Source of the DNA: Meghimatium bilineatum
Taxonomy: Eukaryota; Mollusca; Gastropoda; Stylommatophora; Philomycidae
Assembly: GCA_034231615.1 (NCBI GenBank)
Contig: CM067322.1
Location: forward strand, 64,509,349 to 64,573,348
Length of the DNA stretch: 64,000 nucleotides
Direction: 5' to 3'
In this document: positions 1 to 64,000 of the stretch, piece after piece
Position numbering within the stretch: the first letter of the stretch is position 1
Layout: every line of letters begins with the position of its first letter
Position numbers and translations under genes: made by a program
The notes under the pieces: model-generated
Told to the model about the DNA's origin: nothing
Database searches by the model: none
The model's input: the letters and a program-made list of their open reading frames with translations, nothing else

Positions 1-1068
1 AACAACAGTTACAGTCTGGTAAAGATGCATCTATTTCATGTGGTAGCGTAGCAGCAATATACGTCAAAATGATTGAATATGATTAAATATCTTGTAGGAC
101 AGACATTGTAGCAGCAAGACAAACCACCTGTCTACATTTGCGTGTTGTGTTTTTAAATATATCTACAGCAAGCGCACACAAATGTAGTTATTTACTTTAA
201 ACAGTACAGAAAGGTAATGTTAGATTTCTTATTTGTTAGTTATCTCTTTTTCACGCCAAAATGCTTAGCTTACGTATATCTTAAGAGCGGAAACATTTAT
301 TGGCTGCTCAAAAACCAACCTTTGACCTTTTAATACCAATTGTAGTGTGCTTTCAGACGCTGGCTTCAGACCAATCATAGGCTTATAAATAATTTATGAT
401 GATGTTAGTTCTCATTACTGAAAACGTACATTTTCTATGTGTACTGAACATTTTCGCAGGAAAGAAGAACAGGCGCCTGGAGCTGCATTACAAGATTAAA
501 TAAGGTATGTTTTTTAAAAATAGTTAATGTTTTTGTAGGTCTGTAGATACGTGTTTCGGTGGAAAACAAATAGTGGGTGGGGGGAATCGAGGGGGGAAAG
601 AAGCTATCTGCGTTCTAAAAAAAAGTCCCTTGGCGTTTCCGCTCTAAATATTCACGCTATGCCATTGATGTGATGTGTGTAGATTACTGAACAGTCCAAT
701 TGAGATACATATAGTCATGGTTGCATATATGTGTGTTTGTTGTTCTAACTTTTTGGGAAGCACGTTTTTCTGCTTCTGAAATATGATACTTATCGACGAT
801 GCGAGCATTTTTACTGCTGTTCATCGCCACATTGGGCGATTATAAGGGACGGATTTCCTGGAATGACGCCGATGTTGAAGAACTTCAGAGACACTGTGAC
901 GAAGACCTCGAAACGGTTCTTCTATTTGCCGCTCATTATTTTGCCCTTACATAAAAAAGTTAGATAGTAGGTGGCTAGTTAACTGTCGTATCACCATTAA
1001 TGCATTCCAGGAATGTTAATATGTGCCATCGATCTACTCAGGAGTGTATCCACCACTACACGATGACT
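1..1068. other. Repeat-poor AT-rich DNA, no gene seen
   Basis: I see no supported coding region, splice-bounded exon or repeat copy here. There is a short G-rich patch near 575-600. If the minus-strand gene extends this far it would be intron, but nothing shows that. Confidence 0.5.
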
Positions 1069-1081
1069 GACAGTTCCAGTT

Positions 1082-1365
1082 TCTTCTTCTTCTTCTTCTG
1101 CGTTCGTTCTCAAGCTCCTGCAGATTAGCAGGATGTAGTTCGGAGAACGGAATGCGTTGTGTCATGGTTTACAGCATTGCTGCGATATCTGCGTCGTTCG
1201 GCCTGACATATCCGACTTCAGCATGGCTTTGAGTCACTTACCCTATTAGGGATGGGGCAGCCAACTACATCCCATAACCTCCTTGGTCGCCTTTTACAAC
1301 AAGCGTGGAAGGTAAACAGCGTTGTTATTCTTTGCTCCCCTTTCGGGCCCTGGCATCACACGGGC
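1082..1365 (-). mobile_element. Family 1 SINE-like element, full copy
   Basis: About 284 bp running from a (TTC)6 tract to the end CACGGGC. It is flanked by a perfect 13-bp target-site duplication, GACAGTTCCAGTT, at 1069-1081 and 1366-1378. The TTC tract varies in length between copies, so I read it as a (GAA)n 3' tail of a minus-strand retroposon. The core CAGGATGTAG..CGGAGAACGGAATGCG is shared with the copies near 33.3, 39.4, 42.6 and 46.9 kb. No clear tRNA, 5S or 7SL promoter is visible in the presumed head, so its parent gene is unknown. Confidence 0.85.
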
Positions 1366-1673
1366 GACAGTTCCAGTTATTCGTTGATTGACAAACATTA
1401 TGTAAAGTCCACAGTAGAGTTATGTTTTTGAAATGCCAAATTTGTGAAGAGTAGTTCCTTTACTCTGGACATAGAAAAGGAATAAGAAACGACAATAATT
1501 TCATATGTCCGTGTTGTTTCGCGTAAGACGTTCAAAATGTCTGTCAAAGACCGACTGACTATCTTCACTGGCAACACTTGCTTAAAAACCGATAGCGCCA
1601 TTCCACGATCTTTCCAGAGCATGATCCCCGGTGATCCACCGCAGTAATGTTTATTTGAAACAACGAATAACAA

Positions 1674-1745
1674 GTGGACTCGAAACCTTGGTACTATGGT
1701 AGGAGGACGAATGCCTTAGCATTACACTACTGCGGCCGTCGTCCT
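1674..1745 (-). mobile_element. tRNA-like SINE head, solitary
   Basis: On the minus strand the sequence CAGTAGTGTAATGC resembles a Pol III A box, and GGTTTCGAGTCC about 40 bases on resembles a B box. It is not a foldable, intact tRNA as far as I can see. It is most likely the 5' head of a decayed tRNA-derived SINE. Confidence 0.5.
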
Positions 1746-2189
1746 GATCGAGAACGAACATAAAACGGCATGTAATAAACAATTTATATGTGCAAACATT
1801 TCACAACAGCTTAAATGCCTATCCATATTAAAATGGATTTAAAGCTTCGCCCTTATCTAAACAGCGAGAAATTGCCATTTTTTTCCAGACGCTAAATTTT
1901 CTGCAATGTCACGCACCTGCAGTAATTTCTAAACACATTATTTCACACTGAGTAATTTAGTGATCCATCACTTTATGACTTCATTATCGGCTTTCCACTT
2001 GATAAATACGAAGAATACAGAAACTTCCGATGAATTGAACCAATGAGCATAGCATCTGAAACGATTGGAAATGTGGTAAGCAAATGTCACATTGGCCACA
2101 ATCAATCTATTACAGCTAATATTGACTGCAGCATTACGTAATTTGATTTTAAACATCTGAACATCATCTGCATATGTCCTGATAAAATT

Positions 2190-2322
2190 GGGTAATTAGT
2201 TAAAAGTCGGTACAGTATATTGAAAAAGCAATGGGTAAAATTAGTTAAAAGTGGCTTTGCTGGAAAAGCGATGGGTAAAAGTAATTAGTCAAAAGAAGCT
2301 ATCTTGAAAAAGCGATGGGTAA
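2190..2322. repeat. Degenerate tandem repeat, about 45 bp, 3 copies
   Basis: Three successive variants share the phrase TTAGTTAAAAG and, about 25 bases later, AAAGCGATGGGTAAAA. The copies differ by substitutions and small indels. Confidence 0.7.
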
Positions 2323-2433
2323 AAGTTACCTTATAGGCACATCATACATATACAACTACGAAACAGGCTATAAATAAGCAATGGTGATTATATTACGCTA
2401 CCAAGAAAGAAAACCGCTAAAAGTGTATTCTAT

Positions 2434-2562
2434 TTCTTCTTCTTCTGTGTTCATTCTAAAACTCTTGGAGATTAACAGGGTATAGTCTAGAGAACGAAAT
2501 GCGATGAGTCATGGTTTACAATTTGGCTTCGCTATTAGCGTGGCTTTGATGAACTTAACTGT
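2434..2562 (-). mobile_element. Family 1 SINE-like element, partial copy
   Basis: It begins with a TTC tract followed by TGTGTTCATTCTAAAACTC, then the family core (AACAGGGTATAGTC, AGAACGAAATGCG, TCATGGTTTACA). It is diverged and lacks the outer half of the element, breaking off against LINE H. Confidence 0.75.
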
Positions 2563-2569
2563 GGTCATC

Positions 2570-2770
2570 AGTCCCCAGACATGGCAATAGAACGTGTCAG
2601 TCAGATCTGTTTCAGGTAGCCATAGTTTTCTTCTTGTGCTGTGGTACATTACGCAATTATGTACAAGATGATGTGTGTTTTCTGGAGATTGTCCACAGAA
2701 AGCCATATTGGTGCCACCAATCTGAAACTTCTCGTACGTGTATTGTTGGAGTCTGTTGTTGCCATTTCTC
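2570..2770 (-). mobile_element. LINE H fragment: C-terminal zinc knuckle region
   Basis: The minus-strand frame carries the C-terminal region that follows RNase H in some I/Jockey-type LINEs: a basic YEKFQIG segment, a decayed Cys knuckle (AFCGQ..THHLVHNC), then RRKLWLPET. The same region, better conserved, recurs at 20500-20775. No RT or RNase H domain is attached, so this is a dead fragment. The clade assignment is from memory of the family and is tentative. Confidence 0.65.
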
Positions 2771-2814
2771 AAACTAAATCGTATTTTTACATTATTTTTC
2801 AAGAACAAAAATGT

Positions 2815-3290
2815 AAACATAGACACTAACGTTGCATTATACAAGCCTATTATTGTTCCATCACTATGCTACCAGTGCCAAACCTGGACAATGACAGCAC
2901 AAGACAAAAGAAAAATAGTGACAACAGAAATGACATGTCTACGAAGAATACTCGGAGTGTCATTAAGAGATAGAATTAGAAACAATAACATCAGACAGAT
3001 AACCAAAACAATACCAGTATTGAGACACATCAAAATACAACAGATCAAGTGGTTTTCACACACTTCCAGACTACCGACATATAGCATGCCACAAATGGTC
3101 ATGACACATATACATAACGGTTATAAAGCCAGAGGCAGACCATGTAAAAGATGGATCACCGAAATAAAAGAAGCCACAGGAACAAGCTTACAAACAGCGC
3201 ACAAGAAGACCATCTCCAGAGAACTCTTTCACCCCTGACGCCGCAAGACAAATAAGGGACACAGAGTATAGATAGATAGATAGAATCGCA
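2815..3290 (+). mobile_element. LINE F fragment: 3' end of the reverse transcriptase ORF
   Basis: An open frame of about 140 residues contains the usual post-RT LINE landmarks: IIVPSLCYQCQTWTM (from a YGCETWT-type motif), then TCLRRILGV, then QQIKWFSHTSRLP (from RWFGHV.R), then ARGRPCKRWITEI. It stops near 3238 and ends in a (GATA)n tail at 3270-3284. RT motifs A-C are missing, so the copy is 5' truncated. Related pieces lie at 16.2, 19.3-20.5, 44.2, 45.1 and 49.0 kb. Confidence 0.85.
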
Positions 3291-3718
3291 TTGATCCTTT
3301 TTTCGAAGTCTGTAGGTAACATCGTCTTTATGGCTGCTTAGATGAATTGTTTCATTCTATGTTAATGGGGAGTTTGATGACAACTTCATTTCTGGAAGTG
3401 ATACCGAAACTCCTATCTGTTTTTGGCAGTTACTTCCAGTTTTTCTAGCTGGTTTGCTATCTCATTTCCCCTGATTTGTGAGTTGCCTAGAATTCCCTAG
3501 ACCCACAAGAACCAGTTCCTTTGATTGGTTGTTTAGTTGAGATAGTAGGAATTTGAAGTCATTCATTCGGAATGAATTAGGGTTCTGGAAGGGCTGCAAA
3601 GCACATTTGGCATCGGTCATTATCCTTTCTTCCTCCAGGTGGGATGATTGCAATCTCTATCCATTTGCTCTGTATTGTATAATTTAGCAAAAAATAACAT
3701 AATCTCTACTATGGTGAA

Positions 3719-3855
3719 ACGTGATGCTGTTCTCTGATTGTCATAATCTCTACTACGTGATGCTGTTCTCTGATTGTCATCATCTCTACTACGTGATGAT
3801 GTTCTCTGATTGTCATAATCTCTACTACGTGATGCTGTTCTCTGATTGTTGTAGA
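3719..3855. repeat. 36-bp minisatellite, about 3.8 copies
   Basis: The unit is 36 bp and starts ACGTGATGCTGTTCTCTGAT. Because 36 is a multiple of three, open frames appear on both strands as a 12-residue repeat. These are repeat by-products rather than evidence of a gene. Confidence 0.9.
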
Positions 3856-4144
3856 GATTTTCATCACAGATGTTCTCATCGACATTTTCATCCTTTGCGC
3901 GATTTCTGTAAATCAAATGTGCTAGGACATTTTTCGTCTTCACTCCCACCCGCTCTGACTTTAACAGTGCACACGAGGTAACATTAAACCAAGTAGCTTC
4001 TGGCATGCTATAAACCGTTGGACAATGTCAATGTGTTCATTTGTTTGTTAACTATGTGATTGTGCTGAAGAGATATTTGTGGCTCCCTCATGCGCAAATA
4101 TCGTATCTAAGATTCTAACCATTATACAACATATTCTGTTCTTC

Positions 4145-4989
4145 TGAGTACATCACTATTCAATTGAATGTTATTCTACCGTTTTATCAGGGCATTCTAT
4201 TTAGTTGAATGTTGTTCTACAGTTTTATCAAGGTATTCTGTCTATTTAGTTGAATGTTATTCTACAGTTTTAATAGGACATTCTGTCTATTTAGTTGAAT
4301 GTTATTTTTACAGTTTTAATAGGACATTCTGTCTATTTAGATGAATGTTATTTTTACAGTTTTAATAGGACATTCTGTCTATTTAGATGAATGTTATTTT
4401 TACAGTTTTAATAGGACATTCTGTCTATTTAGTTGAATGTTATTTTTACAGTTTTAATAGGACATTCTGTCTATTTAGATGAATGTTATTTTTACAGTTT
4501 TAATATGACATTCTGTCTATTTAGTTGAATGTTATTTTTACAGTTTTAATAGGACATTCTGTCTATTTAGATGAATGTTATTTTTACAGTTTTAATAGGA
4601 CATTCTGTCTATTTAGTTGAATGTTATTTTTACAGTTTTAATAGGACATTCTGTCTATTTAGATGAATGTTATTTTTACAGTTTTAATAGGACATTCTGT
4701 CTATTTAGTTCAATGTTATTCTACAGTTTTATCAGGACATTCTGTCTATTTAGTTGTATGTTATTCTACAGTTTTAATAGGACATTCTGTCTATTTAGTT
4801 CAATGTTATTCTACAGTTTTATCAGGACATTCTGTCTATTTAGTTCAATGTTATTCTACAGTTTTATCAGGACATTCTGTCTATTTAGTTGAATTTTATT
4901 ATACAGTTTTATCAGTGCATTCTGTCTTTTTAGTTGAATGTTATTTTTACAGTTTTAATAGGACATTCTGTCTATTTAGTTGAATGTTA
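4145..4989. repeat. 46-bp minisatellite, left arm
   Basis: About 18 units of 46 bp built on GAATGTTATTTTTACAGTTT and GACATTCTGTCTATTTAG. The array resumes at 6632 with the same unit, so LINE A1 (4990-6628) sits inside one original array. Confidence 0.92.
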
Positions 4990-6628
4990 TGTTATTTTCC
5001 TCCAGGGCCATAGGCGGCGCATAGGGCTGAAACCATAGCTTTCCATTTCTGTCTTTGTGTTGCAAGGTCTTTCAATTGTTGCGTATTGTTTAGGTTCATT
5101 GACAAGCCTTCTCTATTAATGGTTCTTCGTAGAGTTTCTCTAGGTCTCCCTCTTCTTCTTACTCCAGGTGGCACCCAATATAGTGACTGTTGGGGAATTC
5201 TTATGCTGTTCATTCTGAGAACATGGCAGATGTAAGTCCAACGCCTTTGTCTAATGAAGGAAGATATATAGGTTTGTTTGCTTTCCTCTCTTATAGTAGT
5301 GTTAGATTTAAAGTCACTCCACTTAACGTTCAGAATGGTACGTAGGTATTTGTTTCCAAAGGAGTTGAGTCTCTTATATGTGGCTTTTGTGGCTTTCCAA
5401 CTTTCGCACCCATATGATAGAATAGGGATGATGTTGGAGTTAAACAACTAGAGTTTTGTGGTGTTTCTTAGTGTGTTTGACGTCCAGATGTTGCGTAGTT
5501 TATTGAAATACCCGCTGCAAGGGCAATACGGTGTAAAATTTCTTTTGATGAGTCCAATGCTAGATTGGTGCCTAAATATGTAAAATTGTTGACTTTTAAT
5601 AATGGAACATTTTGAATTTCTATGTTGTCGTTGGATCTCGTAAAATCTAGTATATGAGTTTTTGATGTGTTGATTTTCAACCCTATCTGATTTGAGTAGT
5701 GTTGGAGATTGTCAAACTTAGATTGAGCATCTGTGTGGTTTGCCCTCAAAAGGGCCAGGTCATCTGCGTAGTCAAGATCTTCGAGAACGGTATTATTAAT
5801 CCATTTTATTCCTGTCAGCTCATTTTCATTGCTCTTTCTCATGACCCAATCAATAGCGACGCAGAAATGTAATGGGGACATGATGCATCGCTGTTTAACG
5901 CCCGTAACAACTTGGAACCATTCTGACTTCTCAGTGTTTGTTTGAACACAGCAATGTGAGTTGGTGTAAAATGCCTTTATAACATTGATTATTTTAATAG
6001 GAAAACCGTATTGCTGTAGAATATTCCATAATGTAGGCCGATGAAGACTATCAAATGCTTTTTCAAAGTCAACCAATTTGATTATGAGCGGGGATTGAAA
6101 TTCGAGTGATTCTTCAATGATGATGCGAAGAGAAAACATGTTGTCTGTGCAGGAGCGAGCTGATCTAAAGCCTGCTTGTTCTTCTCTGAATAGTTTATCA
6201 ACAGCATTCTTTAATCTTTCCAAGATGATGCTTAGGAAGACCTTGCCTATGACTGATAATAGGGTGATACCCCGCCAGTTGTTGCAGTCTGATGGGTCGC
6301 CTTTCTTGGGGAGTGTGATGATGATACCGTCTTTCCATTGTTGAGGTGGATTTTCATTCCACCAGACATCATTCATAAGAGACAGGAAGTTTTGTAGTGT
6401 GTTATCATCAGAAGCTTTAAGCATCTCACTTGTTATTTCGTCAACTCCAGCGGCTTTGTTATTTCTTAGTTTATGGATAGCATATTTTAATTCGGTGATA
6501 GAGAACATTTCACATGATACTGGCATGGTTGTCATTTGTGTGTCATTGACAAAGTCTGTAGTAGCTGTTGGTTGAGGTCTATTTAATAGTTCATTAGAGT
6601 GTTCTGCCCACCTCTTTGTTTAGTCGTG
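4990..6628 (-). mobile_element. LINE A1: 5'-truncated LINE with nearly whole RT domain
   Basis: Two minus-strand frames split by a frameshift near 5460. The first (6535-5468) covers most of an RT: N-terminal LRNNKAAGVDEI, LPKKGDPSDCNNWRGITLL, motif A VDFEKAFDSLH, motif B GVKQRCIMSP (Arg where Gly is usual), motif C LDYADDLALL, and SKTHILDF. The second (5447-4992) has the post-RT region ILSYGCESWK, RRWTYICHVLRM, RRRGRPRETLRRTI and SALCAAYG. Sequence upstream of the first Met still fits an RT linker (ELLNRPQPTA-like), so the element continues to about 6628. No endonuclease domain is present. It is unlikely to be active, given the frameshift and the motif B change. It related to LINE A copies at 35.5, 55.0 and 63.2 kb but is a distinct subfamily. 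Confidence 0.92.
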
Positions 6629-6631
6629 GGT

Positions 6632-6795
6632 TGTCTGTCTATTTAGTTGAATATTATTCTACAGTTTTATCAGGGTATTCTGTCTATTTAGGTGAACGTT
6701 ATTCTAAAGTTTTATAAGGGTATTCTGTTTAGTTAAATGTTATTCTACAGTTTTATCAGGGCATTCTGTTTAGGTGAATGTTATTCTACAACTTG
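6632..6795. repeat. 46-bp minisatellite, right arm
   Basis: About 3.5 more units of the array at 4145-4989 (TCTGTCTATTTAGTTGAA.. and ATTCTACAGTTTTATCAGGG), diverging toward the right edge. Confidence 0.9.
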
Positions 6796-6857
6796 GCAGC
6801 TTGAAAACTACATATTGTGGTGCTCTGCTTCTCTGGATTATCACCTTTATAAAAAAT

Positions 6858-6985
6858 ATTGCTAGCATATCCTATTTAATTATATCACTATCATCAACCA
6901 AGCATTTTCTGGATGTAGTAATTTTATAGGCAATATAAATACGTTTAGTAGTTTTCCATCGCTTTCTAAACAACCTGATGCGCAA
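6858..6985 (-). mobile_element. SINE D fragment, 3' half
   Basis: On the minus strand it matches the 57.8-kb copy through ACGTATTTATATTGCCTATA and the tail AAATAGGATATGCTAGC. The tRNA-like head is missing. Confidence 0.7.
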
Positions 6986-6989
6986 TTGT

Positions 6990-8240
6990 GTGGGTGTGAA
7001 GCATATACTATCAGAATTGGTGTAATACATTTACATTACACTAAATTAATTTCAGTTTCTGGATCTATGGACATTTCTTTTGACGCTCGAATCCCGGATG
7101 CCCAACTAGGTCGCCTATGCCTAGTTTTGCTCCTGCAGTTTCGGTTTGTTTTGTTCTATTGTTCCCGTGAGATTGTATCAACGACATTCATCCCGACATT
7201 AACTGTTTCAGATTATATACATTCCATTGAATTGCCGAGATCAAGACATGCTGAAATTTGTCATCATTTTACTTTATCGGATTCCTAATTATAAAATAAA
7301 TTATCTCTTCTTTTTATTCCGCTCTTCTTATTATCTCTTTCTCTGCTGAGTGTCAAATCGAGATGAGAAAATGTCGTTTTATAAATTCTTATAGCTATTA
7401 TAAAAGATGGACATTGAGTGACCTTGACCGCAGTTGATGACATCAAAGGGAAAAATAAATCTTTTACATTAACATATATTTAAGCAGATGGCATGGAAAG
7501 AAAACTCAAAGCTTGTCAATAAACATAATAACACGTGTTTGTGTTTGATTATCCGAGTTCACGTGATCACTGTCTAAGATCTTCATATTAAACTAAGTGG
7601 AAATATGCAATCACACATAATTACCCTGCTTATCCTTACTGACGCGAGTGTCCCAAACAAGGATGAGTACTGTCCTCATATCTTTAGAGGTTTGATCGCC
7701 AGGGGAATCACGTCTACAAGTATGCAATACGTTTGTATACATTAGTGGCTGGATATATTTGAATGAGTTTTTGAAGCATTTTTTAAAATATTGATCTTTC
7801 GGATTCATTTTGTCCAGAATAATTAAATAAAAACGAGGAAATAATAAAACCATAATGTAACAATACCGATAATGTTGAAATAATGTATTCCCTTTAATAT
7901 TTCTATGTGTGTGTGTGTGTATATGTATCTGTTGATTACTGATGTTGAAAAGTATTTGGTATTAGGTATTAGCACACTCACATTTAACTACTGTCACATA
8001 TGCTTTACCATTTGCTGCTGTGTTGCGGCGTTATGGACATAGTCAAAGAAGTCCACTGATATTTCTATAATTGCTGCACTATATTAAATCTCACTTTTTT
8101 CTAATAGGTAATATCATTAACTGTTTCATTGGGCCTTAAATTCATATATGTTCCATATTTTACTTCATATTGACATATTTTTCTTCTCCACTTTTATAAT
8201 AACAAACATAATGTGCAAAATTCGTAGAGGATCGCATAGT
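6990..8240. other. No gene seen
   Basis: There are short open frames on both strands but none has recognisable domains or splice-bounded structure. A short GT run lies near 7905-7925. No repeat copy was recognised. Confidence 0.45.
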
Positions 8241-8249
8241 GAATAGTGA

Positions 8250-8668
8250 ATACCATAGAGTCAGTACCGAGGTAAAAGTATCTGTACAGTCAGTACCGAG
8301 GTAAAAGTATCTGTACAGTCAGTACCGAGGTAAAGTTATCTGTACAGTCAGTACCGAGGTAAAAGTATCTGTACAGTCAGTACCGAGGTTAAAGTATCTG
8401 TACAGTCAGTACCGAGGTTAAAGTATCTGTACAGTCAGTACCGAGGTAAAGGTATCTATAAAGTAAGTACTGAGGTAAAGGTATCTATACAGTGAGTACA
8501 GAGGTAAAGATATCTATACAGTGAGTACTTAGGTAAAGGTATCTATAAAGTGAGTACGAGGTAAATGTATCTATAAAGTGAGTACCGAGGTAAATGTATA
8601 TATAAAGTGAGTACGAGGTAAATGTATCTATAAAGTGAGTACGAGGTAAAGGTTTCTAAAATTGAGTA
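8250..8668. repeat. 29-bp minisatellite, about 14 copies
   Basis: The unit is CAGTCAGTACCGAGGTAAAAG plus TATCTGTA. Left-hand units are nearly identical; right-hand ones drift to AAAGTGAGTACGAGGTAAATG, a gradient of decay along the array. Confidence 0.92.
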
Positions 8669-8669
8669 C

Positions 8670-9510
<841 letters not shown>

Positions 9511-9846
9511 TCGTATTGTTTTTTTTCTTTCTGTGAGTGTTTGTCTGGGATTTTTATTCTGATTATTGTATGAATTTTTCTATACTGACCTGCTGTTTTT
9601 GGTGTCTATTTTGTAAAAATGTTTTAATATTCTATATGTTGCATACTTCCAAAATATCTTCATTTATTCTCTTTCTTTCATTGTCTGAGAAAATGACATG
9701 TGAGTAGTCTCACGCAGTGACACGCAACTGGGCAGTCGAAGAAGCTTGTACAGTCGAAAGGTCACGAACCGACCCCCAAGAACAGGAATTCGCATTCTAT
9801 TATTATGTCATTTATGTTTGGGTGGACAACGCCTCTTTTCATAGTA

Positions 9847-10870
9847 TTCATCATCATCAAATGCCGTCTCTGCAACGAAGGTTGGCTGTAACAAATATTC
9901 AACATCCTATGTCTCTTGTTTTGGTGGTACACTATGCTAGACAGTAACCTGTCCATCTTGTGATGTTACTCTCCCACTTGTGTCTCTGTATACTTCTTGT
10001 TCGGCTCCCCTTGACTTTACCCGCAAGCAAGATCTACAATAAGGTGTCATGTCTTTTAATGTCTCCAATATATTTTATTTGTCTGATCTTTATTTCTCCT
10101 AGTAATTCTTTCTTTATATTAAGTGTTTTTAGAACCTCTTTGTTTGTTTTCTTCTCTTTCCATGATGTTTTCCGTCTTCTTCTATATACCCACATCTCAA
10201 AAGCATCAATTCTGTCTTCTGTTTGTTTAATGTCCATGTTTCTGAGGTATACATTAATATAGAATAGATGTAGCATTTTACAATTCTCATTTTTAGCTTC
10301 TTTGTAATTTTTTTAGGAATTACCATTTTCCTTATGTTACTGAACTTACTTTTAGCCATTCATATTCTCCTTTTAACTTCTGTCTCACATCTGCCGTCAT
10401 TTGTGACTATGTGTTCAAGGTATTGATAATGTTTTACTTGTTGTAGTTTCTCTACTTGTATGTTTATATTTAGCTCTTGTTATTCTGTGTGTTTGCTGAT
10501 TATCATAGTTTTTATTTTTTGGATATTTATATCCAGTCCATATTCTTAGCTTGATTTATTAACTTCATCTATTAGTCCTTATAGTTCGTGTATACTTTCT
10601 GCTAAAAGAACAGTGTCATCTGCATATCTCAGGTTGTTTATTATTTTCGCATTGATCTTGAGTCCAGGCATTTCTTCTATATTTTTAAAGATATTCTCTT
10701 TGTAGATATTAGATAGGCTTGGTGATCAAATGCATCCTTGACTTACCCCTCTTCTTATTTCTATGTATGGTGAGTAGCTGTTTTCACACCTTATTGATGC
10801 AGTCTGTTCCCAGTAAATATTTTCAATCAGTCTGATGTCTTGGTAATACTGTATCTAATGTTAGAAGCGA
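9847..10870 (-). mobile_element. LINE C copy 1: RT motifs B-C and 3' region, decayed
   Basis: Minus strand. Near 10590-10620 the frame reads LRYADDTVLLAES (motif C intact), and near 10735-10760 the motif B region is decayed. Further on are YSILMYTSETWTLNK, KTSWKEKKTNKEVL and IKIRQIKYIGDIKRHDTLL. The 3' end at 9847 carries a (CATCAT)n tract on the plus strand. Frameshifts split the ORF. It aligns along its length with the copy at 52441-53375 and, at its 3' end, with 36428-36630. Confidence 0.88.
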
Positions 10871-10904
10871 TTCCATCAAGTTCTTCGGTGTTAACATTTT
10901 AATG

Positions 10905-10936
10905 TGTATATATATATATACATTATAGATATCTAT

Positions 10937-10966
<30 letters not shown>
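10905..10966. repeat. (TA)n microsatellite
   Basis: Two AT runs with a short imperfect middle. The second abuts the 3' end of a LINE D fragment at 10968. Confidence 0.9.
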
Positions 10967-10967
<1 letters not shown>

Positions 10968-10969
<2 letters not shown>

Positions 10970-11246
10970 GACATATTCTTTACATAATGTTGTCTTCGTC
11001 GTGGATACTCAGAACGCCTCTTTTTCCGAGAAAGCAGGCCTTCATTGGCCAATGCAATATGCATACATTCTTCGATGTCGTTGCTCCATCGTCTTCTTTG
11101 TCTTCCTCTTCTTCTCCACGCAGACACTCTGCCCTCTAGAATCAGCCTTTGGATACCATCATGTCGCTTTAAGTGCCCAAAATACTGTAGCTTCCTTCTT
11201 ATGATGGTATTTAGAAGCAACACTTCGTTTAGTTTCAAAACATTTT
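10968..11246 (-). mobile_element. LINE D fragment 1: post-RT region
   Basis: A minus-strand open frame of 100 residues has NEVLLLNTIIRRKLQYFGHL, then RHDG, then RRRGRQRRRWSNDIEECM, and ends HYVKNMSL. These are the RWFGH-R..GRQR-W..DI signature of LINE C-termini. Its 3' terminal sequence AAGTGACATATTCTTT recurs at 13686 and, with one change, at 58852. RT motifs are absent. Confidence 0.85.
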
Positions 11247-11329
11247 AATATATGTCCAAATACAATAATTAATAAAAATAAAATTACGTAATCCAACATA
11301 TGACTACAAAGTAACACATAGATTTACGT

Positions 11330-11573
11330 CACCATTTAAGGGAGGAGGCGGTCTTAAAATATTTGATAGGTGTTGACACGAGGAAAGGGAAGAGAGTGTT
11401 GAAAAAGTTGAACGTCAACAAACATTTTTAACATACCAATTAAATGATTCGAAATTAACAATTACTCATAATCTGAAAATAGCAATGTAGTTTTTTCGTA
11501 CCTTTCCTGTATAAAATGGTGTTTGTAGGGGTGGTTATTACATTTTATGACATAATTAAGACGAATAGTCCCT
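11330..11573. mobile_element. Possible inverted-repeat element (weak)
   Basis: The right edge, read on the minus strand, is GGGACTATTCGTCTTAATTA followed by TGTCATAAAATG and a C-rich stretch. This resembles the DNA-transposon end GGGACTGTCCATAAAT seen at 62937. The left edge is not clear, so the extent is a guess. Confidence 0.3.
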
Positions 11574-12364
11574 GAATTATTGATGGCTTGTTGACAGGGG
11601 GAGGTGTCACAATTCGACAAATAAATGTGTTCCACATAATATTGGAAACTTTCCCCATACCAGAAGGTATATTTAACTGTTCACATGGACCATACACATC
11701 ACACTCTCTCTGCTCAATGCTGAATGAAACTTGTAAGTGAAGGTCTGTTCTCTTTTAAATGAAGTCGGTTGCCTCAACCAATGTTTCATTTCTACCCCCA
11801 TGAATTTCAAGAAATATAGCTTTTATATTATATTGTGGATCTGGGAAATTTCTCCAGAGGCTTATTTAGTACGTAGATGACACTAAGTCTCAGCGATGCG
11901 CATCAATTTTTGAAGTAGTTCTCGACTCAAGCATTAACCAAGAGAAATATATTCATCCACATGACATTGTAATGCTAAAAGTTAACGCTTTAATTGTTGA
12001 CGATAACGACTCAACTGCAAACGATGCATTATCTGTAATTTGTGCTACAAGTGAGAGATTTCGCATATTTTTATCTGTATGAATGTCATCATATAAAAAT
12101 GTTGCTAATGAGATTCTTAGAATGCAACTCTGAGGTATTAAAAATAGAGTTTTTGAAACTGTCTAGTGTTGGAAATAATGATAGTTCTTTATTCAGCAAA
12201 TGGATAGTCTGACATAAGTACACGTACATTTAAAATATGTACGCCATGAGAGGCTGAACAACAACTCAACTGGGATCAGGGATCATGTTCGAGGAAGATG
12301 TGTCAGTTTCACAAGTAGATGCTAAGCAAGAACAGAGTGCATCAGTATAGAGGCTGTCGTCATT
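11574..12364. other. No gene seen
   Basis: No splice-bounded frame or recognised repeat. Confidence 0.45.
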
Positions 12365-12960
12365 TATTAAATTAGTTGAGATTACATCAACAGATATTAA
12401 AGATTTTAGCTTACATCAGCAGAGGTTACACATGTAGATGTTGCATCAGTAGAGTTCACATATGTAAATGTTACGTCAGTAGACGTTATACATGTAGATG
12501 CTTAGTCTGTAGACGTTATACATGCATATATTACACTAGATGATGGTGCACATATAGTTATATCAGTAGATATGACATAATGCAGGTCATACACGTAGAT
12601 GTGACATTAATGCAGGTCATACACGTAGATGTGACATTAGTAGAGGTCATATGTAGATGTAACATCAATGCAGGTCAAAAATTAGTGGTCATACATGTAG
12701 ATGTGACCTCGGTAGAGGTGATAGATGTAGATGTTACATCAGTAGAAGCCATACATGTAGATATAACATCTGTAAAATTCATATATGTAGATGCGATGTA
12801 AGGACGGGTCTTACGTGTAGTTGTAATGTCAGTAGAGATAATACATGTAGATGTAACATCAGTAAAATTTACACTTGTATATACTACGTCTGTAGATGTT
12901 ACATATGTAGATGCTATATCAGTAGAGGTTACGCATGTAGATGTTATATCTATATGATTA
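12365..12960. repeat. Degenerate 30-bp minisatellite
   Basis: About 20 diverged units around CATGTAGATGTTACATCAGT plus AGAGGTTACA. Open frames on both strands (VDVTSVEVIH-like) arise from the 30-bp period. Confidence 0.88.
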
Positions 12961-13004
12961 GTGGTTAGAGTGTATGGCTGCATTTGTCTTGCCTCCTATT
13001 TTCT

Positions 13005-13500
13005 AGTATGTAGAAGCAGAATTACAGTCTTAGAATATGAAAAAATACCTAGAATCATAATTAGAGTTTTAGAATATGTAATAATACCTAGAAGCAGAAC
13101 TAGCGTCTTAGAATATGAAATAATACCTAGAATCATAACTAGAGTCTTGGAATATGAAACAATACATAGAAGCATAATTAGAGTCTTAGAATATATAATA
13201 ATACCTAGAAGCATAATTAGAATCTTAGAACATGAAACAATACCTAGAAGCAGAATTGGAGACTTAGAATATGAAACAATACATAGAAGCAGAACTAGAG
13301 TCTTAGAACATGAAACAATACCTAGAATCATAACTAGAGTCTTATAATATGAAAAATACCTAGAATCATAACTAGAGTCTTATAATATGAAACAATACAT
13401 AGAATCATAACTAGAGTCTTGGAATATGAAACAATACCTAGAAGCAGAATTATAGTCTTAGAATATGAAATAATACCTAGTGCAGAACTAACGTCTTATA
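13005..13500. repeat. 39-bp minisatellite, about 12.5 copies
   Basis: The unit is AGAAGCAGAATTAGAGTCTT plus AGAATATGAAACAATACCT. Two interchangeable variants (AGAAGCAG.. and AGAATCAT..) alternate irregularly. The 39-bp period leaves both strands open for over 100 codons; this is not a gene. Confidence 0.93.
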
Positions 13501-13675
13501 TACTAAGGAGTATGCTTGAATTGTTCACCCTGTCTCCAGTCAACCTTAGGTAAATAGAACATATCGATGAACATGACAAATAATGGTTGCAACGCAACAT
13601 TTACATTGTGTAAGGAACTATAATGGTTGCCTCCTGACCTCTGTGTGCCAGTGCAACGATATAAAAGCAGGTATC

Positions 13676-13995
13676 ATCATCATCAAGTGACATATTCTTT
13701 CCAGAACGTAGCTTTTCCTATGGATCTCTTGAATTCTCCGCGGTCTTGAGTAAGTTGACCTGCATCTTCTAGTGACATGCGCAGGAATCTTTAATATCTT
13801 TTGTCCAATGGCGTCTTGGTCGGCCTTTGCCCCTGTTTCCTTCTATCATCCCCTCCAGTAACACTCTCTCCAAGTCTCTTAATATGACCGAAAAAAACTA
13901 GCTTTTTCTTTAATATGGTGTTCAGAAGCCAGCCTTCATGGACGTTAATTGTTCGTGACACCTCCTGGTTTGTTTTCTTCGCTGTCCATGGTATT
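13676..13995 (-). mobile_element. LINE D fragment 2
   Basis: Minus strand. With internal stops it reads GYHGQRRKQTRR, FFSVILRDLERVLLEGMIEG, GKGRPRRHWTKDIKDS, and ends KNMSL as LINE D fragment 1 does. It is flanked on the plus-strand left by (CATCAT)n, the tail. It is badly broken. Confidence 0.8.
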
Positions 13996-14469
13996 CACAA
14001 ATACAGCAGGTATAGCAATTTATTATGGAATGCTAAATATATATTATATGAAAATTTATTTTAAAACATACATTACTATTATGATAGACATGTTTCACTT
14101 AGCAATAATGGATTTAAATTAAGAATGGTATTATAATCTAATGAACTATATTATTGCGCACTTAACATTAGATTTACACGTTTAGCGTCGAACAACTAAT
14201 CAGAAACACTGACTACTTCATTCTTAGAATGAACACAGTATAACATTGACATTGGCATGTTGCCATTGTTTATTGAATGTTACAAATAAACGTCTTGTAA
14301 CTGAAATCAAACCAGGTAATCGTAGCCGATGCAGACGTGCTCCGCCATATACTTTATGAAAAAAGGAGTTTAACATATTGAATATAAGTAATATGAATGT
14401 ACAGACTTGATTATATCGTATTAGTCTAGAGAGATATTTAATGCAGCGACTAGGAATTGATTTTGTAGC
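13996..14469. other. No gene seen
   Basis: AT-rich DNA up to the left target site of the hAT element. No supported feature. Confidence 0.45.
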
Positions 14470-14759
14470 ATTTATAACAGTGTTTCCCAAAGTGGTCAAT
14501 ATTGACCCCCAGGAGTCGATTTCGACTTGAAAAAGGGGGGGGGGGGGTTATGTCAGAGAGAAAGTAATTGGGGTTTGTGGTGAACGATATGTAAATGAGG
14601 GTCCACGTGAGCGGACCCCATTTAGGAAAGTCTTCATCAAAATTTACCCGTGCTGTAAATGTCTTATTACACAGAATACATTTAGTGTGTACATAATACT
14701 TATAATAGACAAAGAAATTGCTAACATATATATATATATATATAAATTATATTTCATAA

Positions 14760-15170
14760 AATTGAACAAGTACCCATCTGTTCGTGATGTGCTACATTCA
14801 TGTACTACGCTCACAACTCTTTCAAGCACTGCAGCATCGATCCTAACTCCTGGGATACTACAACCCTTGATCGCTCAGTTTGGCACACCCATATCACTGC
14901 TGGCGTCATTAAATTTTACAAATAAAGAACTCTGCCGTCAATTTACAAGCAACGAAAGCGGAATTACAAATCCGAAAAATCTACTACCCCAAACCTTCTA
15001 CATTCAGGCATGCACTGCAATAGAACTTTGGCACGAATCGGACTCATTGGGCTTCTACGAACTCACAAACTAAATTAAACAATCACAAATGTTGTGTTGT
15101 TTTTCTACTTGTTCATCGCAGTTATTGTTTTTTATGCCATGTTCATGTTCTCTTGCGAAGGAGTTCATGT
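14760..15170 (+). mobile_element. LINE Z fragment 1: C-terminal C2H2 finger and 3' UTR, inside the hAT
   Basis: In one frame the sequence near 15000-15070 reads MHCNRTLARIGLIGLLRTHK, a decayed form of the C2H2 finger (CMHCNKAF..GHLRTHK) seen at 45.4 kb. The upstream ORF (LTPGILQPLIAQFGTPISLL) is out of frame with the finger, so the copy is frameshifted. The 3' UTR shares ATGCCATG..TCATG and GCGAAGGAG with the 45.4-kb copy. Confidence 0.8.
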
Positions 15171-15245
15171 GCAAGTTTCTACAAGATTTCATACAAGCAG
15201 AAACGAATCGTGTGCTTAATACTTGTCCAAACATTTACCAAACAT

Positions 15246-15380
15246 GCAGTTGTGTCTATGAGTTTCACCAATGGCTCACTAGCCAAACCAATCATGCAAC
15301 AGAAAACCTTAGTAGATGATATGCCTTTATATTGAGGTCATCTTCTTATAGAAGCTTCATGGCACGTCATCTATACAATC
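15246..15380 (+). mobile_element. Dispersed repeat B, copy 1
   Basis: It matches 58128-58275 along about 135 bp, sharing TTTCACCAATGGCTCACTAG (with changes), CATGCAAC, GATGACATGCC (with changes), CCTTTATATT and GTCATCTATACAAT. A shorter reverse copy is at 51945-52020. It has no coding frame I can support and its class is unknown. Confidence 0.75.
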
Positions 15381-15381
15381 C

Positions 15382-15640
15382 CGTAGTCGTAACCTTCGAT
15401 AACAGTTACCATGTTGTTCAGACAGGCCGACGTTGTGTTTGAACTAGTTACGGGCACGTCGTGGGTGGGCAGAACAACAAAGATCCTGTCGCAAGGGCCA
15501 GAGTTGTGCCCTGATGTCGACGTCTGTTTCGGCGGCATTGGACTCGAAACACCATCGAGTCGAATGGCTGCTGGAACAGAGGGCGGAGCACTTATGGGAA
15601 TGCCACACGTGCTGTGATGCCAGTTTTCTAATAAAGAATC
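15382..15640. mobile_element. Dispersed repeat C, copy 1
   Basis: About 255 bp that align almost throughout with 30909-31180 (CGTAGTCGTAACCTTC, CAGTTACCATGTTGTTC, GGACTCGAAACACCAT, GAGTCGAATGGCTGCTGGAA). Open frames exist on both strands in this copy. The minus frame GVSSPMPPKQTSTSGHNSGP stays open in part of copy 2 but then shifts. I do not recognise a protein. It directly abuts repeat B here but stands alone in copy 2. Confidence 0.75.
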
Positions 15641-15699
15641 AAGAATTACCAAACATAGTTACCGCTCTACAATTTTAAAAAGTCAGAAGAGAACCACGG

Positions 15700-16130
15700 C
15701 GGACAGTATGATCGCTTCATTTTCAAATAGAGTCGATGATGGTTTGCGGGCGTCTTACAATATCTTACTATCCATAGCAAAATCAGGAAATTCTCATACT
15801 ATCTGGGAACAGCTGATTGTGGCCGCCGTTGAGGAGATTTGAAAACAGGCCTACATAAGCCTATATATGATATACTCAAATTAATTCCTTTGAGCAACAA
15901 TACAGTTTAAATACGTATTGAAGAAATGAGTCATAGTGTTAAAAGCTTCTTGTGAAATTATCTGCAAACGAACAATTTCTCAATTTAAAAATAGTAAAAA
16001 AAAGTTCTCAATTCAACAGGACGAGTCAACTTTACCTGGTTATGAAGCACTATTATTGGAATATGTTATTTTCATTATGGACCAATAAAATTACGAAGAA
16101 CTACCGTTTGCGAGAATTTTGACAATAGAC
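15700..16130 (+). pseudogene. hAT transposase remnant, N-terminal/central part
   Basis: Conceptual plus-strand translation with stops gives SYNILLSIAKSGNSHTIWEQ, then LIVAAVEEI near 15750-15840, and KKKFSIQQDESTLPGYEALL near 16000-16050, then EELPFARIL. These are the pre-catalytic 'HTI.E.LI.PA' and catalytic 'F.IQLDESTD' blocks of ZBED-like hAT transposases; the Asp-Glu of the DES motif is still present. Several stops and frameshifts follow. LINE F interrupts it at about 16150. This is a fossil of the element's own gene, not a host gene. Confidence 0.82.
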
Positions 16131-16149
16131 ACAAAATTGCCACTTGTCT

Positions 16150-16588
16150 ATCCCCAGGTGGATTATTGTCAGAATATAATACTTGCCGTTTAGCGTAGGG
16201 TGGTGACTGGGAGCTTTAGTTGTCTATCCAAGGCCAGATGTATCGCCTTGACTACGTTGAATTCGTATTTACTCGTTGTCTTGATGTTATCTAACCATCT
16301 TGTTATATACCTTCCTCTGGCCTTGTATCCGGATCTTCTTATATTATATGGGGTTTTATTTGTTGGTAGTTGGTTATGGTTCATTCTCATGTTAGTTAGT
16401 TGATCAGACTTATTTTCATAAATTATTCATAAGGTGTCTAAGCCACTTTATTTGTTTCTCGATGTATTCTGTGCATGGTCTTATACCGATTCTTCCCCTG
16501 ATTTTATCATTTCTCATTTTGTCTAGTTTGGTAACTTTTGCGGATTTTCTCAGGTATTTCATCTCACATGTTGTAAGACACTAAATGT
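16150..16588 (-). mobile_element. LINE F fragment inside the hAT transposase
   Basis: A minus-strand frame reads MRMNHNQLP, then YKARGRYITRWLDNIKTT, the GRP..RW.D/EI block of LINE F. Continuing left to right, the frame decays through a GHLMR-equivalent (CHT..KWLRHL) and LTCEMKYLRK. It splits the DES block from the later hAT blocks, so it inserted after the hAT did. Confidence 0.75.
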
Positions 16589-16589
16589 G

Positions 16590-17700
16590 AATCAATGTTC
16601 AATGTTTTGAAAGATTATTTCATTGAAAATGCGATCCCTTTATCAAATATAATATCGACAGCAGCAAAAAGAGAACCATCCATGTTTGGTTGTATCTCGG
16701 TTCTTTAAGCCACTTGGAACAAAATGTATCCATAATGTTTGCAATTCACTGCGTCATTCATGGACAACATTTAGTAGCTAATAATTAGAGTGCAAAATTG
16801 CAACAATCTCATCAATTCGCCATAAACGCAGCAAACAAGAATCGTAGCAATGCGTTGAATTCTAGGTTATTTGCGCAGTTATATGAAGAAAATGACGATG
16901 ACTTTCAATAATTACTCCTTAACGATGAAGAATGCTGGCTCTCGATAGGTTTACGTTTGATAAGATAATTTTAACGTTTTGATAACATTTAAAGCATTTT
17001 GAATGCTAAAGAACCCTTTTTGTAAAAAAAATTTTTAATCAAATTAAAACCAGATATTGCGTATTTAACAGATTTGTTTACAAAATTTAATGTTTGAAGT
17101 TACAATTTGACAGTCTGAAAATAATAAAATCAAAGTCCAAACTAGCAGCTGTTCTTACCACAATTAATCTTATGAAGCACAACATTTGACGGCGCCAATT
17201 TTCCCAGTTCCCCAAATTCTTACTTACAAATACCCAGGATAATGATGTGTTGGTCTACGTTTAACATTTAAACGTCCTTCACATAGACTTTAAAACCAGC
17301 TTTGGGGTTGTTTTGACTATAGAAATACCATGGTGATTGATTATAAATCCATATGGTGACATTGAATAATCGAATGTCATATTACAAGAGAAGCTGATCT
17401 GAATAAGAACGAACGTTGAACTTAACGTGCAGTTCAGAAAATAATATCGGCAGTTCTGGCTTCAGAAAGGTATACCTGTTGCTTATCCTGCATAACAGAC
17501 TATTGTAAGACAGTTTTTGATAGCTTTTCCATCTTCATCTCTCGTGGGAAGAGGTTTTAGCGCAGTTGTCAATCTTTTTACGATAATAAGAAATCGAATG
17601 CAAATCATTGGACGTTGATATTTAAGACTATACCTCACCAATGTGAAGAAAATATTAAGCATCTGTTATTAGAGCATCAGGTTCATCCTTTCTCATTAAC
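16590..17700 (+). pseudogene. hAT transposase remnant, C-terminal part with hATC region
   Basis: Plus strand, several frames. Blocks in family order: ENAIPLSNIIST and MFGCI (16625-16700); IHCVIHGQHLVA-like (16745-16790, decayed); NSRLFAQLYEENDDDFQ (stop) LLLNDEECWLS (16857-16950); DIAYLTDLFTKFN (17055-17090); then FPSSSLVGRGFSAVVNLFTI and RNRMQI (17530-17600), the hATC dimerisation region; ending HQVHPF. The last two carboxylates of the catalytic set cannot be judged confidently. At least six stops or shifts; dead. Confidence 0.85.
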
Positions 17701-18011
17701 AGCGTTAATTGTGTATTAATTTTGTGTACGAATTTTACTAAGTTCTGATTTGTTTCGGTTCAAATCGAAATATTTACTTGAATTGTGTGTCTTCTTAATA
17801 AAGGTATGATTCAAAATTTTACATTTTCTTCTTTTTTGTTTAAATAACGGTCCACTCTAAACAAAAAATCTATCAAAGTGAACCGCACTGTGTCAGTTCT
17901 AAAAAACACATTTTAAGTGAATATGTTTTGGTAAATACAATGTTAGGCAGGTCTATGGAAAACAAAAATTTCATCAAGGGGTCTGTGGGCCAAAATATTT
18001 GGGAACCACTG

Positions 18012-18977
18012 ATCTATACCCTGAGGCAAAATATAATATTATTTTCAAAATAGTTTGTGGGAAGGGTGTTATAAAATCGATATTGTCCATTCAGCTCCTC
18101 CCTCCCTTTGTGTCTTTCTTTCTCTAATTCATCGCAGTTGATGAACGTATGGAAAAAGTAAATTAGATACACCTTGCAGCCTGTAGCAATTGACGTCAAA
18201 GGAGATGCTAGTGTCACTGAACACTTTTTCTATGTTCGCAAACAAAATGTCAATAGTGAATGTTTCCGCTAGGGAGATGCTGGGAAATTGCCTGTGGCTT
18301 GTGTTATAAAAGTCGTATGCTTTTCTGTTGCCACGTCATGTTCATTGTGCGTGTTTTAATTTACTCTCCAACAGAAATATCCCAAATCCTCATCGATTGT
18401 ATTAGAACCCTAGACCTTATAGTTGTAAGACGAACGTTCTAGCCTCCAGGCCATGCAACACACTCTGTTTAGTATAATAACTTAAATTTCTCTTCGTTGA
18501 CTTGAGTTAATTCGGGTAAAAGTACATTGAGCTGATTCGGGTACAAGTACATTGATCTGATCACTCACATCAGATATAAATCACCATTGTCAGAGGTAAA
18601 CAACAATCTGAAAATATAGGCGCAGCGATAACATATAGCAGATATGGGTATGAACGAAAATAGCTAAATTAAAACGTAACAATTAAAACGACATACAAAC
18701 AACATATTAATAAGGACAAACAATTAGAGATGACTCTTTGACTAAATGGCCTTAATCAAGACGAAATTATAGTTTATAACAGATAAACTCGGTTTTGTTG
18801 GGGTTTTATTTGTTTTTTTATTAGCAGATCTCTTTTAAGATAAATTTGGGCTTTCATCGTCATTGGAATGCGCCATTGGATTGTGTTATTCGCGACAAAC
18901 AATCCCTAGTAGCCTCTTGCTGTCAATATTACCAGTTTTCTCCTTTAGGTCATAGTTACAGTGACATGATGACTTAC
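18012..18977. other. No gene seen; tRNA-like head and short duplication only
   Basis: A minus-strand tRNA-like head lies at 18400-18459, listed separately. Near 18513-18565 a phrase containing ATTCGGGTAAAAGTACATTGA is repeated twice in tandem with small changes. Nothing else is supported. Confidence 0.5.
18400..18459 (-). mobile_element. tRNA-like SINE head
   Basis: Minus strand: TGGCCTGGAGGCTAGAACG resembles an A-box arm and TCTAGGGTTCTAATAC a B box about 40 bases later. No intact cloverleaf was evident. Confidence 0.45.
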
Positions 18978-19139
18978 CTCTATGACAATGACAGTTAGAC
19001 TCGTCTTGTCCGTCGACCATAAAAGCTGAAGCTTGAGCTTGCCAGTTGGCTTGATGGGCGGGGCATAGCGTGGAATCAATTCCTCAAGGTTAATCTCAGT
19101 CAGAGCCACGGGTGTGTCAGGTAAGCCAATAGCTTGACG
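18978..19139 (-). CDS. Exon 4 of minus-strand host gene: start of a C2-like domain
   Basis: A 162-nt, 54-codon, fully open segment in phase 0-0. The acceptor is a pyrimidine-rich TTTTGTGCTCTCCAG and the donor is GAG|GTAAGT, both strong consensus sites. The product starts RQAIGLPDTPVALTEIN, then EELIPRYAPPIKPTGKLKL and QLLWSTDKTSLTVIVIE. The final 22 residues have the alternating pattern and the 'G.L...L.W....L.V.VI' form of the first two strands of a C2 domain, such as RIM or rabphilin C2A, where a basic or acidic 'A..L' segment would follow in the next exon. That next exon was not found in 1-18977. No internal stop; codon use is balanced, unlike the LINE remnants. It lies 25.6 kb from exon 3, so symmetric exons between them may be missed. 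The identity as C2 is moderately sure; the gene name is not. Confidence 0.8.
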
Positions 19140-19309
19140 CTGGAGAGCACAAAATCGTATAAATGACTACATGACTATAAGTTTTATTTGCCTACTTACT
19201 GTTATTTATCGCTGTTTTGATGAATGCTAGTGAAGAATGTATACCAATAACATGCACATTTACTCAAATTACAAAGAAAGTCCCTTGTTCACATTGAGGC
19301 AAATGAGTG

Positions 19310-20460
19310 AGAGAGCAATATAATACAACAACAAACTAAACGCAATATTTATTGATCGGGAGAAAGCGTTTGATAGAGTCAACAGAGACGTACTATAGGA
19401 AACTCTAGAAATGCATTGTATCACATGAAAATTGTTTAAAAGTATACTATCTTTGTATAAGAACTGCCAATGCGTTGTAAGAACATCAGATGGTATTAAA
19501 GACGCATTTTAGACAAAAACGGGAGCGAGTCAGGGTTGCGTGCTCGGACCCTTGCTTTTCAATATATACATACATAAAATAATAAAAGTGGCAAAAAGTG
19601 CAGAGGACAACATAGCCGACTCAGTAACTCATAGTAACATAGCTCAGATCAATTAAAAAATGAACTAAATAAACTGCTTTTCGCATACGACCAGAGTCTC
19701 ATATACGAAAACGAAGAATAACTACAAAATCATGTTAACTCACTATAGAAAATACAACATGAAGATCAATACACAAAAGACGAAAACTATGAAAATATTC
19801 AGAACACCGAGCCCACAAAACGTACAGATAGACAACATAGTAGTAAAACACATATCGGAGTTCAAATATATCGGTAGTATTTTCACAGAAAATGGAAGCC
19901 TTGATAGATAGATAGAGATGAGATGTCTAAAGGAAAATGCAGTCACATACCTACTGTCACCACTACTTTGTCATCACAAGATCGAAGTGGAAGTTAAAAT
20001 ACAAATGATTTACAGTATATGCTTACCAACACTATGTTAACTGTGCCAAACCTGGTCTCTCTCATCTTCACATTACAGAAAAGATAGTGATATGTGAGAT
20101 AAAAAGATTGAGGAAAAATGTAGGAGTCACCAGGCTTGATAGATTACGAAATAAAGATATCAGGAAAAGAATATGTATAACACCTTGCACAGAATACATG
20201 AAACGGCAGCAGATTTTGTGTGGCCAGATTATGCGAATGCATCACAAGTTGCCCGTGCAGGCATATAACCAAATGAGATCAGAGTATAAAGACACAGAAA
20301 GACCAGACAAATCCAGACGAAAAAGATGGATAGAAAACGTTAGGGACATCTTGAACAAACACGGTCATAGCACAACCGAGGCAACACATCTGGCCTTGGA
20401 ACACGTTCGAGATCCAATAACCCCTACGCTTAATGACAAGAGTGGATAACAAACCACCTG
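19310..20460 (+). mobile_element. LINE F copy, RT through 3' end, heavily broken
   Basis: Plus strand. Blocks in order: motif A NAIFIDREKAFDRVNRDVL (19330-19395), motif B TGASQGCVLGPLLFNIYI (19515-19575), a decayed motif C (FSHTT where F/YADD is expected, near 19680), MKINTQKTKTMKI (19755-19800), FKYIGSIFTENGSL (19860-19905), LPTLC.LCQTWSL (20020-20060), then an open frame IEEKC/MICEIKRLRKNVGV to RWIENVRDILNKH (20087-20449). Multiple stops; the catalytic motif C is lost, so it is inactive. Confidence 0.88.
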
Positions 20461-20499
20461 AGGAAAGACAATAGACAAAAAAAGTATTCTTCTTATACT

Positions 20500-20770
20500 T
20501 CTTTCGTTCACTTGAAACATGTCTATATCCGTAATTCTGTCTCCTGAATTACAAAAGACTCACAGTAGTTCACAGTGGCCCATAGTGCTCTGATTCCAAT
20601 GTTGTTGTCTCTGGCCAATATTTCTGCCTCAGCGTTTCATACTCAGAACATTCTTGAAGTATATGTTTGGCACTCTGTGCTGCCTGTCCACATGTACACA
20701 TGGCCGTGTTGCCAATCTTGAATTTTGCGTACATGTGACTGCGGAATTAGTTGTGTCCAGTTCTGAGGCG
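20500..20770 (-). mobile_element. LINE H fragment 2: zinc-knuckle C-terminus
   Basis: Minus strand frame reads VKLRLRTGHN, then MYAKFKIGNTAMCTCGQAAQ and KHILQECSEYETLRQKYWPE. The knuckle is C-x-C-x8-H-x4-C, intact here. One stop follows RTGHN. It is the better-preserved copy of the 2570-2770 fragment, and adjoins the 3' end of the LINE F copy. Confidence 0.78.
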
Positions 20771-20912
20771 TAGCTTTACATCTCACGACTCTAGACCTCC
20801 ATCTAATAGCATCTATCCAAACTTAACATCTTACGACTCTAGACTTTCATGTAATAGCATATATCCAAACTTAACATCTCACGACTCTAGACCTTCATCT
20901 AATAGTTTCTAT
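20770..20912. repeat. 47-bp tandem repeat, 3 copies
   Basis: The unit is ACATCTCACGACTCTAGACC plus TTCATCTAATAGCATCTATCCAAACTT in two pieces. It begins inside the end of LINE H. Confidence 0.85.
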
Positions 20913-21295
20913 GAGAAAAGTTTGTGCAAGTATAACTTGATCAAGTTAAACAAACCATTAACCATTGGTTATTTACTTCTTTTGTTGAAAAAATGTATTC
21001 TGAAATGTCGCCTATAGAAATACAAATTGAATTTAAAATTCGACTTTTAGTTCTATGTTCTCGGATCGATTAATCCATATAATTTATGGCCGTACAAGGT
21101 ACATGAAACAATTGTTCTGTATAATATTTAATAATGAAAGAATTGATGTTCTGCTCAAATCAAAAATTGCTCAATCAATAATGCCAGGCAAAATTCACTG
21201 TTATTCTCCAGTTGATTTCCTTGTTCACGAACAGCAAATGAACAACTTTTTTGAAAGAATCAAGCCAACACGCGCTTTCCTGTAATTTTGTTAGT
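20913..21295. other. No gene seen
   Basis: One open frame of 76 codons at 21055-21285 (plus) lacks recognisable motifs or splice sites. I do not annotate it as a gene. Confidence 0.4.
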
Positions 21296-21688
21296 TGTTG
21301 TGTGTGCTCTTGCAATGTTTGCGAGTTTTTCTATGTGTGTTAAATGTTTGTCTGTGAAATGTTTCGTTGGGAATTGTTTGTAAAATGTTTGTAAAACATA
21401 CTTGTTAATGAAATGTTTATATGTGAAATGGTGTTCATGAATAGCTTGAATGTGAAATATATTTATGAAGTTCCTGTATGTGAAATATTTGTATATGAAT
21501 TCCTTCAATGTGAAAATATTTGTATAGATTAACTGCGTATTAAATATTTATATGATTTACTTTTATGTGAACTATTGTGTGAATGAATTGCTTTTATGTG
21601 AATTATAATTTATGTATGATTTGTTGCATGTTTTTCTATGAAATACGTTTCTATGAAATATTTGTCTATGAAAAGTGTGTCTATGAAA
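21296..21688. repeat. Degenerate short tandem repeat (TGTGAAATGTTTGTAT-like)
   Basis: Irregular 15-35 bp repeats around ATGAAATGTTTGTCT, TGTGAAATATTTGTATATG and similar. The same pattern continues at 22030-22450, so LINE D fragment 3 sits inside it. Confidence 0.75.
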
Positions 21689-21689
21689 A

Positions 21690-22026
21690 ATGTTAGTTCA
21701 TGGAATATCATGGAAGGAAAAAATCAGAAACTCAGATATTATAAACACATTGAAGATTCCAGAGTGTTGGTTACTAAACACAATAACAAAAAGATATCTA
21801 CACCTGTTTGGTCATAAAGAGACACAACTGTTTAGAAAGACGAATAATAGAGGGAATAGTACCTGGGTAGAGGAGAAAGGGCAGACCAAGAAGACGATGG
21901 ACTGACGACATTAAAGATAACTTGAATACATCGCCAGAAAGTGCAAGCCACATCGCCCAAGACAAAGAGAGGTTCATAGAATTCATTAGGAAGACAACGT
22001 TCAGGAAGGAATACGTCACATGACCA
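21690..22026 (+). mobile_element. LINE D fragment 3: post-RT region
   Basis: Plus strand. Blocks: ISWKEKIRNSDIINTLKIPE, CWLLNTITKRYLHLFGH, then (frameshift) RIIEGIVPG, RGKGRPRRRWTDDIKDN, and KTTFRKEYVT before the stop. The ending FRKEYVT matches the WKEYV end of other D copies. It has no tail of note, 5' truncated. Confidence 0.85.
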
Positions 22027-22029
22027 TGA

Positions 22030-22450
22030 AATGTTTGTATATGAAATGTTTATCTGAGAAATCTTTATATGTGAAACATTTCTCTATGGAATGTGTGTCT
22101 AAAATGTGTCTCTATTAAATGTTTTTCCTAAAAAAAATTTGGTCTATAAAACGTTTGTCGACGAAATGTTTGTCTATTAAATAATTGTCAATGAAACGTT
22201 TGTCTAGGAAATATGTTTCTATGAAAGCTTTGCCTATGAAACGTCTGTATGTGTAACATTCTATATTATGTAAAAAATGTTTAGAAAATGTTTATCTATG
22301 AAATGTTTTTTGTCTACGAAATGATCTGTATGACATTTTTGTCTATGAATTGTTTGTTCTTGAATTATTTGCGAATGAGTTGATTATACGTTAAATGTCT
22401 GTGAAATTATTATATGTAATATTTTTACGTGTAAAATGTATGTGGGTAGA
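22030..22450. repeat. Degenerate short tandem repeat, right arm
   Basis: Continuation of 21296-21688: TCTATGAAATGTTTGTCTA-like units with many changes. Confidence 0.75.
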
Positions 22451-22784
22451 TTAATATACAAAACACTTCATGTGATACGTAATTGAAAATTTAAAAAATA
22501 AATACACTTAACCTGATATGATGTGCTAAACCATCAATAAATATAAGAACTTCTGGCAATGAGAATCATTCTTTTAAAGTGGCGCATTTGGGTATTACAG
22601 TGATTTTCAGATGTTGTGTGCTTTAGATGCTGAGTGAGAGTTCATACGATGTTGTATGTGTTCTGATATGGCATTCGTGTTGTATGAGTGTTTGCTTATA
22701 GAAAACACTAGTGATATTCCTAAAGAGGACCCACGATAGCCAAGAAAAGAACTTATGCGTGTCCTGTATTTTTGTTATTTGCGC

Positions 22785-22940
22785 TCATGATCAAACTCCT
22801 ACCGCATTTCTCTTGTTGCAGAACAGAGGTCCTGTTATGGGAGAATAGGAGTGCGTTGTGCCGCCGCTTTGATTTGAGCCAGTGGCCCGACACATCCGTA
22901 TTCGACAAGCCTTTAATTCAGGTGGGGTTCCCTAGTCTGT
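22785..22940 (-). mobile_element. Possible degraded family 1 copy
   Basis: It keeps TCAAACTCCTACCGCATT, GAATAGGAGTGCGTTGTG and GCCCGACACATCCG in the family order, but the similarity between these islands is low. Confidence 0.35.
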
Positions 22941-24040
22941 GATATCCTTACTATCTGTCGCAACTCAGCGTGTATGTATTGACTCTACACCGATACGTTG
23001 TCGTATACGTCTATCTTGTACGAGGTGTTCCGCAGACAGTGAACTTGACTCATGTAATTAGTCACTTAGTAATTAGTATTGTTCCTGCCAATCAGGTGAA
23101 GGAAAAATTCGTCAGAAATGTTGGGACCGGGCTCGTTCGTCTATTTAGCCGAGGTATCATTCATTGTCGTCGTGAACCCCTCGTCCAAGTCTGAGTCTCA
23201 ACACACGTTTAGATGCACTTGGAACTAGAAGCGTATTCTCGAGCTGAAAAAAAAAACTTCCCATTTGACGTATTGTGCCTGAGCCCATCGGAAACGGAGC
23301 TCTTTCTCTCCGCGAGCATGATTCCAGTATAGGAAAAGCTCGACAGAAGAGTTGAACCCAGGCACGCATGCCTCTTTAGTCAAGCGTCCATGATTGGGCA
23401 TCTACCCATATTTTGGAGTGCTTGTGACTAGAAGCTTGTTCTCGAACTGAACAATACTTTAGTTTCGACTTCCATGTATCGTTTGGTTTCCTCCGTTCCA
23501 ACTGCACGTGGCGCTGTGTTTCTGACATCGTACTCATGTTATCTTTACGTGATCGGAGAGCCGACTACGACTCTGTATATTCATCATGACATCTACCCAT
23601 TTCATGGTATTTGTATTGGCCACCCCTCCAATGCTCTAACCGGACTGACCAGCGTTACTGTGTGTCGACGGTGCTGCTGGGTGTGTTAGCATAGATGTCT
23701 CAGAGATATTGCCTGTCTCTTTGCAATTCTCATTCCATATACAGCCACAACATCCACGGACACGAGCCTAAACTTATTGACCAGGAATGCAGCTAGAGCA
23801 GGACTTAATAATCTATAAATAAAATACAGAAATACACTTGTGGTATCTGCTGAAACAAATATCTGATTGGTGTATCGCTTGAAGGCTTACATAGTCTAAT
23901 TGAGCGTTCAAATGTAACACATTTTGTGGCTTCTAGTGTGTTTAGAATTTTTTTCACTTGAACGTGTTCCGGCACAATCAATGATAATTTGCATTTTAAA
24001 TGATTAGATCACTTAAACATGCATCCTTCTTTCAACCAAG
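22941..24040. other. No gene seen; tRNA-like head and a short repeated phrase
   Basis: The phrase ACTAGAAGCGTATTCTCGAG (23224-23243) recurs as ACTAGAAGCTTGTTCTCGAA (23428-23447) about 200 bp on. The region has a tRNA-like head at 23345-23405. Open frames of 70-74 codons show no known domain. Confidence 0.4.
23345..23405 (-). mobile_element. tRNA-like SINE head
   Basis: Minus strand: TAGATGCCCAATCATGGACG (A-box side) and GTGCCTGGGTTCAACTC (B box, GGGTTCAAC) with tRNA-like spacing. Confidence 0.5.
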
Positions 24041-24290
24041 TCTTCTACAGCGTTGGTTCTAAAACTTCTGCTGGCTAGCAGGATGTAATCTGACAGATTG
24101 GAACGAGTTTTGTGATTGTTTACAGCGCGGCGATTTTTTCACTTTCCTACCTGGCATATTCTACTTCGGCATTGCAGCAAATTCAATTTGCAGCTTTCCG
24201 TGAATGTGTTCCTACCTGGTATATTCTACTTCGGAATTGCAGCAAAGTCAATAAGCAGCTTTTCGTGAATGTGTATAAGCTCCGTGGTTA
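24041..24290 (-). mobile_element. Family 1 copy with internal 66-bp tandem duplication
   Basis: It keeps TTGGTTCTAAAACTTCTGC, TAGCAGGATGTAATCTGACAG and TTTACAGCGCGGCGAT. The segment beginning TTCCTACCTGGCATATTCTA (about 24147) is repeated once, with five or so changes, at about 24210. Diverged, so probably an older copy. Confidence 0.6.
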
Positions 24291-24690
24291 GTACACCGAC
24301 TGATAGCCTAAAGTCTTTTTTTCAAAAATTGTTTAGACCAACCGCTGTTAGGTTGGTCTAAAAGTCTAGGAAAATCACATTTTCATCAAAAGTGAAGGTG
24401 GTAGATATGGTGCGGATAACATCAATTTCAATACCATTGCTTAAAACGAAATTAGTTTTGCTGTATTGTAGCAAAAATCAAGAGAATATTTGCAACAGCA
24501 AGTTAACAATTAGCGTAAATGAAAAATCTTTGTCAATGCATCTGATGAAAAGTTTTGCTACACCTGAATGGAGCAAGCATTTTTCCAGTATTGGCACACA
24601 GAATTGCGGCCTTCGAAATAAGTTGTAACAAAAAGATTTTTGGGAACACCATGGACACTTTGAACTAAAATTACTAACTGTAGATATATA
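24291..24690. other. No gene seen
   Basis: Overlapping open frames of about 80 codons exist on both strands near 24392-24723. No motif, splice site or repeat family supports either as a gene. Confidence 0.4.
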
Positions 24691-24694
24691 GTGA

Positions 24695-24960
24695 TACTTA
24701 TTGAGTGTGTGTGACACACGCACTATAGTGATTATTTAGTGTGTGTGTGAGAGATACACGATCGATAGTGATGTCTATTGTGTTTGTGTGTGTGTTTCTG
24801 TGCGAGACACACGATCTATAGTGATGCCTATTGTGTGTGTGTGTTTGTAATACACACGACCTATAGTGTTTCCTATTGTGTGTGTGAGTAAGAAAGTGAG
24901 AGACGACCCATACGGATGCCTATTGTGTATGAGAGAAAGAGAGAGAAACAGAGAATGTGA
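24695..24960. repeat. GT-rich degenerate tandem repeat, about 65 bp, 4 copies
   Basis: Each unit has GTGTGTGTG, then ACACACGATC, then TATAGTGATGCCTATTGTG. Units differ by indels. Confidence 0.8.
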
Positions 24961-25144
24961 ACATAATGAGAGCGCTAGACCATGAAATGAATGACATGTT
25001 TGAATATAGACCGATGAAACCTGTCACAGTAACTGTTGTTATACAAGCTCACACGTGACATGTCCTATACACATATTAAATGTTAAGTATGAGAGAGAAC
25101 TCCACTGAACAGTATTTCTTATATTATTATTCAGTATATATTAG

Positions 25145-25260
25145 TCAGTCCATAGGACGTACTGGCAAGATACTTAAACCATTCGTGCTTGTGCTCAGGA
25201 GGTCACGGGTACAATCCTCCGTTCCAATGTCTTGTTTGCAAGTGTATGTCTTTCAAAGAT
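25145..25260 (+). mobile_element. tRNA-headed SINE fragment
   Basis: Plus strand. AGTCCATAGGACGTACTGGC looks like an A-box arm, and GGTCACGGGTACAATCC about 45 bases later is a near-consensus B box. A body of about 35 bases follows; no tail was recognised. Confidence 0.5.
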
Positions 25261-25372
25261 CCTTATCGTTTGAATTTACAGAGTTACACGCTATGAGTGG
25301 TAATCTTGGCAGGTCGAGTGCCAATTCGTTGAGAGAGGAGAGAAAATATCAGAAAATGCGAGTACAATAAAG

Positions 25373-25615
25373 TCAATTTTCTACTTCATCTGAGTCTTCG
25401 TGTGTTTTGGTTTCGTTATTAGGTTCACTCATTTTAGCAATACGCTTCCTGAACTCAGAGCACGTAATTTTGTAGCGAAGGTGAATGTTTCCAGGGATCT
25501 TAAAAATTAATATATTTGAAAACAGCTCGGTGAGTTCTGAGCATACCATGTGCGGGTGGATGCTGAGGTCAAGGCACTCATCTGAGAACATGCCGATGAC
25601 ACAGAAGTTGTGATT
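25373..25615 (-). other. Unrecognised ORF with acidic C-terminus
   Basis: An open minus-strand frame of about 80 codons ends in a stop at 25373. It contains MFSDECLDLSIHPHMVCSEL, LIFKIPGNIHLRYKITCSEF, RKRIAKM and an acidic end ETKTHEDSDEVEN. The composition looks protein-like rather than repeat-derived, but I recognise no family. There is no clear AG acceptor at its upstream edge and no AATAAA close behind the stop. It might be a terminal exon, a retrocopy fragment or chance. Confidence 0.3.
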
Positions 25616-27185
25616 TACACGGGTCGGTCATTCGCACCAGCGGTGCGCATGGACCTTTACTGCTGGTAACAAGGAGAAACAGTACACGAAGCCAGTGGGG
25701 CCTTTACCGCAACAACACGCAGTCTAACGAAGGAAGTGTTTGCTTTAAAACAGACACTTAATTATTTATAGTTGGAGTCGCAAGTCTATTCACGTGTGTC
25801 CATAAAAAGTTCCGCAATGAACATAATTTAGAAAGTTAAAACAGGTGATATGCGTAGGGGATGGGTGGAGTCATTAGAGAAAGAGTCAAACTGTTGGCCT
25901 CACAGCGGAAAAAGCAAGCTTATCTTTGTCTCCGGACACGTGGATAAAAACGAGCCGGTCGACCAATTAGTTAGCCTCGCCACCATAACAGATAGTCATC
26001 CTTTGGACAGAGCAGACATACTCAAACATTTTTCGTGAGTCCGCATGACCATAGGATTTTGAGATACATGAGTAAATATCGAAAATTTGGGAGTAATATT
26101 GGCCAGTAGAAAACACATAAAAGATTTAAACAAAGCATTGAACTAACATAGCGTTATACACTGATATATTTACTGAAGCGAAGCTCTGAACACATGGACA
26201 TTGCCTAACCTAATATAACATTTAAAAGCAAGACGGTGCAGTTAAAGTATGAACGTACACATTTGTGAACACATGTCAAGCGTCTGAATAATTGTACAAG
26301 GGATAGCTTCACACTTTGAAAATAGTATATTCTCAATGGCAATAAATTATACCAAATGATGTTATTGGCAAATGTATACATCTTTTACATATTTGTATAA
26401 TGTTGTCCTTTGTAAATGTTATAGTTTTACCTCAGTGATTCATGTTATAAGTGCGGGCAGGTTATATCAGCTAAGACTGTCTTACATACAGGACCTGCTG
26501 GTTAATGGGAAATCAAGCCTTCTTAATGTCTTCTTCTACCATTCCCATGATTTTCTTTGGTCACTATAAATATATTTTGTGTGGAAGTCCTCATTTTCCA
26601 CTAGCCATTAGATCTTAAATCGTAGACGGTCATGTATGAGCACATACCTGACAAGATCATAGCTGCATCGACGCTCTCGTCTCAATAATCCGCCAAAGTG
26701 TATCAGCTTGCAGTTTCAGTTCATTATTGATTAATCAGTCTCTCGTGTTATGTCTTTCTGCTGATCTATCTGTTGTGGATCCCCATACAACCTCAATTAT
26801 TGTCCTCACATTTATTACATGAAGTAACGCTTATGCTCCAGATATTTCACAGACTACATCAGCTCCGTGTGATTTGTTTTAATGAGAAAAAAATCTGTAA
26901 TTAATTTTAAATATGTTTTATCCCTACAATCTTGTTATTGTTAGCGGATATTTCACATCCAAAATAGCCACCAGTGATGTTTTATATGTGTGAAGCAAAC
27001 TACTTTTATGTGCATGCGTGTTTGTGGCGTCTGAAATGAGAGCAAAGAATACGACTCCTTTTAGGTCTGAAACAGGTCAGATGTTTCTTATTCGAGTCGG
27101 AAAGAAGCTTGATATGAGATTATGCGGGAAGCTCATGCTTACGAATATGTTCCATAATTTTAATGTGTTACACAGTCATAGGCTT
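25616..27185. other. No gene seen
   Basis: AT-rich DNA with no supported gene or repeat copy. The phrase ATGGGAAATCAAGCCTTCT at 26508-26526 occurs again at 37235-37253 beside the inverted-repeat unit; I cannot say whether this is shared ancestry. Confidence 0.4.
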
Positions 27186-27189
27186 GTGA

Positions 27190-27830
27190 GTATCTGTGAA
27201 ACAGGTGTATATGTCTGCATTAAGTATCTATGAAACAGGTGTATATGTCTGCATTAAGTATCTGTGAAACAGGTGTATATGTCTGCATTAAGTATCTGTG
27301 AAACAGGTGTATATGTCTGCATTGAGTATCTGTGAAACAGGTGTATATGTCTGCATTGAGTATCTGTGAAACAGGTGTATATGTCTGCATTGAGTATCTG
27401 TGAAACAGCTGTATATGTCTGCATTGAGTATCTGTGAAACAGGTGTATATGTCTGCATTGAGTATCTGTGAAACAGGTGTATATGTCTGCATTAAGTATC
27501 TGTGAAACAGGTGTATATGTCTGCATTAAGTATCTGTGAAACAGGTGTATATGTCTGCATTAAGTATCTGTGAAACAGGTGTATATGTCTGCATTGAGTT
27601 TCTGTGAAACAGCTGTATATGTCTGCATTGAGTATCTGTGAAACAGCTGTATATGTCTGCATTGAGTATCTGTGAAACAGGTGTATATGTCTGCATTGAG
27701 TATCTGTGAAACAGGTGTATATGTCTGCATTAAGTATCTGTGAAACAGGTGTATATGTCTGCATTAAGTATCTGTGAAACAGCTGTATATGTCTTTATTG
27801 AGTATTTCTGAAACAGGTGTATATGTGCGC
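27190..27830. repeat. 34-bp minisatellite, about 18-19 copies
   Basis: The unit is AAGTATCTGTGAAACAGGTG plus TATATGTCTGCATT. Point variants (AAGTATC/GAGTATC, ACAGGTG/ACAGCTG) are distributed in blocks, suggesting later duplication of groups of units. Confidence 0.95.
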
Positions 27831-28670
27831 ATTGATTTTCTTATATTTATTTATTATATGTTTCATATTGAAGATGTGATCCCTAGTACATCTGTTCTGA
27901 CTTGAACCTGATTGGGTTATATTAATTTCTCTTTCCATATTTTCCATTATTTGTATGGTTATCTTGAGAAGTTCTTACTGGCATGACTGGTCAAAGGAAT
28001 TTATCTGTAATTTATGTATAGTTGCAAGTTATCTTTCTTCAGAAGTGGTATATATACTCATGTTTTCCAATATTATGCCATATTTCGCTTCCCTATATTT
28101 TATCACAAATAGCATAATAGACTTGGACACTTGAGTTCTACTCCTATCTGAACTATATTCCGCTAATCTGCTTCTGAAAAATAACGTAGAGGAAACCATT
28201 TGTTTGTCTTCTAACACTGCGTTGTTATGAATTCTTTTATTTATATTACAACACATTTCAAGAATCGTATAAAGACAATGGAGAATGTTATAACAGATAG
28301 TTCAAGGGCTGCATGTCTTTAAAAAAAGACGCAGAAGAGCATACGGTGGTATAAGTGGGCTTCTGTTTATGTACATATATCGGATTTTGTACATATTTTG
28401 TATATATATCATTGTGGCTCAGATTGGTTTTGTGCGTCACATCCATAATTTACCATGAATCTTAGATTATATTTTGTATAGCATAATATTAATACTATCG
28501 TCTAGAATGACGTAAAGTTTCCTACCTGCCTACTTATTCACACACCTTGTGCAATGCAACAACTAGTTTTAGTAATATTTTTAATTCAAGCTCTATTATT
28601 TTACCAGACAATGATACTTTTATTTTTCCATATATGTTTCATAAACATCCATAGTATTCTTTTTGTTCTA
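27831..28670. other. No gene seen
   Basis: No supported coding or repeat feature. Confidence 0.45.
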
Positions 28671-28675
28671 GCATG

Positions 28676-28800
28676 ACTTTCATCATCATCACTTGCCAAT
28701 TTTGCATAGACTGTTGGATGCAACGGCGTTCCAACATCTACTGCGTTTTCCCTTCTTAATGCACTCTGATGGGTTATATTTTATCCGGGCATCTCATTAT
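28676..28800 (-). mobile_element. Weak LINE 3'-end fragment
   Basis: It begins with (CATCAT)n on the plus strand, as LINE C and D 3' ends do. The minus strand then reads EGKTQ and MLERRCIQQSMQNWQ in a broken frame, reminiscent of a LINE C-terminus. Confidence 0.35.
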
Positions 28801-28994
28801 GTTTCCCTTCCATTTGCATCTTTTCCTACCTCCTGCGTGTCGCCTCTCAACTCTACATTCAAGAAAGGTATTCAACAAGGTGATGTCGTTTTATATGTCA
28901 AAAATAGTTTGTGTTCTTTATTTTATTTCTTTTAAATAATATTTTGTTAGGTGTCAACTGCATAACACAGGTATAACTAATTAGATCTAGTATA

Positions 28995-29393
28995 TTTCCA
29001 GTTGAAATCCAGGATTGCAAAACAAGAATGTTGAAGACGTCAGCAGCAAATAAAATAACTGCCTTCGAATTGTGGTACTGCAGAAAGATTTTCAGAATAC
29101 GTTGGACGGAGAGAAATAAAACGAGGAAGTGAGAAGGGTAAGCATCGCAGAAGAAATGCTACTTAATAGCGTTATAACAAGAAATCTGAGACAGTTTTGA
29201 CATTTCGTGTATTTGATATAGAAATAATAACAGTGTCGACGGTAACAGAGACAGAGTTCGACTTAGAAGAAGATTATCACACTGTTTAAAGATGACACTG
29301 GCAGAGTCATGTCTCTTAGCCCAAGTTCGCGAAGAGTTTATAACAGCCATAAGAAAGACTAAGTTCTGGAAAGAGTATGTCGTCTGATACAAT
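28995..29393 (+). mobile_element. LINE D fragment 4
   Basis: Plus strand, frameshifted. Blocks: AFELWYCRKIFRIRWTERNK, LITRNLRQF region, RVRLRRRLSHCLKMTLAES, then TAIRKTKFWKEYVV and stop. This matches the FE.W..RR..R..WT and WKEYV blocks of LINE D. Confidence 0.8.
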
Positions 29394-29394
29394 T

Positions 29395-29500
29395 CTTTTT
29401 TCATACCCAGTGTTGTCAGAACTTCTGTGTTTATTTTCTTTCCATGAAATTCTCTATATTCTTCAATATATATACTTCTCAAAAGCATTAATTATCGCTG
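29395..29500 (-). mobile_element. LINE C-like fragment, head-to-head with LINE D
   Basis: The minus-strand frame reads MLLRSIYIEEYREFHGKKIN, TEVLTTLGMKKE, which corresponds to FEMW.YRR..SWKEKKTNKEVL in LINE C. It directly abuts the 3' end of LINE D fragment 4. Confidence 0.6.
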
Positions 29501-29504
29501 TGTT

Positions 29505-30090
29505 TGTTAATTATCTATTTTTTATGCCATACAATAATGTACAGTATGTGTAGCACTTTGTTAATTATCTATTTTTTATGCCATACAATAATGTACAGTA
29601 TGTGTAGCACTTTGTTAATTATCTATTTTTTGCCATACAATAATGTACAGTATGTGTAGCACTTTGTTAATTATCTATTTTTTTGCCATACAATAATGTA
29701 CAGTATGTGTAGCACTTTGTTAATTATCTATTTTTTTGCCATACAATAATGTACAGTATGTGTAGCACTTTGTTAATTATCTATTTTTTAGCCATACAAT
29801 AATGTACAGTATGTGTAGCACTTTGTTAATTATCTATTTTTTTGTCATACAATAATGTACAGTATGTGTAGCACTTTGTTAATTATCTATTTTTTTGCCA
29901 TAAAATAATGTACAGTATGTGTAGCACTTTGTTAATTATCTATTTTTTATGCCATACAATAATGTACAGTATGTGTAGCACTTTGTTAATTATCTATTTT
30001 TTTTGCCATACAATAATGTACAGTATGTGTAGCACTTTGTTAATTATCTATTTTTTTGCCATACAATAATGTACAGTATGTGTAGCACTT
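29505..30090. repeat. 53-bp minisatellite, 11 copies
   Basis: The unit has CCATACAATAATGTACAGTA, TGTGTAGCACTTTGTTAATT and ATCTATTTTTT. Copies are nearly identical apart from the length of the T run (6-8) and an optional AT before GCC, which implies recent homogenisation. Confidence 0.95.
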
Positions 30091-30094
30091 TACA

Positions 30095-30900
30095 ATTATC
30101 AACTGCAGTTTGTGAATAACATCTTGTTCTCTACTCTTTAATTAAAAGCATCTTCAGATATAAAGATGTTCGAGGCGAAGGCAAGAAGAACTGTTTCAAT
30201 TTTTCTTTGTTAAAACAATTTACCCGAGCTCTGTTTGCGTAGTTTGTGTCTGTTTATTTTAAACTAACATTTCTTCGTGTTTTCATATTTCCTCTTTTCT
30301 TCAAAATACACATTTAGTTTGTAAAATAAAGTTATTCTCATGAGGAAAACGCTTTTGTTTGTAAAAAAAAAAATCGTATTGTTTGACGTCACTAAATGCT
30401 GTTTTAGTTGGTGACAAGGAAAGTTAAAATGAAAGCTTTTCCAGTATTGCTAGAAATTGTATTCGACATTTCCAGACGATCTAATCTTCTAATCATGTTG
30501 TTGATGCTCTAATCACATGTTGGTGAGTCTGTACTTGTACGTTCAAATCTATATTGTCAAAGTTTCATTGGTTTATTTGTTGCTTCAGGCTATAAATCTT
30601 CTCGACATTTTCCAGGTTTATGAACGAATAATCGTCAAGTATTTCCGAAGATGCCCTGCATTTTTAAGAATGCCATTTCTAACCATTATCTTTCAACATT
30701 CATTTAAAACCTGATTGATATGTCAATATACCTTAAGTCAATTTTATATTAAATTCTGTATTTTACAGATGTTTCTTGGTTACCTCTTCTCCAAGAATAT
30801 TCGAGAACAATGTCCATTGTGTATTAATCCTGTTGGTCTTCTCATTGTGTGACCTGTCCATTTTCAGGGATGTTTCTTACGCGTTTCTTTTACTGTATCT
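30095..30900. other. No gene seen
   Basis: No supported gene or known repeat copy. Confidence 0.45.
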
Positions 30901-30904
30901 GCTT

Positions 30905-31180
30905 AGTTCGTGTTCGTAGTCGTAACCTTCCATAACAGTTACCATGTTGTTCTGACAGGCCGACGTTGTGCTTGAACTAGTTATGGTCGCGACGTTGGTG
31001 GGTAGAACAACAAAGAAACCTATCGCAGGGGCCAGAGTTGTGTCCTGATGTCGACATTTGTTTCGGCAGCATTGGACTCGAAACACCATTGAGTCGAATG
31101 GCTGCTGGAACAGAGGTCAGAGCACTTATGGGAATGCCCGGCGTGTTGTGAGGCCAGTTTCTAATCAAGAATCCAGTTCT
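30905..31180. mobile_element. Dispersed repeat C, copy 2
   Basis: It aligns with 15382-15640 from TCGTAGTCGTAACCTTC to CCAGTTT.CTAAT.AAGAATC. Repeat B is not adjacent here, so C is a unit in its own right. Minus-strand frames are open in pieces but shifted relative to copy 1. Confidence 0.75.
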
Positions 31181-31596
31181 TGCTTTGATATAGTTTAGTT
31201 ATACGCTCTAAAAGGAAGAACTCAGGCTCTATTCTCATTAAATGTCAGAACCATTTGATTTGTTGTCTCTTGATGCATTCATTAACTGGTGTGCTTCCTA
31301 TGATATATCTAACATCATTGCTTGCAAAAATATTTGATTACAAATTTAAATAATAGCAGAATAGCATACACATCATGTATAATCGTTAAAGTTTCAAGGG
31401 CTAATCGAAAAAAAATATTTTGCTTTAAAGGGAAAATTGCAAATATAAAAATGACCAAGATATATGGATCCAATTGGTTTGTTATACATTTTTTTTAAAA
31501 TAACAACTACACCTTGTATATAGGGTTAATATAAGCAATCTGCATACGGGACTGCATAATTTGTATTTCACCTCCGAAATAAATGTGCGTGTGACA

Positions 31597-31890
31597 GCAG
31601 CTTTTTCTGCGTTCTTTTTCGCACATCTGCAACCCAGCAGGATGTAGTCAGAGGAATAGAGTATCTTTTAAATATTTACTATGCTGTAAGATGTAGTGAG
31701 GAGAATAGATACGTTTTCACATCTCTGCTGCATACCTTAGCGGGGTGTATCCGGAGAATGGGATACGTTTTCAAATCTCTGCTGCATACCTTGACAGGAT
31801 GTACCAGGAGAATGGGATACGTTCCTCTTGATTTACAGCTTATTTGAAGTTTGTGCGTCTTTCGACTTGACTCACTGGGATTTATCATGA
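31597..31890 (-). mobile_element. Family 1 copy, rearranged by internal duplication
   Basis: It starts TTTTTCTGCGTTC and keeps AGCAGGATGTAGTC. Then a segment of about 60-70 bp (GGAGAATGGGATACGTTTTC, CTCTGCTGCATACCTT) is present about three times in tandem, each with a remnant of the core GATGTA..GGAGAAT. Confidence 0.6.
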
Positions 31891-31927
31891 GCTAGCAGCA
31901 TTTACTCATGATCATGTTTTCTTTGAT

Positions 31928-32007
31928 TGCCAGACACTAGAATCGAACTCACTACCTATGATTTCAGACTTGATATCGACCTTTATGCCTAGAGATTACC
32001 AACGCTG
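31928..32007 (-). mobile_element. tRNA-like SINE head
   Basis: Minus strand: GCGTTGGTAATCTCTAGGC (A-box TGGTAATCTC) and GTGAGTTCGATTCTAG (B box GAGTTCGATTC). The spacing of about 45 bases suits a tRNA-derived head. Confidence 0.55.
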
Positions 32008-32384
32008 TCCCCACTCCCAACTGAACATATTTTGGTCCGATTATGATGTGCATATATTTTAAACATACAATACAGTCAACATTATAATAACTCTTTAGAA
32101 GCTGTCGTTCAAGCAGAGACATTGAACTTCGTGACAATTATCACGCTATGTCAAAAATCACTACAGTCAACAAACGCCGGGTTGTTGACTACGTCCTGAA
32201 TAGGATATACTAACAGTTTTGTCTACAATTAAAGAGAAATTGGCATCATCAACATACCAACTATTTGTGACACTGCAGGTCAATAACACGTATGGCTGCC
32301 TCAAGTTCACAGTAGGGCTTTACATGGTTTTCATTCACACCCATGCAACTCTCAGAGTAAGAAGTGCTTTGAGAAGAATCCACT

Positions 32385-32925
32385 TGTATGTGCGTATGTG
32401 TGCACGCACTGTGACGGTATGTTCTACTATTATGTGTGCACTGTGACGACATGTTCCACTATTATGTGTGTACTGTGACGACATGTTCCACTATTATGTG
32501 TGCACGCACTGTGATGGTATGTTCCACTATTATGTGTGCACTGTGACGACATGTTCCACTATTATGTGTGCACTGTGACGACATGTTCCACTATTATGTG
32601 TGCACTGTGACGACATGTTCCACTATTATGTGTGCACGCACTGTGATGGTATGTTCCACTATTATGTGTGCACTGTGACGACATGTTCCACTATTATGTG
32701 TGCACTGTGACGACATGTTCCACTATTATGTGTGCACTGTGACGACATGTTCCACTATTATGTGTGCACTGTGACGACATGTTCCACTATTATGTGTGCA
32801 CTGTGACGACATGTTCCACTATTATGTGTGCACGCACTGTGAAGGTATGTTCCACTATTATGTGTGCACTGTGACGACAGGTCCCACTATTATGTGTGCA
32901 AGCACTGTGACGGCATAGAGATCAG
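32385..32925. repeat. 32/36-bp two-type minisatellite, about 16 copies
   Basis: Short units (32 bp) read GTGTGCACTGTGACGACATG plus TTCCACTATTAT. Long units (36 bp) have an extra CACG and GGTATG in place of GACATG. The order is long, short x2, long, short x3, long, short x5, long, short. Confidence 0.92.
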
Positions 32926-32936
32926 ATGGGAATTTA

Positions 32937-33127
32937 TGAACGAACCCCCCAAAAAATTAATATAGTTTAACATGATTAATAATATGTACTTACTGTGCAA
33001 AACTGAAATCCGACTGCTAAATCCAGGAATAGGGTAATGAAGTTTTGATAATCACTAAAAATACACATTATAATAATACACACAAATCGATGTTTCGATC
33101 GAAAGGCCTTTGTTAAGACAAAATTAA
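32937..33127. mobile_element. Dispersed repeat E, copy 1
   Basis: About 190 bp, from ATGAACGAACCCCCCAAAAA to CTTTGTTAAGACAAAAT. It aligns with 34987-35193; both have GACTGCTAAATCCAGGAATA and CGATGTTTCGATCGAAAGGC. It follows directly on a tandem array. Class unknown. Confidence 0.75.
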
Positions 33128-33345
33128 AACATACAACAGAAAGCGAACAATAAGAATTATGAACGTCCACATCGGCATGTGTAATGTAGATTCATAATAT
33201 TCATTACACATACCAATGGGAACGTCCATAATTCTTATTCATAATCATTATACCGAACACAAATGGTAAAATGAGTATGGTAGATATACAAAAATGAGAA
33301 GTTTACATTAGGAGAAGACACAACATATAGAATGGACAAGTGAAT

Positions 33346-33623
33346 TCTTCTTCTTGTGTGTTCATTCTCAAACTCCTACAGGTTATCAGAATGTAGTCTA
33401 GAGAAAGGTATACGTTTTGTCATGATTTACAGCTTATCTGCAATATCTTTGCCTTTTGGCATAACACATCCGACTTCAGTATGGCCTATGGGTCACTTTC
33501 CTCTTTATGGAATAGGAAAATCAACTTCATCCCCAACCATCTTTACTCACCTATTACGACAACCCTGGCAGGTAACAGTATCGCTATTCCGTGTCCCCCT
33601 TTTGACCCCGGCAACACATGGAC
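33346..33623 (-). mobile_element. Family 1 copy, full length
   Basis: TTC tract, TGTTCATTCTCAAACTCC, ATCAGAATGTAGTCTAGAG, then CATCCGACTTCAGTATGGCC to CCCGGCAACACATGGAC. No target duplication is visible (flanks CAAGTGAATT and GTTATTAAAA). Confidence 0.85.
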
Positions 33624-34084
33624 GTTATTAAAATTTAAAAACCAATAATAACTTTATAATCAAATTCTGAAAGCATGTCTGGTCGAAACGTTGATTTATT
33701 CTATTGTAGTGGCTCTTTTGAACATATTAAACCTTTTGTTCTAATTTATTATTTGTATTCATCCATCTACCCCGAAATATGATATATGGTTGTACAGCAA
33801 CCTCCTATTCATTCCGTTTGAAAATTTCCGGGGGCCGAAATGAACACAACAAAATCAAACTTCACAGAATTGTATCGATATATCGCCTCTTTCATTTCTG
33901 ATTCTAATTTCATGTTATCCCACTAACTTTCAATATTTTTCCCTGCCATATTTTACACTTCATGTCATCTGCGACAAGTAGAATATTATTTTCTGTTTGG
34001 AGTATTTGTGGTCTGGTGCTGGTAACATTCTTATAATGTTCCTTCACTATAGTTTGTTGTTATGAATTGCATATGTTTTAAATC
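33624..34084. other. No gene seen
   Basis: No supported gene or repeat copy. Confidence 0.4.
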
Positions 34085-34300
34085 CCATTGGTAGGTAGCA
34101 AGCATATCATATTCTTGAAGTTGCCATCAAACCAGTATTTTTTGTCTGTATTTATTTTATAGGCAACATAAATGTGTTTAGTAGTATGTCATTGCTTTCT
34201 GAACGGGTAGTATGCTCAATAGCCTGCGGCTGGATTTGAACCCTGTACCTTGGCCGTCGCTCTGACGCTCTGTGTACGTCGCCGCCACACAGACGGAGAA
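34085..34300 (-). mobile_element. SINE D, full copy with tRNA head
   Basis: Minus strand. The head has CGGCGACGTACACAGAGCG and a B-box GGGTTCAAATCC, then the family body CCGTTCAGAAAGCAATG, ACATTTATGTTGCCTATAAA and a diverged tail with ATATGATATGCTTGC. It matches 57738-57945 in order. Confidence 0.8.
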
Positions 34301-34780
34301 TGCATATGTTTGCATTATTGAAATATGTAATATTTTACCTTCACAACACAGCATCAAATACGAAAACATATTAATAAAAACAGCAAGATGGAAAATTGAT
34401 GTATTTTAAGATTCCCGTGGCTCTTAAATCTCTCAAGCTGTCTTAAGGTTTCAGTTGACGTCATCATGTTTGTCTTCAACAAACGACACCTCGGCCCATG
34501 CCCTGTCGAGCTCAAGCCGTTTACATCTGACATTTGGGCGAATGACAAAGTTGTTTAGTGTGAGGATTGAAACACAAAATCGGTGTTCACAGTGTGGTGG
34601 CATGATGATGCAGTGTACGGTCATCTATCTTTGTCAGTTTACATCATTAGCCGCACATGCGCGCGAAATTTCAATGTTGTGACAAATCCATCAGCAAAGA
34701 TAATCTTCACATCCTTTGTAATGTTCAGAGATGCTTTCACATTGTGTATAATATATCTACATTACTGCAAATTGTATTTA
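34301..34780. other. No gene seen
   Basis: Open frames of 64-76 codons on both strands near 34354-34682 have no splice borders or domains I recognise. Confidence 0.4.
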
Positions 34781-34782
34781 CG

Positions 34783-34986
34783 TCTCTCTCTCCCTCTCTC
34801 ATTCTTTCTATAGCTTTTAATCTCTCTCTTCCTATAGCTCCCCTTCAATATCTAATATCTATCAATCTATCTATCAATCTGTCTATCTATCAATCTGTCT
34901 ATCTGTATGTCTGTCTGTCTATCTGTCTGTCTGTCTATCTGCCTGTCTGCCTGCCTGTCTGCCTGCCTGCCTGCCTGTCTGTCTTT
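34783..34986. repeat. CTCT / CTAT / CTGT / CTGC microsatellite cluster
   Basis: Pyrimidine-rich tetranucleotide runs that shift stepwise from CTCT to CTAT, CTGT, then TGCC. It precedes repeat E copy 2. Confidence 0.93.
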
Positions 34987-35193
34987 ATGAACGAACCCCC
35001 CCCCCCCCCCCCCCCAAAAAAAATTAATATAGTTTAACATGATTAATATTATGTAAAAAAAAAGTAAAAAACTGAAATCCGACTGCTAAATCCAGGAATA
35101 GGGTAATGACGTTTTGATAATCACTAAAAATACACATTATAATAATAGACACAAATCGATGTTTCGATCGAAAGGCCTTTGTTAAGACAAAAT
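34987..35193. mobile_element. Dispersed repeat E, copy 2, with long poly-C
   Basis: As copy 1 (32937-33127), but the C run after ATGAACGAA is about 20 long instead of 6 and the segment CTTACTGTGCAA is replaced by an A-run. Confidence 0.75.
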
Positions 35194-35194
35194 A

Positions 35195-35544
35195 GACACA
35201 ATTCGTTGAATATAGACAGTCTTGTCTTGTCCAGCCCAGGTGATTGTCTAAGATTCACACCCATATATTACCACTGGAAATATGTAAATTCTTATGAATG
35301 TTAGTTGTTTTTTTCAGCAGCTCAGTCATATGTTTTAAATTTATATTAGCTTCTTTGACTCGATAGTCAACCTCGTTCTGACTTCTTAATAACAATCCCC
35401 ATTACTGTTGATAAGAAAACTAAGGTATTCAAAACTGGTGACTAATTCGTTGTTGTTGATACTGTTTAAGAACTTGCTAGTGGTTTTGTCGCTTTTCATA
35501 ATCTTGGTCTTTTTTTGCATTCAGAAATAGGTTTTGTTTTCACT
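35195..35544 (-). mobile_element. LINE B, 3' part (split by LINE A2)
   Basis: Minus strand, with stops: KTKIMKSDKTTSKFLNSINN, ELVTSFEYLSFLI, VRTRLTIESKKLI, IFPVVIYGCES and TITWAGQDK. These are the post-RT 'F.YLG' and 'P...YG.E.W' blocks. With one copy of the target duplication it reads straight on from 36163 upward. Confidence 0.85.
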
Positions 35545-35557
35545 ATGTTCATTAATG

Positions 35558-36149
35558 AAAAAGTATTTCCGGTAGTGACGTCCGATGATGAAATTACAAC
35601 TCGCATTGCCCTAGCATCAATTGTATTTAACAGACTGTCTAATATCTGGAAGTCTAAGTCAATCAGCATACGCACGAAAATGCGCTTATTTAATTCCTGC
35701 ATTATTCCGGTGCTATCATATGGATGTGAGACCTGGAAAAGCTCTTTATCTTCAGAAAAGAAATTACTGAGTTTCGAGAACAAATGTCTTAATAGGATAA
35801 CTAACACCCATTGGAGTGAATTCAAATCGAATGATAAAATTAGAGAAGAGACACATCAAAATTTCATCACAGATGTTATCAGAAAACGCCGTTGGTCCTA
35901 CATCGGGCACGTCTTACGCGCAGACACTAACAGAATACACCACAAATCTCTTGAATGGATACCTACAGGCAAAAGAGCAAGGGCTAGAACAAAAGAAACA
36001 CTCAGAAGAACAATACTTAGAGAAAGTAAAACAACCAATATTCATACTATTCAAGAACTGCACAGAATAGCTTTGAACAGACAGAATTGGAGAGATCTGA
36101 CCTCTGCCCTATGCGTTAACTTCAGCGCAAAAGGAAAATGAATGAAGGA
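35558..36149 (+). mobile_element. LINE A2: 5'-truncated LINE inserted in LINE B
   Basis: Flanked by the perfect 13-bp duplication ATGTTCATTAATG at 35545-35557 and 36150-36162. The plus-strand frame is open for about 195 codons: ITTRIALASIVFNRLSNIWK, CIIPVLSYGCETWKSS, RKRRWSYIGHVLRADTNRI, KETLRRTILRES, and LTSALCVNFSAKGK before the stop, then a short AATGAATGAAGG tail. The 5' end lies just after the RT palm. This copy is open throughout and hence fairly young. Confidence 0.93.
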
Positions 36150-36162
36150 ATGTTCATTAATG

Positions 36163-36427
36163 GAGTTTATGAGATGTTGGAGACCTGCATGATTGTGTGC
36201 CAATAATGTTGTAATGTCAGCATATCTTAGTTCTGGTATCTCGTGACCTCCTATCTTGAGCGGGTCAAAGTTATTTCTTTGTTGGTCATTTCTTACATTC
36301 CTCATTATGCTCTCTACATAAATGTTGAAGAAATATTGTGATAGGACACATCCTTGTTTGACTCCTTTTTCCACGCTGAACCAATCAGATGTTTCACTAT
36401 TTACTCTCACCGCGCTTGCGGTGTAAG
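36163..36427 (-). mobile_element. LINE B, RT motifs B and C (split by LINE A2)
   Basis: Minus strand frame: VRVNSETSDWFSVEKGVKQG, CVLSQYFFNIYVESIMRNV, then LRYADITTLLAHNHAGLQHL and INSINEH. Motif B is intact; motif C is YADI rather than YADD, which removes a catalytic Asp. It continues at 35544 downward. Confidence 0.88.
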
Positions 36428-36630
36428 GTCCTGTTGAAGACAATACTTGAGGGTAACATCGAAGAGAAGCGAGCAAGAGGTAGGCAGAGATACAAGTGGG
36501 AGAGTATCATCACAAGATTGACAGGTTACAGTCTACCAGATTGCACCACTAAAAGAAGAGACAGGGCATGTTGGAGGTCTGCTGCAGCAAACGTTGCGGA
36601 GACAGGACTTGATGATGAAGAAGAAGAATT
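36428..36630 (+). mobile_element. LINE C fragment: 3' end
   Basis: Plus strand, open: LLKTILEGNIEEKRARGRQR, YKWESIITRLTGYSLPDCTT, KRRDRACWRSAAANVAETG, ending in a GATGATGAAGAAGAAG tail. It matches the C-terminus at 52449-52600. It faces LINE B head to head. Confidence 0.85.
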
Positions 36631-37257
36631 GAGTACATTAGAAGCTAGCAGACGAGAATTGAACCAGGCCTGTTCAGTTTTAAACTCTATTTATAGAAGT
36701 ACTGGGATTAAAACACACTTTTCACTAAACAGTAAAAGAACTTTCGTTCGCCGATGAACATTCTAAGCGTTGCACTCCTTCACTTATGAAAAATACACAT
36801 AACTCTAACTATTGTTGGTGCATGTCAATAATGAGACGGTCACCTGTAAAATGCCATAATTGTTTCACTTTGTTCGTTTGCGACCATATGCAGTATGTTT
36901 GCAATATTATTGTAAAAGCATATATATATATATATATATATACATTCTAGATTTATCAGAATGTGCTTCCTTATTGTACTGGGTTGGGGAACATTAACAA
37001 ATTATTTTTTTTAACTTTAAGTCCAGGAATAATTAAAAAAGCATCAACTGAAACCACTCAGAAGCAATGTCCCTAGTTTTCTGGACTGTCAATATGGGCG
37101 AACTGTTTCATCTACAATACGCTATAATGAGGAAAACAAACCTTCTTTTAGGTTTCATAAACTTTGTTTTAAATTGCAGTTATTAAAACTATACACGTAC
37201 ACGTAACCCTCGGAAATATAAAATATGTCTGCATATGGGAAATCAAGCCTTCTAAAC
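36631..37257. other. No gene seen
   Basis: A short AT microsatellite lies at 36918-36942. No gene is supported. Confidence 0.45.
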
Positions 37258-37951
37258 TGACTCATATGACTATTTCCTTGATTTTTATTGGGTGCCACAC
37301 AAAATATAAATCACTTTTATAAAATATGTCACGAAAAAAGTGTGGACATAGGATGGCGGGTCGAGATTCCGGGTGCCACTCTTTCTGACAGATCTGGTGT
37401 CCCTGGCATTGACATTGACACCGTTCTAGTGCATAGACAGATTTGCTGGGCAGGTCATCTGGTACGTATGCCAGATAATCGCCTGCCAAAAATACTTTTC
37501 TATAGTGAATTTGCAGAAAGACATACGTTCTTAAGGTGTCAAATGGAAACGCTACAAGGACTCGTTTCAGACATCACTGAAAGCCTTTGAGATAGACAGG
37601 GATGAATGGGAAGCGCTTGCATACACTCGAGCTACATGCGCTCTGTGGTCAAAGAAGACGCGGCATCATGTGAAAAGAGGAAAGGAGAGTGGACTCAATG
37701 ACAGAGAGTGGGTGGAAGGTAACGGGTATATCAGAGGCCATCTACTAAGGTTATCCTATACCCGAAATGTTCAATGCCTTTTTCAGCCAGAATATGGCTT
37801 ATTAGTCATCAACAAACTCATAGTCACGGACATAACTCTAGCTGAATTCAAAAGAGGATATAAAAAGTTGTCACCATCACTTGTGATGTACGAACAACAA
37901 CGTCGAAATCAAAATGGCCAATGAAAATCAAGGAATTAGTTAAATGAGTCA
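37258..37951. mobile_element. 694-bp unit with 34-bp terminal inverted repeats
   Basis: The left arm 37258-37291 and the right arm 37918-37951 are inverted copies with 30 of 34 bases matching (shared TTCCTTGATTTT and ATTGG). No target duplication is obvious beside them. The interior holds a LINE G piece (37330-37750) and about 160 bp of unrecognised sequence with a short open frame on the right. It could be a MITE-like DNA transposon that took up a LINE fragment. Confidence 0.65.
37330..37750 (+). mobile_element. LINE G fragment 2, inside the inverted-repeat unit
   Basis: Plus strand: SGVPGIDIDTVLVHRQICWA, GHLVRMPDNRLPKILFYSEF, then after a frameshift a block equivalent to KDSFQTSLKAFEIDRDEWEA and LAYTRATCALWSK. 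This is the RW.GH..RMPD.RLPK..FY.EL signature of the LINE G C-terminus. Confidence 0.82.
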
Positions 37952-38714
37952 TTAAGGATGATTTTTTTCGTATACCAGTAGTTTTTATATAGTCGACGGT
38001 CATGTTGTATTACGAAAGACGAGACTTTTACTCAGCTCACAATGACAAATGAAGCAGAGACAAGTATAATCTCATGCCTAATTACGCCTTTTTTTATCAA
38101 GTCTAATCTGAAAGTAGTTCTAGTTAGATTGCACATCTATAAAAGAAATATTTATCAGAAGATCTACATCCGCGAGATTGTATTATAAGAAACTGTAATG
38201 CGTCGAGGCCCGTTTAATACGTATTATTTACCGTATAAGATTTTCTAGTCACAATTATACACTTCTGTGTCTGTAGATAAGCGGTAGTTTAGTGAACTCA
38301 ACACTTATCCCTATTCTAAATAGTCAGAGCATGTGATTTAGTACTAGAAAGCAAGTCAGAAAATCGGGTAACCCTCACAAATGCCCCTTTATATTTTTTT
38401 TCTAAAAATACGCCACAAACAAATACAAGGAAAACTAAGAAATTACTTTTTTCAAGGTAATTTTCAAGGTAACACCCCCCCCCCTCACTCCCGTAATACG
38501 ACCCTGGAAGTCCTATATTTCTGTAAAATGACTTTTAATAAAAGGTATGTTGTAGATAAATATATATTGTACTCTGGTTCACTACATGTGCTCCGTCCCT
38601 CTTGGCCGACGGGTAAAACCGTTACAGAGAGTACCACTGTTAATATGTAGCTGTGTAGTTTCAAGTAATATGTAGCTTCATGGATCATTGAAAAAATTCA
38701 CCTCGTAAACAATA
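37952..38714. other. No gene seen
   Basis: No supported coding region. There is a C-run near 38475. Confidence 0.45.
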
Positions 38715-38785
38715 GGTCAGAAGCCGGATTCCAACCAGCGACATCTTGAGCACAAGACAGACAGTTTAAACACTACGCCGCACTG
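38715..38785 (-). mobile_element. tRNA-like SINE head
   Basis: Minus strand: GCGGCGTAGTGTTTAAACTG (A box GTAGTGTTTAAAC) and TCGCTGGTTGGAATCCGGC (B box GGTTGGAATCC). Confidence 0.55.
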
Positions 38786-39354
38786 ATAATCTTTTTGAAT
38801 GAAATTATTTATCTAAGCCGTGTGTAGCGTAATGTGTTGGTGGTGCTGTGCCAACACCGCATACATGAGCATAAACGTGTATAATATGCTGATATAATTA
38901 CATTTTAATACGTTTCAAACCACAAGTTCTAGGAAGCATTTCTTCTCACGCATTACAGATAATGCTATCGTCCTCAATAATCATCGATTTTCACCGACTA
39001 ATGGTGAAATAACTATGTATTATAAGACAATGATAGCGGATATACGGCAGACAATAGAATTGGAATGAAATGTATGTTCTTGTAAACATACGATATGTGG
39101 TAGTACATCAGAAAGAATGTTTTCATCTTTGTACATTGTATATATCTGTGTATATGTGTATATATTTATATGTTCGTGTGCTAGTGTGCGTGTGGGTGTG
39201 TCTGAGTGCCTGTGTGTGTACGTGTATACTTATATATACATATATACTAGCAACCCTTAAAACGCATCGTCATGTTGTAACATGAGGCACTGCACTATTG
39301 AAATGAAATTAACTGAAACAATTTTTTTCTCACACGAATCATTTGCTGAATCAA
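38786..39354. other. No gene seen
   Basis: A GT/TA-rich stretch at 39130-39250. No gene is supported. Confidence 0.45.
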
Positions 39355-39367
39355 ATTTGCAGTATTT

Positions 39368-39648
39368 CTTCTTCTTCTTCTGCGTTCGTTCTCAAACTCC
39401 TGAAGATTAGCAGGATGTAGTCCGGAGAATGGAATGCGTTATGTCATGATTTACAACATTTCTGCGATATCTGCGCCTTTCGGCCTGACAGATCCAACTT
39501 CAGCATGGATTTGGGTCACTGACCCTGTATAGGATGGGACAGTCAACTCTATCCCATAACCTCCTTAGTCGCCTTTTACGACATGCGTGGAAGGTAAACA
39601 GTGTTGCTTTTCTTTGCTCTCTTTTCGGGCTCCGGCAACACACGGGCG
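39368..39648 (-). mobile_element. Family 1 copy with 13-bp target duplication
   Basis: The duplication ATTTGCAGTATTT is perfect at 39355-39367 and 39649-39661. The core matches the consensus closely (TTAGCAGGATGTAGTCCGGA, CATTTCTGCGATATCTGCG), ending ACACACGGGCG. Confidence 0.92.
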
Positions 39649-39901
39649 ATTTGCAGTATTTAAAAAAGTTACAATCTTTGTCACTGAATTATTTTTTATT
39701 TTTTGCCCAATCAAGGCTTCTGGTTATGTGAGGATAGTACTGATGTTAGGACTTATCTTTGCAGGCAAAAGAATTGAAGTCTTTTTTACACAGTGTTTAC
39801 TATAATAAGAACCGTCGTGTCTGAGTTACTGTTTGGAAGCTATTATGCGAATACATCAGTACAATATGACGATCTTGAGCTGGTGTTATTACAAGAGGTT
39901 G

Positions 39902-40167
39902 GGGTCCGCGTAGCGCAGCAGTTAGCTCACTTACTTCGCATATGAGTGGTCCTGGGCTCCTTCTCCAGTTGAGGCGGAAATGTCTTTCAGATCGCAACGG
40001 GTCCCGGGTCGATCCAGCCTTAAATGGCTACCGGATTAATCCGGGAAGTAAAGACTGAGTGAGAGGAGATGGCTACCGCCCTCATTTGCAGAGCCACTGA
40101 AATGTGAGATCGCTAGCATCTCACAGCCCTACGGCATTCATAAATGCTATATGTTTCTTTACTTTAC
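39902..40167 (+). mobile_element. SINE T copy 1 (tRNA-derived)
   Basis: Plus strand head GTAGCGCAGCAGTTAGCTC (A box) and GGTCCTGGGCTCCTTC (B-box, decayed), then the body GGATTAATCCGGGAAGTAAA, GGAGATGGCTACCGCCCTCA, GTGAGATCGCTAGCATCTCA, ending in TTTACTTTAC. Flanking 12-mers TACAAGAGGTTG (39890-39901) and TACACTAGGTTG (40168-40179) match at 10 of 12. Confidence 0.9.
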
Positions 40168-40564
40168 TACACTAGGTTGACAAACTCTATAGCGGTCATC
40201 GGGGTAGCTATCTCCAGAAATCGTTGGTGCAGCCTTTCTGCAGTGGACTGGTAGCAACTGAAATGTCTGGCACTTTCTCTGATTACTAAAAAATTACTCT
40301 GATTACTGTTTCCACTAAAAAAACATATCAGCAGCTTGTCATCGTTCTCTTAACGTCGGACAAGGCATGAAAAGAAAGTCTTTTATTTGCCGAAACTTTA
40401 TTAAAGCGTGTGCTAAGTTTGAACATGTTTCGGCTTTTAAGAGTCAGAAAATGTTTATATCCTTGTCGTGAATCTATTTTAGTAAAACATATACATACAT
40501 CCGTGTACGGGTATATTGGTAGCATATTATTTTCAGGACGTAATCATCAACACATAATATTGTA

Positions 40565-41110
40565 TGTTTGAATATCTTAGTATATGCATATATCTTTGCA
40601 CATGTATGTCTTTGTTCGTGTCTATATCTATGTATGTTCTTATATCGTTGCATGTAGTTGTATCGTTGTATTTATGTATGAGATTATATCTCTGTGTATA
40701 CTTATATCTTTGTATGTGCTTATATCTTTGTATGTGATTATATTTCTATATGTGATTTTATCTTTGCATGTGCTTATATTTTTGTATGTGATTATATATG
40801 TGTATGTTATTATATCTTTGTCTGTGCTAATAAAGTTGCATGTTATTATATCTGTGTATATGATTACATCATTGTATGTGATTATATCCTTGCATGAGAT
40901 TATATCTTTGACTTTACTTATGTCTTTGTATGTGATCATATCTTAGTACGTGTGTACACATTTGTAATTGTATATATCTTTGAAGGTTTTTTTTTAACGT
41001 GTGCATATCTCGTTGTACGTGTATACATCTGCATACCTGTATATATCTTTGTACTTGTATAAACCTTTATATGTGTTTATATACTTTTACTTGTGTATAT
41101 TTGTTTCAGT
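40565..41110. repeat. Degenerate 18-20 bp tandem repeat
   Basis: About 25 units of TTGTATGTGATTATATCTTT-like sequence. Open frames on both strands follow from repeat composition. Confidence 0.88.
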
Positions 41111-42058
41111 GACAGTTCGACCGTATGTAGATTTCTTTTATAGCTTAGATATCAAAGAAAACGTTTAAAATGTGTAGATTATTGACTTCATCGTTCTTTT
41201 ATTGTTGTTGTATTCTATCTCTCTCACAGAACCGCACAAATAGATCGCTAATAATACGTAACTCCTTAGTAGCTTCAAGTGATGATCCCTATAATTCTTC
41301 GAAAAATGCACTTCGAAACAACACGTTTCGACTAGGGGTCGCAAAGCAGGATCTCGGCTCTCGAAAATACCGCGATAACTTACTAAAAACGGATGCTTCA
41401 AAATACATGTATTGGATTTATGAAAACCTGGATTTTGAAAAATTTTCGGTATTTCATTTTTGAAAAATAAAAATCGCTTTTCATATTTTCCAATGTTCGC
41501 TTGTCATGAAACTGTATTTAAAACAAAATACGTCAATAATGTATGTGATTTGCGAACCCTTACACCACGTGTTTCTTGCTGAATACGACCGACGGACTAG
41601 ATCTGTGTTCTTTGCGCGAACGTCAAAGAAGCATAAGCCTACGCTGTTCTTAATTTTGTATTTTACATCGTACGTGAGTAGTGTCAACTGACGTTTAGAT
41701 ATTCATACGCAGAAATTGCGTATGATAACTTCCAGTCTACTCCTCCGACCAGTGGAGAGTGCTGAGTCTGAGTAGGTGTTCACGTCATCAGGTTTCTTTT
41801 GTAACTATTTACGCAAAAATTTACCGATCATACATTAGACTCGTTGACATTCTTTACGATATCAATATGTAAATTTGACCAAATATTTAAAAAAAACACA
41901 CAAATTGCTATAACATTAAATTAATAAAACTGTTTAAATTGAAATGTAAAGAATATTATTTCAGTTTGTTTGATTAAAGAATGACGATAGACGTTTATGT
42001 TATTGTTAAAAGCCTATTAAACATTCAAATGTGATTTTTTTCTTCTTGTTTGTATTCG
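41111..42058. other. No gene seen
   Basis: A 97-codon plus-strand frame at 41170-41463 has no domain or splice border that I can support. Confidence 0.4.
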
Positions 42059-42059
42059 T

Positions 42060-42252
42060 TGATAAATCGTCACCTCTAATCTCGACCAAAACTTCTCTAA
42101 ATATCGAAAATACTGGAATCCCGGTACTCATAAACTTCATATCCAAACTACCTGTTTCGGTAAAAGGGTCCAGTATTGCGACCCATAATCTCCATGCGTC
42201 ATCGAATGCACCTCCATTTAAGCACAAAACAAATGCCTTAACCATTATGCCA
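42060..42252 (-). mobile_element. tRNA-headed SINE, decayed
   Basis: Minus strand from 42252: GGCATAATGGTTAAGGCATT (A box) and GGAGGTGCATTCGATGAC (B-box GTGCATTCGA), then ATTATGGGTCGCAATACTGG and a body of about 120 bp. No second copy was identified in the window. Confidence 0.55.
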
Positions 42253-42569
42253 AGAAGATTACTAACCTGTAATTTTAGCTTAAATCAACCAAGTCCTTCT
42301 ACAGTATAGACCTGTACATTGATCCAAAAGAAAGTCACTTATCGCTGCTAATGCGATGGATCATTGATCACTTTGTGTATAATTTCTGTCGCCAACCAAT
42401 TAAACTCACGGAAAAATTCACACCAGACAAAATAAGTGACGTTATTTTGGATGTGAGTGTATGACTATCCTGAAGAATAATTTGGATCCACACTTATTAA
42501 ATATAATTTCGCTGTTTTAATTTTAACACACGTCTACTTCTGTTTTATTGTTAATATATGCCTGCCTTT

Positions 42570-42842
42570 CTTCTTCTGCGTTCGTTCTCAAACTCCTACA
42601 GATTAGCAGGATGTAGTCCGGAGAACGGAATGCGCTGTGTCATGGTTTACAGCATTGCTGCGATATCTGCGCCTTTCGTCCTGACACATCCGACTTCAGC
42701 ATGTCTTTGAGTCGCTGACAATGTAAGGGATGGGACAGCCAACTCCATCCCATAACCTCCTTATTCGCCTTTTACGACATGTGTGGAAGGTAAACTGTTG
42801 CTATTCTTTGCTCCCTTTTCGGGCTCCGGCAACACATGGACG
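42570..42842 (-). mobile_element. Family 1 copy with target duplication
   Basis: Flanked by TGCCTGCCTTTCTTC at 42559-42573 and 42843-42857; the last bases overlap the TTC tract. Close to consensus. It inserted at the 3' edge of LINE G1. Confidence 0.9.
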
Positions 42843-42857
42843 TGCCTGCCTTTCTTC

Positions 42858-44168
42858 CAGTGCGTTTTTTGTTATGCAACATCATTTCTAAGGTTCTCTG
42901 CAGCTGCTGCAGAACTCGTGATTCTGCGATACCAATCGAATATGTCCTGTGCGAGTATCTCCCATGAATTGTGTGTCTATGTTGAAGCGAGTCAGTGATG
43001 TCTTTGGAGTGTCTTTAAACCGCGTATTCTGTCCTCCTGCCTTATGGAAGCCAGTCTAGCGTTCTCCATATAATAACTTTACGGTAGATTATTATCTTTC
43101 AATGAGACAATGTCTCCTGCTCATCGCGTCTGTGTCTTCATAAAAAAATATGTGTGTGCTTGCAGACTTATATTTTATCAGTACTTCACTGTCTCGAATT
43201 TTGTCACACCAATGAGTGTTAAGTATTTACGAAGACAGCTTAGGTGGAAATGGTTGTCTTCTAGCGTATCTGGCTTATACTGTCCATTTTTCACAGGCAT
43301 AATGAAGTGATGGTATTACTGCATGATAAACTATGAATTTGGTGGCAGTCGTTATTCCCATTTAGTATCAGACATTTCACATACTTTCAAATGTGGCACT
43401 AGCGTTCATTATTTTACTGTTTATTTCAGTGTCAATGTTTACAGCTTGTAAGAGAGTGCTGCCCAGGTAGGTTAAATTATTGACTGCTTGAAGTTCTTGT
43501 TTTTAATCTTTATATGGGGATTTCAATATGGATTGTCTGGTGTGTGTTGAAACGTGGCCTCCGTTCTCGTTGTGTTGATGGTGAAGTCATACTTGTTGCA
43601 GACTTCAGTAAATTTGTTTAGGGAGACCTGCACACTGTCTGCAGAATTAACATACAGTGAGCAATCATAAATATCTGCATAGAGGAGTTCCCTGACCATT
43701 GTGTCTCGCACCTTAGTTGTGGCTTGCAACCGCCGACAATTGAAACGTTTGCTGTATGCACCGTATTATTTTGTGTGCCTGTTACGTCACTTGATAGAGA
43801 TGCATCTGACAACATGGCAGAAAACATCAGGCTGGACAGCGTTCGAGCGTGAACACATTCTAGTTTGAACTAATTTGTTACAGGAGAGGCTGATGATGAC
43901 ACTCCATCAGTAGGAGAGGCTGATGATGACACTCCATCAGTAGGAGAGGCTGATGATGACACTCCATCAGTAGGAGAGGCTGATGATGACACTCCATCAG
44001 TGATAACAACGGCCATCAAAACGTCATGGAACTGTTGCACGATGTTGATAAATTTAGATGAGCAGCCAAATTTGGCGTGCATTTTCCACAGCTCATCTTT
44101 GTTTACTGTATCAAATGCCTTTGTGAGGTCTATAAATATTTGGAAAAGTTACATTTGGTGTTCTTGGA
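42858..44168 (-). mobile_element. LINE G1: RT to C-terminus, broken, with in-frame repeat expansion
   Basis: Minus strand from right to left: motif A FIDLTKAFDTVNKDELWKMH and AKFGCSSKFINIVQQFHD (44150-44010), a 4x30-bp insert coding TDGVSSSASP repeats (43999-43880), VTN and LFSAMLSDA (43875-43790), the motif C region VRELLYADIYDCSLYVNSAD (43700-43640; YADI, not YADD), CNKYDFTINTTRTEA (43600-43560), then NHFHLSCLRKYLTL (43250-43200) and RFKDTPKTSLTRFNIDT (43020-42970). Stops and frameshifts separate the blocks. The RT is catalytically dead. Confidence 0.85.
43880..43999. repeat. 30-bp tandem repeat, 4 identical copies, inside LINE G1
   Basis: Unit TAGGAGAGGCTGATGATGAC plus ACTCCATCAG, four copies with no differences seen. 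On the minus strand it codes TDGVSSSASP four times without breaking the frame. Confidence 0.95.
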
Positions 44169-44174
44169 CTTGTT

Positions 44175-44345
44175 CTAGAATTTGTTTTCTTTTCGCTTAA
44201 TACCCATTGTGCCTTGCAGAGTCAGGGGTAGACGAGTTCTCTGGAGATGGCCTTTTAGTGTGCCTAATATATATTTGTTTTCGTTGATTGTTTTATCCGT
44301 CGTTTGCATGGTCTGCCCCTGGCTTTGTATAAATCGTGTCTGTAT
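44175..44345 (-). mobile_element. LINE F fragment, 3' end
   Basis: Plus-strand text GAGTCAGGGGTAGACGAGTT and CTGGAGATGGCC matches the reverse complement of the LINE F 3' coding end and its neighbours at 45.2 and 49.0 kb. It abuts the 5' side of LINE G1. Confidence 0.7.
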
Positions 44346-44710
44346 AGTAATGCTTTTTGGAGGGGCACTATCTGTGTTTTTGAAGTAAGTTGACGGGCAG
44401 AAAAAGGCATGTCCACTCTTCCGTAACATGCACGAAATCCGCGTTATCATATAATGTCTAACAAAATATACATTTCTTCTTTTCTTACTCTCTACCTCTC
44501 TCATATTTGGAGTGTTATCTTAGGAAAGCATGTTCAACCGAAGCATGGAGTCTTCTAGTTTGACTGGATCCATATGTATATGTAAAAACACAAATACACA
44601 ATATTGAGATTTTGCTGAAATGATAAACACTAGAGTACACTAATTTTAGAACAGAACAGGAATGTCAGACAAGCAGGACACGTGGTTGGCTAATAAATAA
44701 ATGTGCCCAC
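44346..44710. other. No gene seen (intron 3)
   Basis: No coding or repeat feature was recognised between the LINE F fragment and exon 3. Confidence 0.4.
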
Positions 44711-44841
44711 CTTGTGTTTCTTCTTGACGTAAGGAGGTATGACAGCATTTCCGGTTTGATCTAGTGCGGCCAGACTACTGAATACGAGACTTGACAGCGT
44801 GGACCGGCGTTCGGTGGCTCTGGAACCAGCAGGTGGTCGGC
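44711..44841 (-). CDS. Exon 3 of minus-strand host gene
   Basis: 131 nt with acceptor CCCACTCTTCCTACATTAG and donor CACAAG|GTGGGC, in phase 1-0. With the G left from exon 2 it starts with Gly, then RPPAGSRATERRSTLSSLVF, SSLAALDQTGNAVIPPYV and KKKHK. No stops in this frame. It contains another basic-Ser/Thr site (RRSTLSS) and ends in a lysine-rich patch just before exon 4. The frame could run open further upstream past the acceptor, so the 5' border depends on the AG chosen. This choice gives a proper phase match with exon 2. There is no known domain. A linker ahead of a C2 domain would fit. An AT microsatellite lies 80 bp upstream in the intron. Confidence 0.7.
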
Positions 44842-44949
44842 CTAATGTAGGAAGAGTGGGTGGAACGTTTTCATAATGTAAATGATTATGTTGGGTGTTT
44901 TGTGGACATATGAACATAAACAATGTATGTATACATACATACATATATA

Positions 44950-45053
<104 letters not shown>

Positions 45054-45129
45054 ATTGGTGGTTAGAATAGCTGATGAAGGACAGATTTGTAGTAGTTGTG
45101 TATATAGGTGAAGAGCTCAGAGGATAAAA

Positions 45130-45345
45130 GAAAAATATCTATCTATCGATCATATTCGCTAAAACCCTTTGTTGTCTTTCAGCGTCATGGGTAGAAGAGT
45201 TTTCTGGAGATGGCCCTCTTGTGAGCTTAGTATATTGTGGACTTCGTAGCCTCTTTTATTTCAGTGGACCACTTTTTTCTCGGTCGGTCTCTAGGTCTGC
45301 CTTCGATATATCTGTGTAGCGTAGCTTGCTGTGGTATACTGTCTG
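45130..45345 (-). mobile_element. LINE F fragment, 3' end with tail
   Basis: Plus strand starts ATCTATCTATCGATC, the complement of the (GATA)n tail, then CTTTCAGCGTCATGGGTAGA, GTTTTCTGGAGATGGCC and a decayed GRP..RWI block (CTCGGTCGGTCTCTAGGTCT). Confidence 0.75.
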
Positions 45346-45349
45346 ATGA

Positions 45350-45705
45350 TGATGGTATTCCTCCTTCGCAAGCGAAGATGATCATGGCATGAAAAAAAAA
45401 ATTAGAATTGGTAATTGTCTAAATTGGTTTGTGAGTTCGTAGATGTCCGATGAGTCCGATTCGTGCACGGAAAGCTTTATTGCAGTGCATGCAGGAGTGG
45501 TGAAGGTTCGGGTAGGTGTTTTTCGGATTTGTCCTTCTGCTTCTTGATCTTGTGGATTGCCCACAGTGTTCTTTTTTTTCCCTTCAAATTTCGATATGCC
45601 AGCAGTGATATGGGTGTGCCATGCTGAGCGATCAAATGCTGTAGTCTCCCAGGAGCTAGGATCGATGATGCAGTGCTTGAGAGAGCTTTTTAAGTGATCC
45701 TAAAG
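45350..45705 (-). mobile_element. LINE Z fragment 2: C2H2 finger and 3' UTR
   Basis: Minus strand frame CMHCNKAFRARIGLIGHLRT then HK: a C-x2-C-x12-H-x3-H finger, intact here. Upstream, in the same strand, it reads WDYSI(..)SAWHTHITAGI-like sequence equivalent to that in the 14.8-kb copy. The 3' end carries ATGCCATGATCATC..GCTTGCGAAGGAGGAAT and a (CATCAT)n tail. Confidence 0.85.
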
Positions 45706-46430
45706 AGCTTTTTCAAATATATTCTTCTTACACATATATATTTACTCTTCTGTGAGAAATCGTTAAACATAAATCTAATATGGGTCTTGTAAAGATCGGT
45801 TTGTTTTAAGTCATCTTGATTAAGTATAATGTACCTCTTATGGTAATGTATGCTACTTTGAATTGTGAGCGTTAGTTTAATTCGGTTTCATCAGTTAAAC
45901 ATAAAAAATAGTGAAGGTCGCTGTTCTGGAAATTTAGTGGGTACGAGAACCGGACGTATTCTTAAGATCATCTTGTGTTCCCCACAACTTGTTTTTGAAG
46001 AGAATCTCATGTAGGTCAGATTGTGGTTCTTTAATACAGTGTGACACTGGGACATTCATATAGCAGCGTTCTTGTGTCTGTGCTACTGCTACGCAGGCCA
46101 GACAGTCTCTGATAACCCGGTGCAAGTGTGGTTTTAGACAGTAGTGTCCCGTTTTAGTCGAAAAATTGCTGCTTGTTCATGTCTGTACAAGTTATTAATG
46201 TTTTGCTCAGGACTATAGTTTCCATATAGATGTTCCACTGAAGTCGCATAGATATTTTAAGCAGATACTATACTTTCCACAAGCTTTGTGGTGCGCAAGT
46301 TCTTAGATGGTCGTCTCCTAGTTTTGCCAGTTCGTCGATATATATTTATATATATATATATATGTGTATTTTATTGATAGATGATATATAAGTCGAATGA
46401 TGGATCTATCATTATGTATACGGAAAAATG
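45706..46430. other. No gene seen
   Basis: A short AT run lies near 46340-46365. The rest shows no supported feature. Confidence 0.45.
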
Positions 46431-46439
46431 ATGTGGTAG

Positions 46440-46880
46440 ATTTTTAAATATATGAATGGATAAATCGATGTGTATTTGTGTGGATAGATAAAAGTGTATT
46501 TATATAGATAGATGTGTGTGAATAGGTGGATGTGTGTATATGGATAGATAGATGGATGTGTGTGGATAGATAGATGGATGTGTGTGGATATATGATGAAA
46601 TGTATGTCTGTAGATAGATAGATGTGTATATGGATCGATAGATGGATGTGTGTGGATATATGATGAAATGTATGTCTGTAGATAGATAGATGTGTATATG
46701 GATCGATAGATGGATGTGTGTGGATATATGATGAAATGTATGTCTGTAGATAGATAAATGTGTATATGGATCGATAGATGGATGTGTGTGGATATATGAT
46801 AAAATGTATGTCTATAGATAGATAGATGTGCATGGATAGAGATTATGTATGTGTCTGGATAGATGGATATATATATGTGT
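46440..46880. repeat. GATA/GATG-rich repeat with 68-bp higher unit
   Basis: Between about 46565 and 46820 a 68-bp unit (GATAGATGGATGTGTGTGGA, TATATGATGAAATGTATGTC, TGTAGATAGATAGATGTGTA, TATGGATC) is repeated nearly four times, nested in looser GATA repeats. Confidence 0.88.
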
Positions 46881-46893
46881 GAATAGATTATAT

Positions 46894-47167
46894 TCTTCTT
46901 CTTCTGTGTTCGTTCTCAAATTCCTGCAGATTAGTAGGATGTAGTCCGGAGAACGGAATGCGCTGTGTCATGTTTTACAGCATTGCTGCGATATCTGCGT
47001 CTTTCGGCCTGACACATCCGACTTCAGATGACTTTGGATCACTGACCTTATATGGGATGGGACAGCCAACTCCATCCCATAACATCAGTCGCCTTTTACG
47101 ATATGCGTGGAAGGTAAACAGTGTTGCTATTCTTTGCTCCCATTTCGGGCCTCGGCAACACACGGGC
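46894..47167 (-). mobile_element. Family 1 copy with 13-bp target duplication
   Basis: GAATAGATTATAT is perfect at 46881-46893 and 47168-47180. It inserted into a GATA/TATG tandem array. Close to consensus, with a small deletion after CCCATAACAT. Confidence 0.93.
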
Positions 47168-47180
47168 GAATAGATTATAT

Positions 47181-47459
47181 GTATGTGAATATATATATGT
47201 GCATATGTGTGTGTATAGACAGATGTGTATGATTGTGGTTAGACAAAAGTGCATACGCAGATCAATAATTGGATGTTTATGTAAATGGATCAAAGGATTA
47301 GTATGTGGAAAGATGTGAATAGATGGATGTATATGTGGGCGGATAGATGTATGTGTGTGCATGGGGGCAGATGAATGTGTATGTATGTGGATAGATGGAT
47401 GTGTATGTGGATATATGGATGTGTATGTGGATAGATAGATGTGTATATATGTCAAACGA
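47181..47459. repeat. ATGTGTATG / GATAGATG low-complexity array
   Basis: Irregular repeats of TGTATGTGGATAGATGGATG-like sequence leading into the 24-bp array. Confidence 0.8.
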
Positions 47460-48090
47460 TGAAAGTGTATGTATATTGAGAGATGTAAGTGTATGTATAT
47501 TGAGAGATGTAAGTGTATGTATATTGAGAGATGTAAGTGTATGCATATTGAGAGATGTAAGTGTATGTATATTGAGAGATGTAAGTGTATGTATATTGAG
47601 AGATGTAAGTGTATGTATATTGAGAGATGTAAGTGTATGCATATTGAGATATGTAAGTGTATGCATATTGAGAGATGTAAGTGTATGTATATTGAGAGAT
47701 GTAAGTGTATGCATATTGCGAGATGTAAGTGTATGTATATTGAGAGATGTAAGTGTATGTATATGAGAGATGGATGTGTATGCATATTGAGAGATGTAAG
47801 TGTATGTATATTGAGAGATGTAAGTGTATGTATATTGAGAGATGTAAGTGTATGCATATTGAGAGATGTAAGTGTATGTATATTGAGAGATGTAAGTGTA
47901 TGCATATTGAGAGATGTAAGTGTATGTATATTGAGAGATGTAAGTGTATGCATATTGCGAGATGTAAGTGTATGTATATTGAGAGATGTAAGTGTATGTA
48001 TATTGAGAGATGTAAGTGTATGTATATTGAGAGATGTAAGTGTATGTATATTGAGAGATGTAAGTATATGTATATTGAGAGATGGACGTG
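47460..48090. repeat. 24-bp minisatellite, about 26 copies
   Basis: The unit is TATTGAGAGATGTAAGTGTA plus TGTA or TGCA. The period is a multiple of three, so frames up to 292 codons are open on both strands (YIERCKCM, HTLTSLNI types). I regard none as a gene. The rare variant GCATATTGCG occurs at 47711 and 47950, 239 bp apart. Confidence 0.96.
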
Positions 48091-48460
48091 TATTGTGTGG
48101 ATAGTTGTAAAAGATTATGTGTATGTGTTTGTATAGATGGATGTGTATGTATTTCTATACATGGATGTGTATGCATATGGATAGATAAATGTGTGTGTGT
48201 GTGTGTGTGTGAATATATTGAAGTACATATATTTGGATATATTGAAGTGTATGTGTGTGAATCGATGTAATTGTTTGTATGTGGATAGATGAATTTGTAT
48301 GGATGTCTATAGATAGAATGTATGCATGTTCATAGACGAAAGTGTATGTATGTGGATATATGTTAAATTTATGTTTAGATAAATGGATGAATAGCTTAAT
48401 AAAGCGTTGATTGGTGAGTGGATAGATGTATGGATAGAGGATTAATATATGAGTTAATAA
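48091..48460. repeat. GATG/TGTG low-complexity flank
   Basis: Degenerate TGTATGTGGATAGATG repeats with a (GT)n run near 48190-48210. Confidence 0.75.
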
Positions 48461-48469
48461 GAGTCGAGT

Positions 48470-48900
48470 GTTCATTCATTCATTGGTACATGCCTTCCGG
48501 CGTAGGCGATCATGTCTCTCCACAATCCTCTGTTTGTTATACATTTAAATATAGTTTCTGATGATTCTGTATCATGACAGGCTTTCAAGCCATCCACCAT
48601 TTTCTCACGTTGTTGTCCTCTGTCTCTCTTACCCTCGATCTTTCCAGTTGTTAGTATGTTCTCCAGCCCACCTCTTCTGATGACATGACCAAGCAACTGT
48701 GATTGTCGTCTTCTAATACAGTAAATAAGTTCTCTATTTGAGATGATGAGTTGTAGAATTATCATTACTCTTTTTAGCTGTCCATGATATTTTCAACATT
48801 CTTCTATAAAACCACATGTCTGTGGACTCCAGATGTTTTCTTTCAATATTGTCAATTGTCCATGCTTCACTACTTATACCATATGGTCGAGCATAGATTC
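48470..48900 (-). mobile_element. LINE E fragment: post-RT region
   Basis: Minus strand: YGISSEAWTIDNIERKHLES, TDMWFYRRMLKISW, then RRRQSQLLGHVIRRGGLENI, GKIEGKRDRGQQREKMVDGL and LWRDMIAYAGRHVPMNE. The 3' end has an (AATG)n tail. One frameshift lies between the halves. Confidence 0.85.
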
Positions 48901-48944
48901 ATGGATAGATTAGATTATAGACTGCACAAGTAAGTTTATCTATC

Positions 48945-49065
48945 TATCTTTCTATTCGTTAAACCCCTTATTGCCTTTCAGCGTCAGGGGTAGAAGAGTT
49001 TTCTGGAGAAGGCTCTCTTGTGTGCTGACGCATTCGTCTGTGGTCTACATAGCTTGTACTATTAA
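48945..49065 (-). mobile_element. LINE F fragment, 3' end with GATA tail
   Basis: Plus strand TTTATCTATCTATC, then CCTTATTGCCTTTCAGCGTC, AGGGGTAGAAGAGTTTTCTG. About 110 bp only: a very short insertion. Confidence 0.75.
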
Positions 49066-49852
49066 TGACAAGATTAAGTGGTTATGTGCCTTTCAATAGG
49101 TAGGTTGTTAGATGAATGGGTACAAGGGTGTATTAGTCAATTAATTAATGTCAATTAAATTGTGTAATTAATGAGAGATTGAGTTTCTGGAAATGTGAGT
49201 GCTTCGTTGAGAGCTCTTGATTTGTTTTATTCTGTTGATTTAAAACTCTCAATATAGAAATACTTACAATTTAGTTCGTGTTACCACTGCATATGTATGT
49301 TCTTGTTTGCGCATGCCACAGTTTACTTGTTTACAATCACTGCACTATTGTTTTTCTGTGTTTTGATACATGAGTTAAATGTTCATGGTAGATTAATCAA
49401 TTAGTTTGTTAATTCAAGTAGACTAGGGCTCATTGAAAATGTTATATCAATTTTGTATTTTGTCCTGTTTGATGAACACTGTTTCCTGCATCTGATTTCT
49501 TTTTAGAGGAACAGTGGTAGTGTACTGTTGAATCACTAGTCCGCCGGCCAGCAGATTAGTTCAATAGTTAAATCGTTATTTGTGGTTGGTAATAAAAAAT
49601 ACTACAGTGGTTCACCAAACCTCAAACGAAGTGGAGTACCACGACTCATTCTCTGGGAAGTTCGAGGTGTGGCACTCCAGCAGCTGAGAAAGTACGGTAG
49701 GCGAAGCTGATCAAGCAGTTTCTATTCAACCATTAATTAGGAATCTGAGTACTATTTACAAAAACCTGTGCTATAACGTTGATTCACAACTCAGGATATC
49801 TTAAGTTAGTTGCTTGTGTAATGTATACAATATCTTTATGAGCAAAATGTAC
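49066..49852. other. No gene seen (intron 2)
   Basis: No supported feature between LINE F and exon 2. Confidence 0.45.
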
Positions 49853-50041
49853 CTTCTTGTTGGGCAGCAAGTTTCTCCCTTTCTCTTTCAGCCTGCAGCT
49901 CTGCCAAAGAATGAGATCTGCGATAAGGAGGAGTTTGTTCCTTATATGGTCTTGTGACATCGTAGCTAATTCGACGGGGAGGATACCTCATACCAGGGTA
50001 CCGACCTTCTTCTATATCATAGTTCTCCGTGTCTGAAAGAT
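49853..50041 (-). CDS. Exon 2 of minus-strand host gene
   Basis: 189 nt, phase 1-1, with acceptor TGTTACTTCACAG and donor GAAG|GTACAT. Only one of three frames is open and it codes 62 whole residues: LSDTENYDIEEGRYPGMRYP, PRRISYDVTRPYKEQTPPYR, RSHSLAELQAEREREKLAAQ and QE. The first half is acidic and Tyr/Pro-rich; the second half, from SLAEL, is predicted helical and highly charged. RRIS is a PKA-type site and RRSHS a further basic-Ser site. The Asp formed across the exon 1/2 junction (G|AT) and the Gly across exon 2/3 (G|GC) keep the frame. Codon composition is unlike the AT-rich surroundings. The exon is clearly coding to my eye, but I recognise no family from it alone. Confidence 0.85.
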
Positions 50042-51149
50042 CTGTGAAGTAACAATGAATATATATTTTTGTAGTTATGTTTATGTCTTGTATTTCTTCT
50101 AATAGGGACGATGAAACTGTCCTGTAAATGCTATTGTGCTTTAGAAGATTTCTTTATGTGCGAACATGTTTGACAAAATTACTCATTAGAGATGCTAGCT
50201 ATGGACAACCAAAAAAAATGCAGAACAATATTACATAAAACCTTGGAAATTGATTGATATAAATAACCAAATGGTCAGAGGGTGTCCGACAAAGTGGATG
50301 GTGCCGCAGTAACCTAATGAACAAATAGTAACGCAAAATGAGGTAAACAGGTTACTAAAACACTTACCTAGCCTATTAATAAAAATATATTAATTAAAAA
50401 AAAACATACAATAAAACTAAACAGGACAATTCTCCACGTATCGGCTCAAATGGAACCTTTGATTACTTTAAATTGATTGACTATGTTCTGAGAAGAAACT
50501 AAGACGGTATTTCAAGATGTGCCTTTTAACATAGAACGATGAAGGAAAGCGTATACATGAAAGACCAAAGACTAATTAGTAAAGAAGTACAAGAACGGTT
50601 ATCAAGGATATCCTTCAATTATAATTATTTATGATTTTTTACAATAAGTATAGATCTCTAAAGTAATACCTTTCTTTCAAGCATTTGTGTACATTAAGCA
50701 TTTCCATAGCGCATCAGTGGCGTGAGTATAATAAACTTCCCTGTCGTCAGTGTGAGCACAAATTGTCAGTTCGCAATGGTATATCGAGTGGGAAATGTCA
50801 TATACCATTTATGTTTTATAAGCCACAGAAGAATATTACGTCATCAGCGCTTAACCAACATCCTGTACGGAAACCCGAATTCACGTATTTTCAAAGAGTG
50901 TTATTTTAGTGACATAAACCGTTGTTGATGTTCGTCCATTACAAGTGGTAATAACGATTTGTTACATCCACTTTTTAAATTCAGTTAGACTCGCGGATGT
51001 GAAAATGACTAGCACTGTAGATAGTTATTAAAGTGAGGAAGGGTTGTGTAAAGCGTAGACCTCACTCCTTGTCAGACCTCATTTTAAACAAGTGGAAGAC
51101 AAATAAAGATGTGAAGACAAGGAAATAAAATTCGATGCTGAGGATGCCC
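50042..51149. other. No gene seen (intron 1)
   Basis: A 74-codon plus-strand frame at 50685-50909 contains two Cys pairs but has no splice sites I trust; I do not call it. Confidence 0.4.
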
Positions 51150-51800
51150 ATAGTTTTTTTGCGTGTCTCACTATGCTTTATGCGGTCTATACCGTGTTAG
51201 AGGAATTCGCCTTCATACCCAATGGGTCGATAACTTTATCATGCATCTACGCATAAAGTCGCCGAATATCAGACGTTACGTGTTATGGGTCACAACGCCG
51301 TCGTGTTTTTTGTTTTTTGACAGTCTCAACAAGACATCGTCAACTGTATGCCTTCCTATCAGACTGTCAGCCGAAGGTGGAACCTGAACATCTCTCATGC
51401 CGTCCACTGGGGATGTTCACAGGATAGGCTCACATACTATATGGTACAACATGAGAACTTCACATTAAATGTATGATTTATGGTGCAGGGAAGTCTGGGG
51501 ATTTTCGACCCATCCAAGCCCAAAGTCAGAAAATAACTATCACACCACCAGGAGGGCAGGTTTTTACATAGATACTGCTCCGAGCAGCTGCAGATAATAT
51601 AACGCTCAGTGCGCTCATTCTTCGCCACCATTTGCTTACTGGTTATGCCGATCTTCTCTATGGCCCCATGCATCCAACGGAATGTTCACGGCATAGGGAT
51701 TGATACATCCAGAGTCACTGTGCCTTTACTTCAGCCATTGCAAAACAGTGCAGTCAGTTCCCCCACCCTAGTGCTGCACAGTACACTTCGGACCCCCTCC
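51150..51800. other. Unrecognised GC-richer segment with open frames on both strands
   Basis: It is less AT-rich than its surroundings. The minus strand has an open frame of 78 codons (51437-51673) including EKIGITSKQMVAKNERTE, SCSEQYLCKNLPSWWCDSYF and LGLDGSKIPRLPC. The plus strand has 74 codons at 51163-51387. I recognise neither. It might be an unlisted mobile element, since repeat B follows at 51945. Confidence 0.35.
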
Positions 51801-51944
51801 TAACCACCGAGGGTGCATACATATATACTAATGACAATGCATATAAAAAACACAAAATACAACAACACATGAAATGAATAATTGTATGAATGATACAAAC
51901 AAAGTTTCATATGAGAGATTCAATATAACAGTATGTCATTTACT

Positions 51945-52020
51945 AAGGTTTTCTGTTGCATGGGTGGTTTATCTAGTGGGTGGGCATTGGTAAGACCCAC
52001 AGACGCAACCGCATGCGTAC
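51945..52020 (-). mobile_element. Dispersed repeat B, short reverse copy
   Basis: Reverse complement reads GCATGCGGTTGCGTCTGTGG, CCACTAGATAAACCACCCAT and GCAACAGAAAACC. This matches the left end of the 58128 copy and part of the 15246 copy. Confidence 0.75.
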
Positions 52021-52435
52021 ATTAAATATATCAAATGTGATCTTCTCTTTTATGGCAGTTTCTATACTACTATTTCATTAGTTTCAAAATGAGTGTTCAT
52101 AAAGTCACGTCAAAAAAGAATGGCAATTGTGAGGTGAATTTCTCTGCATAAACTGAATAACATTACAATCTATGTCTTATCGAAGTGTACCCAGTTCCAC
52201 AACAATGTAAACAATGTTAAAGATGGCGAAACAATCCAAATATATATATATATATTGATATGATTTCTTTTTGAAACAATACACTGTATAATGTTAACTG
52301 TAGGTTATGGAACATTATTCTTCATAGCTTGACCATGGCTTAATAGCTCGGCCATGACTTAATAGCTTTACATGGTAAAACCAGATCAACTAATATTAAA
52401 AAAAGACTAAGCAGAATATTTCAGTTACCAAACTT
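52021..52435. other. No gene seen (intron 1)
   Basis: Includes a short AT run near 52240-52258; nothing else is supported. Confidence 0.45.
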
Positions 52436-52440
52436 AAGAT

Positions 52441-53375
52441 CATCATCATCAAGTGCCGTCTCCGCAACGAAGGTTGGCTGCATCGTATCTCCGACATCTC
52501 CTGTCTCTTGTCTTGGTGGTGCACTCTGCTAGACTGTAACCTGTCCATCGTGTAATGTTACTCTCCCACGTGTATCTCTGCCTACCTCTTGCTCGCTTCC
52601 CTTTGACTTTACACTCTAGTAAGGTCTTCAGTAGGGTGTCATGTCTTTTAATGTGTCCAAAGTATTTTATTTGCCTGATCTTTATTTCTCTTAGTAGTTC
52701 TTTCTCAATATTAAGTATCTTTATCACCTCTTTATTTGTTTTCTTCTCTTTCCATGATATTCTCCCTATTCTTCCTATATACCCACATCTCAAGGCATCA
52801 ATTTTGTATTCTAATTGTTTATTTAGTGTCTCATGTTTCTGAGCCATACATTAATATGGAATAGATGTAGCATTTTATAATTCTCATTTTTAACTTGTTT
52901 GTAATTTGTTTAGATATTAATAATTTCCTCATGCCATTGAAGATACTTTTAGCCATTCCTATCTCCTTTTAACTTCTGTTTCACATCTGCCATCATTTGT
53001 GACTATGTGTCCAAGATATTGATACTGTTTTACTTGTTGTAGTTTCTCTCCCTGTATGTTTATGTTTATCTCCTGTTCTTCTGTGTCTTTGCTGATTATA
53101 ATGGTTTTTGTTTTTTGAATGTTTATATCCAGTCCATATTCATTACTTGATTTATTGACTTGATCTAGTAGTCTTTGTAGTTCATGTTCACTTTCTGCTA
53201 AAAGAACAGTGTCATCTGCATATCTAATGTTTGTTTATTATTTTCCATTGATCTTGAGTCCTGGTGTTTCTTATATATTTTAAAGATATTCTCCTGTGTA
53301 GATATTAAATAGGTTTGGTGATAAAATGCATCCTTGTCTTACCCCTTTTCTTATTTCTATGTATGGAGAAACTTA
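52441..53375 (-). mobile_element. LINE C copy 2: RT motifs B-C through 3' end
   Basis: Minus strand. Motif B IRKGVRQGCILSPNLFNIYT (53365-53300), motif C ADDTVLLAESEHELQ with the preceding RY (53225-53180), YGLDINIQKTKTIIISKDTE (53145-53085), QYQYLGHIVTNDGRCETEVK (53020-52965), ISWKEKKTNKEVIKILN (52770-52720), RQIKYFGHIKRHDTLLKTLL (52680-52620), GKRARGRQRYTWESNITRWT. The 3' end has a (CATCAT)n tract on the plus strand. Catalytic YADD is kept but there are stops and frameshifts and no 5' half. Confidence 0.9.
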
Positions 53376-53761
53376 AGATACAAGTACTGAAAAGATAACT
53401 TCTAACAAAACCACTGAGATTACCGTTTATTGCAAAAAGAAAACAAACACAGGTGGCAAAAATATCAAATCATTTTTTACGCAGGAATTAACTTTACATC
53501 TCAACAACAAAGTCAGTCTTATAAAATGTAATCTTGAAATACCTATTTTTACATATTTTGTAAATCTATCTTACTATGTGTTTGAAATTTCAATCGTCCA
53601 TGTTCGGCTAGGTACCTGGCTGATCATGCACCGAAGGGAAGAGCAAAGAGAAAAGTGGTTTTGTTACAATCTTAAAGGAGGTTTTGAGGGTGTGCTTGAC
53701 TATCCATACCATTCCATAGAGATTAAAAGTTACCCACCAGCAACACTTTTCGTAACATAAT

Positions 53762-53873
53762 GTAGCTATCGCAGTCAAGCTGTAAACCATGATACATCAC
53801 ATTCCGATCTCCAAGCTATATCCTGCTAATCTTTAAGAGTTGAAAATAGATGCAGAAGAGGATGATGATTTGA
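53762..53873 (+). mobile_element. Family 1 fragment, sense orientation
   Basis: It reads GCTGTAAACCATGATACATC, CATTCCGATCTCCAAGCTAT and ATCCTGCTAAT, the reverse complement of the family core, with a GAAGAGGATGATGAT tail. Confidence 0.7.
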
Positions 53874-54262
53874 TTATGATGTATAGTTTTGTTTGAATCA
53901 ATTATCGACATATTAAATATGGTTTTAAAATAGCTAGAAAGTCGTAGAAGATTGACTGTACTGTACTCAAGTAGTCTATGCCTGTCAAAAATATAGCTTG
54001 GAGATTGTAATTCTGTAACTCTGGAGATAATATCCGGGATAATTAATAAATGCATAGGGTTCTTATGTAATACAATGGACTGCGGTATGATTTCAAACTG
54101 GCAATCTTGATACACAATTTTCATACTATCAACAAATTTTGGCTGGATGTCTCGAAATTTAAATGATTCAGTATTTTACCAAATGCGTTTTGTTCCTACC
54201 CGTCTATTTTCAGATAAAGCATTTCTTCAGAATAAAACTAACTAGGAAACCATCAAACGTAC

Positions 54263-54466
54263 CCGCAAGAGAGACGTCTGTATCATCAATGCGACTTCCA
54301 TCGGAACCTTTCCGACTGCTCCGACTGCTCGCTGACCCCCTTCTATCTGACTGATCAGAGAATATGGACGTTCTTCGACTTCCCACACTGGAGGCAGAGC
54401 CACGTCTGTCGGTGTCTGAGGCAAAGGAGGTTCGTCGACCTTCCCATGCTGGAATTTGAGCCACGT
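54263..54466 (-). CDS. Exon 1 (as seen) of minus-strand host gene: serial RRxS motifs
   Basis: 204 nt, phase 1-1; acceptor GTTATTTCTTGCAG, donor GCGG|GTACGT. Codes 67 whole residues: VAQIPAWEGRRTSFASDTDR, RGSASSVGSRRTSIFSDQSD, RRGSASSRSSRKGSDGSRID and DTDVSLA. Five basic-basic-x-Ser sites occur in about 45 residues (RRTS, RRGS, RRTS, RRGS, RKGS), the consensus for PKA-type kinases. It is low-complexity and probably disordered. The repeats RRGSASS and RRTS(F/I) suggest internal duplication of a short module. The acceptor shows there is at least one more upstream exon, to the right, which I did not find in 54467-64000. A cytosolic, phosphorylated scaffold is my inference. An alternate frame is also open for 76 codons but does not fit the phase of exon 2. 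Confidence 0.85.
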
Positions 54467-54717
54467 CTGCAAGAAATAACATTTCTACGTTTAACAATTG
54501 TGACATTAAATCTCGTAGATGTATTACAAAATTGTTTGGCAAGACTATGACATCTATCTAGATTTTTATTATGTTACAGATAATGGATTTAACAGTCCAG
54601 ACTCAGATTTGAAAGAATAATAATCTTTAATTATACTATAGCATAAAAATCGCTGTATCGTTGAGGGCCCCAATGGGTGCAAATAATACTAACACTATGA
54701 CCTTTTATGCATTTCGT

Positions 54718-54936
54718 TCGAGGCGACTGAAGTGATTCTATGGTGGAGTTGGCTGTCCCAATATAGGACGAAAGTGATCCAGAAGTCATGCTGAAGTCGG
54801 AAATGAATGATAGCTGAAAAGCACAGATATCTCAGCTAAACTGTAAAAGATGAAATAACACAGTCTTTTTTCCAGACTACATCCTGCTAAACCTTGTACG
54901 TCTGTGGGAGTTTGAGGACGAACGAAGAAGAAGAAC
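54718..54936 (+). mobile_element. Family 1 copy, sense orientation, 5' truncated
   Basis: GAGGCGACTGAAGTGATTC, GGAGTTGGCTGTCCCA, CATGCTGAAGTCGG, ACTACATCCTGCTAAAC, ending GAACGAAGAAGAAGAA. It lies the other way round from most copies. Diverged. Confidence 0.8.
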
Positions 54937-55035
54937 AATGGATAATTGAAGAATAGAGATACGTGAAAGTTGGTCTGAGATGTTTCTGGTTCTTGAAGAC
55001 TTGTCAATGTCTGGAAGGCAAGTGGAAGGAAGTGT

Positions 55036-56215
55036 CCATTCATTCATTCATTTTCGTTTAGCGTTGAAGTTAGCGCATAGGGCAGAGGTCAGATCTATCC
55101 AATTCTGTCTGTTCAAAGCTATTCTGTGCAGTTCTTGAATAGTATGAATATTGTTTATTTTAATTTATCTAAGTATTGAACTTCTGCGTGTTTCCTTTAG
55201 TCTACTAATCCATGCCAGAGATTGGTGATGTATTTTGTTATTGTCTGAGCGTAGGACATGTCTGATGTAGGACCAACGGCGTTTTATAATAACATCTGTG
55301 CTGTAGTTTTGATGTGTCTCTTCTCTGATTTTTTAATTCAATTTGGATTGGCTCCAGTGGGTGTTAGTTATCCTACGAAGGCAATTGTTTTCGATACTCA
55401 ATAGTTTCTTTTCTGAAGATAAAGAACTTTTCCAGCTCTCAAATCCATATGACAGCACTAGAATGATGCAGGAATTAAATAAGCGCATTTTCGTGAGTGT
55501 GCTGATTTACTTTTACCTCCAAATATTATACAGTCTATTAAAGCCACTTGATGCTAATTCAATGCAATTTATAATTTCTGTCATAGCATCACCGTCGAGT
55601 GTTAATTTGCTTCGCAGATAGTAAAATTTGTGTACCTTTTCAAGTTGTTGTCCATTTAAATTAATTGAGTTATGTGAACCTGGAAAGTCCATAATTTTTG
55701 TTTTTGATAGATTGATCTGAAGACCTATCTTTCCTGCAATGAATTTTACTCTATCAGTTTTTGTTTGTACATCTTGATGGTTTTCACTCAATAATACAAG
55801 ATCGTTGGCAAAGTCGAGGTCTTCTAGTGATGTTTTGTATACCCATTCAATTCCTAAATTTACGTTGGTTGTGCTTTTTGTCTCATTACCCAATCAATTG
55901 CGATATTGAATAGCAATGATGACATATGGCAGGCTTGTTTAACACCAGTAATCACAAGGAAACCAGTCAGAATTACCGTTTTCTGTTCTAACGCAGCATT
56001 TTGAGTTTTTTATAGAATGATTTTGTCGCATCAATGTATTTGTTTTGAAATCCATATATTTTTTAATCTGGCCAAAGCGATGTTTTATATATACTGTCAA
56101 AGGCTTTTTGAAAATCAACAAAATTTATTATTAGGTTGATTCTAAATTCTAAACATTCTTTAATTATTATTCTAAGTGTGAATATATGGTCTAGGCATGA
56201 GGGACCTGGTCTTTT
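55036..56215 (-). mobile_element. LINE A3: RT to 3' tail, broken
   Basis: Minus strand. Motif A NFVDFQKAFDSIYKTSLW (56140-56085), a decayed motif B near 55945, LEDLDFANDLVLLSENHQDV (motif C is FAND rather than YADD; 55845-55790), IGLQINLSKTKIMDF, YYLRSKLTLDGDAMTEII, ELASSGFNRLYNIW; further left the C-terminal part with CHVLRSDN-like and SALCANFNAK-like sequence. The 3' end is an (AATG)n tail at 55036-55053. Catalytic Asp lost and frames broken. Confidence 0.88.
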
Positions 56216-56423
56216 ATTTCAAAATAATATCAAGATTATATTTATTATTTATATTATTTATTGTTTATAAATTTATCATTACTTATTATTTTTATTTTTC
56301 ATTTCAAGATTATATAAAAATATGCTCATCATATCCACTTATAAACGGTTGGTATCATTACATTCGCAATTTTTATACAAGATTGACTTGCTCGGACATG
56401 GTTTCTCGGTCTTTTTTTATCTG
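56216..56423. other. No gene seen
   Basis: Very AT-rich; a TTATTT-rich patch at 56230-56300. Confidence 0.45.
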
Positions 56424-56435
56424 TACTTGTGATAT

Positions 56436-56710
56436 AAAAAAAAAAAGTAAAGTAACCCATAGCATTTATTAATGCCGTAGGGGTGTGAGATGTTAGCGAT
56501 CTCACATTTCACAGGCTCTGCAAATGAGGGCGGTAGCCATCTCCTCTCCCTCGCAGTCTTTACTTCCCGGATTAATCCGGTACCCATTTAAGGCTGGGTC
56601 GACCTGGGAGCCGTTGCGATCTGAAAACATTTCCGCCTCAGCTGGGGAATGAACCCAGGACCATTCATATGCGAAGCCAGTGCGCTAACCACTGCGCTAA
56701 CGCGGCTCCC
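56436..56710 (-). mobile_element. SINE T copy 2 with perfect 12-bp target duplication
   Basis: TACTTGTGATAT at 56424-56435 and 56711-56722. Minus-strand head GGGAGCCGCGTTAGCGCAGT then GGTTAGCGC (A box) and GGTCCTGGGTTCATTCC (B box); body as in copy 1; 3' end GTTACTTTAC then a T-run. It is the better-preserved head of the two. Confidence 0.94.
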
Positions 56711-56722
56711 TACTTGTGATAT

Positions 56723-57392
56723 GCTATAGATTAAATCCCAAGAATGTCTGAGATAATTTTTAAACTGATGAAATTCGGCTGTTGTTGCTCGTTCTTCGCA
56801 GAAATTCCCACATGGGACGATCCAGCTACCATGAACTAGGTACTATAATGCATGCACTGAGAAGGCTGAGAAATGGTGTCATTGCTTTGATGTCATGCGC
56901 TGAAGGCTGAACTAGTCTCTGGTCACCCAATAACTGGACAGTTAGACACGTGGGCTACAACAATTGTCATGATCCACCAGTCATAATACAGAAGATGCGG
57001 CATTCAACATTGTCATCTTGGTTCATGCAGATTTCTTCCATTGACACCATCATGGAGATAACCTCGATAAATTCATTCAGGATAGATGTAAAATAAATGT
57101 AACAATGATAGATGTAAAGATGTAACCTCAGCCCCATAAGTTCAGTTTCTTTTTTGTTAAATTATCTCTTGGATAATCATTTTAATGAGCGATACGAGAT
57201 GTGTGGGAAGCGATGATGGTTCATAATGATATCATTATTTTTGGTTTGGAAATTTAATCATTCAGAAAGAAATATCAATTTTCATATTGAATTTTTGACA
57301 TGTTGTTATACAGACTTCTTTGAAAACTCTATTGTTTCCTACAAACGGTATTACTTAGCACTAGTTTCTACACTGTCGACATACCAATATAT
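56723..57392. other. No gene supported; possible very old LINE piece
   Basis: Near 56840-56905 the plus strand reads MHALRRLRNGVIALMSCAEG, faintly like an RT N-terminal 'H.L..LKNGKA' block, but nothing beside it supports this. Confidence 0.35.
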
Positions 57393-57396
57393 ATAC

Positions 57397-57476
<80 letters not shown>
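57393..57476. repeat. (AT)n microsatellite
   Basis: About 80 bp of TA dinucleotides. Confidence 0.97.
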
Positions 57477-57478
<2 letters not shown>

Positions 57479-57587
57479 GTAAAAGGATATAGACACGAAC
57501 AAATATATGTACATGTGCAAAGATACATACATATACTATGATATTCACACATACAAGGATATACATTACATATACAAGTGCATATAG

Positions 57588-57593
57588 TATATA

Positions 57594-57689
<96 letters not shown>

Positions 57690-57694
57690 TATAT
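57588..57694. repeat. (AT)n microsatellite
   Basis: About 105 bp of TA dinucleotides with one TAATA break. Confidence 0.97.
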
Positions 57695-57737
57695 CGTACA
57701 AGGATATAGATATCTATACTGATAAACCAGTGTCTGG

Positions 57738-57945
57738 TTCTGTGTCAACGTGGTAATGTCACTGTGATGCGTCTGTGATGGGCTTAGTTACCGGGTTTGA
57801 ATCCCGATACATGCAATTTTGCATCCAGGCCGTTCAGAAAGAAATGGAAAACTACAGAACGTATTTATATTGCCTGTAAAATCACCACAACCTAAAATTA
57901 TTGGGTAGAAGGGTAAGTCCTAAATAGGATATGCTATCACTTCTA
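57738..57945 (+). mobile_element. SINE D with tRNA head
   Basis: Plus strand: GTGTCAACGTGGTAATGTCA (A-box TGGTAATGTC), TACCGGGTTTGAATCCCG (B box, with a perfect GGGTTTGAATCCC stem-loop), then CCGTTCAGAAAGAAATGG, ACGTATTTATATTGCCTGTA and the tail TCCTAAATAGGATATGCTAT. Confidence 0.85.
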
Positions 57946-58065
57946 ACTTAATTATTTATTGTTCTATCCACAATTGGGCGATACCTAGGAGAAGTCAATC
58001 TAAGATCCAGTAAAGAGATATTCGTTCCTTCTAACACTACTTGATTCGTTAAGTTTGTCTCATAC

Positions 58066-58638
58066 ATTCTTCTTCGTCCTCTTCGTTCATTCTCAAAACT
58101 ACTCCTGCAGATTAGCGAAACAGAATGAGCTGTGAACGCATGCGGTTGCGTCTGTGGGACTCACCAATGGCCCACTAGACAAACCACCCATGCAACTGGA
58201 AGATTTAGTGGATGACATGCCCTTATATTCAGGCTCTCTTATGGAAACTTTGTAGCATGTCATCTATACAATTGTAGACCCGCATACAGAAGACTCTTTC
58301 AATAGGCATGCACTAAGCCAAAAGCAGAAATCTCCTGAGTATGAAAGAAAGCTCAGAAAAACCACCCCACTGTACACAAAAGTAAGAGCTAATCGTTCGC
58401 AATTCCTGGAGTTCTCAATAAACAAACAACAATAAGTTGTGTCCATTGTTTAAGACTAATCCGCGATATTTGCGTATTTAGTTTTGACACATCCGACTTT
58501 AGCATGGTTTATGGATCACCTTAACCCTCTATATGACGAGACAGCCAACCTATCCTTCCATAGTCGACTCTTACAACATGCGCGGTAAGTAACAGTTTTG
58601 CTAATTTTTGTTCTCATTTTTGAACCCCGGCAACACTC
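58066..58638 (-). mobile_element. Family 1 copy split by repeat B
   Basis: The left part 58066-58127 has TTCGTTCATTCTCAAAACTA and CTCCTGCAGATTAGCGAAAC. The family resumes at about 58437 with GTTGTGTCCATTG, CGCGATATTTGCG, ACACATCCGACTTTAGCATG, to CCCCGGCAACAC. Confidence 0.8.
58128..58436 (+). mobile_element. Repeat B, longest copy, inside family 1
   Basis: About 309 bp between AGCTGTG (58121-58127) and AGTTGTG (58434-58440), a possible imperfect 7-bp duplication. Begins AACGCATGCGGTTGCGTCTG and ends in an A-rich AATAAACAAACAACAATAA, which suggests retroposition. This gives B's approximate full length. Confidence 0.65.
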
Positions 58639-58664
58639 TATCTTGCAGATGATCTGCTCCGGTG

Positions 58665-58850
58665 TGTATTTCTTTCAGTATATAGACAGAATATTATATG
58701 TAATTTAATATTTAGTGTGTAAATATAATATTATATGTAACTTGATATACGAATGTAAATAGAATATTATATTTAATTTGATATTTAGTATGTAAATAGA
58801 ATATTATGTGTAATTTGATATTTACGAGTAGTATGTAAATATATCAAGTG
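58665..58850. repeat. 35-37 bp AT-rich tandem repeat, left arm
   Basis: Units of AATATTATATGTAATTTGAT plus ATTTAGTATGTAAATAG, about five. It resumes at 59152-59275. Confidence 0.85.
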
Positions 58851-58851
58851 A

Positions 58852-58940
58852 CATAATCTTTCCAGAACGTTATCTTCGTCATGGATACTCTGAACGCCTC
58901 TCTGTTTCGGGTAAGCAGGCCTGCATTGGTGATGTTTACT
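58852..58940 (-). mobile_element. LINE D 3' terminal fragment
   Basis: AAGTGACATAATCTTTCCAG, AACGTTATCTTCGTCATGGA, TACTCTGAACGCCTCTCTG matches the 3' end at 10968 onward. Only about 85 bp; very strongly 5' truncated. Confidence 0.75.
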
Positions 58941-59151
58941 TTAAACACATGCACTGCTGCAACTGAAACCTCTTTTACAACTCTTTAAATACACAACTTT
59001 CCCCCGTTATTGTTATTTAACCCACTATTCTCTGTATCAATTCTGAATCCTAGGCACATTACTCTAGTAGATTTAGTTTCTTTCGGGAGGGAAATCCGTT
59101 ATTTTGACGCCGTAAGGAAAACATTCATTTTCGTCGGTCATTTTGACGGAA

Positions 59152-59275
59152 TTATGTAAATAGAAATATTATATGTAATGTGATATTTTTATTATGTAAA
59201 TAGATTGTTATATGTAAATTGATATTTAGTATGTAAATAGAAAAGTATATGTAAATTGATATTTAGTATCATTTG
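59152..59275. repeat. 35-37 bp AT-rich tandem repeat, right arm
   Basis: TATGTAAATAGAAATATTATAT.. and TTGATATTTAGTATG units, about 3.5. The same unit is present left of the inserted 300 bp. Confidence 0.85.
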
Positions 59276-59737
59276 ATAATTTATAAACCCCAACTTAAAT
59301 GTTTACTCTATGATGAAAAGTCGATTTACGATATTGATGCAATTACGTAGGCTTATCAGCCAAAGCCCCCCCATTGAACAATCTGTCCTGATTGTCTGGT
59401 TTAGAAAAAGTTATGCCAGAACACAGCTTCCACTATGTGTAAGTGTGTATCTTTGTGAGAATCTGAGTCGAAAAGCAAGAGACATTGGCTTTATGTTAAA
59501 AGTATACACACGCAACCGGAAGCCAGAAGAGGCGATAGCCATATAAACCGACTGAACACTTTTACTGGGTGGACATCAAATAACTTTATGTTCTTTGATG
59601 TCAGAACAATTGACCAGGAATCGATTTGATATTTTACGTTCTTCCAAATCATTTTATGTTCTCTTGAAGTCAAGAATGTTTGATAAACGTGTAGAGATAA
59701 AACAGAACGTTATTATGAATAAGACATCCAAGTTGTT
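59276..59737. other. No gene seen
   Basis: An open frame of 78 codons at 59310-59546 (plus) shows no domain I recognise. Confidence 0.4.
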
Positions 59738-60050
59738 CTGGCTAAGCAATCAGAGAGGGAATGGAAAGGAAGTTGTTCTACCTAAGCAATCAGAGAGGGA
59801 ATAGGAAGGGAGTTGTTCTACCTAAGCAATCAGAGAGGGAATAGGAAGGGAGTTGTTCTACCTAAGCAATCAGAGAGGGAATAGGAAGAGAGTTGTTCTA
59901 CCTAAGCAATCAGAGAGGGAATAGGAAGGGAGTTGTTTCTACCTAAGCAATCAGAGAGGGAATAGGAAGAGAGTTGTTCTACCTAAGCAATCAGAGAGGG
60001 AATGGAAAGGAAGTTGTTCTAGCTAAGCAATCAGAAATGGAATGGGAAGG
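59738..60050. repeat. 40-bp minisatellite, about 7.8 copies
   Basis: The unit is GTTGTTCTACCTAAGCAATC plus AGAGAGGGAATAGGAAGGGA. Nearly identical copies, with small variants at the ends. Confidence 0.95.
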
Positions 60051-60740
60051 CAAATATTATTTTGAACATGAATTCCATAAGGTTCTTCCCGAACATTCCG
60101 AGAGGAAACCGAAAGAAAAACGGGATTATTGTCTGCAAGCCCGTTGATACGTTGGGGGGGGCGTGAATGAATGTTTTCAAATAATGAAGGATGGACACGG
60201 TACTTAAAGTGTTTATGTTGATTGTTGTTTTAATTTATTTTGCTAATGAGGGAGGGTTGTGTTAATCGCTCTGTTGTCATTTTACACACATTAATGTTAG
60301 AATTACAGTGTTGGTTGTAACTGATAAAGTTGTGATGTAATATTTTAAAGGCTGTTCTAGTATGTGTTTTACTTAACGCACTTCCAAAAACTGGTCCTTA
60401 TCTTTTTTTAATGGGTATATTTGGAAATGTTGACTGATTGCACGTACTTAAATACTGTATTTATTCATACAACATTAAGTATATAAAGAGACATGATGGT
60501 GACTATATAACACCTTCAATTTTTGCAGAAACGTATATATCTTGCATAGTATTTCCATACACAAATCAATAGAATGATAACGGACATTACAAGAGTGGAT
60601 ATTAGATGAAAATTCAAATAAGAAGCTTGAGGATAAAGAATTATAGATTAGATGATATAGAGAAAACATGGCAATGACATGTACTTGTACAAATTATACG
60701 AACTAGCATAACAAGAAACGTAAAAACTGAATGTGAGAAA
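60051..60740. other. No gene seen
   Basis: No supported feature. There is an 8-base G run near 60155. Confidence 0.45.
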
Positions 60741-60744
60741 TTAC

Positions 60745-61999
60745 AATATGAATATACAAGAGCAAGTACATTATTTAACACAAACAAATATGAGAAAGTA
60801 TATTATTGAACTCAACACATGATAAAGTTTATTATGGAACACGAACAATATGAAAAATGAGAAAGTATATTATGGAAACACGAACACATATGAGAAAGAA
60901 AGTATATAATTGAACACGAACACATATGACGAAGTATATTTCTGAACACGAACAATTATGAGAAAATATATTATAGAACAAGAACACATATGTGAAAGTA
61001 TATTATGGAACATGAACACATATGTGAAAGTATATTATGGAACATGAACACATATGAGAAAGTATATTATGGAACACGAACAAATATGAGAAAGTATATT
61101 ATGGAACATGAACACATATGAGAAAGTATATTATGGAACATGAACACATATGTGAAAGTATATTATGGAACACGAACAAATATGAGAAAGTATATTATGG
61201 AACACGAACACATATGAGAAAGTATATTATGGAACAAGAACACATATGAGAAAGTATATTATGGAACAAGAAACACATATGGGAAAAAGTATAGTTCTGA
61301 ATAATAACACAAAGGCAACAGTTCATTATTGAAAAACAAATATATATGAGAAAGAAAGTACATTATTGAACACAGGGCCGGCCCTAACAATTGGGGGGCC
61401 CAATGCGAAACGGATTGCGCGGGGCCCAGTCTGGGTAGGGAAGAGGATAATAAAATAAATTATAATATGAATTTATGGGCCTATGAAGTGCGGGGCCCCA
61501 CTGCGGTCGCAAAGGTTGCAATTGCCTAAGACCGGCCCTGATTGAACACGAACACATATGAGAAAGTATATAATGGATAATGAACACAAATATGAAACTA
61601 ATTATTGAACATAAACATATATGAGGAAGTATATTATGGAACACGAGAACATGTGAGAAAGTATATTAGTGAACAAGAACACATTTGAGAAAGTATATTA
61701 TTAAACAAGAACACATTTGAGAAAGTATATTATTAAACAAGAAACACAATTGAGAAAGTATATTATTAAAGAAAAACACATATGAGAAAGTATATTATTA
61801 AACAAAAACACATATGAGAAAGTATATTATTAAACAAAAACACATATGAGAAAGTATATTATTAAACAAGAACACAATTGAGAAAGTATATTATTAAAGA
61901 AAAAACACATATGAGAAAGTATATTATTAAACAAAAACATATGAAAAAGTATATTATGGAACACGAACACATATGAGAAAGTACATTATAGAAATAGCA
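60745..61999. repeat. 32-bp minisatellite, about 35 copies
   Basis: The unit is AACACGAACACATATGAGAA plus AGTATATTATGG with many variants; interrupted at 61373-61540 by a MITE. Right of the MITE, units shift to TATTAAACAAAAACACATATG. Confidence 0.95.
61373..61540. mobile_element. hAT-type MITE, 168 bp, perfect 8-bp duplication
   Basis: The left end CAGGGCCGGCCCTAACAATT and right end AGACCGGCCCTG are inverted repeats (CAGGGCCGG). ATTGAACA is present on both sides at 61365-61372 and 61541-61548. G/C-rich patches (GGGGGGCCC, GGGGCCC) lie near both ends. It has no coding capacity. Confidence 0.95.
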
Positions 62000-62549
62000 A
62001 ACAAAATTGCCTGAAAAAGTTTCCAGGGAAGGAAGCACTAGCAATCAGCGAGACGAGAAGACGCACCAGAATAGAACTATTTGTCCACCAAGCACTGGGC
62101 CTTGTTTCTCTCAGGGGACACACAAAAAAGACTAGTGATTGATAATGATAAGATTCTATTGATCGTCAAGAGCAACGTCCCGTTGCTAATATGCCTGTCT
62201 TAATGTTATCCGAGAACGGACAATACTTATCATGTTTCTTATTCTAATTTTCTCAAATGTAAGATGTTTTAGTCGACAGTAAATTGCTTTGTACTTTTTT
62301 TCTCTTGAATGTCTTTTGTTGTACATCTGTCGTCTATTATTATCACGATATGATCACTCTACTTTTGTATATAGTGCTAGCTTCCTTTTCTATAAATCTC
62401 TATATTTTTGCGACTTGATGTGTTCCTTATCTCCATAGTGTTTCATTTAATTTGTTGTATATTTCTGGTCATTTCTGTGTCGTTTTTATTTTGTGCTAAA
62501 CAAGTGTAAGCTTCATGCTCATTACAGATTAAATATAACAAATAAGTGT

Positions 62550-62830
62550 TATTTTCATTACTAATTTTTAATTTTACTTACCGTTCAGTAAGTGTGGTTT
62601 TCATTTCCCCATTGATGATTTTACTTATCATTCACATAACTATAATTTTCATTTCTCATTATTTGTTTTAGTTAGCGTGCTGTGTCATTTTCATTTCTCA
62701 TTACTGCTTTTACTGAACATTTTAATGTGTGTTGTTTTCATGTCTCATTACTTCTTCACTTAGTGGTCAATAAGTGTTTTTCTTTATTCTTCATTAATAC
62801 TTTTACTTAAAGTTCAATAAGTCACATTTC
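62550..62830. repeat. Degenerate 50-60 bp tandem repeat, about 5 copies
   Basis: Each unit has TTTTCATTTCTCATTA, then TTTTACTTA, then TCAATAAGTGT-like sequence. Highly diverged. Confidence 0.7.
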
Positions 62831-62936
62831 TTTTATATTTCATGATTGCTTCAAATTTATATTTAACCAGTTAGAGTCTCGCACTTGCTGTATTTGTATA
62901 GTTGTTGCTATATTAGATTTAATTTCGTATTTTTTT

Positions 62937-63390
62937 AAGGGACTGTCCATAAATAATATTAACAAATTTGTGAAATTTTCAAAATCTCTCTTCCTCTGTT
63001 AACAATTGTAAAGAATTAATTTACCCCCCCCCCCCCCCCTCTTTGTTTAAATGTCAAAAAACATTTATCTGCCCCCCCCTTTCCACACTTTTTAAATTTA
63101 GGCATTATAAAAAGTAAGTTTTGTAACTCAATGTTATAAAATATCAAATTCAAAAATTTACTTAGTGTATATAAAAAAATTAGTGACGTCCGCTGAAGGA
63201 GGGTGTTTCTCTAATCAACTTCAGCGCAAAAGGAAAATGAATGAATGAATGAATGAATGAATGAATATAAAAAAGAAAAAGACTGTTGAAGTAACTGTTA
63301 TCAAATGCACCCTCCTCCTTGTCAACAACTGTCAAAATTTGTAATACCTCCCTACAACCTCCCCTCTTCTAAATTGATGGACATCCACTA
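62937..63390. mobile_element. Candidate inverted-repeat element
   Basis: Left end GGGACTGTCCATAAATAATA; right end on the minus strand GGATGTCCATCAATTTAG. C-rich runs sit inside both ends. A LINE A tail is inserted within. Ends match only partly, so the call is tentative. Confidence 0.45.
63220..63266 (+). mobile_element. LINE A4: 3'-tip insertion only
   Basis: ACTTCAGCGCAAAAGGAAAA then (TGAA)n. The first part is identical to the last codons and stop of LINE A2 (36118-36140). It is under 50 bp, an extreme 5' truncation. Confidence 0.85.
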
Positions 63391-64000
63391 CTAATAAGCT
63401 GTTTGATTCTGAGGAAAAGTACGAATTATAACAGCATAAATATCAATCTTTAATCAATTAAATCAACAAGAAGTGTATAGCATATATAACTAACATTCAT
63501 GAGAGCTTGCATATAGAAGTTTATAGCATATATACTTCCTCTCGTTAGCTTTTACAGTAAATTTGATGCTAATAAATTATAATAAATTAAAACGAGTTGC
63601 TAGCTAAAGGGTTACCTTGAACTGCACTTTAAATCTAATGGAAAGAACCAGTTGGTTCGTGATGTTGCCATGCAGTTTGCAAGTTAGATTAGTTTTATAT
63701 TAAGTCCGATAAGAAAATATGTCAAGTTGAAAAAAAAAGAGATTTTGATAGAAACCACACACTAAGCAATAACAGCACGTTAAATCAGAAAATATTTTGT
63801 TTTGCAATCCAAAAAAAAATCCAAACTTATTTATGGTGTACATTATGGGAGTATCGAATACAATACATTGTGACCGTAATTGAAGATATTTTTTTTAAAT
63901 TTATATTATTCACTTACTTCTTCATCTATAAACTGTGATTTATTTTGAAAACGATACGCCGATAATATTCATGAGAATCGATTTCTTACTGATTTATTGT
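63391..64000. other. No gene seen
   Basis: AT-rich DNA without a supported gene or repeat copy. Confidence 0.45.

Follow-up and report, generated by a model that had tools for sequence, protein, structure and literature searches.

A 64-kb molluscan window very probably lies inside a large synaptotagmin 21 gene on its minus strand

The stretch of DNA analysed here (64,000 bases; the window) very probably lies inside one large minus-strand host gene, of which it holds four consecutive internal exons encoding part of a protein of the synaptotagmin family, orthologous to Lottia synaptotagmin 21 (Syt21), for which we propose a mechanism below. The prediction of four exons is right; the Syt21 family was already known, and the locus represents ordinary biology, correctly predicted. 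Together the exons span 686 bases, or 1.07% of the window, which amounts to 228 codons plus two bases from a split first codon, in agreement with the roughly 228 residues proposed in the first-pass annotation. The exons and introns are as follows.

54263..54466, minus strand: exon 1, with the RRxS linker array RRTS, RRGS, RRTS, RRGS, RKGS; ends in phase 1 (blastp: Elysia P0021 57/58, Biomphalaria P0004 56/58, Littorina P0006 55/58).
50042..54262, minus strand: intron 1, 4,221 bases, phase 1.
49853..50041, minus strand: exon 2, DLSDTENYDIEEG...RRISYDV...PPYRRSHSLAELQAEREREKLAAQQE; phase 1 to phase 1 (blastp: Elysia P0021 57/63, Candidula P0002 55/63, Plakobranchus P0005 57/63).
44842..49852, minus strand: intron 2, 5,011 bases, phase 1, with four tandem arrays inside.
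44711..44841, minus strand: exon 3, GRPPAGSRATERRSTLSSLVFSSLAALDQTGNAVIPPYVKKKHK; phase 1 to phase 0 (blastp: Candidula P0002 43/44, Elysia P0021 41/45).
19140..44710, minus strand: intron 3, 25,571 bases, phase 0, with tandem arrays and reverse-transcriptase remnants.
18978..19139, minus strand: exon 4, RQAIGLPDTPVALTEINLEELIPRYAPPIKPTGKLKLQLLWSTDKTSLTVIVIE; encodes the pre-C2A segment and the initial strands of C2A; phase 0 to phase 0 (Candidula P0002 51/54, Elysia P0021 48/54, Lottia P0009, named synaptotagmin 21, 35/51).

All eight splice sites of these exons are canonical, with acceptors, from exon 1 to exon 4, of cttgcag/ACG, ttcacag/ATC, acattag/GCC and tctccag/CGT and donors of TTGCGG/gtacgt, AAGAAG/gtacat, CACAAG/gtgggc and ATAGAG/gtaagt. 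The junction codons are G/AT between exons 1 and 2 and G/GC between exons 2 and 3, and the exon 3/4 junction is in phase 0, so the four segments described at first pass, with their consensus splice sites, open frames and fitting phases (1, 1, 0), are all present. Splice sites and phases alone do not exceed chance, and it is protein homology that decides. At one set of thresholds, structural criteria gave 39 candidate exons and 1,878 phase-compatible four-exon chains on the minus strand, 48 candidate exons and 5,688 chains on the plus strand, and 8-30 candidate exons with 0-731 chains in 20 dinucleotide shuffles. These thousands of chains speak for a reading in which the open frames and splice sites of the four segments coincide by chance, but that reading is vanishingly improbable, being refuted by protein-search E-values down to 7e-91 for the joined exon peptide and by the exact abutment of the exons in Elysia.

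To ask whether the exons belong to one gene, we compared them with 42 relatives, which are mostly predicted gene models themselves. Because these relatives were fetched by similarity to the exons, the order and abutment of the matches are the test, not the match itself. At least two exons were matched by 27 of the 42, colinearly in all 27, and all four exons were matched in one chain by 14, from gastropods and bivalves. The four blocks lie end to end in Elysia crispata P0021 (residues 14-71, 72-134, 135-179 and 180-233), with no residue missing or spare. Candidula P0002 spans exons 2-3-4 and P0003 and P0004 span exons 1-2-3, and each of the three junctions is spanned by protein models from other species; identity between the window peptide and Elysia P0003 reaches 93% over 167 residues. 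Models lacking exon 1 occur in Aplysia (P0023) and Candidula (P0002). Several gastropod models are split exactly at the exon 3/4 junction, where Biomphalaria P0004, Plakobranchus P0005 and Littorina P0006 terminate (KKHK or KKHKV) and Littorina P0038 starts. These breaks, and the 25.6 kb that separate exons 3 and 4 in the window, could indicate that exons 1-3 and exon 4 are two neighbouring genes. We rejected this extremely unlikely alternative on the basis of the 14 single chains that hold all four exons and of P0021, P0002 and P0036, which cross the exon 3/4 junction without a gap; in addition, Littorina P0006 and P0038 come from same-size contigs of one species, as fits two halves of one gene. 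Despite the split models, the search for protein matches that would assign the exons to different genes thus came out for a single gene, and independent molluscan proteins support the minus-strand host gene, with its four exons in the proposed order and an intron 3 of 25.6 kb.

The first suspicion about the family, RIM or Piccolo, was rejected, as protein and PDB searches indicate a synaptotagmin. Lottia gigantea P0009, whose source name is synaptotagmin 21, is identical to the window at 20 of 33 residues in exon 3 and at the 35 of 51 listed for exon 4. Pfam recognises two C2 stretches in it (E 3.2e-33), and in PDB it matches Syt1 over both C2 domains (E 6.8e-33). Pfam and PDB searches with the exons alone returned no match, because exon 4 has the first C2 strands only. 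The window exons match inside gastropod and bivalve chains, and in part in cephalopod chains, of one orthologous group with a membrane helix, an RRxS linker and two C2 domains, and a tree placed the window peptide within the heterobranch gastropods (support 100/99). All named matches were molluscan, but confinement of the gene to molluscs does not follow, since scoring in the last two protein searches was limited to the roughly 8,000 candidates with the most shared words.

Syt21 is described in Craxton 2010 as an invertebrate and "completely uncharacterised" synaptotagmin (PMC2823689), and for introns the legend of that paper's Syt21 alignment (additional file 39) mentions phases 0 and +1 only. 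The window junctions (1, 1 and 0) and the phase-0 donor of exon 4 show phases that this legend mentions, whereas the acceptor preceding exon 1 is probably of phase 2. This acceptor also breaks the RRxS array, which runs continuously through the same place in the single-ORF relatives P0008 and P0010. The linker-then-C2A order is the same in the window as in Lottia P0009, but the window encodes just the linker and the start of C2A. Syt-alpha, another group of synaptotagmins restricted to invertebrates, has a motif immediately upstream of C2A; it is listed as a separate group (PMC2823689), and this listing, not sequence, sets it apart from Syt21 here.

From the N-terminus onwards, the relatives carry a membrane helix, a linker bearing roughly a dozen R-R/K-x-S/T sites and the two C2 domains, C2A followed by C2B. 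The best 19-residue hydropathy of the helix was 2.4-2.9 in all seven relatives tested; the helix exon was not found in the window. Seven R-R/K-x-S/T motifs occur in 219 residues of the window peptide, compared with a mean of 0.9 and a maximum of 4 in 2,000 shuffles, and every one of 19 relatives carried 7-14 such motifs before C2A and none after it. Tandem C2 domains are present in relatives (P0009), and the window encodes only the first C2A strands, an exon that gives no Pfam C2 by itself. In calcium-triggered synaptotagmins (Syt1, 7, 9 type), the loops of each C2 domain contain five aspartates. As reference columns, we used the residues that we take to be the ten loop aspartates of Syt1. By alignment, Lottia P0009 retains one of the ten, located in C2B. 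The replacements are shared by nearly all of the 20 proteins compared, none of which has an Asp at the C2A loop-3 positions, and the relatives lack the five-aspartate set in their C2 domains, which lie outside the window. Syt21 relatives share with Syt1 the tandem C2 architecture, the C2 fold family and the N-terminal membrane helix, but differ in the nine replaced aspartates of P0009 and in their linker, which is far longer and carries a phosphosite-like array.

The start of exon 1 departs from the relatives at one place.

54437..54442, minus strand: frame-change site, a one-base shift relative to Candidula P0036 and Elysia P0003/P0021.

Three-frame reading and alignment showed that the conserved frame reads RGSNSSMG upstream of this site and RRTSFASD downstream of it, and in tblastn, residues 133-143 of Candidula P0036 matched frame -2 (54474-54442) and residues 145-199 matched frame -3 (54437-54273). 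As originally read, exon 1 opens with nine residues that are out of frame with the relatives, and the true start phase of the exon is probably 2 rather than the 1 that had been assigned. It is very unlikely that the exon genuinely starts with VAQIPAWEG in this species, after an upstream exon of different phase: that frame is open up to the acceptor and past it, but the same bases in another frame give RGSNSSMG, exactly as in Candidula P0036 and Elysia P0003/P0021, and a coding-only reading in the originally assigned frame was rejected. The frame change may be an assembly error, an allele or decay. If it reflected decay, the window copy would be a non-functional paralogue or broken allele of the same family and exon order; Candidula carries a divergent pair, P0002 and P0036, on differently sized contigs, so duplicates are present in at least one related lineage. 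We consider this improbable, as exons 2-4 and the remainder of exon 1 are open, all eight splice sites are canonical, protein identity to Elysia is 93-94%, the window's end branch in the tree is short (0.018), and a one-base assembly error would give an identical picture.

Outside the exons, the window is rich in repeats. Among window self-repeats (E 1e-5), no repeat base fell in any of the four exons, as had been claimed; one weaker self-match (E 2e-4), between part of exon 1 and its own 5' end, corresponds to the RRxS repeat. Intron 3 makes up 40% of the window and had been expected to hold most of its satellites and LINEs, but it contains 3,177 of 9,629 tandem-array bases (33%) and one of the three reverse-transcriptase sites that passed the Pfam cut-off (about 5.5-6.6, 10.5-10.8 and 36.1-36.5 kb) in a partial scan, which covered all three minus-strand frames of 1-19000 and 54200-64000 and, elsewhere, open reading frames chosen from 20. 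Its share of self-repeat bases is 7,023 of 20,756. The two flanks are assigned as follows.

1..18977, minus strand: probably part of the phase-0 intron after exon 4; no C2 exon found.
54467..64000, minus strand: probably part of the intron that precedes exon 1, with no N-terminal exon detected.

Neither tblastn with the C2 regions of Elysia and Aplysia (best E 4.5) nor Pfam over the three minus frames of 1-19000 detected a C2 domain; tblastn with the N-terminal parts of Patella, Littorina and Candidula (best E 1.2) and the Pfam scan found no N-terminal exon, and an intact copy of either was sought elsewhere in the 64-kb window and not found. A sensitivity control with overlapping pieces from Elysia recovered 20/20 of 25 residues, 19/19 of 35 and 17/17 of 50; these pieces are 85-98% alike and the N-terminal queries came from remoter snails, which makes the absence of the N-terminal exon less sure than that of C2. 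As the N-terminal and C2 exons were not found in the window, the gene probably extends beyond 64 kb. Rfam and tRNA scans of the window gave no matches. The repeats would sit in introns and be spliced out, with no role needed for them.

These features suggest a possible mechanism. The protein would be anchored in the vesicle or plasma membrane, its C2 domains would bridge membranes or SNARE-type partners without the usual calcium binding, and its reach or availability would be controlled at the linker by basophilic kinases of the PKA or CaMKII type. On a bolder and unlikely reading, molluscan Syt21 would be calcium-blind, and its dense PKA/CaMKII-type linker sites would read the cyclic-AMP or kinase state instead of calcium and gate vesicle docking or release. 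An orthologue occurs in Aplysia (P0023, wrongly named synaptotagmin-1); if the bolder reading is true, Syt21 would be a candidate effector of kinase-dependent presynaptic plasticity in classic mollusc models.

Without any tools, the first-pass reading of splice sites and phases picked out a true gene that occupies 1.07% of the bases in the window, although phases are insufficient as proof. The comparison also corrects annotation: one orthologous group goes under at least eight names (synaptotagmin-1, -7-like, -11-like, -15, -17-like, -C-like, 21 and EF-hand protein 5-like), and several snail annotations split the gene at the junction that spans 25.6 kb in the window. A conserved phosphosite-like linker, joined to C2 domains without calcium ligands, offers a testable hypothesis in animals used to study synaptic plasticity.

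The first-pass annotation joined four minus-strand segments with acceptors, donors and fitting phases into one host gene. All four segments were found:

54466-54263, minus strand: exon 1, canonical acceptor and donor
50041-49853, minus strand: exon 2, canonical acceptor and donor
44841-44711, minus strand: exon 3, canonical acceptor and donor
19139-18978, minus strand: exon 4, canonical acceptor and donor

Codons are split G/AT and G/GC at the first two junctions, and the last junction is phase 0. The exons add up to 686 bases, or 1.07% of the window, and are separated by introns of 4,221, 5,011 and 25,571 bases. In line with the claim, none overlaps a window self-repeat at E 1e-5. Using one threshold set, candidate exons on the minus strand numbered 39 and could form 1,878 phase-compatible four-exon chains; identical thresholds gave 48 and 5,688 on the plus strand, and 0-731 chains in shuffled sequence (n=20). 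Splice sites, open frames and phases are insufficient to pick out these four exons; the original selection was sound, yet unprovable from such evidence.

A protein search with the joined peptide returned 19 matches at E up to 10 (top E 7e-91), and a longer query returned 26 at 1e-10. The exons were then compared one by one against 42 fetched proteins, mostly predicted gene models. At least one exon matched in 41 of 42, as expected for proteins fetched by similarity; the informative test of joining is the order and spacing of blocks, not the match itself. Two or more exons matched in 27 proteins, all 27 keeping the window order, and all four matched in 14. Elysia crispata P0021 carries the blocks at 14-71, 72-134, 135-179 and 180-233, with zero residues missing. 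Exons 1-2-3 abut in Elysia P0003 and Biomphalaria P0004, and Candidula P0002 spans exons 2-3-4, one of its junctions carrying two surplus residues. Thus, every junction is backed by models from other species, and this colinearity argues that the gene is real and correctly joined.

Lottia P0009, recorded as synaptotagmin 21 (Syt21), has two C2 stretches and matches synaptotagmin 1 (Syt1) across both in solved structures, which places the window gene in a synaptotagmin group that is known but little studied. Passages of Craxton 2010 (PMC2823689) list Syt21 among the groups absent in vertebrates and term its proteins completely uncharacterised; the legend to its Syt21 alignment, as distinct from the alignment, gives phase 0 and +1 introns only, in agreement with the three junctions here. 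Among the literature matches listed, Syt21 occurs as a whole word only in PMC2823689, with a word-start match in the unrelated PMC5430821. In public records this single orthologous group carries at least eight names, including synaptotagmin-1 in Aplysia and EF-hand protein in Littorina.

In a tree of 13 rows, the window grouped with Elysia, Plakobranchus, Aplysia, Biomphalaria and both Candidula rows (support 100/99), apart from the five other gastropods included. Elysia, Candidula and Biomphalaria are classified in Heterobranchia and Littorina in Caenogastropoda; Aplysia and Plakobranchus are also heterobranchs. Candidula unifasciata P0002 and P0036 are two divergent versions on contigs of unequal length, the window being far nearer P0002; a duplication in that lineage is likely.

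A C2 exon was sought in 1-18977 (none found, best E 4.5) and an N-terminal exon in 54467-64000 (none found, best E 1.2 among N-terminal queries), so the gene probably extends past both ends, and the whole 64 kb probably lies within it. Different residues precede exon 2 in Aplysia P0023 and in Candidula P0002, and the Elysia models P0003 and P0021 start just ahead of exon 1; these differing starts reflect either alternative first exons or gene models that long introns have cut short. Models P0004 (Biomphalaria), P0005 (Plakobranchus), P0006 and P0038 (both Littorina) stop or start exactly at the exon 3/exon 4 junction (44710-19140), which suggests that intron 3 is also long in other gastropods and breaks annotation there. 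The acceptor at 54466 splits an array of phosphosite-like RRxS motifs, through which the single-ORF relatives P0008 and P0010 continue unbroken; the intron ahead of exon 1 is possibly a gain in heterobranchs.

In the alignment, exon 1 starts in Elysia P0003/P0021 and Candidula P0036 as follows: RGSNSSMGSRRTS. In the window, RGSNSSMG and the stretch from RRTSFASD onward are in different frames, the switch lying between 54442 and 54437 (tblastn with P0036). Because the relatives' residues lie in another frame, VAQIPAWEG, with which exon 1 had been said to open, is probably not protein. The frame change may reflect faulty sequencing, allelic variation or decay.

In a partial look, the claim that the intron of about 25.6 kb holds most LINEs and satellites did not hold up: of 29 tandem arrays, 11 lie in intron 3, which makes up 40% of the window and contains 33% of array bases and 34% of self-repeat bases. 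A partial scan for reverse transcriptase gave these matches:

about 5.5-6.6 kb: above cut-off
about 10.5-10.8 kb: above cut-off
about 36.1-36.5 kb: above cut-off
19.7-19.9 kb: weaker
55.5-55.9 kb: weaker

A 383-residue reverse-transcriptase ORF (5468-6619, minus strand, Pfam E 2.3e-29) marks a retroelement in what is probably a flanking intron. In intron 2, the tandem array at 47458-48093 (48-base unit, 24-base basic unit, 95% matches) gives rise to several long open frames on the plus and minus strands alike.

A 19-residue hydrophobic stretch lies near the N terminus in all seven relatives tested. As alignment reference for the two C2 domains, C2A and C2B, we took the positions of the ten loop aspartates of Syt1. 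At these columns, Lottia P0009 retains one aspartate, in C2B. Across 20 proteins, the C2A loop-1 column is N in all 20 and the loop-3 columns are S, H (E once) and H; in C2B, loop 1 is N in 19 (D in the oddly aligned P0031) and loop 3 is H, D, and H or Q. Since nearly all of these aspartates are replaced, the Syt21 C2 pair, judged from sequence, most likely does not sense calcium. R-R/K-x-S/T sites number 7-14 ahead of C2A and 0 after it in 19 of 19 relatives; seven such sites fall within the 219 residues of the window, versus a shuffled mean of 0.9. These linker sites could place Syt21 under kinase control.
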